From Candidatus Aminicenantota bacterium (GTDB lineage Bacteria > Acidobacteriota > Aminicenantia > UBA2199), in NCBI GenBank assembly GCA_029938635.1, contig JAOZUQ010000022.1:1-39943 (forward strand): a DNA stretch of 39,943 nucleotides, in the 5' to 3' direction. Every line of letters starts with the position of its first letter. Position 1 is the first letter of the stretch. The notes beneath the pieces were generated by a model that was not told where the DNA came from, searched no databases, and worked only from the letters and a program-made list of their open reading frames with translations. This document shows, in pieces, positions 1 through 39,943 of this stretch. Position numbers and translations under genes: made by a program.

Positions 1-792
1 AAATTTGTAGGAACCTCCCATCACGGCTCCAATTGGTTCCGCGCACCGAAAACCTCTATGGCAGATATGCTGAATGCGGCAGTAAAAGATGGCCGGTTTG
101 ATGTTTTTTTGATGGCCTACAATTTTATCCAGGAAGATCTGGGAGCTGAGGTCATTAAAAATTGTATGAAAGAGGGGATCGGTGTGTCACTCATGAAAGT
201 GAATCCCGTTGGAAAATACTATACGATCAGGGATCGGATCAAAAAACTTGAGGAAGAAGGTAAAAAAGTCCATCCCTTATACAAAGAAGGGATCGTCCGG
301 TTTAAGCGTCAGATGGAAATGGCTGAATCATTTGTAAAAAAATACAATCTGACCAGGCCTGAAGAAGTCAGGGATGCAGCGATCCGCTTTGTCCTCAGTA
401 ATGACGGTGTGGGAACAGTCTGTTGTTCAATGCGGAATTTTGATCACATTGATTCCTATATCGGACTTTCGGGTCAGACATTAACAAAAGCGGATGTAAC
501 AAAACTGTCAGGATTCAGGGAAGGCCCTGGAATATTTTATTGCAGGCAGGGATGTAATGAGTGTGAATCTTCATGTCCTGAAGAATTGAAGATCAGTGAT
601 ATGATGAGGTATAACCACTATTTTGACGCGCATAACAGGGAAAAATATGCTATTAAAAAATATATGGCTCTAAACGGCAAAGATGCCAGATTATGTGCTG
701 AATGTGAAGGATATTGTGAAAGCTCCTGTTCGTATGAACTACCTGTTCAGGGGTTGCTTTCAATGGTGCATAAAAATCTCTCATTAGCTTGA
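1..792 (+). CDS. Aldo/keto reductase with C-terminal 4Fe-4S ferredoxin domain (5' partial)
   Basis: The frame is open from base 1, so the N-terminus lies outside the window; 263 residues are visible. The visible start (FVGTSHHGS, then FDVFLMAYNF) matches the middle of the (beta/alpha)8 barrel of aldo/keto reductases, where a strand bearing a Gly/His-rich turn precedes the substrate pocket. The catalytic Tyr/Lys half is not visible. The C-terminal region carries two cysteine clusters, C-x3-C-x2-C-x3-C-P and C-x2-C-x3-C-x3-C, typical of the ferredoxin-like tail of the COG1453-type predicted oxidoreductases. The expected role is an NAD(P)H- or iron-sulfur-linked cytoplasmic carbonyl oxidoreductase; the substrate cannot be told. 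It is followed after 45 bases, including a hairpin, by a P-loop gene on the same strand. The family call is firm, the function open. Confidence 0.85.
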   Translation, partial: KFVGTSHHGSNWFRAPKTSMADMLNAAVKDGRFDVFLMAYNFIQEDLGAEVIKNCMKEGIGVSLMKVNPVGKYYTIRDRIKKLEEEGKKVHPLYKEGIVRFKRQMEMAESFVKKYNLTRPEEVRDAAIRFVLSNDGVGTVCCSMRNFDHIDSYIGLSGQTLTKADVTKLSGFREGPGIFYCRQGCNECESSCPEELKISDMMRYNHYFDAHNREKYAIKKYMALNGKDARLCAECEGYCESSCSYELPVQGLLSMVHKNLSLA

Positions 793-800
793 ATTGTGAG

Positions 801-821
801 AGGACTGACTTGATCAGTCCT
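801..821 (+). other. Intercistronic hairpin just upstream of a Shine-Dalgarno
   Basis: A perfect 8-bp inverted repeat (AGGACTGA, loop CTTGA, TCAGTCCT) fills most of the gap between the reductase stop and the next gene. There is no T-run, so it is not a classical intrinsic terminator. It ends 4 bases before the GAGGAG ribosome binding site, so it may protect mRNA ends or tune translation of the downstream gene. Confidence 0.5.
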
Positions 822-837
822 GAAAGAGGAGTAACTT

Positions 838-2037
838 ATGAATTATGGTATTTATATAGCCGGAGGGGGTAAAGATGCCGGTAAGACAACAGTGTCGCTA
901 GGTCTGGTATCATATTTTAAAGAACATTTTCCCGGTAATGTTGCCTTCACTAAACCCCTCGGGCAGAAATCTACAATGGTGGATGGAAGCTCCGTTGGCC
1001 AGGATTCCTATCTGCTCGATACTGCGATGGACCTGGGAATTCCGCTCAAGTATGCAGCTCCATTCTCAACATCTTCAGGCGCTGCGGAAAAATATATAAA
1101 AACCGGAGAGCCGTCTGACCTGAAAAAAAATATTCGTAAATCATACAATTATCTGAATTCAAAATATAAAGTTGTTGTCGTTGAGGGGACAGGACATCCC
1201 GGAGTAGGATCGGTTTTCAACCTTTCCAATGCTGATGTGGCTTCTATGCTGGGGATCCCTGTTATTCTCGTACTTAATGGAGGCATAGGGTCGACTATTG
1301 ACAGATTCAGTCTGTGCATTGAACCATTCCGAAGTAAAAAGGTTAAAATCCTTGGTGTTATTATTAATAAGATCCTTCCGGGAAAAGAGGAAAAGGTCAA
1401 ATCTGTCCTGTCAGAATGGTTTGATTCAATTGGAGTACCGGTTCTTGGCTATGTGCCCTATATGAATACACTATCCTCTCCTTCTCTTGGTGTTTTAAGC
1501 AGAGAAATGGGTGCTGAATCGTTATACCTGAATAAAGAACTTAACATGAAAAGTGTTTCAGGTTTTAACTCGGCATTTGGAAACACAGAAGAGGTGCTTA
1601 ATATGATCGCTGCTGAGCCCGACAAGGCTTTGGTTGCAAGTGCAGGAAGGCTTGATGTGATCGAATCAGTATTGGCCAGGAAACTCTCCGGGGTTTTTTC
1701 TGACGGGCCCAGTGCAATGATCCTTTGCGGGAAAGTGGAAATTGATGAATGGATAATCGAGGCATGTAAAAAAGCAGAACTTCCATTATTCAGAAGTAAT
1801 GCTCCGTTCGAAAGAACAGTAAAAAAAATACACCATAAGATATTCAAGGTTGAACCAGGTGAATCTAAAAAGATCGGAAATATTGTTGAACTTATAGGTT
1901 CAAATGTTGACATGGATAAAATCAAAGATATGTTGGAAAACCCGGGTAAGAAAGATAATGGTGATGAGGGCGGCATTATCGGAAAAGTTCTGTCTACTCC
2001 ATTCAAAATTCTAGGAAGAATCTTAAAAAGAAAATAG
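838..2037 (+). CDS. BioD-like P-loop protein with DRTGG-type domain (phosphotransacetylase N-terminal-like)
   Basis: The protein has 399 residues. The P-loop GGGKDAGKTT lies at residues 9-18, followed by a dethiobiotin-synthetase-like ATPase fold (VVVEGTGHPGVGS at about 114-126, VILVLNGGIGS at about 142-152). Residues about 260-350 resemble the DRTGG domain that follows the BioD-like domain in bacterial phosphotransacetylases (COG0857). The acetyl-transferring PTA domain itself is absent, so this is a stand-alone regulatory or sensor-like half. The last 40 residues are a charged, probably disordered tail ending in basic residues. GAGGAG sits at good spacing before the ATG. The next gene begins 12 bases after the stop, so the two are probably co-transcribed. 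The substrate is unknown; the family call is moderately strong. Confidence 0.75.
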   Translation: MNYGIYIAGGGKDAGKTTVSLGLVSYFKEHFPGNVAFTKPLGQKSTMVDGSSVGQDSYLLDTAMDLGIPLKYAAPFSTSSGAAEKYIKTGEPSDLKKNIRKSYNYLNSKYKVVVVEGTGHPGVGSVFNLSNADVASMLGIPVILVLNGGIGSTIDRFSLCIEPFRSKKVKILGVIINKILPGKEEKVKSVLSEWFDSIGVPVLGYVPYMNTLSSPSLGVLSREMGAESLYLNKELNMKSVSGFNSAFGNTEEVLNMIAAEPDKALVASAGRLDVIESVLARKLSGVFSDGPSAMILCGKVEIDEWIIEACKKAELPLFRSNAPFERTVKKIHHKIFKVEPGESKKIGNIVELIGSNVDMDKIKDMLENPGKKDNGDEGGIIGKVLSTPFKILGRILKRK

Positions 2038-2049
2038 AAAGGGGGAAAT

Positions 2050-3315
2050 ATGTATCGGTTTTTTATTGTTCTTAGCCTTTTATTATCAACAATTATCAAT
2101 ATGAATCTTTCAGGTCAGAATTTTGATTACAGGTATTATGAATCTCCTGCTGTCTCATGGAATGGAATCACAATGAATGATTCAAGACAATTAGCAATGG
2201 GAGGGATATCATTGGCTGCAGATGGTCATTCAATGCAGACCTGGAATCCTGCATTTTTCTCAGATGAGAGAGGAGTTGAGCTGGGTTTCTCATATAATTA
2301 TCTTTTCTATCAATCTTTCCAATACTGGGGGATAAATGAGGGGGTAAGAAGGTATCAGGATCCTTTTTCTGAAAGTAAATTCTTTCCATCTTCGATAGCA
2401 ATAAGATTCGGATTTAACAATTGGAGCCTCACTACCGGCTGGTACAGATCTGCATTAAATGATTTTCCCGATTTCACATTAAGAAGTGAATATGATTATG
2501 AGCAATATGAATATTTTAAAGGTACTTTCAGTGGATTTGATGAAACATATTTTGTTTCATTTGGACTGGACTTGTCTCCTAAACTTAGTGCAGGAATTAA
2601 AATTGAATATAAGCGAGGGGAAAGAAGTACTCATATAGAAAACTTCAGTTCTCTTTATTTTTTTCTGGACGGGTATTGGCAGTTAAAGGATAAAAGGTCG
2701 GTATATTCAGAAAGTAATATATCCGGGACATTCACTCCGGAACTTGGTTTTATTTTTAAAATAAATTCAAGACTTAAGGCCGGTTTGACGATCAAATACC
2801 CGATCAGGGGGAAAGTTAATCGTGAACTGATCAGAAGCCTGAGCAATAGCGATGGACTTAATATATATGATAATTATTTATATACAGACGATTACTATGA
2901 TGTCCCGGGAATATCGGCCGGACTAATTTACGATGCAGAAGAAGTAAAAATTTTCAGATCTTCAGGGAAACTTATTATCGGAGCCGAATTGGAGTTCCGC
3001 AAGTGGTCGGATTACAAATATTTCTTCTTTGGTGAAGAGCATCCCAGAGAGATTGTGGATACTTTTAAATTTTCTGCAGGGGCGGAGTATGGAAAAAATC
3101 TAAAAAAATTTGATCTTTTGTTCAGGGTCGGATTAGGATTGGACAAACAACCTGTAGTGGATCCCGGGACAGTATTAAAGATCATTTCAACGGGTTTTGG
3201 AATTAAATATAAGGGTGTTAGTGCCGGAATAGGGCTCTCATATATTCATGGATCTACCGGTGGATCAGATCAGGGACATCTTCTTGTCTGTACTTCTTTA
3301 AGTAAAATATTGTAG
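2050..3315 (+). CDS. Outer-membrane beta-barrel protein, FadL/OmpP1-like
   Basis: The protein has 421 residues and an N-terminal signal peptide of about 22 residues (basic start, hydrophobic core, cleavage near SGQ). After it comes a segment resembling the FadL/OmpP1 N-terminus (RQLAMGGISLAADG, then WNPAFFS), in which a GG-A-DG stretch and an N-P pair precede the barrel. The remainder shows alternating aromatic strands (for example KLSAGIKIEYKRGE and RLKAGLTIKYPIRG) typical of 12-16 stranded outer-membrane barrels. FadL-family proteins move hydrophobic compounds across the outer membrane; the ligand here cannot be inferred. GGGGG lies just upstream of the ATG. A secreted carboxypeptidase follows 8 bases downstream, so the two export products are probably made together. 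Confidence 0.65.
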   Translation: MYRFFIVLSLLLSTIINMNLSGQNFDYRYYESPAVSWNGITMNDSRQLAMGGISLAADGHSMQTWNPAFFSDERGVELGFSYNYLFYQSFQYWGINEGVRRYQDPFSESKFFPSSIAIRFGFNNWSLTTGWYRSALNDFPDFTLRSEYDYEQYEYFKGTFSGFDETYFVSFGLDLSPKLSAGIKIEYKRGERSTHIENFSSLYFFLDGYWQLKDKRSVYSESNISGTFTPELGFIFKINSRLKAGLTIKYPIRGKVNRELIRSLSNSDGLNIYDNYLYTDDYYDVPGISAGLIYDAEEVKIFRSSGKLIIGAELEFRKWSDYKYFFFGEEHPREIVDTFKFSAGAEYGKNLKKFDLLFRVGLGLDKQPVVDPGTVLKIISTGFGIKYKGVSAGIGLSYIHGSTGGSDQGHLLVCTSLSKIL

Positions 3316-3323
3316 GAGATAAA

Positions 3324-4568
3324 ATGTATAAAACTGCAATTAAATTGATTTTACTGTTAGTACTTTTTTTATCAATAGATTCCGGAATTACTGAAAAAAA
3401 TTATTCGGGGAATGTACTTGCAGGAATAAATATTGTTGAGTATGAAAAGATACTCCCCTTATACGGGCCATTGGACAGGCTATATTGCTCAGGAGATATA
3501 TGTTATTTCATTCTACCGAAATATGAGATCGACGCAATTATGAACGATGGCTTTAAGATAGAGTCAATACACAAATTGCCGGAAAAAAGGTCAGGCATTA
3601 AAACGATTTACTATGACATAAACGGGCCCTATCATAATTATAGTGAAACACTCGAATTATTGACAAATCTATCTGTCCAGTATCCTGAACATGCCAGTCT
3701 GATCTCTATTGGTGAATCTGTAGAAGGGAGAGGACTCCATGTTCTTAAAATCAGTGATAATGTGGGTGAAGATGAGGATGAACCAAATATTTATATTATA
3801 GGATGTCACCATGCAAGAGAATGGATTTCAGTAGAGATCCCTCTTTTATTTGCTCAATATATTCTGGAAAATATGGACAATGATCCGGAGGTCAGGAAAG
3901 CAGTAAACGGAACTCAGATTTACATTATGCCGATTCTGAATCCGGACGGTCTGGAATTTTCAATAATTAGTTACAGATATTGGAGGAAGAATAGAAAGTA
4001 TAACGGGGATCTTTCCTGGGGTGTGGATTTGAACCGGAACTATAGTTACATGTGGGGCTATGATGATAGTGGCTCCAGCTCGTCAGAGATCAGTGAGATA
4101 TTCAGAGGGACAGAACCTTTTTCCGAACCTGAAACAAAGGCTTTGTCAGATTTCCTCAGTTATAATATTCCAGCAGGAGTATTGTCTTATCATAATTTTT
4201 CACAATTAATACTCTATCCCTGGGGATATACAAATGATCTTTCTGCTGATTTTGAACAACTTGATAAAATCGGGAAGAAAATGAGCGATTTGATCTTCGA
4301 TGTTAATGGCAGGCTGTATACTGCAGGCTCTGGTAGTGATACGATATATACTACGAATGGAGGTATGGTTGACTGGGTATATGGTACTTTCCGGGTTCCT
4401 GCATATACCATAGAGCTTCCACCTGAATACTCTTTTGAGGGTGGTTTTTTTACTTCGAATGAAGAAATTGGCCGTACTTTTGCCGAGAACCTTCCGGCAA
4501 TGCTCTATTTCACAAATTATTTTATTAATAATAAATTTCCCGAATCAGGGACAAACAAAGGGGACTAA
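3324..4568 (+). CDS. Secreted zinc carboxypeptidase, peptidase family M14
   Basis: The protein has 414 residues with an N-terminal hydrophobic signal segment (about residues 5-20). The M14 catalytic core is complete: zinc ligands H163 and E166 in HHAREW, the third ligand H290 in LSYHNFSQL, the substrate-binding NRN in GVDLNRNYSYMWG (about 233-245), and the general base E364 in YTIELPPE. Residues about 30-95 look like a propeptide or N-terminal accessory domain before the catalytic domain. The family removes C-terminal amino acids from peptides outside the cytoplasm; it is expected in the periplasm or secreted. AGGAGAT precedes the ATG. The gene follows an outer-membrane protein by 8 bases and abuts a small conserved gene, so this is one transcription unit. 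Confidence 0.92.
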   Translation: MYKTAIKLILLLVLFLSIDSGITEKNYSGNVLAGINIVEYEKILPLYGPLDRLYCSGDICYFILPKYEIDAIMNDGFKIESIHKLPEKRSGIKTIYYDINGPYHNYSETLELLTNLSVQYPEHASLISIGESVEGRGLHVLKISDNVGEDEDEPNIYIIGCHHAREWISVEIPLLFAQYILENMDNDPEVRKAVNGTQIYIMPILNPDGLEFSIISYRYWRKNRKYNGDLSWGVDLNRNYSYMWGYDDSGSSSSEISEIFRGTEPFSEPETKALSDFLSYNIPAGVLSYHNFSQLILYPWGYTNDLSADFEQLDKIGKKMSDLIFDVNGRLYTAGSGSDTIYTTNGGMVDWVYGTFRVPAYTIELPPEYSFEGGFFTSNEEIGRTFAENLPAMLYFTNYFINNKFPESGTNKGD

Positions 4569-4569
4569 T

Positions 4570-4797
4570 ATGAAATTATGGATCAAAACACAGGATAAAA
4601 AGAGAATTCTGGAAATTAACAACATATCTTTAAAGGGGAGTACCCTGAGATTTATAAATCAGCAATACCCTTTCGGTATAGTGCTTGGAAAGTATAAAGA
4701 TAGAGATAAAGCCCAGACAGTTATGGATACAATTTTCTCCAAACTTAACTCAGCATCAGGAAATGATTGTGTTTATGAGATACCTGAGGATTATTAA
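4570..4797 (+). CDS. Small conserved protein (75 aa) of unknown function
   Basis: The frame continues upstream, but the real start is the ATG at 4570, which has AAAGGGG at proper spacing and begins one base after the carboxypeptidase stop. The product starts MKLWIKTQDKK and has a middle IVLGKYKDRDKAQTVMDTIF and an end VYEIPEDY. That pattern (LWI-x-Q-x-K near the start, LG-x-Y-x2-x2-A-x2-V-L/M-D near the middle, YE-x-P at the end) is familiar from small hypothetical proteins of Firmicutes and their phages. No catalytic motif or membrane segment is visible. It is the last gene of the plus-strand unit and converges on the redoxin gene with a one-base gap. Function unknown. Confidence 0.7.
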   Translation: MKLWIKTQDKKRILEINNISLKGSTLRFINQQYPFGIVLGKYKDRDKAQTVMDTIFSKLNSASGNDCVYEIPEDY

Positions 4798-4798
4798 A

Positions 4799-5356
4799 TC
4801 AGTACTTCCACTTAATATTGCATCCTATGCTGGGTTTTTGAACCGGATCGACCGGATCTCCCTTTAGAATATTATCAAGGGCATCTCTGAGATTTTTTCC
4901 TGTAACAGGGATATTATTCCCGGGCCTGGAATCATCCATCTGTCCTCTGTATTTGAGACTGAGCTCACCATCAAATATAAAAAAATCAGGTGTACAGGCA
5001 GCACTATATGCCCTGGCAATATCCTGACTGGAATCGTAGAAATATGGGAAAGTAAATCCGTATCTTTCAGCAAAATTTTTCATGTTTTCAGGTGAATCCT
5101 GTGGATGAGAAATAACATCATTTGAGCTTATCGCAATAAAAGATATGTCCTTTTCTACATAATCAAGAGGCACGGAAACAATTCCTTCAATAACATGGAT
5201 AACGTAAGGGCAATGATTACATATGAATATTATAATAGTCGCTTTGTCACCTTTCACGTCATTTAAAGAATAGGTTTTGCCGGATATAGTATCAGGAAGT
5301 GAAAAATCGGGAGCTTTAGTCCCCAGGGGTATCATTTTTGATGGAGTTTCAGCCAT
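4799..5356 (-). CDS. Thioredoxin-fold redoxin (AhpC/TSA-like) with CNHC motif
   Basis: The protein has 185 residues. After a short N-terminus, APDFSLPD (15-22) and the strand ATIIIFICNHCPYV place the redox pair C46-x-x-C49 followed by P50, in the thioredoxin fold. The region TPDFFIFD carries the cis-Pro loop. This composition (CNHCPYV, then CTPDFF) belongs to the thioredoxin-family proteins of about 180-200 residues related to peroxiredoxins and TlpA. It has no signal peptide and is likely cytoplasmic. It may act as a thiol-disulfide reductase or peroxidase; the substrate is unknown. Its ATG directly follows the TAA of the upstream membrane-protein gene, with the GGAGGGAG site lying inside that gene, so translation is probably coupled. 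The family call is strong. Confidence 0.85.
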   Translation of the reverse strand: MAETPSKMIPLGTKAPDFSLPDTISGKTYSLNDVKGDKATIIIFICNHCPYVIHVIEGIVSVPLDYVEKDISFIAISSNDVISHPQDSPENMKNFAERYGFTFPYFYDSSQDIARAYSAACTPDFFIFDGELSLKYRGQMDDSRPGNNIPVTGKNLRDALDNILKGDPVDPVQKPSIGCNIKWKY

Positions 5357-6439
5357 TTATTCTCCCTCCATTACATTTACCGCCCTCTTATTATCATTCA
5401 AGAGGAATGAGAGCGCGAATAATATCAAACCTACTATTGCAACACTACCACCGAGCTTTGAAGCAGGGGCAAATAATGAATTAAGAAACATTTCAGTTAG
5501 ATTTCCGACCTTCAATATTACCAACTCTTCAAAACGGGATGAAACAGTATTGGCAAGATCATATCTGAAACTGAACTCAGATAAAGGGATAATATTTTCA
5601 AGCAATGATGCCAGTCCATAAGCAAGAAGTCCGCCTACCATTGTAGAGACTCCAGCCCATCTGAAAAAACTTGCTTTCGAAGTTGCTGCAATAAGAGCGC
5701 CCAGAAAAATAAGGAGTGCCGGAAAGATGAACAAAGTATAAGTAACAGTGCTTATAGTTTTTGTAAAGTTCCAGCCTCTGGGCAGATCAATCCAATCATC
5801 AAGTATTTCCACATTCTCAGGCATCTCTTCCACAGCTCTTAATTGGAACATTTTTATAAGATCGTCCGTTATCTCCAGTCCTGTAGGCCTGCATGAAGGA
5901 AATTCATCAAGATCAAATCCGTCAGACCAGTCATTTCTGAATGCAATTCTCTTCCATTGTTCGATATCCGTACCATCACATTCAGGTAAATTTATGATAA
6001 CTGACTTAAGATATGTAGTTATAGAATCATGAAGGATAGCATTTTTCAAAGGCTTCATATTTAATAATATCGGGTCCGGGCTTCTTTCTCCTCTAAGGAC
6101 TTCCCCGAATTGTTTGATAGATTCTGAAAGTTCTCCTCTTAACCATTCGAAAATTCCTGATTCTTCCATTATTTTTCCGGGAGTCATTTGAGTTTTTTTC
6201 ATTGATCCGATAATGATTTTTGTTTTTTCATCATCTATATTTTTTTCGGTTTCCAATGCTGTATACAATTCGTCTATAGTTGAAGGCAGTTCAGCTATTA
6301 TTTCCCTTGGAAGATCTGACATCACCTCAGGGGTTACTACTGAATTGGTTATTCCAACTGCAATTATGGTCGCAAACAGGACCGGGATCCCGATCAATGC
6401 TACTACTAAAAATCCGATCACTTTTCTTAAAGGGTTCAT
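5357..6439 (-). CDS. Multi-pass membrane protein of unknown function
   Basis: The protein has 360 residues. One hydrophobic segment is at about 8-30. A hydrophilic, probably extracytoplasmic region follows at about 31-230, with two Cys residues (PECDG and FPSCRPTG). Three further hydrophobic segments lie at about 232-258, 265-290 and 330-350. The layout of one anchor, a large loop and three C-terminal spans is clear, but I do not recognise a named family. TAGGAGG sits before the ATG. The downstream redoxin starts at the base after the stop, suggesting a joint role, perhaps in thiol handling of the loop cysteines (inference only). A tandem direct repeat lies upstream of the start. Confidence 0.75.
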   Translation of the reverse strand: MNPLRKVIGFLVVALIGIPVLFATIIAVGITNSVVTPEVMSDLPREIIAELPSTIDELYTALETEKNIDDEKTKIIIGSMKKTQMTPGKIMEESGIFEWLRGELSESIKQFGEVLRGERSPDPILLNMKPLKNAILHDSITTYLKSVIINLPECDGTDIEQWKRIAFRNDWSDGFDLDEFPSCRPTGLEITDDLIKMFQLRAVEEMPENVEILDDWIDLPRGWNFTKTISTVTYTLFIFPALLIFLGALIAATSKASFFRWAGVSTMVGGLLAYGLASLLENIIPLSEFSFRYDLANTVSSRFEELVILKVGNLTEMFLNSLFAPASKLGGSVAIVGLILFALSFLLNDNKRAVNVMEGE

Positions 6440-6465
6440 AAATATCCTCCTAAATTATATATACG

Positions 6466-6492
6466 GTTCCTTATAATATATAGTTCCTTATA
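6466..6492 (-). repeat. Two tandem copies of a 10-bp direct repeat upstream of the membrane-protein gene
   Basis: On the plus strand GTTCCTTATA occurs at 6466-6475 and again at 6483-6492, with TATATA before each; the period is 17 bases. Read with the gene, the copies are TATAAGGAAC. They lie 27-53 bases upstream of the ATG, where a promoter or operator is expected. They could be a regulator site or a replication-slippage duplication. Confidence 0.45.
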
Positions 6493-6514
6493 TTTCAATA
6501 ATTTTTTTCAAATC

Positions 6515-7147
6515 TCACCTGAATATCTTGTCATTTATCCTTAAGCTATTTGCATATATAAGTTCGCATGATCTGTCACCACTATCTTTGCGAGATGTAC
6601 TGGTACCCCAGAAAACTTTTTTCTTCCCGATAAATCCTGATACTTTAACCAGATAACCTTTAATCTCAATAAGATCATTTTTTCTGATCTCCTTTAATGC
6701 CAGAGAAAGATTGTAGTTGGATGGTATTAAATGGTTATTTGACGAATGGGTGATTATATAGTTGTTGTCCAGTGGAAATTCCGGACTATATCTGTAAAAA
6801 TACCATCTGTTTTTCTGTTTATATGAGATGAACTTATCCATATTTTTGTCAGACAACTTGCCCCATACGAGAGCAAGGTCGACCTGTGACAGAGATGCAT
6901 TCCATTTCCCTGTGTAGGATCTTTTAGAAACAACTCTTGCTGAAATAGAATATTTTGCAACGGGAGTAATAATGAACTTTCCTGAATCATTAGAAATGAT
7001 GATCGGTTCGGGATCAATTACTAACTCCTGTTCAGGATCCGGTTCAGCAGCTGGTTTTCCTGAGGTCAGTTTACTGACAATTGCTTTTTCACATGACAGG
7101 GTGATCAATAACATGGATAAGATTAACAATATCTGAAGCTTTTTCAT
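6515..7147 (-). CDS. Putative lipoprotein of unknown function
   Basis: The protein has 210 residues and a clear lipoprotein signal: basic start, hydrophobic core (about 4-16) and lipobox LITLSC with C19 as the predicted lipidated residue. A Pro/Glu-rich linker (about 30-48) follows. The rest resembles the small secreted proteins with a repeated K/R-S-Y-x-W pattern and a late GYLVKVSG (a ligand- or OB-fold-like strand). I do not recognise a family. No Shine-Dalgarno is visible. TATAAT lies 6 bases before the ATG, so the mRNA may be leaderless. It is the first gene of the minus-strand unit with the membrane protein and redoxin. Confidence 0.7.
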   Translation of the reverse strand: MKKLQILLILSMLLITLSCEKAIVSKLTSGKPAAEPDPEQELVIDPEPIIISNDSGKFIITPVAKYSISARVVSKRSYTGKWNASLSQVDLALVWGKLSDKNMDKFISYKQKNRWYFYRYSPEFPLDNNYIITHSSNNHLIPSNYNLSLALKEIRKNDLIEIKGYLVKVSGFIGKKKVFWGTSTSRKDSGDRSCELIYANSLRINDKIFR

Positions 7148-7153
7148 GAATTA

Positions 7154-7159
7154 ATTATA
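7154..7159 (-). promoter_or_regulatory. -10 element (TATAAT) 6 bases from the lipoprotein ATG
   Basis: A perfect TATAAT on the minus strand is separated from the ATG at 7147 by 6 bases. This would put the transcription start at or next to the A of the start codon. The -35 match is poor (ATGAAT at 17-bp spacing). Confidence 0.4.
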
Positions 7160-7252
7160 GACTATTGTGATATAAAATTCATTTTTCCTTATGGGTAGTT
7201 TTATTGATCTCCTACCTTCCTTTTTGTGGCCGGGGGGGGAAATAGCTGTTTG

Positions 7253-7286
7253 TACTGTTGATGCTGGATACAGTAGCCTTTTTTTT
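7253..7286 (+). terminator. Terminator-like hairpin with T8 run ahead of the GNAT gene
   Basis: TACTGT (7253-7258) pairs with ACAGTA (7270-7275) across an 11-base loop. GCC and eight T residues follow at 7279-7286. No plus-strand gene lies immediately upstream, so it cannot end an obvious transcript. It could be an attenuator in a leader for the gene at 7316, or chance. Confidence 0.35.
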
Positions 7287-7315
7287 CTTGAAATTTTATA
7301 ATCATTTATATCAAA

Positions 7316-7777
7316 ATGATGAATAATTATTCTTTCCGGGATTTTAAGAGCAACGATTATGCAGAGGTTATTGACTTATGGGAGAAGACCGGCCTGGGAA
7401 ATAAGGATAGGGGTGATGATCTTTCAACTATTCAACTATCATTAAAACTTGGCGGGAAATTCCTGGTTATGGAGGAACTCTCATCCCGGAGAATAATCGG
7501 GACATCATGGATGACATTTGATGGAAGGCGAATACATCTCCACCATTTTGGTATAGATCCGGAATATCAGGGTAGAAGGCTTTCTATACCTCTTTTAGAG
7601 GAAACACTCAGGTTTGCCCGTGATAAAAAGGTTCAGATCAAACTTGAGGTCCATAAAGACAATCTGAAAGCGATTGAACTCTATACAAAAAACCACTTTA
7701 AATACCTCGGAGATTACAAAATTTTTATTATTCGTAGTGTTAAAGAATTAAAAGATATTGGTTATGATCAGGATTAA
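7316..7777 (+). CDS. GNAT-family N-acetyltransferase
   Basis: The protein has 153 residues in the single-domain GNAT fold. Motif A is HHFGIDPEYQGRRLSIPLLEETLRFA (key residues about 81-106; Q-G-R-R-L corresponds to the acetyl-CoA pyrophosphate loop). Strand beta5 with the alpha4 region is KLEVHKDNLKAIELYTKNHFKYLG. The N-terminus FRDFKSNDYAEVIDLWEKTGLG is typical of the family. The acceptor is unknown. ATGATG gives two possible starts one codon apart; no Shine-Dalgarno is visible and a TATAAT (7297-7302) lies 13 bases upstream. The EamA permease gene begins 5 bases after the stop, so they form one unit, perhaps modifying and exporting a small molecule (inference). Confidence 0.9.
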   Translation: MMNNYSFRDFKSNDYAEVIDLWEKTGLGNKDRGDDLSTIQLSLKLGGKFLVMEELSSRRIIGTSWMTFDGRRIHLHHFGIDPEYQGRRLSIPLLEETLRFARDKKVQIKLEVHKDNLKAIELYTKNHFKYLGDYKIFIIRSVKELKDIGYDQD

Positions 7778-7782
7778 AAAAT

Positions 7783-8664
7783 ATGAACATAAAAGCTAAG
7801 GCTGCTTTATTAACTGCTTGTCTTTTCTGGGCAGCTTCTTTCATAGCAACAAAAATCGCTTTAGCTTCGGTTCCTCCGATAACTGTAGTTTCTTTAAGAT
7901 TAATTATTTCCGCTATATGTTTTATTGTATGGATGTATATTCGGGGGGAGAAATTTAATATTTTCACAAGGTCAAATATCCTTCCGCTTCTTCTTTTGAG
8001 TTTGTTCGGGTCAGGGCTCCATTATGCAGTTCAGACAATTGGCCTGCAATATACTACTGCAGCTAAAGGTGGTATTTATGCTGTGACTGCACCGATTACG
8101 ATTATTATCATTGCTGCAGTTTTTCTCAAAGAGAAGATAACTATCCGTAAAGTTGCAGGTGTTATTATCGCTCTCCTCGGAGTTTTAATTGTGATGGGGT
8201 TTGATACGATAATTGAATTTAACCTTAGAGGAAATTTACTTGGAGATCTGTTAGTGCTGATAAGTATTGTCATGTGGGGGATCTTCACAGTGATGGGGAA
8301 AAGTATCACTTCAAAAATATCAGCATTAAAAATGACAGCAGCAATAACAATTATCGGAGCAATATATATGATCCCGGCAGGAATACTCGAGATGAGGTCA
8401 AAATCCTTTTCTCTTGTTTCAATCAATAGTGATGCATGGCTTTCTGTCCTTTTTCTCGGAATTACCTGTTCATTCCTTGCAACTCTCCTGTATGTTTACG
8501 CACTGACAACCAGTGAATCACAAAAGGTCGGTGTCTATCTTTATACGGTTCCGCCTATGACCCAGTTAATTGCATTTCTAGTGTTAAATGAAGCGGTCGG
8601 GATATCACTTCTTTTCGGTTCGGCCGTTGTAATATCCGGTTTGTATCTGACTGAAAAGGGATAA
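7783..8664 (+). CDS. EamA/DMT-family permease (RhaT-like)
   Basis: The protein has 293 residues and about ten hydrophobic segments arranged as two EamA repeats. The first repeat starts LLTACLFWAASFIATKIAL and includes the conserved P-rich loop and the LKEKIT linker. The second contains LLGDLLVLISIVMWGIFTVMGK and ends VYLYTVPPMTQLIAFLVLNEAVG, the usual EamA signature with two Pro and a Glu. Members export metabolites or amino acids or exchange nucleotide sugars across the inner membrane. The substrate here is unknown. It lies 5 bases downstream of the GNAT gene and converges on the PiT gene with a 75-base gap. Confidence 0.92.
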   Translation: MNIKAKAALLTACLFWAASFIATKIALASVPPITVVSLRLIISAICFIVWMYIRGEKFNIFTRSNILPLLLLSLFGSGLHYAVQTIGLQYTTAAKGGIYAVTAPITIIIIAAVFLKEKITIRKVAGVIIALLGVLIVMGFDTIIEFNLRGNLLGDLLVLISIVMWGIFTVMGKSITSKISALKMTAAITIIGAIYMIPAGILEMRSKSFSLVSINSDAWLSVLFLGITCSFLATLLYVYALTTSESQKVGVYLYTVPPMTQLIAFLVLNEAVGISLLFGSAVVISGLYLTEKG

Positions 8665-8739
8665 AAATATTTCATGAAATTCTGAGTAGAAGATTTATCA
8701 GGAAATGCTATCGGGATCTCACATGAAGTGGAGATCTGA

Positions 8740-9786
8740 TCAAAGAACTACTTTTTGCATAAATACATTTTGCATAAAAAATAACATTATAAAAGTTATC
8801 ACACCGGATAAAAAAGGTGTCAGGACCCATCCCATACCGATTTTCCCCATAATACCGAAATTAATGTTCTTCCCACCTTTTCCTATAGCAATACCGAGAA
8901 TTGCTCCAACAACTGCCTGAGAGCTCGATACAGGAACAAGAGGAAATGAGGGGAGTCCAAAAGAAATAAGGAGTGCTTGTAATCCTTCGGATGCAAAAAT
9001 AAAAAGCACCAGAGAGCTGGAAAGAACTACAATAAAAGCGTCGAGGGGAGAGATCCTGAATATATCCGAGCCGACTGTTGTCATAACCTTTTTTGAATAA
9101 GTAAAAACACCCAGGGAAATTGCAAGTGCCCCTAAAAAGAAAAGTATACTCGTATTAGACAAAGTGAATCCGGCAATATTAATACTTTTAAAAGGCGATA
9201 CGGGAACAAAAACCCCCATCACATTTGCAATATTATTGGCACCAAGACTATAAGAGCCGAAAGCCCCGACAAAAATAAGTCCGATCCGTGTATATTGATC
9301 GATCCTGATCATATGGATCTTCGATCTTCTGATATATATTATTAAAGCTTTATAAAGAACAAAACCGAAAATTGCAGCCAGTATCGGGCACAACACCCAT
9401 GTATAAACAATTTTAGTAAGAGTGGATATGTCTGTTTTGAATCCTGAAAAAAAATTCCAGCCTATGATAGCCCCTACTATTGCCTGCGAGGTGGAGACAG
9501 GGAGTTTTACCCTGGTCATTAAAAATACAGTTAATCCCGCGGCAAGAGCTACAGTGAAGGAGCCGGCGATTGCATTGACTGATCCAAGTTTTCCGAGAGT
9601 TTCGGATGCACCTGCACCTCCAATTACAGCACCCAGAATTACAAATATTGAGCAGATGATGGCTGCCCATTTGAATTTTAACATTTTGGTGGAAACAGCA
9701 GTCCCAAACACATTCGCTGCATCATTTGCACCAAGGGACCATCCGAGGAATAACCCGCTGGAAAGGAAGATCAGTATGGTATCCAT
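8740..9786 (-). CDS. Inorganic phosphate transporter, PiT family
   Basis: The protein has 348 residues, the length of the short bacterial PiT proteins. The two inverted halves each carry the family signature: GANDAANVFGTAVS (19-32) and GANNIANVMGVFV (182-194). Each half also has a P-V-S-x-SQA-x-VGAI motif (PVSTSQAIVGAI at about 96-107 and PVSSSQAVVGAI near 285). About ten membrane segments are visible. PiT carriers take up phosphate, usually as a metal-phosphate complex, with H+ or Na+. The gene follows the DUF47 gene by 7 bases, the standard PiT/PhoU-like pair, and is the last gene of the phosphate-themed cluster. Confidence 0.95.
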   Translation of the reverse strand: MDTILIFLSSGLFLGWSLGANDAANVFGTAVSTKMLKFKWAAIICSIFVILGAVIGGAGASETLGKLGSVNAIAGSFTVALAAGLTVFLMTRVKLPVSTSQAIVGAIIGWNFFSGFKTDISTLTKIVYTWVLCPILAAIFGFVLYKALIIYIRRSKIHMIRIDQYTRIGLIFVGAFGSYSLGANNIANVMGVFVPVSPFKSINIAGFTLSNTSILFFLGALAISLGVFTYSKKVMTTVGSDIFRISPLDAFIVVLSSSLVLFIFASEGLQALLISFGLPSFPLVPVSSSQAVVGAILGIAIGKGGKNINFGIMGKIGMGWVLTPFLSGVITFIMLFFMQNVFMQKVVL

Positions 9787-9793
9787 TACTGCT

Positions 9794-10441
9794 TTAGAAT
9801 GACCTTTTTATAACATAAACAGACAACCTGTCACATACTGCTTCAGCTTCATCTGATACTCTTGCCAGCCTTTCAACAAAATATCTCAATTGAACTTTCC
9901 AACTGAGAGTTTTTATTGCCTTTGAAGTAAATGACTTCCTCTTAAGATCTTCCTCTATTTTATCCGCCTCGTGTTCATAATAATGAACTTTATTTATATG
10001 ATCATTCACGATTGAGATCTCCCTGAAGAAAGCTCTTGAAGCAAGGACCATCTCATCAACCGTATTAACTGATAGTTGTGTTAATTCCTTAAATTCATCT
10101 TTCATGGAATCGGGGATCTCAGGCCTTTCAATATCGAATTGAAGCAGCACTTTTTTTATTGAATCCACTACATTGTCAGTAGTCTCCAGAAGTCCGAGAA
10201 CATCACCTCTTGATTCAGGAATAAGCATATGAGAATATAATTTATACTTGATTTCTCTTCTCATGACATCAGTATCACTTTCAAGTTTTCTTATATCTTT
10301 CAGGTCTGATTGGAATCGTTTGGTTTTACCATCAAGATAATTGTTCATCCCTGTTCGAAATACCAGAGCCGATCTTGATATATTATCCCAGAAAATATCA
10401 ATCTCACTAATTAAATTTTTTGCTTGTCCTAAAAATTTCAT
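9794..10441 (-). CDS. DUF47-family PhoU-like phosphate transport regulator
   Basis: The protein has 215 residues, almost all helical and charged. It has the pattern of the DUF47/TIGR00153 family, which is structurally related to PhoU: an N-terminal helix MKFLGQAKNLISEIDIFWDNIS, a central E-x2-TDNVVD-x-I region (about 82-95), and repeated heptads including EHEADKIEEDLKRK (about 156-169). Such proteins sit beside PiT transporters and are thought to modulate their activity. TAGGGG precedes the ATG. There are 7 bases to the PiT gene downstream and 32 bases to the SLC13 gene upstream. No DNA-binding motif is seen, so it is a cytoplasmic partner rather than a transcription factor. Confidence 0.92.
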   Translation of the reverse strand: MKFLGQAKNLISEIDIFWDNISRSALVFRTGMNNYLDGKTKRFQSDLKDIRKLESDTDVMRREIKYKLYSHMLIPESRGDVLGLLETTDNVVDSIKKVLLQFDIERPEIPDSMKDEFKELTQLSVNTVDEMVLASRAFFREISIVNDHINKVHYYEHEADKIEEDLKRKSFTSKAIKTLSWKVQLRYFVERLARVSDEAEAVCDRLSVYVIKRSF

Positions 10442-10473
10442 TTCAAACCCCTAATAAAAATCTTTTATTCCTA

Positions 10474-12075
10474 TTAAAAAATCCCAAGTCCATCAGGTGT
10501 AATATTTAACAGCCTGAAGTATGTCATAGCCATTATAATGCTTACACCCCAGGAAATAAACAACATTATGATCCCAAATTTAAATGTATCAGTAAGGCTG
10601 TAATGATCGGTCAGATATAATAATGCAGCCGGTTTGCTATTAAACGGCAGGGTATAGACATGTTCTATCAGAAAAGCTACAGGGAGTGCAAGGCTTATTA
10701 TTTCAAATCCGAATTTGTTAGCTACTCCAATGGCAATTGGGACGAATATCAATGTTCTCATTGTTTTTGATTGAAATATTAGCGAACTGAAGATCATGGT
10801 ACCGGTTAAGATAAGATACAATACCCAGAAAGGTGTGGAATTGCCGAATCCGAGATTATCAAATACCGCATTTATTGCTATTGATGGGAAATCTGTGGTT
10901 TTAAATCCTGCACCTAATGTATATGCACCTGCACTGAATAATAAAAGATGCCATGGAATATCAACATCCTCCCATTTTACAATACCGATCTTTGGAAGCA
11001 ATGCTATTATCGCACCTACAAATGCTACTGCAGTGGGGCTGACCCCATGGAACCTGTCAGTTACCCATAAAATGAGAATCCCGCTGAATATAATAATCGA
11101 TTTTATTTCATGAAAAGAGACAGGGCCCATTTTTTTCAGTTCAAGTTTGAGTTTTTCCATTCCTCCCTTGATTTTGGGAACTTTCTCATCGGGGCTGAGA
11201 GGAAAAACCAGTTTGATCCCGACCAGCCAGCCAATCAGCATAATTCCTAAAGCAACCGGAAAAGCAGCTGCCATCCAGTCGGAAAAGAAAATGTCACTTC
11301 CAATGGCTCCACCTATAAGTGAAGCTGCTATCAGATTAGCACCGGAACCTGTTACAAATCCTCCGGCAGCTATGTTGATCTGAAACAGATTCTGGAGGAC
11401 TATATTTCTGCCTGCATTATTTCTGTTCTTGCCGCCTGTAGCTCCATAAACTGCAGCAACAACCATGAAAATAGGGAGTAATATTGCGGCCTTAGCTGTG
11501 GTGGCAGAAATAAATAGAGACAGGACAATATTAATAACCATAAAACTAAGAATTATTGATGAGGCTTTTTTCCCGAATCTCAAGATGAACCAGAGGGCAA
11601 ATCTTTTTGCCACTCCGGTTGATACAAGCATACTTGCAAGTACAAATGAGAGAATATTCAGCCACATTACCTTGTGCCCGAGTTGTGCATATGCAACCTC
11701 CTCAGGCAATACTCCTGTAAGTACCAATGCAATGATCAATATCAAAGAAGTAAGATAGTTGGGGACTGCTTCAGTGATCCACAATATAATTGAAGCTGTG
11801 AATACAGCAAGCATTGCTATGTTCATTTTTGTAAAAGTTATGGATCCAACCTGATCAAATATTGACCTGGAGGCCTTTCCTAAAATTGAGGGGTCGATGT
11901 TCTGAAGGAAAGGAAACTTAATAAAGAACATTATAATTATAAAGGCAATTATTGCCAATGGCCCTCCTGATAAAGCTATCAACTTTTCGATCCTGGATTT
12001 CTCCTTATTTTGAAGCTTCTCCATACGGTAATGCTTCATATTAAGAAGATCGGAATTGTTCAAGTTAACATTCAT
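10474..12075 (-). CDS. SLC13/DASS-family anion transporter with altered SNT motifs
   Basis: The protein has 533 residues and at least eleven hydrophobic segments after a 30-residue charged N-terminus. The DASS/SLC13 architecture is visible: ITEAVPNYLTSLI (about 100-112), a first hairpin ending FISATTAKAAILLPI, GSGANLIAASLIGGA (about 243-257), and a second hairpin ending FQSKTMRTLIFVPI. In dicarboxylate carriers the two hairpins end in Ser-Asn-Thr; here they read S190-A191-T192 and S436-K437-T438. This suggests a different anion, possibly phosphate or sulfate given the neighbours (inference). It lies 32 bases upstream of the DUF47 gene and 45 bases downstream of the CYTH gene. GGGAG is 13 bases before the ATG, so an internal ATG (M13 or M18) is possible. 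Confidence 0.85.
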   Translation of the reverse strand: MNVNLNNSDLLNMKHYRMEKLQNKEKSRIEKLIALSGGPLAIIAFIIIMFFIKFPFLQNIDPSILGKASRSIFDQVGSITFTKMNIAMLAVFTASIILWITEAVPNYLTSLILIIALVLTGVLPEEVAYAQLGHKVMWLNILSFVLASMLVSTGVAKRFALWFILRFGKKASSIILSFMVINIVLSLFISATTAKAAILLPIFMVVAAVYGATGGKNRNNAGRNIVLQNLFQINIAAGGFVTGSGANLIAASLIGGAIGSDIFFSDWMAAAFPVALGIMLIGWLVGIKLVFPLSPDEKVPKIKGGMEKLKLELKKMGPVSFHEIKSIIIFSGILILWVTDRFHGVSPTAVAFVGAIIALLPKIGIVKWEDVDIPWHLLLFSAGAYTLGAGFKTTDFPSIAINAVFDNLGFGNSTPFWVLYLILTGTMIFSSLIFQSKTMRTLIFVPIAIGVANKFGFEIISLALPVAFLIEHVYTLPFNSKPAALLYLTDHYSLTDTFKFGIIMLFISWGVSIIMAMTYFRLLNITPDGLGIF

Positions 12076-12120
12076 TAGAAATATTCTCCCTGGAAAGGAT
12101 ATTTATAAAATACAAATTTT

Positions 12121-12585
12121 TTACCAGTTTTTAAAGGGGTGTTTAATAAGGTTTGAATTAAAATATCTTGGATCTCCGGTAACTTCTTCCCCGATCCATT
12201 CAGGAATTGCTATATCCTGATCTTCACTTTCGAGTTCAACTTCAGCAACTATCAGCCCTTCATTTTCCCCGAAAAATTCGTCAACTTCCCAGATCAGATT
12301 GCTGTATTCTATTTTATATCTGTTTTTTTCAATGATTGGTTTCTCACAAAGAGCATCAAGCATTTCATTTGCATCTGACACGGAGATTTCATATTCATAT
12401 TCCGCCCTGGTTGCTCCGATAGTTATCCCTTTTATAGTGAGGAATCCTTTGTTATCGATCGTTCTTACCCTTACTGTCCGCTCTTTTACAGTTGAGAGGT
12501 AACCCTGTCTGAATAAAACTCCGGTTGAATCCTTTCTCCAGTCCTCACCTTTAATTAGAAATTTTTTTTCTATTTCTTTTCCCAT
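12121..12585 (-). CDS. CYTH-domain triphosphate tunnel metalloenzyme
   Basis: The protein has 154 residues, the length of single-domain bacterial triphosphate tunnel enzymes. The hallmark ExExK is E4-I-E6-K-K8. Further tunnel residues are visible as R39-V-R41, K52, E63/E65, D102 in WEVDEFFGENEGL, and the acidic strand AEVELE (E115, E117, E119). CYTH proteins bind the triphosphate of PPPi, nucleoside triphosphates or thiamine triphosphate with a divalent metal; short members like this are often tripolyphosphatases. TAGGAG precedes the ATG and the gene begins 8 bases after the upstream gene's stop. Its place between phosphate carriers favours a role in tripolyphosphate or phosphate metabolism over cAMP synthesis (inference). 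Confidence 0.9.
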   Translation of the reverse strand: MGKEIEKKFLIKGEDWRKDSTGVLFRQGYLSTVKERTVRVRTIDNKGFLTIKGITIGATRAEYEYEISVSDANEMLDALCEKPIIEKNRYKIEYSNLIWEVDEFFGENEGLIVAEVELESEDQDIAIPEWIGEEVTGDPRYFNSNLIKHPFKNW

Positions 12586-12593
12586 GATGGCTC

Positions 12594-13211
12594 CTATTTC
12601 AAATAAAAATCTTTCGGAAGGGGTTCCATTCCGACGACCCTTTTTATTGCCATAAGATAGTTTACATTCTCGTATTCGTCAAGTGATGTCATCTCCATGG
12701 CTTTTAAAATATCTTCAATATTAACTGATTCTATATTTGCAGTCTGCATATGAGCCCCGTTTATATAGACATCTCCGATCTCTGCAATACAATTATTGAT
12801 AGTGAAGGCAAATCTTCTCTTGAAAACTTTAACAGCTGAAAGGTCCTGGTGAGAGAGGATGATCTCATTTAAAAACTGATCAAGTGTGTACTGATCTCTT
12901 GTCAATTCAGGTGTTGAAACTCCAAATGCCGGGAATACTTCATCTGCTAATGATGACCTTTCCATTGGGAAGCTCCCTTTCATCCTGGGATTCCATTGCT
13001 GCAATCCTTTCTCTTCCTTTACAAATACTTTTATATCCATAAGGTCATCCCTGACCTTTGTATTATTCTCATTATTTCCTGCTGACATTATATATATTTC
13101 AGAACTTTCCCTGATCTTATCGACCGGAGCTAACTTTCTCATTTTTTCCTCTACAATTCCGAAGCTCGAGGCAAATGTTCTGAATTCAAATCTTGGCTTT
13201 ATCTCACTCAT
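12594..13211 (-). CDS. Uncharacterised protein, probably a divergent CYTH-fold relative
   Basis: The protein has 205 residues, is soluble and has no signal. I do not recognise a named family by motif, but the layout follows the CYTH tunnel fold. It has a first strand RFEFRTF (7-13) where ExExK would be, a strand KVRDDLMDIKVF (52-63) like the R-x-R strand, and QQWNPRMKG (71-79). A late KRRFAFTINNCIAEIGDVYING (about 131-152) followed by QTANIESVN resembles the strands carrying the Arg/Asp/Glu residues in CYTH proteins. The first motif is E9-F-R11, not ExExK, so catalysis may be lost or altered. AGGAGAG precedes the ATG, and the canonical CYTH gene follows after 8 bases. Family assignment is an inference. 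Confidence 0.6.
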   Translation of the reverse strand: MSEIKPRFEFRTFASSFGIVEEKMRKLAPVDKIRESSEIYIMSAGNNENNTKVRDDLMDIKVFVKEEKGLQQWNPRMKGSFPMERSSLADEVFPAFGVSTPELTRDQYTLDQFLNEIILSHQDLSAVKVFKRRFAFTINNCIAEIGDVYINGAHMQTANIESVNIEDILKAMEMTSLDEYENVNYLMAIKRVVGMEPLPKDFYLK

Positions 13212-13236
13212 AACTCTCTCCTATTATTGAAATAAC

Positions 13237-13258
13237 GGGCCCCGTTGTGTCGGGGCCC
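13237..13258 (-). terminator. Strong GC hairpin after the porin gene (attenuator or partial terminator)
   Basis: A perfect 8-bp stem GGGCCCCG / CGGGGCCC with a 6-base loop lies 22 bases after the porin stop. In the minus-strand direction it is followed by GTTATTTC rather than a clean T-run. The next gene in the same direction starts 25 bases further on. This is the arrangement of an intercistronic stem that stops most transcripts or protects the porin mRNA. Confidence 0.6.
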
Positions 13259-13280
13259 ATTGAAAGGTTTATATTAAAAT

Positions 13281-14510
13281 CTAAAATGTAACTAAAAGTC
13301 TTACTGCGAAAACTGAGTAATCGAATCCGTCTACCGGAACGTCCCAGTCGCCGTCTGCATCTGCATATTTGTCATGATCAACTTTTGTATAGTTGAACAT
13401 GATCTTGTAATTAGGGTTCAGATACCAGCTAAGTCCTAATGTTAAGTTTTTACCTTCGCCGCCCTCAATATCATTTTCGAGGTCGTTAAGGTCAATCCAA
13501 CTGTATCTTGCAAGAAGTTCAACAGCACCCTTCTTTTTCTTAGGTATAACTCTTCCGAATTCACCCTGATCTGCATAATAAGGCATAGAGTCGCCTGTCA
13601 GGAAAAAACTTGCAAAAACATATCCGCCGCTGAGTCCATAATTCGGTTGTCCACTGTCTGCAAGTCTGGCAACATTTACTTTGATGTACTCACCCTGAAG
13701 ATGAAGTGAACCTAACTGAAGAACCGATTCAAGTCCGATCATTCCGCTATGGTCAATATCTTTAACTTTGCCAGTGCTTAAGAATCTGATCTTTGAGATC
13801 TTTGATTCATCATAACCTCTGAAACGCATTTTTTCTGTAAATGCATCAGTTGTCTGGTAGGCATATGCTACACCAAGGTGAAAAATTTTATTATCCTTAT
13901 AGAGAGGTGCAATTGTAGCTCTTCCGACCAGGCTGTATCCTTCATCTGAATTTTCACCCTCTTTCTCATCAATATCCCCAGGTTCCTGACCGAAGATACC
14001 ACCAGCTAACTGCCAGTTCTTTCCCCACTTGTACATGCCGATACCGATCCTTCTTCCCGGAGGAAAAGCATTGGGTAATGCCCTTTCGATAAATGAAACA
14101 TATCTTGATGATGTGACCTCTTCAAGACTGAAAGGTGATCTGAAATTTCCAACTTTTAAGATGAAATTGTTTTTTTTGTAACCCATATAAGCATCTTTAA
14201 TGTCAACCTCATTTCCAGCAAAATCAAAATCGATCTCTGCTATAAAGTTAGTCCATAAAGTTGTTTTAAGGGCAAATCTCATCCTTCTGATCTCACTACC
14301 ACTGTGAAGATCTATTACGCTTTCATCTTCGGTATACATCGCTGCATCAAGGTAGAGTCTTGCATCAAGCTGATAAGAGAATTTACCATCTTTTGAACCA
14401 AACTTAAGAATTCCATCATCTGTGGTAATCTTTCCATCTTCAGCATTTAATGCGGTAAAACTGAATAAAACAAATAAAACCATGAATAAAGTAAATAAAC
14501 TTTTTTTCAT
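13281..14510 (-). CDS. Phosphate-selective porin O/P (OprO/OprP-type)
   Basis: I place the start at the ATG at 14510, which has AAAGGAGG at ideal spacing and gives a signal peptide (MKKSLFTLFMVLFVLFSFTALNA); the frame extends 30 codons further up without support. The product has 409 residues. It shows the porin O/P pattern: GILKFGSKDGKFSYQLDARLYLDAAMY, then EIRRMRFALKTTLWTNFIAEIDFDFAGNEVDIKDAYMGY, NFILKVGNFRSPFSLEE, and RRIGIGMYKWGKNWQLAGGIFG, ending with the barrel signal VRLLVTF. Such porins pass anions across the outer membrane; phosphate or polyphosphate selectivity is known for OprP and OprO only. The gene heads the phosphate cluster and has a promoter with a palindromic spacer. Confidence 0.9.
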   Translation of the reverse strand: MKKSLFTLFMVLFVLFSFTALNAEDGKITTDDGILKFGSKDGKFSYQLDARLYLDAAMYTEDESVIDLHSGSEIRRMRFALKTTLWTNFIAEIDFDFAGNEVDIKDAYMGYKKNNFILKVGNFRSPFSLEEVTSSRYVSFIERALPNAFPPGRRIGIGMYKWGKNWQLAGGIFGQEPGDIDEKEGENSDEGYSLVGRATIAPLYKDNKIFHLGVAYAYQTTDAFTEKMRFRGYDESKISKIRFLSTGKVKDIDHSGMIGLESVLQLGSLHLQGEYIKVNVARLADSGQPNYGLSGGYVFASFFLTGDSMPYYADQGEFGRVIPKKKKGAVELLARYSWIDLNDLENDIEGGEGKNLTLGLSWYLNPNYKIMFNYTKVDHDKYADADGDWDVPVDGFDYSVFAVRLLVTF

Positions 14511-14533
14511 AAGTTCCTCCTTTTTAATATTTA

Positions 14534-14562
14534 ATCCTAGGGTATCTAATATACCCTGACAA
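14534..14562 (-). promoter_or_regulatory. Porin promoter whose 17-bp spacer is an inverted repeat
   Basis: On the minus strand the -35 is TTGTCA (14557-14562), the spacer is exactly 17 bp (14540-14556), and the -10 is TAGGAT (14534-14539). The spacer reads GGGTATATTAGATACCC, an inverted repeat of GGGTAT / ATACCC around ATTAG; with one more base each side the dyad is 19 bp. Transcription would start near 14527, followed by a short leader and AAAGGAGG. A regulator bound on the spacer would control the promoter. Confidence 0.55.
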
Positions 14563-14621
14563 TAGGGGGAGTCCCTGATTCTTTTGTAGGTGAATTCCAC
14601 TACATAAAAGGTCAGATGATT

Positions 14622-15272
14622 TTATTGTGTCTGAAAAAAATCGATGGCAAATTGTCTGAGTTCCGAAGCGGTGTTCAAATTCAGTTTTCTCTTGATCCTG
14701 GAATAATATGTTTCAATAGTTTTAACACTGACAAAAAGTTTATCCGCTATTTGATGTGGTTTAAGCCCCTTAGCAATATACCTGAATGCTTCAAATTCTC
14801 TGTCACTAAGTTTTTCAATTGGAGAATTATCAGTGTTGTCCGTATTCCCTGAAAATTGCTTCAACATTTTTTCCGACATTTCGCTGCTTAAATAAATTTT
14901 CCCCGAAAGTATTTTTTTTATTGCTTCGATCACAAGTGATGAGGGTTCATGTTTTTGAAGGTAACCCATCGCCCCCGATTTTATAGCTCTTTCCGCATAA
15001 AATTTTTCAGGATGCATGGACAGAATAAGAATCGGGATATCTTTGAATTTCTTACGGATCTCTCTGGTTAGCTCCAGTCCGTTCATTCCACTAAGTGATA
15101 TGTCGATAACTGCCAGATCTGGTGAGATCTCAGAAAGTTTTTTTAATGCTTCAGGGCCACTTTCAGCTTCAGCAATTACATAAAGATTATTCTGGTTATT
15201 AATTATCTGGGAAATACCTTCCCTCATGATAGGGTGGTCATCGACGATCAATATTGATTTTTTTTTATCCAT
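14622..15272 (-). CDS. NarL/FixJ-type response regulator (REC + LuxR HTH)
   Basis: The protein has 216 residues. Receiver domain: acidic pair D11-D12, phospho-acceptor D57 (AVIDISL), S85 in ILSM, and K107 in YLQKHEP. The C-terminal LuxR-type helix-turn-helix covers about 153-214, with LSDREFEAFRYIAKGLKPHQIADKLFVSVKTIETYYSRI showing the recognition helix residues V-K-T-I-E-T-Y. Its ATG overlaps the histidine kinase stop by 8 bases, so the pair is co-translated. Phosphorylation should dimerise it on an inverted repeat; the palindromic porin promoter about 70 bases downstream is a candidate target (inference). Confidence 0.95.
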   Translation of the reverse strand: MDKKKSILIVDDHPIMREGISQIINNQNNLYVIAEAESGPEALKKLSEISPDLAVIDISLSGMNGLELTREIRKKFKDIPILILSMHPEKFYAERAIKSGAMGYLQKHEPSSLVIEAIKKILSGKIYLSSEMSEKMLKQFSGNTDNTDNSPIEKLSDREFEAFRYIAKGLKPHQIADKLFVSVKTIETYYSRIKRKLNLNTASELRQFAIDFFQTQ

Positions 15273-16383
15273 TTTTACAGGGAAATTTACAAACCACCTC
15301 AGTGCCTTTACTTATATCCTTATTTATTCTGAAAGATCCGTCTATTTCCGAGGCGCGGTATTCCATTATCTTCAGTCCCATTCCCCGTTTGTTGGGATTC
15401 GGAGGGAAACCTGTCCCGAAGTCAGTGATTTTTAATGTTATCATGTTATCTTTCTCATTGAGGTTAATTATGGCTTTTTTTGCATTTCCATGCTTTACAG
15501 CATTGTTTAAAGCCTCCTGAACGATCCTGAATACATTGGTGGATATCTTTTCATCCACTATTTTCTTCCGATTATTATACTTTAAATCGATTTTTAGTCC
15601 ATACAATTCCAACATTTGTTCGGTTAATTCCTGAAGGGCAAATTTAAGCCCTGTTTCTTCAAATGACAGATTTAGACCCTTTGAAAGATTTCTTACATAT
15701 TTTAAAGTATTATTTAAATACTTTTTTATTTTATTAAGGCTTTCAATTTCCTTTATCTTTTTTTTTTTTAGTTGATCCTCCAGAGTCTGGATCATAAATG
15801 AAATTCCACCCAGTTGTTGTAATAAACTGTCGTGAAGGTCCTGACCGATCTTTCTTCTCTCCTTCTCACTTATATCCATAATGATCTTTTTCATTTTTCT
15901 GTTCTCTATTATTTCTTCTCTCAGTTTCAGGTTGATCTCCACAAGTTCATGTGTCCTTTCTTTTACACGCTCTTCAAGTGTGTCATAAGCAAGTCTTCTC
16001 TCAGTCTTATCATGGATGCTTCCAAGTATCCTGATCTCTTTATCTGATTTTATTTCACCGATATTTCCTCTGATACGGAACCATCTTTCATTGTTTTTTT
16101 TACCGATTATGCGAAACTCGGTATCAAAAGGCGTCTTGTTCTTGATAGTAGTTTCAAATACTTCTTTGGTAGACTGTCTGTCATCCGGGTGAATAAGAGA
16201 AAGAAATGAGGAAAACTTTCCATCGAACGATCTCTTTTTTATCCCGATTGAATTATGGATATTATCTGATATTAATATAATTGATGAGGAGGTATTCAGT
16301 TCCCATACACCTATATTTGCAGCCTTCAGAGCAAGCCTGAAGTTCTCCTGTTTGTTATTATCAAAAGTTTTTTTTCTTATCAT
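15265..16383 (-). CDS. Soluble PAS histidine kinase, HisKA_3 type
   Basis: I choose the ATG at 16383. The frame extends 5 codons to a TTG at 16398, but that overlaps a TATAAT (16398-16403) and so would be upstream of the likely transcript start. The product has 372 residues and no membrane segment. A PAS/PAC domain occupies about 15-135 (GVWELNTSS, then IHPDDR and ERWFRIRGNIGEI, IHDKTERR). A coiled coil follows at about 136-170. The HisKA_3 box has phospho-acceptor H184 in QDLHDSLLQQLGG. The ATPase domain has N-box NVFRIVQEALNNAVKHG and G-box DFGTGF and GMGL. It senses a cytoplasmic signal through PAS and partners the response regulator that overlaps its end. Confidence 0.92.
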   Translation of the reverse strand: MIRKKTFDNNKQENFRLALKAANIGVWELNTSSSIILISDNIHNSIGIKKRSFDGKFSSFLSLIHPDDRQSTKEVFETTIKNKTPFDTEFRIIGKKNNERWFRIRGNIGEIKSDKEIRILGSIHDKTERRLAYDTLEERVKERTHELVEINLKLREEIIENRKMKKIIMDISEKERRKIGQDLHDSLLQQLGGISFMIQTLEDQLKKKKIKEIESLNKIKKYLNNTLKYVRNLSKGLNLSFEETGLKFALQELTEQMLELYGLKIDLKYNNRKKIVDEKISTNVFRIVQEALNNAVKHGNAKKAIINLNEKDNMITLKITDFGTGFPPNPNKRGMGLKIMEYRASEIDGSFRINKDISKGTEVVCKFPCKNG

Positions 16384-16513
16384 AAATTCTAAAAACAATT
16401 ATAGTTGAAAAAGTAAACACTATACATAATTGTTTTCACTCCGGTCCTCATTTTATTTTTTAATTATATCAAAAAATGGAAAATAATTTTAATACTTTTA
16501 AAATTGTACTAAG

Positions 16514-16542
16514 TTGAATTTTGGTATTACATGAAGTATAAA
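16514..16542 (+). promoter_or_regulatory. Promoter of the secreted hydrolase (leaderless geometry)
   Basis: TTGAAT (16514-16519), a 17-bp spacer and TATAAA (16537-16542) are followed after 6 bases by the ATG at 16549. Transcription would start at the A of that ATG. No Shine-Dalgarno is present. The element lies partly within the frame opened by the earlier ATG at 16531, which argues against that earlier start. Confidence 0.55.
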
Positions 16543-16548
16543 TATTTT

Positions 16549-17958
16549 ATGTTGAAAAGATCCACCTTCACTTTAATTTTGATATTTTTCTTTTCCGGAT
16601 TACTTATTTTCCCCGATAAAAGTAGTGTTCCGGATTACTCAAAAGGGAAAATCACAGAAATAGTGAAATGTATAAATAATCCCGAAGAAACTTATGCTGT
16701 TTATGTTCCGGAAACATATTCTGCAGAAAAGAAGTGGCCTGTTATTATCGCTTTTGAACCTGCGGGAAGGGGACTTATTCCGGTAAAATTATTCAAAAGT
16801 GCAGCCGAAAAATATAGATATATAGTGGTATGTTCAAATAATTCCAGGAATGGCCCGTGGAAAGATATTATAAGATCTATGAAGTCAGTCTGGATAGACA
16901 TCCATCAAAGATTTTCAATTAACGACAGGAGAGTTTATACTACCGGATTTTCCGGAGGTGCAAGGGCTGCATCATTATTTTCGCAAATTACCGGAGTGGA
17001 ACCGGCAGGTATCATTGCCTGTGGAGCTGGCCTTCAAGAAAAACTTAATCCTTCACAAATTAAAGGATCATTCTATTATGGAATAATCGGGTTTGAGGAT
17101 TTTAATTATAAAGAATTTCAGAGACTTGTTCCTGAACTTGAAAAAGCAGGAGTAAGATATTGTATTGACTATATTCCCGGAATTCACAAATGGCCGAATG
17201 AAGATGTTGTGAATCGGGCAATTGAATGGATGGAGATTGATTCAGTTCTTAGAGGTATTACAAAAGAGGATAAAGGCCGCACAGATAAGATATTTTTAAA
17301 TTCAAAAGCTTATGCCGAGTCATTGATCGAAGGCGATAAGTTCTATTATGGAGTGCTATACCTCAAGAGTATTACAAAGCATTTTAAGATGATCCTGCCG
17401 GTTGATGATCTTGAAATACAGTTAAATATGCTTATTAAGGAAAAAAAGTTCATACAGTTCAGGAAAGAGGAGAATGACCGCTACAAAAAAGAGTATCAAT
17501 TCATAGGAAACTTCAAAAAAGTATTCAGCTTATTGGAAAATAAAAAAAATATGAGGTTTGGCCTGCAATCAGCCCTTAATGATCTCCGGATACGATACCT
17601 TTTGAGTATTGATAAAAAGAAGAAAAGATCGTTTAACAGTTATTGGGCAAAAAGATTACTTTACGAGATTGCAATAAAGGCAAACAGGTTCAGTTCCATC
17701 TATTCAGATAAAAAAGATGAAAAAAGAGCAATATTATTTGGTGAACTGGCGGCAGGAACTGAAGTGAATAAAAACCTATACAATTTCAGGCTCGCATCGA
17801 TCTATGCAGTATTCGGGAAAAAAAAGAGGTGTATTAAAATCATAAAACCTTTATTAAAAGATAATAAGAATCTAATGATGTATATAGTAAATGATCCAAA
17901 CTTCAATGAAATGCTGAAGGATCCTGAATTTATGAAATTGTTCATAAATGAGCGCTAG
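16549..17958 (+). CDS. Secreted alpha/beta hydrolase (esterase/PHB-depolymerase-like)
   Basis: The frame also has an ATG at 16531, but the ATG at 16549 fits the promoter and gives a clean signal peptide (MLKRSTF followed by a hydrophobic run). The product has 469 residues. Residues about 45-230 are an alpha/beta hydrolase core: YAVYVPETYSAEKKWPVIIAFEP, oxyanion region, nucleophile elbow GFSGGARAASL (S135 from this start) and late His in GIHKWPNEDVV (H213). This is the layout of single-domain esterases and PHB-depolymerase-like proteins. The C-terminal half (about 240-469) is helical and charged and ends like a tetratricopeptide-type repeat (FRLASIYAVFGKKKRCIKIIKPLL). Substrate unknown. It is transcribed divergently from the kinase. 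Confidence 0.75.
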   Translation: MLKRSTFTLILIFFFSGLLIFPDKSSVPDYSKGKITEIVKCINNPEETYAVYVPETYSAEKKWPVIIAFEPAGRGLIPVKLFKSAAEKYRYIVVCSNNSRNGPWKDIIRSMKSVWIDIHQRFSINDRRVYTTGFSGGARAASLFSQITGVEPAGIIACGAGLQEKLNPSQIKGSFYYGIIGFEDFNYKEFQRLVPELEKAGVRYCIDYIPGIHKWPNEDVVNRAIEWMEIDSVLRGITKEDKGRTDKIFLNSKAYAESLIEGDKFYYGVLYLKSITKHFKMILPVDDLEIQLNMLIKEKKFIQFRKEENDRYKKEYQFIGNFKKVFSLLENKKNMRFGLQSALNDLRIRYLLSIDKKKKRSFNSYWAKRLLYEIAIKANRFSSIYSDKKDEKRAILFGELAAGTEVNKNLYNFRLASIYAVFGKKKRCIKIIKPLLKDNKNLMMYIVNDPNFNEMLKDPEFMKLFINER

Positions 17959-18059
17959 TCAAATTTATCTGACCTCATATTTTCGGAGGAAAATAAATTT
18001 CTTATTGCAACACTTTTATAAATGTTGAAATAATAAACTTTCTTCAAAAAAGATATTTT

Positions 18060-18075
18060 CATAAACGGGTTTATG
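18060..18075. promoter_or_regulatory. Palindrome in the region upstream of the cytochrome gene
   Basis: CATAAACGGGTTTATG is a 7-bp inverted repeat around a 2-base centre, about 95 bases upstream of the cytochrome ATG. A second dyad, ACCGGCCCGGT, lies at 18111-18121. Either may be an operator. No confident promoter is visible between 17959 and 18170, which is otherwise AT-rich and holds no gene. Confidence 0.3.
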
Positions 18076-18170
18076 TAGTAAAATAAAATTTAAATTTAAC
18101 GAAATATGTTACCGGCCCGGTTATATTTATCTTTAATCTTGTTGAAACCCGGTCGAATAGAGGAGACAAA

Positions 18171-20060
18171 ATGAAAGTTTTTAAAAGTAGGATTTTTAAA
18201 ATATTTCTTATAATTCTGATCATTGGAATTTTGATCGTATGTAACTGGTCGAGGATAATCAATCTAATGCTGCCTGCCGGAAGCCGGCCCGCAAAAATAA
18301 ATTTTAAGGTGGAAAAGGTTACATCGGATGAAGTTGATATGATTGCTTCTGAACTACAAAGTTTATACTCTGATAAATTTGACCATATAGAACGATTTAA
18401 AGAAGCCGGAATCCTTGCTTATGAAGGTCCGCAAACTTGTTTAAGTTGTCATAAAACCATGAAACTGACAGATCCTGAAACAGGTAAAGAGAGAGAAGTT
18501 GATCTTATGGAAAATCTTACCAGTTCTGTACATTACCGTTTTTATTCGAAGAAGCATCCAAATGTTTACGGGTTCAACGGTAAACTTGCCGATAATTTTG
18601 CTATGGGTAAAATAAACAGACCTTGCCCGAAACCGGGATCATTTGCAATGACAGCATGGAGTGAGATTGTAAAAACGAAAGATGGGAAAACAATGTCGGA
18701 AGGGTGTGGTCAATGCCATATCGGCGGACAATATCAGGCACCTCTCGGCGATATGATGCCTTTCTATAAACCTATCCAGTCAGAGAAAGATGCTATTGAC
18801 TGCCTGATCTGCCATTCGGTTGCCTATGATATGAACAAAAAGGAAGTAATTGAAGAAGACGGCAGGAAAAGATGGGGGCAGGACCGCTCAATGAAAGCCG
18901 CCCTTGCAGTGGGGACACCTACGTCCCAGACATGCCTGAGATGTCATCAGCACAATTTCGGCGGGGATTTATATATAGATAAAACAGATGATTCTTTTAT
19001 GGAAAGTCTGAAGAATACCGGTACCACTAAATCCAGGGTTCTTCATCCCGGGTCAAAAAGGGGAACTCCATATTCACCGGAATGGGATGTGCATGCAGCA
19101 GCTGGAATTTCCTGTATTGAATGTCATGATACATTCGGACATTATATTGCTAAAGGGACTCATACTACTACTATGATGGCTAACGATCTTTCGAACACCG
19201 AGGTTACCTGTGAAAAATGCCATACTTCCGAACCACATGAGAACAATGCCGAGCTTGCCGACTATCTGAATGCCCATGTGGAGAATATAGCCTGTCAGAC
19301 CTGCCACATTCCATCTCTCCATCCCGATAATGCAACGATGAGAGATTTCGATAAACCTGAATATGAAGAGCATGAAGGAATTTATATTTACTCTGATATT
19401 GAAAAGAAAAATAAACCGGGCGAAGGGATAAAGTATGCCTGGTGGAATGGTGACGGGACATTTCTCGGCAACCCGATCGGAGATAATCCTAACGGGAAGA
19501 ATCTATACAAGTTTTATAATCCCAGATTTATTTGGCCTGAATTCAAAGATTTTAATTACAATAAGTGGTATGAAGATGTAATGAGGCCTGTAGCTAAGAA
19601 AGGGAGACCTTCAAAATTATATGCAATGAAATTGTTCAACGGCAGACAGCACATAGACCTTCAGAATATAGGTCCGTTCGGAGGGATGTTCATACCATAC
19701 AACTTACCTCACTATTATCTTACGGGTGATCAGGACAAGGCTGCATCAAAAGAGATGGAAAAGCCTATGATGAAGATGATGTACGGCTGGATGTTCAAAT
19801 ATTATATGATGGATAAATTTATATCATTTATGGATGTGGACAGTTGGAACACGAAAGCATATAAGGATGTGGTGAACAATAAAAAAGTTGAAGCCAGGTG
19901 GTTGCCAAATGATGCGTTGATGGAGATCAGTCATGCTATTCGCCTGAAAGGTGCACTGACCTGTAATAATTGTCATGATCCGAATGGAGTGCTTGACTGG
20001 AAAGCGCTGGGATATGACGATGAAGAGATAGAAATGTATCAGCAGGATCCGTTAAAGTAA
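18171..20060 (+). CDS. Membrane-anchored octaheme c-type cytochrome (tetrathionate-reductase/Otr-like)
   Basis: The protein has 629 residues and a single N-terminal anchor (about 8-25). Eight CxxCH motifs start at residues 90, 179, 211, 255, 315, 347, 375 and 598. The order and spacing, with PTSQTCLRCHQHNFGGD (heme 4), DVHAAAGISCIECHDTFGHYIAKG (heme 5), a heme 7 ending CQTCHIP and a C-terminal SHAIRLKGALTCNNCH, follow the octaheme tetrathionate reductase family of Shewanella-type OTR. Members reduce tetrathionate, nitrite or hydroxylamine in the periplasm, and OTR has one Lys-ligated active heme. Here every motif ends in His, so the catalytic site is not settled by sequence alone. A heme-free stretch of about 220 residues (380-597) is long. 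AGAGGAG precedes the ATG. No quinol dehydrogenase gene is adjacent. Confidence 0.85.
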   Translation: MKVFKSRIFKIFLIILIIGILIVCNWSRIINLMLPAGSRPAKINFKVEKVTSDEVDMIASELQSLYSDKFDHIERFKEAGILAYEGPQTCLSCHKTMKLTDPETGKEREVDLMENLTSSVHYRFYSKKHPNVYGFNGKLADNFAMGKINRPCPKPGSFAMTAWSEIVKTKDGKTMSEGCGQCHIGGQYQAPLGDMMPFYKPIQSEKDAIDCLICHSVAYDMNKKEVIEEDGRKRWGQDRSMKAALAVGTPTSQTCLRCHQHNFGGDLYIDKTDDSFMESLKNTGTTKSRVLHPGSKRGTPYSPEWDVHAAAGISCIECHDTFGHYIAKGTHTTTMMANDLSNTEVTCEKCHTSEPHENNAELADYLNAHVENIACQTCHIPSLHPDNATMRDFDKPEYEEHEGIYIYSDIEKKNKPGEGIKYAWWNGDGTFLGNPIGDNPNGKNLYKFYNPRFIWPEFKDFNYNKWYEDVMRPVAKKGRPSKLYAMKLFNGRQHIDLQNIGPFGGMFIPYNLPHYYLTGDQDKAASKEMEKPMMKMMYGWMFKYYMMDKFISFMDVDSWNTKAYKDVVNNKKVEARWLPNDALMEISHAIRLKGALTCNNCHDPNGVLDWKALGYDDEEIEMYQQDPLK

Positions 20061-20165
20061 TATAATCTATTCTATAATCTGTTCTGCAGAAAAGTATTTA
20101 TCGCTCTATTTGCAATCTGTTTAAAAAACAAATAGAATTACAAATTCCAATTATGAGGCGGGTAC

Positions 20166-21023
20166 ATGAATTCTAAGATTATTATTTTATTGATCACAAT
20201 TTCCTTACTTATCGGATGTGCTACAGCAAAGAAAAACAATGGTATTGCCCTGAATTATTTTGAATATTCCAGAGGGATGTCATCTCCGACCCATGCAGAT
20301 ATTTATATGAAATATGAAGATAATGATTATACTCTAAGTGATATTTATATGGAGGATCAGTCTTTCTTTGAAGATAATTCAATAATTCCCAATGCTTTTT
20401 TAAAACCGCTTATTAATCTTAAAATTTCTGATGCTGTTAAAGCTTTCACAGAGCCTTACTATAGTTATCGATTTATTCATTTTTTTAAAAATTACCCTAA
20501 TTTCGGAATCGGCGTTGAGTTTATTCATCACAAGGTTTTTTTGATGGACAAAGATCAGAAGGTTCATTTAAGCGGAACATACAGGGGTGAGAATATTGAT
20601 GATCAAGTCAGAGTGGGGGATTATCTTGACCTGTTCTCAATTTCACATGGAATTAATCATGCGTCTTTTCACCTTGTATACAGATGGCTTTTCTCTCCAT
20701 CTGCAAATGCTCCGGAGGGGAGATTTCAGCCTTATGTAAATTTATCATTCGGGCCCGCTATTCCTCATCTTGAAATAGATACTGTTGAAGATGATGGAGT
20801 GCGAAGGAGAGCATACTCATTTCAATCAGCCCTTACTAATTGGGGCTTCGGTTTCGGAACGGGGATAAGGTATAAACTCTGGAAAAAACTCGGGTTCTAT
20901 CTCGAGTACAAACTTACCTATTCATATCTGAAAGGTATGCACTTCGATAATGTTACCGGGACCAGGGTCTCAGTTGATTTCCTATCCCACCACCTTCAGT
21001 GGGGATTATCATTTATGTTTTAG
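20166..21023 (+). CDS. Lipoprotein with outer-membrane beta-barrel features
   Basis: The protein has 285 residues. The N-terminus has a lipobox LLIGC (C18 predicted lipidated). From about residue 95 the sequence alternates hydrophobic and polar residues with many aromatics (for example NWGFGFGTGIRYKLWKKLGFYLEYKLTYSY), and it ends LQWGLSFMF, the C-terminal Phe signal recognised by the barrel-assembly machinery. A lipid anchor plus a barrel is unusual. I do not recognise a family. GAGGCGGG precedes the ATG. It follows the cytochrome gene after 105 bases and overlaps the broken propeller gene's end by 15 bases on the opposite strand. Confidence 0.65.
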   Translation: MNSKIIILLITISLLIGCATAKKNNGIALNYFEYSRGMSSPTHADIYMKYEDNDYTLSDIYMEDQSFFEDNSIIPNAFLKPLINLKISDAVKAFTEPYYSYRFIHFFKNYPNFGIGVEFIHHKVFLMDKDQKVHLSGTYRGENIDDQVRVGDYLDLFSISHGINHASFHLVYRWLFSPSANAPEGRFQPYVNLSFGPAIPHLEIDTVEDDGVRRRAYSFQSALTNWGFGFGTGIRYKLWKKLGFYLEYKLTYSYLKGMHFDNVTGTRVSVDFLSHHLQWGLSFMF

Positions 21024-22085
21024 TTTAGATGATGTTTTCACATTTTCAGTAACTTCGCTGAATTTTGTTAGATTTGTATTGTGAATAAAACTTCTGTGAA
21101 GTTCCCACTCTTCGTCATCTTCATTCTCGATCAATTGATAAAGATTACCGTTCTTGATCGACATGGGATAAGGCTGCAATGCGGTCTGGAATTTCAGTGG
21201 AATGTACATACTGTGTATGAACTTTCCATTTGCATCAAATAGGAAAAACTCATATTTTGTTTTATCACTTGATTTGAATGTAGATACATATATTATATTA
21301 TCTCTCTCAAAAACACTTGCAATGGCAGGCCATTCTTTAGGGAAAACAGCCATTTTTTTTATCACATCAAAAAATTGTTTTTGCTGAGGACTATTTTTTA
21401 TTACATCGAATACTGCCTGCTTGTTCTCTTCTGTAAACTTTTCCCTTTTGTAATCTCTTTTTATGGTCATTATCTCTTTAGCTGAAGAGTCATACACTTT
21501 TACCTCGAAATCACTTCCGTTAACAAGGTAAAGCTTGTCATTAAAGGTCATATAATTTAGAGAACTGTTTAGTATTTTAAGACTACCCTTGGCGAATTGG
21601 TTGTCATCTTCCTGGTTAAGTAGTGTGTCTATCTTGTTCAGATTCTTATCATACAGATTTATTGAAACATACCTTGTATTATCTTTATTGCCGATCCCTC
21701 TTCCGACATATTTATCTCCCAGAGGCAGATACAGGAATGCAAAACCGCCTTTTGTTTTTATTTCTCTGATATATTTGCCATCTTTGGTGAAATAAGATAA
21801 TTTGTTCATGCTGTTTATGAGAAGTTTATCCTTGAGTGGAGTGATAGCCGCAAATCTGTTGAATTCCTGAGGGCCTTCACCAGCCTTTCCGAATTTTTTC
21901 ACAAGCTTAAAATCTTTCATAGAGAAGATATATATTGTGATATCTTCGGTGACGAAAAGATTCTAATTATCAATAACGAGTCCTGTCGGTTTAAGAAGAT
22001 CGGGAAATGAAGCTATAACTTCTCCTTTAACCGGAACTGAGAGTAATACAGTCAATGTGATCAATAGTATAAATAATTTTTTCAT
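21009..22085 (-). pseudogene. 6-bladed beta-propeller protein gene interrupted by in-frame amber codon
   Basis: The intact start is the ATG at 22085, with AGGAGG at ideal spacing and a signal peptide (MKKLFILLITLTVLLSVPVKG). The frame runs on to GLVIDN and then meets TAG at 21963-21965 (codon 41), after which it continues without break for 318 codons: NLFVTEDITIYIFSMKDFKLVKKFGKAGEGPQEF. The repeat-like FGKAGEGPQEF and following blades match the 6-bladed propeller proteins common in Bacteroidota and Acidobacteriota-type genomes. The downstream ATG at 21920 could restart without a signal peptide, but the upstream half of the first blade would be lost. TAG is used as an ordinary stop elsewhere in the window (for example at 2035-2037 and 17956-17958), so recoding is not suggested. 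A nonsense mutation or sequencing error is most likely. Confidence 0.75.
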
Positions 22086-22164
22086 TATTCCTCCTGTAAA
22101 TTGAACAAATAAATATACGTTTTATTCATATATTTTGTTTATATTATGGAAAAAACTATATGAC

Positions 22165-22193
22165 ATGAAATTTCGTACAATTCTCCATATAAC
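22165..22193 (+). promoter_or_regulatory. Possible promoter of the DUF5916 gene
   Basis: ATGAAA (22165-22170), a 17-bp spacer and TATAAC (22188-22193) lie 9 bases before the ATG at 22203, leaving a leader of only about 2-3 bases. The -35 match is weak (4 of 6) and the -10 match is 5 of 6. Confidence 0.35.
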
Positions 22194-22202
22194 TAGGAAC
22201 CA

Positions 22203-24449
22203 ATGAAAATGAAAAAAGTTACAATTTTAGTGTTTTTTATAATTTTTGCTATTGCTGTAGTTTTCCCAAGTAATGAAGAGAAATCAAAACCTGATGGAAA
22301 GATCTCAATTTATTCAGCCCCTTCAACGGATCAGAAGATAAGGATTGACGGAGTGCTTGATGATCCTGCATGGAAGGATGCAATTAAGATCGATATTAAT
22401 AATGAGATCTACCCGGGAAATAATATAAAAGCTCCGGTAAGAGCTGAGGGGTACCTGATATCTGATAGCGAGAATATTTATGTCGGTATAAAAGCATTTG
22501 ATCCGGATATAAAAAAATTGCGTGCAAATTATTCAGATCGTGACCAGATATGGAACGATGATACAGTAGGTGTAGCTTTTGATACCTTTAATTCCGGGAA
22601 CAGGGCCTTTTATTTTGCTTCAAATCCATATGGAGTACAGGGGGATCAGATCTTCAGTAATGGCGGTCAATATGAAGATTCTGCATGGGATGCGATCTGG
22701 GCATCAAGCGGGAAAATCACTGATGAGGGATATGTTGTGGAATTCAAGATCCCTTTTAATGCAATACAATTCAGCGGGTCCAAAGAAGGTAAGGAATGGG
22801 GGATCATGTTCTTCAGGAGTTATCCCAGGAGTAAACGTTATATGATCGCCAACAATCAAATGGACAGAGATAATTCATGCTGGATATGCCAGCTCAATAA
22901 GGTCAGAGGATTTAAAGAGGCAACCCCGGGGAAGAATCTTGAATTTGATCCTACTTTAACAGGAGTTCACAGTGAGACCAGGGAAGATTTTCCGGATGGA
23001 TCAATGGAGATAGATCAGTCGAAGATCGAACCGGGACTTTCCGGGAAATGGGGGATAACATCAAACCTTAATCTCAGTTTTGCAATTAATCCAGATTTTT
23101 CCCAGATAGAAGCAGATGCCGGACAGCTTGATATAAATACTCAATATGCGCTTTATTATAATGAAAAGAGGCCTTTTTTCCTTGAAGGAAAGGATTTTTT
23201 CAATACTCCCATGAGAGCTCTGTATACAAGGGCCGTTGCAGATCCGGACTTCGGGTTGAAACTCACAGGTAAGCTCCATAAACATGCATTGGGATTGTTT
23301 GTGACCCGTGATGCTACAACTAATCTCATTTTCCCGGGAGTAGGTGGATCTGATGACACTACTCTGGAGGAAAAAGTATGGTCAAGCTCCTTCAGGTACC
23401 GTTATGATATCGGAAGGTCATCAACTATCGGAGTACTTATGACCGACAGGGAGGGTGATGATTATTTCAACAGAGTAGGGGGAATAGACGGACTTTTCCG
23501 GATCTCAAAGAGCGATACCCTCTCCTTTCAGTTTCTGGGTTCATCCACGATGTACCCCGATGAGATCTCAGAAGAATTTGAACAAAAACTCGGGAACTTT
23601 AATGGCTCAGCTTTTTCTGCAAGTTTTCATCATCAAAAAAAGACCTGGAATGCCATAGCGGCCTATGAGGATTATTCCCCGGGATTCAGAGCTGATATGG
23701 GGTTCATCCCGCAGGTTGACTACAGGAAAGGAGTCCTTGGCGGGGGTTATACTTTCTGGGGAAAAGATGGGGGATTCCTGACAGCAATATCAGTTAGAGG
23801 AGATCTTGATCAGACAACAGATCATGATGGTAATCTGATCGAAAGGGAAGCTCAGTTGGAAGTAGTATTCGAAGGGCCGATGCAGTCAGTCCTGGTTGCA
23901 AAATATGAGAAACGGAAATATATCTATGAAGAGACAGAATTTGATCAGTCAGAGGGAACTTTTGCATTCCTCATTAACCCGGTAAAAAAACTAAGATTTC
24001 ATTTTTTTGCAAAAAGCGGAGATGGGATTGATTATGATCATGTCAGAGCAGGGAAAAAATTGTATATTTCTCCATCAATAAGATATAACGCAACCAAAAA
24101 CTTTGAAATATATGGTGTTTCCAACTTCAGTTTTTTACACATTGACGATAACTACTTATTTAAAGCATATTTGAATGAATTGAGATTGATATATTTTCTT
24201 AATAAAAATACTTTCTTCCGTGTCATTCTCCAATACAGTGATATCCGAAGGAATGCCGACCTTTACGAAGACGAGGTCGACACAAGAGAGCAGGGATTAT
24301 TAACACAGTTTCTATTCTCGTATAAACTTAACCCGAGAACAGTTTTATACCTGGGATATTCTGATATATATGAAGGCTATAACCAGATGAGCCTCCTCCA
24401 GAGCAATCGAAGCCTTTTCCTCAAGATCGGCTATGCCCTGGTTCTTTAA
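22203..24449 (+). CDS. CBM9-like domain plus DUF5916 outer-membrane protein
   Basis: The protein has 748 residues with a signal peptide of about 24 residues. Residues about 40-215 are a carbohydrate-binding family 9-like domain: IRIDGVLDDPAWKDA, ENIYVGIKAFDP, DTVGVAFDTFNSG and YVVEFKIPFNAIQF. From about 225 the sequence is the DUF5916 region, with FAINPDFSQIEADAGQLDINTQYALYYNEKRPFFLEGKDFF in the middle (key RPFFLEG motif) and a long barrel ending SLFLKIGYALVL. The family is widespread in Bacteroidota and related diderms. Its role is unknown, probably in the outer membrane binding glycans. It is divergent from the broken propeller gene. Confidence 0.9.
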   Translation: MKMKKVTILVFFIIFAIAVVFPSNEEKSKPDGKISIYSAPSTDQKIRIDGVLDDPAWKDAIKIDINNEIYPGNNIKAPVRAEGYLISDSENIYVGIKAFDPDIKKLRANYSDRDQIWNDDTVGVAFDTFNSGNRAFYFASNPYGVQGDQIFSNGGQYEDSAWDAIWASSGKITDEGYVVEFKIPFNAIQFSGSKEGKEWGIMFFRSYPRSKRYMIANNQMDRDNSCWICQLNKVRGFKEATPGKNLEFDPTLTGVHSETREDFPDGSMEIDQSKIEPGLSGKWGITSNLNLSFAINPDFSQIEADAGQLDINTQYALYYNEKRPFFLEGKDFFNTPMRALYTRAVADPDFGLKLTGKLHKHALGLFVTRDATTNLIFPGVGGSDDTTLEEKVWSSSFRYRYDIGRSSTIGVLMTDREGDDYFNRVGGIDGLFRISKSDTLSFQFLGSSTMYPDEISEEFEQKLGNFNGSAFSASFHHQKKTWNAIAAYEDYSPGFRADMGFIPQVDYRKGVLGGGYTFWGKDGGFLTAISVRGDLDQTTDHDGNLIEREAQLEVVFEGPMQSVLVAKYEKRKYIYEETEFDQSEGTFAFLINPVKKLRFHFFAKSGDGIDYDHVRAGKKLYISPSIRYNATKNFEIYGVSNFSFLHIDDNYLFKAYLNELRLIYFLNKNTFFRVILQYSDIRRNADLYEDEVDTREQGLLTQFLFSYKLNPRTVLYLGYSDIYEGYNQMSLLQSNRSLFLKIGYALVL

Positions 24450-24530
24450 CTATAAAGAAATAAAGCCGAAGATTAAAAAAACTCCAGAAAATATTAAACT
24501 GAGAAAATATATTATATTTCTTAAGTTTTA

Positions 24531-26027
24531 TTAATATGTATTACATTTATCAATAATTTGAAGTTTAGTAAGTCCTTGAGCTATAATGCTGACTTTGGTA
24601 GGGGCAGGTACTGAATTCGTTCCGACGGGTTCTATGTTTGTTCTATCAAAACCCAGAGAGAATGTAACCAAACATTTTTTTGTTGGCGGTAGTTGAGAAT
24701 GCAGAATTAAATTGGCAACATTAAAAAGAACTGTTACTTTTTCACCAACACTTAATTCCTGGACTTCCCTGGTCACTTTAAAACTGGAAGCATAAGTTCC
24801 CACAACTTTGACAGTTAATCGGGCATCAAACTTGGGCATTTTTGCTTCGCCGATATTCTCATAGGTTGCAAAAACATGGAACTTGTGAATTTTAGTCATG
24901 CATTGAACAATCTTGGGTATTTTTTTTACATAATACTTCAATATTTTTTTATTGTTTAATAGTGTCCTGAAAGATTCACAATTTCTGTTATCTGCATCTA
25001 ATTCCAGTATCAATGTATACCATCCGGTTTTTTTCATTAGTGTCGGTGAAAGCTCAATCTTAGTTTTAAAGATTTCTCCTGGATTTATCTGCTTGACATA
25101 GGTACCTATTGAATCTCTGGTTCCTCCGCTGTGCTTACGTTCAATTCTAATGTTTGTATATATAGATTTTTTTGGGCCATTATTTCCTATTTGGATCTTG
25201 CATTGGATCGGGTGCTGGTTTGGATGAACATTATTAGGATCACTGGAACCATATATAGAGGTGTCGAGGTATGCTTTCTTTATGAATAGATCTGCAATCA
25301 TTGAATTAGCTCGAATATGAGATTTTGGTTTCGAATCGAACTGCTGCTGCTGCATTTGCATTTGCAGTGTCGGAGGAGAAGATGGATTGATGATCTGGAA
25401 CACACCGCTGTCTCCTTTACAAAGCTCATCTTCAGTTTTTATTCTCATTATATAATTACCGGTAGTATAATTAGATGGAATTAGCCAGCTTTTTGATCCG
25501 CTGTTTGTTGATGTAAGCTGATCTACAAAATTTGATTGAATTATCGAATTTCTGAAGATATTGATCTTAATATTATTATTAGTACAACCGCTGGATGTCC
25601 AGGTAATCATGTGGGATTTCCCCTTCTCCCAGTCCTCACCCGGATCAGGTTCTGTAACGGTAAGTGTACCTCCCTGCTGATCAGCTATCTGAAATACTCC
25701 ACTGTCTCCTATACAATTATTATCTGAGGTCTTTATTCTGATAATATAATTTCCATTTGCATAACTTGAAGGAATCGTCCAGCTTTTTGATCCTGTATCA
25801 GAAGAAGTAAGCTGTTCAACAAAATTTGACACAGCAACAGAATTCTTAAAGATATTGATCTTAATATTATTGTCTGTACAGCCACTGCTCGTCCACTTGA
25901 TGTCATATGTCTGACCTTTATACCATGTTTCTCCCGGGTCAGGTTCAGTTACAGTAATACTCTGAGGGAAAATCAAACCTGCTAAAATAAAAAATACAAT
26001 AATTATAAAAATATTTCTTTTGATCAT
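24531..26027 (-). CDS. Secreted protein with two tandem Kre9/KNH-like modules and a CARDB-like C-terminus
   Basis: The protein has 498 residues with a signal peptide (about 1-22). Two nearly equal modules of about 98 residues follow, at 24-121 and 122-about 215. Each has VTEPDPGE-W, WTSSGC, NNIKINIF-NS, SNFV-QLTS, GSKSW-IPS and a late GVFQI, the Ser-rich GPI/Kre9-KNH-like beta-sandwich. Each module holds a Cys pair that could form a disulfide. A short Gln/Met linker (about 225-235) follows. The C-terminal half resembles one or two CARDB/immunoglobulin-like domains (IQIGNNGPKKSIYTNIRIER). GGGAGGAAGG precedes the ATG. It is likely an adhesive or structural surface protein; no sorting motif is visible. 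Confidence 0.75.
   Translation of the reverse strand: MIKRNIFIIIVFFILAGLIFPQSITVTEPDPGETWYKGQTYDIKWTSSGCTDNNIKINIFKNSVAVSNFVEQLTSSDTGSKSWTIPSSYANGNYIIRIKTSDNNCIGDSGVFQIADQQGGTLTVTEPDPGEDWEKGKSHMITWTSSGCTNNNIKINIFRNSIIQSNFVDQLTSTNSGSKSWLIPSNYTTGNYIMRIKTEDELCKGDSGVFQIINPSSPPTLQMQMQQQQFDSKPKSHIRANSMIADLFIKKAYLDTSIYGSSDPNNVHPNQHPIQCKIQIGNNGPKKSIYTNIRIERKHSGGTRDSIGTYVKQINPGEIFKTKIELSPTLMKKTGWYTLILELDADNRNCESFRTLLNNKKILKYYVKKIPKIVQCMTKIHKFHVFATYENIGEAKMPKFDARLTVKVVGTYASSFKVTREVQELSVGEKVTVLFNVANLILHSQLPPTKKCLVTFSLGFDRTNIEPVGTNSVPAPTKVSIIAQGLTKLQIIDKCNTY
25383..25958 (-). repeat. Internal tandem duplication of about 294 bp coding two similar modules
   Basis: The two KNH-like modules of the secreted protein occupy about 25665-25958 and 25383-25664. 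They share long identical peptide blocks such as NNIKINIF and GNYI, and their DNA is visibly similar, so the duplication is fairly recent or under homogenisation. Confidence 0.7.
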
Positions 26028-26120
26028 CCTTCCTCCCTTAAATAAACTGATTCTAATGTTTAAATAGAAGATTTTAGAATATATCTCATTTTTTTTTATT
26101 TTGTATTGAATTATTCATTA

Positions 26121-26149
26121 TTGCCAGGATTATGGCGGTAATGTATACT
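26121..26149 (+). promoter_or_regulatory. Promoter of the LpxH-like gene (leaderless geometry)
   Basis: TTGCCA (26121-26126), a 17-bp spacer and TATACT (26144-26149) match the consensus at 5 of 6 each. The ATG at 26157 lies 7 bases after the -10, so transcription starts at about that codon. Confidence 0.55.
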
Positions 26150-26156
26150 TTCGGAG

Positions 26157-26900
26157 ATGGAACGCGATATGTCTAATAAAAAGATCTTCTTTCTTTCTGA
26201 TGTTCATCTGGCATTCAATGAAGATGAAGTTGAACATGATAAGAGGGAGAAACTATATGGATTCCTTGATCATGTACGCACCAATGGTGATGTCCTGGTC
26301 ATTGCAGGTGATCTTTTCGATTTCTGGTATGAGTGGAGGCATGTAATCCCGAAGTACTGGTTCGGTGTTATTCATAAGATAAGATCAATTATCGATGAAG
26401 GAAAAATGGTTTTTTTTATAACCGGTAATCATGACTTCGAATTCGGCCAATATCTTCAGAACGAAGTAGGTATCCATTGTTTCGAAGAGAGTGTCGATCT
26501 GAAATTCGGTGATAAAACATTCTTTATCGGGCATGGTGACGGATTAGCGAAGAAAGACAGGGGCTACAGGTTCATGAAAAGGATCATCAGGAACAGTTTT
26601 TCAAAGTTCTTATTCAAAACTTTCATCCACCCCGATCTTGGTATGAAGATCGCTAAACTGGCTTCGGGGTCAAGCAGAAAACTTGTGAAGATCGATAAGA
26701 ACCATTGGAGTGGTGAGTATTATGAATTTGCAAAAACAAAATTCTCTGAAGGTTACGATTATGTGATCCTCGGCCACCTCCATACCCCTTTGTTGATAGC
26801 GGAGAACGAGCACACCTACTTAAATATCGGAGACTGGATGACCCACTTCACATACGGATATTTCGATGGGGAAAATCTCATCCTGAAACACTGGGGCTAA
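26157..26900 (+). CDS. UDP-2,3-diacylglucosamine diphosphatase-like metallophosphoesterase (LpxH type)
   Basis: The protein has 247 residues. Calcineurin-type metal ligands are all visible: D15-x-H17 in SDVHLAF, GDLFDF (D52), GNHDFEFG (N91, H92), GHGDGL (H126) and GHLHTP (H207, H209). This pattern with the FDFW segment and a helical insert at about 130-185 is that of LpxH-type hydrolases, which cleave UDP-2,3-diacylglucosamine to lipid X in lipid A synthesis on the inner face of the inner membrane. The ATG at 26169 (M5) is an alternative start. No Shine-Dalgarno is obvious for either. LpxH function is likely, but a related phosphoesterase role is possible because no other lpx gene is nearby. 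Confidence 0.85.
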   Translation: MERDMSNKKIFFLSDVHLAFNEDEVEHDKREKLYGFLDHVRTNGDVLVIAGDLFDFWYEWRHVIPKYWFGVIHKIRSIIDEGKMVFFITGNHDFEFGQYLQNEVGIHCFEESVDLKFGDKTFFIGHGDGLAKKDRGYRFMKRIIRNSFSKFLFKTFIHPDLGMKIAKLASGSSRKLVKIDKNHWSGEYYEFAKTKFSEGYDYVILGHLHTPLLIAENEHTYLNIGDWMTHFTYGYFDGENLILKHWG

Positions 26901-27001
26901 GCTTCTATATCTAAAATTATAAAATCGTTATACAAGTATTAATATAACTATTATTTTAATACAAAATAATTAAAAAATTAAAAGACCGTCCCCAAAATTA
27001 T

Positions 27002-27030
27002 TTGACTGATAGGGGTATTTATGATAATTT
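27002..27030 (+). promoter_or_regulatory. Possible promoter of the M50 protease unit (leaderless geometry)
   Basis: TTGACT (27002-27007), a 17-bp spacer ending in TGA (extended -10) and TAATTT (27025-27030) lie 6 bases before the ATG at 27037. The -10 hexamer alone is a poor match (3 of 6). The AGGGG at 27011-27014 is too far for translation of this gene. Confidence 0.4.
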
Positions 27031-27036
27031 TTATTA

Positions 27037-27687
27037 ATGCACAACATACTTACAATTGCCATCCAATTACTTGTAATTCTACTGGCATTATCAGTTCATG
27101 AATCCGCACATGCATGGATGGCTGAGAGGTTTGGAGACCCTACTGGAAGGCTTCAGGGGAGAATAAGCCTTAATCCAATTGCACACATTGATCCTATAGG
27201 TACTATTGTTTTTCCTGTAATGCTTGCTATTATCGGTGCCCCTGTCTTCGGATGGGCCAAGCCTGTTCAGGTGAACCCTTTCAACCTCCGGAACCCGAGA
27301 AAGGATAGTATATATATTGCAGCTGCAGGCCCCGTTTCAAATATCATTATGGCGATAGGGGGCATAGTAGTTTTCATTATATTGAAGCAGGCAGGTATTG
27401 TCGGTTCGATCTATGTTACAAGCAGAAGTGCGGAAGCAATAACAATACTTCTTCTTAACCTTATCCTGATAAATATATTTCTTGCTATATTCAATCTACT
27501 TCCCGTCCCGCCACTTGACGGGAGCAGGATACTTGAAGGTGTTCTCGAAGGAGAAGCTCTTCGAACATTTAAAAAAATCGAACCATACGGATTCTTCATA
27601 TTGATGGCTGTGATATATCTGGGTGTTTTTGATCTGATTGCCAGGCCTGTGATTAACTTTATAATGAAGATCCTCTTCTATGGATAA
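27037..27687 (+). CDS. Site-2 protease-type membrane metalloprotease (M50, short YwhC/Rv-like)
   Basis: The protein has 216 residues, mostly hydrophobic. The zinc site HESAH (21-25; H21, E22, H25) is in the first membrane segment. The second motif NLLPVPPLDG (153-162; D161) supplies the third ligand. This is the compact site-2 protease type, which lacks the PDZ domain of RseP and cleaves within the membrane. A stop codon 13 bases upstream in the same frame fixes the start near 27037. trpS begins 3 bases after its stop, and the order M50-trpS-scpA-scpB is recurrent in several phyla. The substrate is unknown. Confidence 0.92.
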   Translation: MHNILTIAIQLLVILLALSVHESAHAWMAERFGDPTGRLQGRISLNPIAHIDPIGTIVFPVMLAIIGAPVFGWAKPVQVNPFNLRNPRKDSIYIAAAGPVSNIIMAIGGIVVFIILKQAGIVGSIYVTSRSAEAITILLLNLILINIFLAIFNLLPVPPLDGSRILEGVLEGEALRTFKKIEPYGFFILMAVIYLGVFDLIARPVINFIMKILFYG

Positions 27688-27690
27688 AAA

Positions 27691-28668
27691 ATGAAAGAAA
27701 ACATTGTGATGAGCGGTATGAGGCCGACAGGAATGCTCCATCTGGGCCATTGGGAAGGTGCATTGAAAAACTGGATCACTTTGCAGGAAAAGTATAAGAG
27801 CTATTTTTCCATTGTTGACTGGCATGCACTGACAACAGATTATCAGAATCCGGAAAATATAGATTCCTATATTCAGGAAACACTGATCGACTGGCTGAGT
27901 GTCGGAATAGATCCTGAAAAAAGTGTAGTATTCGTACAATCCCAAGTAAAGGAGATCGCCGAACTTTATCTCCTGTTCTCTATGATAGTTCCCCTGGGAT
28001 GGCTTGAAAGGGTCCCGACCTTTAAGGAACAGCAACTACAGCTGAAGGACAGGGATATTAACAATCTCGGATTTCTCGGATATCCTCTGCTTCAAACCAT
28101 CGATATAATTATTGTAAGAGGGAATATGGTCCCGGTCGGTGAGGACCAGGTGTTTCATCTTGAACTGTCAAGGGAGATCGTTCGCCGGTTCAACAACCTT
28201 TATGGAGAGTATTTTCGTGAGCCGAAAGAATTCCTGACACCGGTTCCCAAACTTCTCGGGACAGATGGAAGGAAAATGTCTAAAAGTTACGATAACTCAA
28301 TATTCCTTTCGGATTCTGCTGAATCAGTGGAAGCAAAGATCAAACCCATGAAAACAGATACAAGGAGACAGCGAAGAACCGATCCCGGTGTTGCTGAAGA
28401 CTGCCCGGTATATTCAATTCATAAATCATTCTCTTCAGAAAGTGAGAAAGAAAACATCGTTAAAGATTGTGCAAGCGCATCGATCGGATGTCTGGATTGC
28501 AAGAAAATATTGATCAAAAATCTTAATAATTTCCTTGAACCTGTAAGAGAGAGACGTGAAAAGTACAAAAATACCGATACTAAAGAGATACTTGATAATG
28601 GTGCAAAAAAGGCAAGGGCAATTGCCTCTGAAACTGTTGGAAGTGTAAGAGAGCTTATGAAGGTATAA
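27691..28668 (+). CDS. trpS: Tryptophan--tRNA ligase
   Basis: The protein has 325 residues, the usual length of bacterial TrpRS. The class I signature HLGH (17-20) in TGMLHLGHWEG and the KMSKS loop (195-199) in GTDGRKMSKSYDNS are intact, as is VGEDQVFHLELSREI (about 149-163), which contacts ATP and the substrate. It activates Trp and charges tRNA-Trp in the cytoplasm. It starts 3 bases after the M50 gene and is followed by scpA 2 bases after its stop. A short GGAT is the only ribosome-site candidate, so coupling to the upstream gene is likely. Confidence 0.97.
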   Translation: MKENIVMSGMRPTGMLHLGHWEGALKNWITLQEKYKSYFSIVDWHALTTDYQNPENIDSYIQETLIDWLSVGIDPEKSVVFVQSQVKEIAELYLLFSMIVPLGWLERVPTFKEQQLQLKDRDINNLGFLGYPLLQTIDIIIVRGNMVPVGEDQVFHLELSREIVRRFNNLYGEYFREPKEFLTPVPKLLGTDGRKMSKSYDNSIFLSDSAESVEAKIKPMKTDTRRQRRTDPGVAEDCPVYSIHKSFSSESEKENIVKDCASASIGCLDCKKILIKNLNNFLEPVRERREKYKNTDTKEILDNGAKKARAIASETVGSVRELMKV

Positions 28669-28670
28669 TT

Positions 28671-29417
28671 ATGAATGAGATGCATTTTGATCCGGGGGAA
28701 GATGTTTATAACATCAATTCCGAATTTTTTAACGGGCCCTTTGATCTTCTCCTCCATCTGATTAGAAAAAATAAAATGAATATCATGGATATCAGGATCT
28801 CCGATATTACATCCGAGTACCTTAAATATCTTGAAAAAGGAGATGGTATAAATCCGGTCAGGGAGGGGGACTTCCTGATGACCGCTTCAACTTTAATATA
28901 TATAAAATCGAGATCACTACTTCCCAGAACTGAACAGGAAGGACAGGAATCACCAGAAAAGAAATTGATAAGGACCCTCATTGAATTTGATAAGATCCGC
29001 AAAATATCAATACTTCTTAAAGAGATGGAGAAGAGGGAGATAATGTTGTGGAAAAGGGAAGATATAACAGAAAAATTTGAGAACAGAGAATATGATCTGG
29101 AAGAGGTTTCTTCATTCCAGCTTGCTGAGATATTTCTTAATATTGTAAGCAGGGAAGACGGAAAAGATGTTCTGTTTCTGGATAAGAAAAACTATTCGGT
29201 CGAAAAAATGCGGGATCAGATATTATCAAAGCTTGAATCAGATGGATTTATTAACTTTAATAAATATGCCGAAGCACTCGATTCGGTTGAAGAGATCCTG
29301 GTAAGCTTTTTTACTGTTCTTGAAATGGTCAAACGAAAAAGTATTATTGCAATTCAAAAAGGATTATTTGATACGATATCAATATGGAAATATGAAAAAG
29401 GAGAGATATCAAATTGA
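28671..29417 (+). CDS. scpA: Segregation and condensation protein A
   Basis: The protein has 248 residues. The N-terminal signature FNGPFDLLLHLIRKNKMNIMDIRISDITSEYLKYL (about 17-51) and FLMTASTLIYIKSRSLLP (about 68-85) are diagnostic of ScpA, the kleisin subunit that bridges SMC heads. The C-terminal winged helix is visible as SVEEILVSFFTVLEMVKRKSIIAIQKGLFDTI. It acts with ScpB and SMC in chromosome compaction and segregation. GAAGG precedes the ATG. The stop overlaps the scpB start by 4 bases (TTGA). Confidence 0.96.
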   Translation: MNEMHFDPGEDVYNINSEFFNGPFDLLLHLIRKNKMNIMDIRISDITSEYLKYLEKGDGINPVREGDFLMTASTLIYIKSRSLLPRTEQEGQESPEKKLIRTLIEFDKIRKISILLKEMEKREIMLWKREDITEKFENREYDLEEVSSFQLAEIFLNIVSREDGKDVLFLDKKNYSVEKMRDQILSKLESDGFINFNKYAEALDSVEEILVSFFTVLEMVKRKSIIAIQKGLFDTISIWKYEKGEISN

Positions 29418-30001
29418 CAGATGAGTCCGGCTTTACAGCTGATACACTTGAGAAAAAGATATCTCTTATTGAGTCCATTCTTTTTGTTTCCGGAGAACCT
29501 GTAGAACCGGAAAAACTGATAAATTTCCTCGGATGTGAATCGATATCCGAATTTGAAAAAATCATAGAAAAAATGGAAGAAATTTATAAAGAAGATGGAA
29601 GGGGGTTGTCTTTGAACAGAAGTGGCGGAGGTATATATCTCTCCACTAAACCTGAACTTCACGATTCTCTGAATGAGTTTTTTACCATTAAAAGATCCTC
29701 TAAACTGACAGTCCCTTCCCTCGAAACACTTGCAATAGTTGCATACAGAGAACCTGTTACTCTTGCCGAGATATCCGATCTGAGAAATGTAAATTCTACC
29801 GGGCCCGTAAAAAGCCTCCTGCAGAAAAAACTGATAAAAATATCAGGAAGAAAAAGAGTTCCGGGCCTCCCGTTACTATATTCAACAACGAAAGAATTCC
29901 TCCTTTATTTCGGCCTCGATGATCTTACTCAATTGCCTTCCCTTGAAGAACTTACCGAATTGTTCGAAGATAAGGAACAACCATCTTTATTTAATAAATA
30001 G
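29414..30001 (+). CDS. scpB: Segregation and condensation protein B (TTG start)
   Basis: The protein has 195 residues and starts at a TTG inside the scpA stop (4-base overlap, TTGA), with AAGGAGAG about 8 bases upstream. The two winged-helix domains are typical: KISLIESILFVSGEPVEPEKL (about 14-34), GGGIYLSTKPELHDSLNEFF, and LTVPSLETLAIVAYREPVTLAEISDLRNVNSTGPVKSLLQKKLI with GRKRVPGLPLLYSTTKEFLLYFGL near the end. It forms the ScpA-ScpB-SMC complex. It is the last gene of this unit. Confidence 0.95.
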   Translation: MTDESGFTADTLEKKISLIESILFVSGEPVEPEKLINFLGCESISEFEKIIEKMEEIYKEDGRGLSLNRSGGGIYLSTKPELHDSLNEFFTIKRSSKLTVPSLETLAIVAYREPVTLAEISDLRNVNSTGPVKSLLQKKLIKISGRKRVPGLPLLYSTTKEFLLYFGLDDLTQLPSLEELTELFEDKEQPSLFNK

Positions 30002-30027
30002 TTAATTTCTTCATCGAAAAATTAAAA

Positions 30028-30043
30028 AAAGTTCTCGGACTTT
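30028..30043. terminator. Weak hairpin between convergent scpB and symporter genes
   Basis: AAAGT and ACTTT pair around TCTCGG, with an A-run on one side and TTTAAATTT on the other, so it could act weakly in both directions. The stem is only 5 bp, so this is a tentative call. Confidence 0.3.
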
Positions 30044-30050
30044 AAATTTA

Positions 30051-31445
30051 TTAATCTGAGATCGATTTCATATAATTAAAATAGCTCTTTATCTCTTTAG
30101 AAACCACAGGGGTCAGAAGAAGTATGGCGATAAGGTTCGGAATTGTCATAAAAGTTATAACCATATCAACAAAGTGCCATACCAGGTCTAGTCCCCACAC
30201 AGAACCGAGGAATACAAAGAAGCCGTATACGAATCTGTAAGGTTTTATTGATTTGGGGCCGAACAGGTATTCTGATGCTCTGGAGCCGTAATAAGACCAG
30301 GAAATAATGGTTGAGAATGCAAATAATAAAAGGCCTGCTGCTACAACATGTTTTGCTATATAACCGATCCCGATCGCAGAGAACCCGTTCTGGAATCCTA
30401 CAACTGTCATTCCAACACCTTTTATTCCACTAGTCCATGCTCCAGAAACTATTATTACAAGTGCGGTAAGTGTACAGATAATAATTGTATCGACCATAGG
30501 GCCTACCGATGCAACTAATCCCTCTCTCACAGGATGCTTTGTCTTAGCGGCAGCATGGGCAATTGCAGCTGATCCCTGTCCACCTTCATTTGAGAATAAT
30601 CCTCTTGCTACTCCCTGTCTGATCGTGATCATGAATACAGCCCCAATAAATCCTCCTTTGGCTGCAGTACCGGTAAAAGCATCAGTGAATATAAGGTAGA
30701 ATGCATCAGGGATCTGTCTATAGAAAACTATTAATATTATCAGTGCACTTAAAAAATATAAAACAGCCATGAACGGAACAAGTTTTGATGTAACTTCTGC
30801 GATCCTTTTTATCCCTCCTACTATGACGAGTAGGACAAAGGCTGTAATAATTATTCCGGAAATATAAGTAGGTATATTATAATTCTTGCTCAGAATATCA
30901 GATATAGAGTTTGATTGCGCCATATTCCCGGTTCCCATCGAACACAATAAAGTGGCTCCGGCAAACACAATTGCAAGCCATTTGGAATAAGATCCCAACT
31001 TGTCTTTCAGGCCGTATTCCATATAGTACATGGGCCCGCCGGACACAGAACCGTCTTCATTAATTTTTCTGTATTTCAAAGATAGTGTGCTTTCAACAAA
31101 TTTAAGCATCATTCCAAGAAATCCTGTTACCCACATCCAGAAGACAGCACCGGGGCCGCCAACATAAATTGCCAGGGCAACTCCAACGATATTTCCGGTC
31201 CCGACTGTTGCCGATAAAGCCGTGGTCAAGGCTCTGAAATGATTAATATCCCCTTCATCACCTTTCTTATCATACTTCCCTGCGATCACTTTCAGGGAGT
31301 GCCATAGTTTCGTGATATGAAGAAATCTGAATTTGATAGAAAAGAAAATACCGGTAGGGATCAACAATGCGAGAAGCAGATATCCGCCGATATACTCATT
31401 GTAAGTTACAAAAATACTATCCAGCCAGGTCAAAAATGAATCCAT
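30051..31445 (-). CDS. AGCS-family sodium:alanine/glycine symporter
   Basis: The protein has 464 residues and about eleven hydrophobic segments. Family marks are the N-terminal GGYLLLALLIPTGIFFSIKFRF, LSATVGTGNIVGVALAIYVGGPGAVFWMWVTGFLGM (G-T-G-N-I is the Na+/substrate site), VSGGPMYYMEYGL, and TIRQGVARGLFSNEGGQGSAAIAHAAAKTKHPVREGL. It takes up alanine or glycine with Na+ across the inner membrane. AAAGGAAGG precedes the ATG. It is a single gene behind a good promoter and converges on scpB with a 49-base gap. Confidence 0.96.
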   Translation of the reverse strand: MDSFLTWLDSIFVTYNEYIGGYLLLALLIPTGIFFSIKFRFLHITKLWHSLKVIAGKYDKKGDEGDINHFRALTTALSATVGTGNIVGVALAIYVGGPGAVFWMWVTGFLGMMLKFVESTLSLKYRKINEDGSVSGGPMYYMEYGLKDKLGSYSKWLAIVFAGATLLCSMGTGNMAQSNSISDILSKNYNIPTYISGIIITAFVLLVIVGGIKRIAEVTSKLVPFMAVLYFLSALIILIVFYRQIPDAFYLIFTDAFTGTAAKGGFIGAVFMITIRQGVARGLFSNEGGQGSAAIAHAAAKTKHPVREGLVASVGPMVDTIIICTLTALVIIVSGAWTSGIKGVGMTVVGFQNGFSAIGIGYIAKHVVAAGLLLFAFSTIISWSYYGSRASEYLFGPKSIKPYRFVYGFFVFLGSVWGLDLVWHFVDMVITFMTIPNLIAILLLTPVVSKEIKSYFNYMKSISD

Positions 31446-31477
31446 AGTTGCCTTCCTTTAGAAATGGGTTAAAAGAT

Positions 31478-31506
31478 TTTATAGCTTACGGGAAATAAAA
31501 AGTCAA
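31478..31506 (-). promoter_or_regulatory. Promoter of the sodium:alanine symporter gene
   Basis: On the minus strand TTGACT (31501-31506), a 17-bp spacer and TATAAA (31478-31483) form a good housekeeping promoter. The leader to the ATG at 31445 is about 25 bases and contains AAAGGAAGG. It overlaps the region upstream of the divergent tatD promoter. Confidence 0.65.
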
Positions 31507-31519
31507 ATATGAAATCGTG

Positions 31520-31528
31520 TGTTATAAT
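31520..31528 (+). promoter_or_regulatory. Extended -10 promoter of the tatD gene (leaderless geometry)
   Basis: TGTTATAAT is a perfect extended -10 element. The ATG at 31534 follows the hexamer by 5 bases, so the transcript should start at or within the first codon. No Shine-Dalgarno and no -35 match are seen; extended -10 promoters often lack one. Confidence 0.5.
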
Positions 31529-31533
31529 AAAGT

Positions 31534-32310
31534 ATGGGATATACAGATTTTCACTGTCATCTTGACAGTACAGATTTTAACGAAAACCGGTCAGAACTGA
31601 TAAAAACCATTTTCACTTCGGGTGTTTCCACTTTAGTGTCTGTAGCAGATCCATATGAAAAGGATTCACACAAAATAACTGAAGAGATCGCAGAAGGAAA
31701 TGAAAACATTTTTATTATGACTGCTGCCCATCCTCATAATGCCAGGGACTATTCAACGGCAGTTGAGAAAAAGATACTAAAGTTTATGGAACATAAAAAG
31801 GCCATCGGAGTAGGTGAGGCAGGCCTTGATTATCACTACAATTTTTCAACTCCTGATGTTCAGAAGAAAGTGTTCCGCAGGCAGATCGATATAGCAAAAG
31901 AACTTGGAAAGCCACTGATAATACATTCCAGGGAAGCTGAATCTGAAATAATAAGTATGCTTGAAGAAACAAAGTTTAAACTCCCGGTTGTTTTTCACTG
32001 CTATACAGGAAATATAACAGATGCAAAAGAGATAATATCAAGAGGTTACTATATTTCTATATCGGGTATAGTAACATTCAAGAAGTCTGGTTTTTTAAGG
32101 GAGATAGTTGAGATGATACCTGTTGACAGGATATTCTCCGAGACAGATTCACCTTACCTTTCACCTGAACCTTTCAGAGGTAAGACAAATGATCCGTCAA
32201 GGGTAAAGATAGTTGCAGACAGAATTGCTGATATTAAGGGGATATCACCCGAAGAATTGAATATTGCAATAAAAAATAATTTTGACAAGATCAGGAAGTC
32301 AGGAAATTAA
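31534..32310 (+). CDS. TatD-family metal-dependent hydrolase (DNase)
   Basis: The protein has 258 residues in the amidohydrolase fold. Metal ligands are visible: H7-x-H9 in DFHCHLD, E95 in GEAGLDYHYN, H131 in IIHSREAE, H155 in FHCYTG and D205 in SETDSPYLSPEPFRG. TatD proteins are 3'-5' exonucleases acting in DNA repair and degradation, or D-aminoacyl-tRNA-type hydrolases in some lineages; nuclease is most likely. The gene's end overlaps the end of the phosphomutase-like gene on the other strand by 20 bases. Confidence 0.95.
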   Translation: MGYTDFHCHLDSTDFNENRSELIKTIFTSGVSTLVSVADPYEKDSHKITEEIAEGNENIFIMTAAHPHNARDYSTAVEKKILKFMEHKKAIGVGEAGLDYHYNFSTPDVQKKVFRRQIDIAKELGKPLIIHSREAESEIISMLEETKFKLPVVFHCYTGNITDAKEIISRGYYISISGIVTFKKSGFLREIVEMIPVDRIFSETDSPYLSPEPFRGKTNDPSRVKIVADRIADIKGISPEELNIAIKNNFDKIRKSGN

Positions 32311-33226
32311 GTATCTCCGGAGTGACGTCTGAAAGGTTGTTGATATTTTCAGCCAGTTCAGAACTCCCTCTTCCCCATGTTATGAGTGGTACAGGATTCA
32401 TTGTATGAGCCTTACCTGAACTGTCCTCCAGATTTCCATGGTCACTCGTTATGAGAAGTGTATCTTTATTACGATCCATTAGTGATATAAGTGTAGATAA
32501 AAGCAGATCCAGATCAGATATCAATTCGATCTGTTCTTCAATATTTTTTCTGTGGCCGTAAATATCAGATTGAAAAAATTCGTAAAGGATAAGATCAAAA
32601 TTTCCTGAAGTCCTAAAAAGTACTTCTGCGGCATCTTCAGGGGAGAAAACGGGAAGATCGAGGCCGTATTTTAGAAGAGATTTATTCGAATAATCCTGAT
32701 ACAATGATCGCTTCTCTTTTATATCTACTGTATCAAATGGTTTGACATTATTTGAAATTAGAATTGATGTTGTAACAGAGATCCTTTTTTTAAACTTGTC
32801 CGGAAAGTTGTCGGAGAAAACAAGGTTACCCTCATTATCAATATTGATATTGGAGTTGGAAAACAGCTCTGAATGGTGAGGATATGCATTTATGAATTTA
32901 GCACTTTTTCCTGAATTTTCAAGTTTCAGAAGGAGATTCTCCTCACTTATCACCTTTCTCATGATCCTGTTCGGGAAGGAACCGATATGTTTTGAAAGAA
33001 GTCCTGGTATATTCACTCCGGTAAATATCGTTGTTTGTCCTGTAGCACTCTGGGGGGTTCCATCAACACCCAGCAGAGGGTCAATGGGCTTAATAGTAAA
33101 ATCAGGAAGATCTATGGTGAAGTTTTCCCATAATCGCAGTATCTTCGGGCTAGCTGCGATAAAGGGATTGTTACCATTTGATTTCCCTATCCCGACTCCA
33201 TCTATAAATATAAAAATGAATCTCAT
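32291..33226 (-). CDS. Alkaline-phosphatase-superfamily metalloenzyme (phosphomutase-like)
   Basis: The protein has 311 residues and no signal peptide. It starts MRFIFIFIDGVGIGKSNGNNPF, with D9 the first metal ligand, then GTPQSATGQTTIFTG (56-70) containing the predicted nucleophile Ser/Thr. It ends with LLITSDHGNLEDSSGKAHTMNPVPLITWG, where D-H-G and a later His supply the other ligands. This is the pattern of cofactor-independent phosphoglycerate mutase / phosphopentomutase-like enzymes in a reduced form. All key residues appear present, in contrast to the degenerate relative at 35667-37304. The substrate is unknown. It follows murB by 32 bases. Confidence 0.85.
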   Translation of the reverse strand: MRFIFIFIDGVGIGKSNGNNPFIAASPKILRLWENFTIDLPDFTIKPIDPLLGVDGTPQSATGQTTIFTGVNIPGLLSKHIGSFPNRIMRKVISEENLLLKLENSGKSAKFINAYPHHSELFSNSNINIDNEGNLVFSDNFPDKFKKRISVTTSILISNNVKPFDTVDIKEKRSLYQDYSNKSLLKYGLDLPVFSPEDAAEVLFRTSGNFDLILYEFFQSDIYGHRKNIEEQIELISDLDLLLSTLISLMDRNKDTLLITSDHGNLEDSSGKAHTMNPVPLITWGRGSSELAENINNLSDVTPEILNFLTS

Positions 33227-33258
33227 ATACTCTCAGTTTCCCTGTATTGTTTTAGAAC

Positions 33259-34188
33259 TCAAAATTTATCACCACCTGGTGAAACAAATATTACTTCTCT
33301 TTCAAGAGATATCCCGTTTTTTTTCTTTACAATATTCTGAACTTTTCTACCAAGTTCTTCAATATCTGAAAAACCGGCAGTTCCCTTATTTACTATGAAA
33401 TTTGAATGTTTATCAGAAATCATGGCCTCTTCAGTCTCATACCCTTTAAGGTCACAATTCTCTATCAGTTTTCCTGCTGAAAGTTTTTTACCTTCAACTT
33501 CAGGGTTTTTAAAAAAACATCCGGCTGTGAATGAAGAGTAGGGTGGGTGTTTTTCGGTTCTCAACTTAACAATTTCATTTATTCTGTTTTTTATGGAGTT
33601 TTTACTTCCATTTTCAAATTTCAGATAAATATTTATAATTATATCTTTCCCGTACTTGAATCTTGAATCACGGTACTCAAACTTAAAGAAGTCTTTATTC
33701 ATGTATTCAAAATTCCCGTCCTCTGTGAATATATCCCCTCCGGTAATTTTATCCGAAATGGATTCCCCGAAAGCACCGGCGTTAACTGCAGTCGCTCCAC
33801 CGAGTGTGCCCGGAATACCGGCAAGAAATTCAAATCCTGCAATATTATTGTTTTTACAATATTCAAGAAAATCAGTGTTCTTCAGCCCTGTATTTACCTT
33901 GAGAGTATCCTTTTTTTCCATACTGATCTCAGATGAATTGTTGATTATTACAATTAAATCTTTCCCGTAATCGGGAAAAATAATATTACTTCCCCCTCCG
34001 ATGAGAATATATTTTTGTTTAAGGGAAAATAACACTTCGAGTAATTCTGTTAATTTCTCATTAGAATCGGTGAAAATAATAAATCCAACTTTTCCACCGA
34101 CACGCATGGTCAGGAAATCTCCTATCTCAGAGTTATCTAAAAATCTGATTTTATTATCAGTCAGATAGCTCTTTATCTTCTTTTTCAT
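33259..34188 (-). CDS. murB: UDP-N-acetylenolpyruvoylglucosamine reductase (Cys in place of catalytic Ser)
   Basis: The protein has 309 residues. FAD-binding signatures are GGGSNIIFPD (64-73) and AGIPGTLGGATAVNAGAFG (123-141). The substrate Arg lies in EYRDSRFKYG, and the family's C-terminal ISLEREV follows. The conserved GSxFKNP motif reads AGCFFKNP (222-229), putting C224 where E. coli MurB has the proton-donating Ser229. Cys at this site occurs in some bacterial lineages, so the enzyme is probably active. It reduces enolpyruvyl-UDP-GlcNAc to UDP-MurNAc in peptidoglycan synthesis. Its start overlaps the upstream lipoprotein gene by 32 bases, which supports co-translation; a shorter start is not excluded. 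Confidence 0.94.
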   Translation of the reverse strand: MKKKIKSYLTDNKIRFLDNSEIGDFLTMRVGGKVGFIIFTDSNEKLTELLEVLFSLKQKYILIGGGSNIIFPDYGKDLIVIINNSSEISMEKKDTLKVNTGLKNTDFLEYCKNNNIAGFEFLAGIPGTLGGATAVNAGAFGESISDKITGGDIFTEDGNFEYMNKDFFKFEYRDSRFKYGKDIIINIYLKFENGSKNSIKNRINEIVKLRTEKHPPYSSFTAGCFFKNPEVEGKKLSAGKLIENCDLKGYETEEAMISDKHSNFIVNKGTAGFSDIEELGRKVQNIVKKKNGISLEREVIFVSPGGDKF

Positions 34189-35602
34189 TTTTTTGGCCGG
34201 TTATCTGCTCTTTCACTCCGCATTTCTTATGGAGTTTTATCTGAAGTTTTTTATATATTTGCCCGGGGTCTGTTACAACCAGATCTTTTGTATCTGTTCT
34301 TGTTATTCCTTTTTCATCTTTTGTAATTACATTCAGGATAAATTTCCCTCTGGTATCAGGGACCCAGATAAATGAAGAAAGCAGGGCATTCTGGAATATC
34401 TTTGAAAATATTTTTTCTTTTTTATCATTAAGTATTTCTGCAAAGATTTCCGGTTTTATTATATTTACAGGCCTGATCAGAAATTTTATCGATTTACCGG
34501 TTTCATAATTACCCCCTGGTTCTGATGTGATTTCCGATCCGAATTTATTACCGATTTTTATAAGTTTGAGAACAGGATCATCTTTTTCAGTTCCAATAGA
34601 ATATAAATTACCGTTAGAGTAAACGGGGGGAAGTTTCAGTAAAAGAGATTTATCCCTGAAATTTGAAACAGAGTGCTTTTCTATCCCGTAAAAACTAATT
34701 GAAGTCCCTTCTTTAACACGTTGAAAAACAGCTAAATGATCTTTCATAAGAACCGGTTCGAAGCGATGGCTGTAATCTGATCTGTACCAATGTTTGAGCC
34801 CCCCTCTGCGAGTTATAAAATAAGTGTTATTATCTTCCGGATTTACAATTAATATTTCTTCATGGAAAACAGGTTTAATGATCAATAGTTTTTGAAATCT
34901 ATATTTCCAGATAATTTTATTCTTATTGAGAGAGAAATTTACAAGATTTCTCTTTTTGTCACCATAAAAAATATTATCATTTATTTTCAGGAAAGGAGAA
35001 GCCGGTGGTGTTTCAATACTTTTAAAAGTACTTATGTTTTTTGAAAGATCGTATATAAGAAATGAATTCTCGCTCAGGATAAAGGCTTTGTTATCAGAGA
35101 TCTCACAATTTATAATTTTGCCCTGATTTATTTCAGTTGAGAATATTACTCTCTTTTCCTGAAAATTGAAGATATTAATTGATTTTTTATTATGATAAAC
35201 AAGATTTTCCTTATCCACTCCAATGATCCTTTTACCGGATGCATTTTTAATTTCATAAATTATATTATTCGTGTTCAGATCAAACAGGAACTGCTTTTTA
35301 TTATTAAGGGTATTAAGGACAATTATTCCATTTTGAAAAAAAAATCGTTTTCTTAGTTTGTTTTCTGTATTCAATAAATTTGAGGACTTTCTGTTTTCTG
35401 GTAGAATTGATTGAATATTTCCCTTCAGGTCAGAAAGAATTATTCTGTTCTTGTCACTGAGAATAGAGAAGGTTGTCGGACTCAGGGATATTTCCATCAG
35501 TTTTTCAGCATTGATATCTGGAGTAACTTCGGGGATGTTTTTTTTAATAGCACATGAGAATATTAACAATACTGAAATTAGAAGAGGGGATAGCTTTTTC
35601 AT
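34157..35602 (-). CDS. Propeller-type lipoprotein of unknown function
   Basis: The frame opens 13 codons further up, but the ATG at 35602 gives a lipoprotein signal (MKKLSPLLISVLLIFSC, C17 predicted lipidated) and lies next to a strong promoter. The product has 481 residues. The body looks like a PQQ/WD-type beta-propeller: repeats such as ENSFLIYDLSKN, KNKIIWKYRFQKLLIIKPVFHEEILIVNPEDN and YFITRRGGLKHWYRSDYSHRFEP. After about residue 360 an Ig-like segment is followed by a Lys-rich tail. I do not recognise a family. It overlaps murB by 32 bases at its 3' end. It may be a scaffold in the periplasm for envelope synthesis (inference). Confidence 0.65.
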   Translation of the reverse strand: MKKLSPLLISVLLIFSCAIKKNIPEVTPDINAEKLMEISLSPTTFSILSDKNRIILSDLKGNIQSILPENRKSSNLLNTENKLRKRFFFQNGIIVLNTLNNKKQFLFDLNTNNIIYEIKNASGKRIIGVDKENLVYHNKKSINIFNFQEKRVIFSTEINQGKIINCEISDNKAFILSENSFLIYDLSKNISTFKSIETPPASPFLKINDNIFYGDKKRNLVNFSLNKNKIIWKYRFQKLLIIKPVFHEEILIVNPEDNNTYFITRRGGLKHWYRSDYSHRFEPVLMKDHLAVFQRVKEGTSISFYGIEKHSVSNFRDKSLLLKLPPVYSNGNLYSIGTEKDDPVLKLIKIGNKFGSEITSEPGGNYETGKSIKFLIRPVNIIKPEIFAEILNDKKEKIFSKIFQNALLSSFIWVPDTRGKFILNVITKDEKGITRTDTKDLVVTDPGQIYKKLQIKLHKKCGVKEQITGQKNEKEDKELSD

Positions 35603-35612
35603 CTTATAAAGG

Positions 35613-35641
35613 ATTATATTTGAATAGAGATATTCAGTCAA
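35613..35641 (-). promoter_or_regulatory. Promoter of the lipoprotein-murB unit
   Basis: On the minus strand TTGACT (35636-35641), a 17-bp spacer and TATAAT (35613-35618) form a near-ideal housekeeping promoter inside the gap and the end of the upstream coding region. The start at about 35606 leaves only 3-4 bases before the ATG at 35602, and no Shine-Dalgarno is visible. Confidence 0.65.
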
Positions 35642-35666
35642 TCTGAATATGATTATTGAAGCAATT

Positions 35667-37304
35667 CTAGTCTGAAATTATCTCAATAGGATTATTAAGC
35701 TTGAAATCGTCCGTAAATATTTCCTTCATAACTTCACCCTGAAGATCTTTTGAAAGTTGAAAACCGGAATAGTAGAGCAAAGTGGGGAAAATATCATTTA
35801 TTGAGATTGTTTTAAGGTTGTAATCTTTTTTTATACTCCCTCTTTCATACATCAGGAGCGTTCCCATTGAGTTGGGTGAATAGACAAAACTTTCTCTCTC
35901 ATCCTGGCTTAAAAGGTTTACGAGCAATCTTCGCCAGATCGGGAGTGGCTCATATTCAAAAAAACTCATAATAACCAGAAGTTCATTCTCTCCGGTGGAG
36001 CTGATCAGGGTTCCGAGAATTGAGTCATAATATTCATAGTATTGTTCTATGATCCTGCCATATTTCTTTACCTCTTCATTGCTGATATCTCCAAAAAGAT
36101 CAGGCATAGAATATTGATAAAAAATCTTACTGATAACCCCCAGGCCAGGGAGCCTTACTATTGAATAATATGTGTCCCTGTCCTTCAAATCCGCAATCTG
36201 ATTTCGCAAAAAATCGTCAAAGGCAAAACTTTTCTTCAGGATTTCCAGTTTCCTGTTATTACCTGTCTCTTTTCCAATTATATCGGAATAATACTTGATA
36301 AAATGACTGCTCTTCTTAAGTGCTTTTTCAGAATAAGTGGGGAAATATCTCGGCTCAAAGATCTTTTGAACTTTCTTTCCTGAATTTTCATAATACAGGC
36401 TGAGTTTATCACTATAATTGGAGTTTTCTTTCTTTTTATAAAATGTTGTTGAGCTCAGAACTGATGAATTCCGGAAAAATATATATTTAGGGAACATGTC
36501 AAATTCATAAGTTAATTCTCTGAATCTGAATTTATAATCAGAGTGATACCGGAATTTGTAAGGCCTGAGTCCTGTCATTGCAGAATTGATGAGAGATACA
36601 TTGAAGTTTGGTTTAAATCCCCTGATCCTCCCTCTGACGCCATTTTTAAGCAATAAATTAAAATTAAGAAGGTTTTGATCTGAAGTATATGAACTTATAA
36701 ATTGGAGGGATAGACCATCCATGATCACGATCCTTATTTTCCGGGGGTTTGATTCGACCTGTGGCTGGATATCCATTTCATTTTTGTTGATATCCCTGTT
36801 GAGTGAAATTATAGATGTATAAGCATTTGTCATATTAAGGATAAGAAGGAGAATGAAAATCAGCTGGACCCAGCTTTTGTTGATCTTTTTGAAAAACACA
36901 AAAATTATTCCGGTAATAACTAAAAAAAGATTTATGAGTAGGACAGTAACAAGTTTTGTCCTGGTATCAGCCTGGAAAAAATCGTAATAGTATTCATAGT
37001 TCGAATAAAATATGATCGAAATATTAAGCATTGTGAAAGATAAAAAATACGTCAGGGTGGGAGGTGCCACTATACCTATATTATATTTTTTTTCAGCAAA
37101 AAATTGAATAATAAAGAATACAATTGCAATAATTACAAACCAGAGAGGGCCATAAAATAAGAAAAGATTAATAAAAAGTGTTATCAGCTCTGTATCACTC
37201 AGGAAAATGTGAGGGTTTAAAAACATTATCAGTATTAGAATGAAAAAATTGAATACAATAGATGTAATAAAAAAATTAACTAATAATTTTAATGATCTCC
37301 ACAA
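35667..37304 (-). CDS. Membrane protein with degenerate alkaline-phosphatase/sulfatase-like domain
   Basis: The start is a TTG at 37304 with AAAGGA at proper spacing, 4 bases after the FHA gene stop. The product has 545 residues. About five hydrophobic segments fill residues 5-165. Residues about 188-535 have the fold signature of type I phosphodiesterases: RIVIMDGLSLQF (D196 the first metal Asp), SLINSAMTGLRP, VRLPGLGVISKIFYQY, and a C-terminal SINDIFPTLLYYSGFQLSKDLQGEVM matching the family's D-I-x-PTLL-x-G-x-P-x-x-x-D-G end. The usual D-x-x-x-H pair of the PGLD-VSH region reads G and K, and the SDHG motif is replaced by MSFFEYEP (446-453). It is therefore probably catalytically inactive. 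Confidence 0.7.
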   Translation of the reverse strand: MWRSLKLLVNFFITSIVFNFFILILIMFLNPHIFLSDTELITLFINLFLFYGPLWFVIIAIVFFIIQFFAEKKYNIGIVAPPTLTYFLSFTMLNISIIFYSNYEYYYDFFQADTRTKLVTVLLINLFLVITGIIFVFFKKINKSWVQLIFILLLILNMTNAYTSIISLNRDINKNEMDIQPQVESNPRKIRIVIMDGLSLQFISSYTSDQNLLNFNLLLKNGVRGRIRGFKPNFNVSLINSAMTGLRPYKFRYHSDYKFRFRELTYEFDMFPKYIFFRNSSVLSSTTFYKKKENSNYSDKLSLYYENSGKKVQKIFEPRYFPTYSEKALKKSSHFIKYYSDIIGKETGNNRKLEILKKSFAFDDFLRNQIADLKDRDTYYSIVRLPGLGVISKIFYQYSMPDLFGDISNEEVKKYGRIIEQYYEYYDSILGTLISSTGENELLVIMSFFEYEPLPIWRRLLVNLLSQDERESFVYSPNSMGTLLMYERGSIKKDYNLKTISINDIFPTLLYYSGFQLSKDLQGEVMKEIFTDDFKLNNPIEIISD

Positions 37305-37308
37305 AATT

Positions 37309-37824
37309 TTAGTCCTTTGATGTCGTGATCAACATTAAAGTTGTCTGGCCGATCCTGAATTCGGTCTGGTCGGTTATTTGAGTGATCGATACTTTTGAAT
37401 CATTAATGAACGTACTGTTTGTACTACCGAGATCTCGAAGGTAAATCTTAGTATTCCTGACCTCTACTGCAACATGTTTTCTTGAGATTTCTTTGTCCGG
37501 GATGATCAGATCTACCTTTCCACGTCCTATCAAAACATATGGTTTGGACAAATGATAGATATATCCAGCTCTTGCACCTTTAATTACTGCAATCGAAATC
37601 TTCTGACCTTCAGGCAGTTTAAGGTTCTCATTACTCCAGAGTGAATCACCTATGCTCTTTTCTATTATTTTTGCAGTATCTTTGTTGCTTTCCGATTCAT
37701 CTTCCTGTTTTTTACTGAAGGAAAAAATATTAAAACATTTTGAGCACTTTAGTTTTATAGTCCCTTTTATCTTTTCATCGGGAACATTATATTTGGAACT
37801 ACAATTCGGGCACTCAATTATCAT
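37309..37824 (-). CDS. Zinc-ribbon plus FHA-domain protein
   Basis: The protein has 171 residues. The N-terminal CPNC/CSKC zinc ribbon (C5, C8, C27, C30; MJ0042-type) is followed by a charged linker (about 38-70). A forkhead-associated domain runs from about 75 to 165, with the phosphothreonine-binding signature G100-R101, S114-x-x-H117, and GSTNSTFIN (133-141). FHA domains recognise phosphothreonine on partners, so a Ser/Thr kinase should exist elsewhere. The downstream membrane protein begins 4 bases after the stop. No Shine-Dalgarno is present; an extended -10 lies 6 bases before the ATG. Confidence 0.9.
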   Translation of the reverse strand: MIIECPNCSSKYNVPDEKIKGTIKLKCSKCFNIFSFSKKQEDESESNKDTAKIIEKSIGDSLWSNENLKLPEGQKISIAVIKGARAGYIYHLSKPYVLIGRGKVDLIIPDKEISRKHVAVEVRNTKIYLRDLGSTNSTFINDSKVSITQITDQTEFRIGQTTLMLITTSKD

Positions 37825-37830
37825 AATATT

Positions 37831-37859
37831 ATATTATCATTAATAATATTTTTTTACAA
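37831..37859 (-). promoter_or_regulatory. Possible promoter of the FHA gene (leaderless geometry)
   Basis: On the minus strand TTGTAA (37854-37859), a 17-bp spacer ending TGA (extended -10) and TAATAT (37831-37836) lie 6 bases before the ATG at 37824. Each hexamer matches at 4 of 6. Confidence 0.4.
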
Positions 37860-37866
37860 TTTTTCG

Positions 37867-39315
37867 TCAATATGATTTTGCAAAAATCACTGTATCTGTT
37901 GAATCTTTCCCGCATACCAGGCACTTGTTTATACCTGATTCTTTTTTATTGTCAATAACTCTAATGGTCGCTGCAGTTTTCTCTTTAACTTTTGCTTCAC
38001 AATCCGGGCTGCCGCACCATCCTGATCTTACAAAACCCCTCTTCTCCTCAATTGTTTGAGCGAGATCGTTGAGGGTTTTATTTGTTACAGTATTGTCCTT
38101 TCTGTATTTTAGTGCTTTTTCAAAAAGATCTTTCTGAATTTTTTCTAACAGATTATTTAATTCAATCATGAGATTTCCAATTTCAACAAAGGATTTTTCT
38201 CTATTGATCCTGTTCACAAGAACAACCTGCCCTTTTTCAATGTCTTTCGGGCCTATCTCTATCCTGACCGGTACTCCTCTCATTTCCCATTCTGAAAATT
38301 TCCAGCCGGGAGTATAAGTGTCTCTATCATCAAGATAAACACGGATCCCCGCTTCCTTAAGGGAACTGAAGAGTTTTTGTGCCTCGGGTAGAACAGTCTC
38401 TTTCCAATTCCCTCTTGAGATAGGTACAATAACAGCCTGCAAAGGGGCTACCCTGGGAGGAATTACCAGTCCTGAATCGTCCCCGTGAACCATAATCAAA
38501 GCACCGATCAGCCGCGTTGAAACTCCCCATGAAGTCTGCCAGCCGAACTCCAAATTCTGATCCCGGGTCTCGAATCTTATATTAAACGCCTTTGAAAAGT
38601 TCTGCCCCAGATTATGTGAAGTCCCTGCCTGCAGGGCTTTCCCGTCAGGCATAAGAGCTTCAATAGCATAGGTGCTTTCTGCACCTGCAAATTTTTCGGC
38701 TTCAGATTTCATTCCTGAAATAACAGGTATTGCCAGATAATCTTCAGCAAATGTTTTATATATATTGAGCATTCTGAGAGTTTCTGATTGAGCATCTTCA
38801 GCGGATTCGTGAACAGTATGTCCTTCCTGCCAGAGGAATTCGGTGGTTCTAAGGAAAGGCCGGGTGACTTTTTCCCAGCGGACCACGTTTGCCCACTGAT
38901 TTATCAAGACAGGCAGATCTCTCCATGATTTAATCCATTTTGAGTACATTGAGCAAATGATCGCTTCCGAGGTGGGACGTACAGCAAGCCTCTCTTCAAG
39001 TTCTTCGTCTCCGCCAAATGAAACCCAGGCTACTTCAGGTGCAAAACCCTCAACATGTTCTGCTTCTTTTTTTAGAAAGCTTTCCGGGATAAATAAAGGA
39101 AAATAAGCGTTCTTGTGGCCGGTATCCTTGAACATTTTATCGAGATTGCTTTGAATATGTTCCCAGATCTCATAACCGTAAGGCCTTATTACCATCATTC
39201 CTTTCATTGTAGTGTAGTCTGCAAGTTCAGCTCTTTTTATTACATCTGTATACCATCTTGAGAAATCATCTGATCTTTTTGTGATTTGTTTAATAAAATC
39301 CTTATCGGAACTCAT
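37867..39315 (-). CDS. proS: Proline--tRNA ligase, short (type 3/archaeal-like) form
   Basis: The frame is open 28 codons further up, but the ATG at 39315 has AGAGGAGAG at ideal spacing. The product has 482 residues. Class II motifs are visible: RPFLRTTEFLWQEGHT (motif 2) and GALIMVHGDDSGLVIPP (motif 3), with the TXE-like APTSEAII region reading RPTSEAII. The C-terminal part has the zinc-binding domain (WCGSPDCE and KCLVCGK), and the enzyme lacks the large editing insertion of the E. coli type. This is the eukaryote/archaeal-like ProRS found in many bacteria. It charges tRNA-Pro. Its promoter is TTGACT-17-TATAAA. Confidence 0.96.
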   Translation of the reverse strand: MSSDKDFIKQITKRSDDFSRWYTDVIKRAELADYTTMKGMMVIRPYGYEIWEHIQSNLDKMFKDTGHKNAYFPLFIPESFLKKEAEHVEGFAPEVAWVSFGGDEELEERLAVRPTSEAIICSMYSKWIKSWRDLPVLINQWANVVRWEKVTRPFLRTTEFLWQEGHTVHESAEDAQSETLRMLNIYKTFAEDYLAIPVISGMKSEAEKFAGAESTYAIEALMPDGKALQAGTSHNLGQNFSKAFNIRFETRDQNLEFGWQTSWGVSTRLIGALIMVHGDDSGLVIPPRVAPLQAVIVPISRGNWKETVLPEAQKLFSSLKEAGIRVYLDDRDTYTPGWKFSEWEMRGVPVRIEIGPKDIEKGQVVLVNRINREKSFVEIGNLMIELNNLLEKIQKDLFEKALKYRKDNTVTNKTLNDLAQTIEEKRGFVRSGWCGSPDCEAKVKEKTAATIRVIDNKKESGINKCLVCGKDSTDTVIFAKSY

Positions 39316-39370
39316 ACGCTCTCCTCTTTGAAGTACAATTGAATCAAAACTCTCTGTTTTTACCAGAAGT

Positions 39371-39399
39371 TTTATATCAGAATATTTATGGACAGTCAA
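39371..39399 (-). promoter_or_regulatory. Promoter of proS
   Basis: On the minus strand TTGACT (39394-39399), a 17-bp spacer ending TGA and TATAAA (39371-39376) form a strong housekeeping promoter. The leader to the ATG at 39315 is about 50 bases and carries AGAGGAGAG. Confidence 0.65.
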
Positions 39400-39417
39400 A
39401 TTAAATTGGCTCTGATA

Positions 39418-39446
39418 TTGAAAAGTACAGTAAAATTGTGTAAAAT
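39418..39446 (+). promoter_or_regulatory. Promoter of the L19 gene
   Basis: TTGAAA (39418-39423), a 17-bp spacer and TAAAAT (39441-39446) precede the ATG at 39478, with TTAGGAG as the ribosome site. It is divergent from the proS promoter, with only about 20 bases between the two -35 elements. Confidence 0.55.
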
Positions 39447-39477
39447 ATAAAACAGTTTATACATTAGGAGAATTAGA

Positions 39478-39943
39478 ATGACCGATGATAAGAAAGATGG
39501 AGGAATAACTGAACCTGTAGAAGAGAAGAAAGCCGATATAAAGGAGAAAGTGGAAGAAAAATCAGCTGACCAGAAAATAGAAGCCAAAGAGACTGAAAAA
39601 CAGGAAGAAGTAAAAAAGGAAGTGAAAAAAGAAACTGAGCCGAAAGCAGAAGGGAACGTGAAGGAAGCTGCTCCTGAAGAAGAGAAAAAGGAAGAAGAAA
39701 AGATTGAAAAAAAGAAGAACAGAATGGATATTGGAAACCTGAATTATTATCCGGAGATTAGAACTGATCTTCCTGAAATCAAACCTGGTGATGTGTTGAA
39801 AATGTTTTACAGGGTTGTTGAAGGCGGGAAAGAGAGAATACAGGTTTTTGAAGGTACAGTAATAGCTATTAAGAATAGTGGTATTGCAAAGACGATCACC
39901 GTGAGGAAGACTTCCTTCGGAATTTCGATTGAGAGGATATTCT
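39478..39943 (+). CDS. rplS: 50S ribosomal protein L19 with N-terminal charged extension (3' partial)
   Basis: The gene runs off the window end; 155 residues are visible. The L19 core is clear from about residue 90: [17 protein letters not shown], then [20 protein letters not shown] and a basic [16 protein letters not shown]19 sits at the 30S-50S interface. Before the core are about 82 residues rich in Lys and Glu, with no stop in 82 codons. An ATG at 39724 (M83) could start a normal-length L19, but its upstream bases are a weak ribosome site, whereas TTAGGAG sits at good spacing before 39478. The start at 39478 is therefore preferred. The gene is not beside trmD or rpsP here; it is divergent from proS. 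Confidence 0.88.

Follow-up and report, generated by a model that had tools for sequence, protein, structure and literature searches.

Leaderless genes are already known in bacteria, and their use has been predicted for 21.6% of bacterial species (PMC9581028). The TA-led (leaderless) genes described by Zheng et al. 2011 (PMC3160421) have a -10-like signal about 10 bp upstream of the start, lack a Shine-Dalgarno (SD) site and are mainly first genes; in the 2010 RefSeq set, 3/3 genomes of Acidobacteria had 9.7-19.4% leaderless genes, with an average of 13.3% (PMC3160421). In Deinococcus-Thermus, a -10 element adjoining the start codon gives leaderless mRNA, replacement of the motif lowered RNA, and about 30% of ORFs are concerned (PMC12340547). 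The leaderless transcriptome of Mycobacterium tuberculosis has been mapped experimentally (PMC3898074), and the translation of leaderless mRNAs by mycobacteria has been described (PMC4633059). Such mRNAs are translated mainly via direct binding of 70S ribosomes to the 5' AUG (review PMC9031893). A literature search found no paper joining 'leaderless' and 'Aminicenantes'.

The genes studied here resemble the TA-led genes (PMC3160421) in the position of the -10-like signal, which is centred about 10 bp upstream in the latter and peaks here at a gap of 6 bases between the -10 hexamer and the ATG, both in the own genome and in its relatives. They also share the concentration at unit-first genes, with genes 37824 and 35602 as exceptions by orientation. 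Two differences stand out: the distance is preserved for individual genes, and under strict criteria the signal in the own genome marks a smaller minority. A -10 element beside the start codon is shared with Deinococcus-Thermus (PMC12340547), but most sites here also have a -35 element and several an extended -10. As in Mycobacterium tuberculosis, SD-led and predicted leaderless genes are mixed in one genome, although they were mapped experimentally there and are inferred from sequence alone here. What is added to the known mode is its gene-by-gene conservation and its switching between lineages.

The window (the whole stretch of DNA analysed, 39,943 nucleotides) is contig C62 of a MAG of 3.05 Mb in 137 contigs, 92.7% complete and with 37% GC. 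Among named organisms, Candidatus Aminicenantes MAGs were the best matches to its TatD protein (82-90% identity). No tRNA or Rfam matches were found within the window. No 16S rRNA gene turned up in the MAG and the anti-SD is thus not directly readable; the strong SD peak at gaps 4-7 in the own genome implies that it works. At the right edge of the window, the ribosomal protein L19 frame (39478-39943, plus strand) seems to have an in-frame Lys/Glu-rich N-terminal extension (MTDDKKDGG...) of about 80 residues before the normal L19 start region, and the contig ends inside this gene.

Promoters beside the start codons

Promoters were scored with a generic sigma-70 model based on published consensus frequencies, as the sum of -35, -10 and TGn terms with an extended -10 bonus and a spacing of 15-19. 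For each gene, gaps 5-7 (-10 to ATG) were compared with 1000 dinucleotide shuffles of its own 60-nt upstream region. The original prediction placed a -10 element beside the ATG of six genes, and all six were located by sequence inspection where claimed. They are listed with two additional genes, for which leaders of 2-4 bases had been proposed:

7154..7159, minus strand: -10 TATAAT of gene 7147 (putative lipoprotein, 6515-7147), gap 6, p=0.007
16514..16519, plus strand: -35-like TTGAAT of gene 16549, read from the sequence and kept in G001
16537..16542, plus strand: -10-like TATAAA of gene 16549, gap 6, p=0.094, about 20 upstream bases identical in G001
26121..26126, plus strand: -35 TTGCCA of the LpxH-like gene 26157, TTGTCA in both sister species
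26144..26149, plus strand: -10 TATACT of the LpxH-like gene 26157, gap 7, p=0.001
27002..27007, plus strand: -35 TTGACT of the M50 gene 27037, TTGAC- kept across the family
27025..27030, plus strand: -10 TAATTT with preceding TGA of the M50 gene 27037, gap 6, p=0.004
31523..31528, plus strand: -10 TATAAT of tatD 31534, gap 5, p=0.022
37831..37836, minus strand: -10 TAATAT with preceding TGA of the FHA gene 37824, gap 6, p=0.024
37854-37859, minus strand: -35 TTGTAA of the FHA gene 37824, listed with the -10 at 37831..37836
35613..35618, minus strand: -10 TATAAT of gene 35602, gap 10, score 12.9
35636-35641, minus strand: -35 TTGACT of gene 35602, spacing of 17 to the TATAAT
22203..24449, plus strand: DUF5916/CBM9 gene 22203, AGGA upstream, p=0.73, unsupported as leaderless

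Five of the six sites (7147, 26157, 27037, 31534 and 37824) scored above their own shuffles at gaps 5-7 (p 0.001-0.024), whereas that of 16549 was the weakest and singly not significant (p=0.094). The promoter of 35602 at gap 10 is consistent with the short leader proposed for this gene and predicts one of 3-4 nt; gene 22203 was rejected as leaderless, having AGGA and no promoter at gaps 5-7. The hexamers TAATTT (27037) and TAATAT (37824) are poor alone; the orthologs place both at the homologous -10 position, with an upstream TGn present. Pairs of -35 and -10 with 16-18 bp spacing were of the TTGACN-17-TATAAT type in the FHA, M50 and 35602 orthologs, and a good -35 was absent at 7147 and at the own tatD.

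No SD site was found in the six genes, a criterion that is partly trivial since the -10 occupies the place of the SD. In 26157, cGGAG directly abuts the ATG, too near for SD action. Eight genes with a clear SD (838, 6439, 12075, 12585, 14510, 18171, 26027 and 31445) had no promoter at gaps 5-7 (p>=0.12). The ribosome sites attributed to operon-internal genes, proS and the symporter were correct for those checked, and the start of proS is probably 39315, behind GAGGAG. The description of the genes as first in their units does not apply to 37824 and 35602, which lie 42 and about 64 bases, respectively, after a same-strand gene, and which would use promoters of their own.

A further in-frame ATG lies 18 bases before that of gene 16549, at 16531. 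Within 16531-16578, G001, the only relative available for comparison, has the same roughly 20 bases from this upstream ATG up to and including the proposed one. The proteins share only 64% identity, and the stretch is therefore constrained as DNA.

Distance distribution in the genome and its relatives

The frequency of the arrangement was compared with the random expectation for an AT-rich genome on 1.05 Mb of the own genome. Gene starts were taken from a home-made caller based on hexamer coding score, blind to upstream signals, and a TATAAT-like hexamer was defined by at least 5 of 6 matches, with A2 and T6 required. Before 180 divergent-unit starts, 16 such hexamers were at gap 6 against a mean of 3.7 per position further out, a 4-fold enrichment (P=2e-6); gaps 5 and 7 were unenriched, with 3 each among the same starts. 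Operon-internal starts had a TATAAT-like hexamer at gap 6 in 5/365 cases versus 16/180 for the divergent ones. Complete promoters of divergent units were bimodal, with 7, 2 and 3 at gaps 6, 7 and 8, a single one at 9-14 and 22 at 16-29, the last being the leadered class. From the excess at gap 6, strict criteria give a leaderless share of roughly 5-7% among the unit-first genes of the own genome. This is probably an underestimate, since fewer than 5 of 6 positions match in many -10 elements.

In counts made on the AT-rich own genome irrespective of called starts, raw TATAAT-N6-ATG occurred 93 times versus 74 at N12 (one-sided p=0.08, not significant alone). ATG after non-coding -10 matches was counted 93 times, little different from the 82 expected; with a -35 required the excess was clearer, at 32 versus about 15.

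In genus g5 (61.5% GC), 11/62 divergent starts had a promoter at gap 6 against 0.69 expected per position, and the start-independent ATG count was 17 versus 4.9. G044, which belongs to another family, had a gap-6 promoter at 3/18 divergent starts versus 0.25. Across 20 genomes of the class, TATAAT-N6-ATG outnumbered TATAAT-N12-ATG by 775 to 480; in 178 genomes of the phylum outside the class, the numbers of sites were 1367 and 956, with 127 genomes higher at N6 and 28 lower. The trait is unevenly spread within the class: g5 and f5 had a strong N6 excess, and families f3 and f7 had none.

Conservation among orthologs and interpretation

The conservation of the promoter position among orthologs is the most decisive evidence for a geometry that would yield leaderless transcripts. 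For the FHA gene, the best promoter was at exactly gap 6 in 20/21 readable genomes of family f1, from eight genera. It was usually TGnTATAAT with a -35 of the TTGAC- or TTGAA-type. At the aligned position the own copy reads TGA-TAATAT, and TATAAT stands there at gap 6 in the family's other genera. Outside the family, seven genomes of other families had an SD site, five of the seven with the promoter at 20-21. This gene, leaderless by prediction in one family and elsewhere SD-led with its promoter some 20 bases before the start, indicates a mode switched lineage by lineage, and its promoter positions mark it as a natural case of changed initiation mode.

The orthologs compared for this small zinc-ribbon/FHA gene (37309-37824, minus strand) were L303-L331, with the leaderless promoter in f1 and an SD site plus the 20-21 promoter in g10 and g13.

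In the M50 gene, the promoter was at gap 6-9 in 25/29 orthologs, mostly of the TTGAC-17-TGnTATTTT type, and the short distance was kept across 8 genera, with gap 8-9 in many orthologs. Gene 35602 had its promoter at gap 7-11 in 16/20 orthologs, a short distance found across 7 genera. The tatD gene had TATAAT at gap 5 in 3 members of the genus and TACAAT or TAAAAT at gap 6 in 9/9 readable genomes of g5. Most of the family's remaining genera have an SD-led tatD. For 26157, the gap was 7 in all 3 genus members and 6 in genus g6; in g7 the LpxH-like gene was SD-led with a promoter at gap 20. Gene 7147 had gap 6 in three genus members, including G001 and G002, one with a GTG start, and its orthologs in G009 and G015 were SD-led. 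All but one of the promoter-adjacent FHA, M50, tatD and 35602 orthologs lacked an SD site. The same geometry was kept in the genera of higher GC content (61% GC genomes), where chance matches are rare. Separately, one internal TAA was reported in the M50 match of three g9 genomes (L256, L257 and L258).

A minority of genes with genuine leaderless or near-leaderless transcription of the sigma-70 type, beside SD-led genes, is very probably the correct explanation; promoter geometry, enrichment, conservation and absence of SD sites were observed, and the transcription start and translation mode are inferred from them. The usual start point of RNA polymerase lies about 7 bases past the -10, so that a gap of 6 sets +1 on the A of the AUG. 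The minority of promoters would be of the housekeeping-sigma (sigma-70) type, with the -10 hexamer ending about 6 bases before the AUG, and the first transcribed base would be the A of the AUG or lie 1-4 bases ahead of it. At the 5'-terminal AUG of the resulting mRNA, 70S ribosomes would bind directly, and later operon genes and many other first genes would use SD sites. The leaderless interpretation of the original prediction is supported: the outcome that would have refuted it, a frequency no higher than expected at random in an AT-rich genome, was not observed.

Chance occurrence of -10-like hexamers in AT-rich DNA, with the real promoters further upstream and ordinary leaders with a weak SD or none, could draw on the low GC content (37%), on the background of about 3.7 matches per position in 180 upstream regions and on 37824 itself, whose best-scoring promoter is a different site at gap 18. 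A sharp peak at a single position next to the near-empty zone at 9-14 argues against it, as does the ortholog comparison, in which the same distance is conserved in 61% GC genomes, and we regard this explanation as highly unlikely. Wrongly chosen ATGs, with true starts further downstream that are preceded by an SD inside the transcript, would agree with the later starts favoured by the coding-score caller for 7147 and 16549; nevertheless, the internal ATG that could serve as an alternative start of 26157 is missing in the sister species, and the FHA, M50 and tatD starts align with those of their orthologs, which makes this explanation extremely improbable.

On the other hand, the promoters may be real and several of the genes near-leaderless, with leaders of 2-5 nt, and not strictly leaderless. 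Gaps of 8-9 in many M50 orthologs and of 7-11 for 35602 are larger than the 6 that would put +1 on the A, but FHA, tatD and 7147 have gaps of 5-6, with FHA held at 6 throughout the family, and we lean somewhat against leaders of this length. This possibility overlaps the best explanation, of which it is a variant, and the mechanism is nearly the same for both since no SD fits in the leader either way.

Leaderless or near-leaderless transcription, as preferred here, may be a gene-specific trait maintained by selection across Aminicenantia, fixed in one family for FHA, M50 and 35602, switched by lineage and perhaps serving regulation; we consider the chances of this to be even. The finding would add a largely uncultured class, on which the literature search turned up no earlier report of this kind, to the groups with leaderless transcription. 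Gene callers relying on SD sites only will misplace starts in this class, and the clean ortholog sets allow the leaderless and SD-led states of one gene to be compared.
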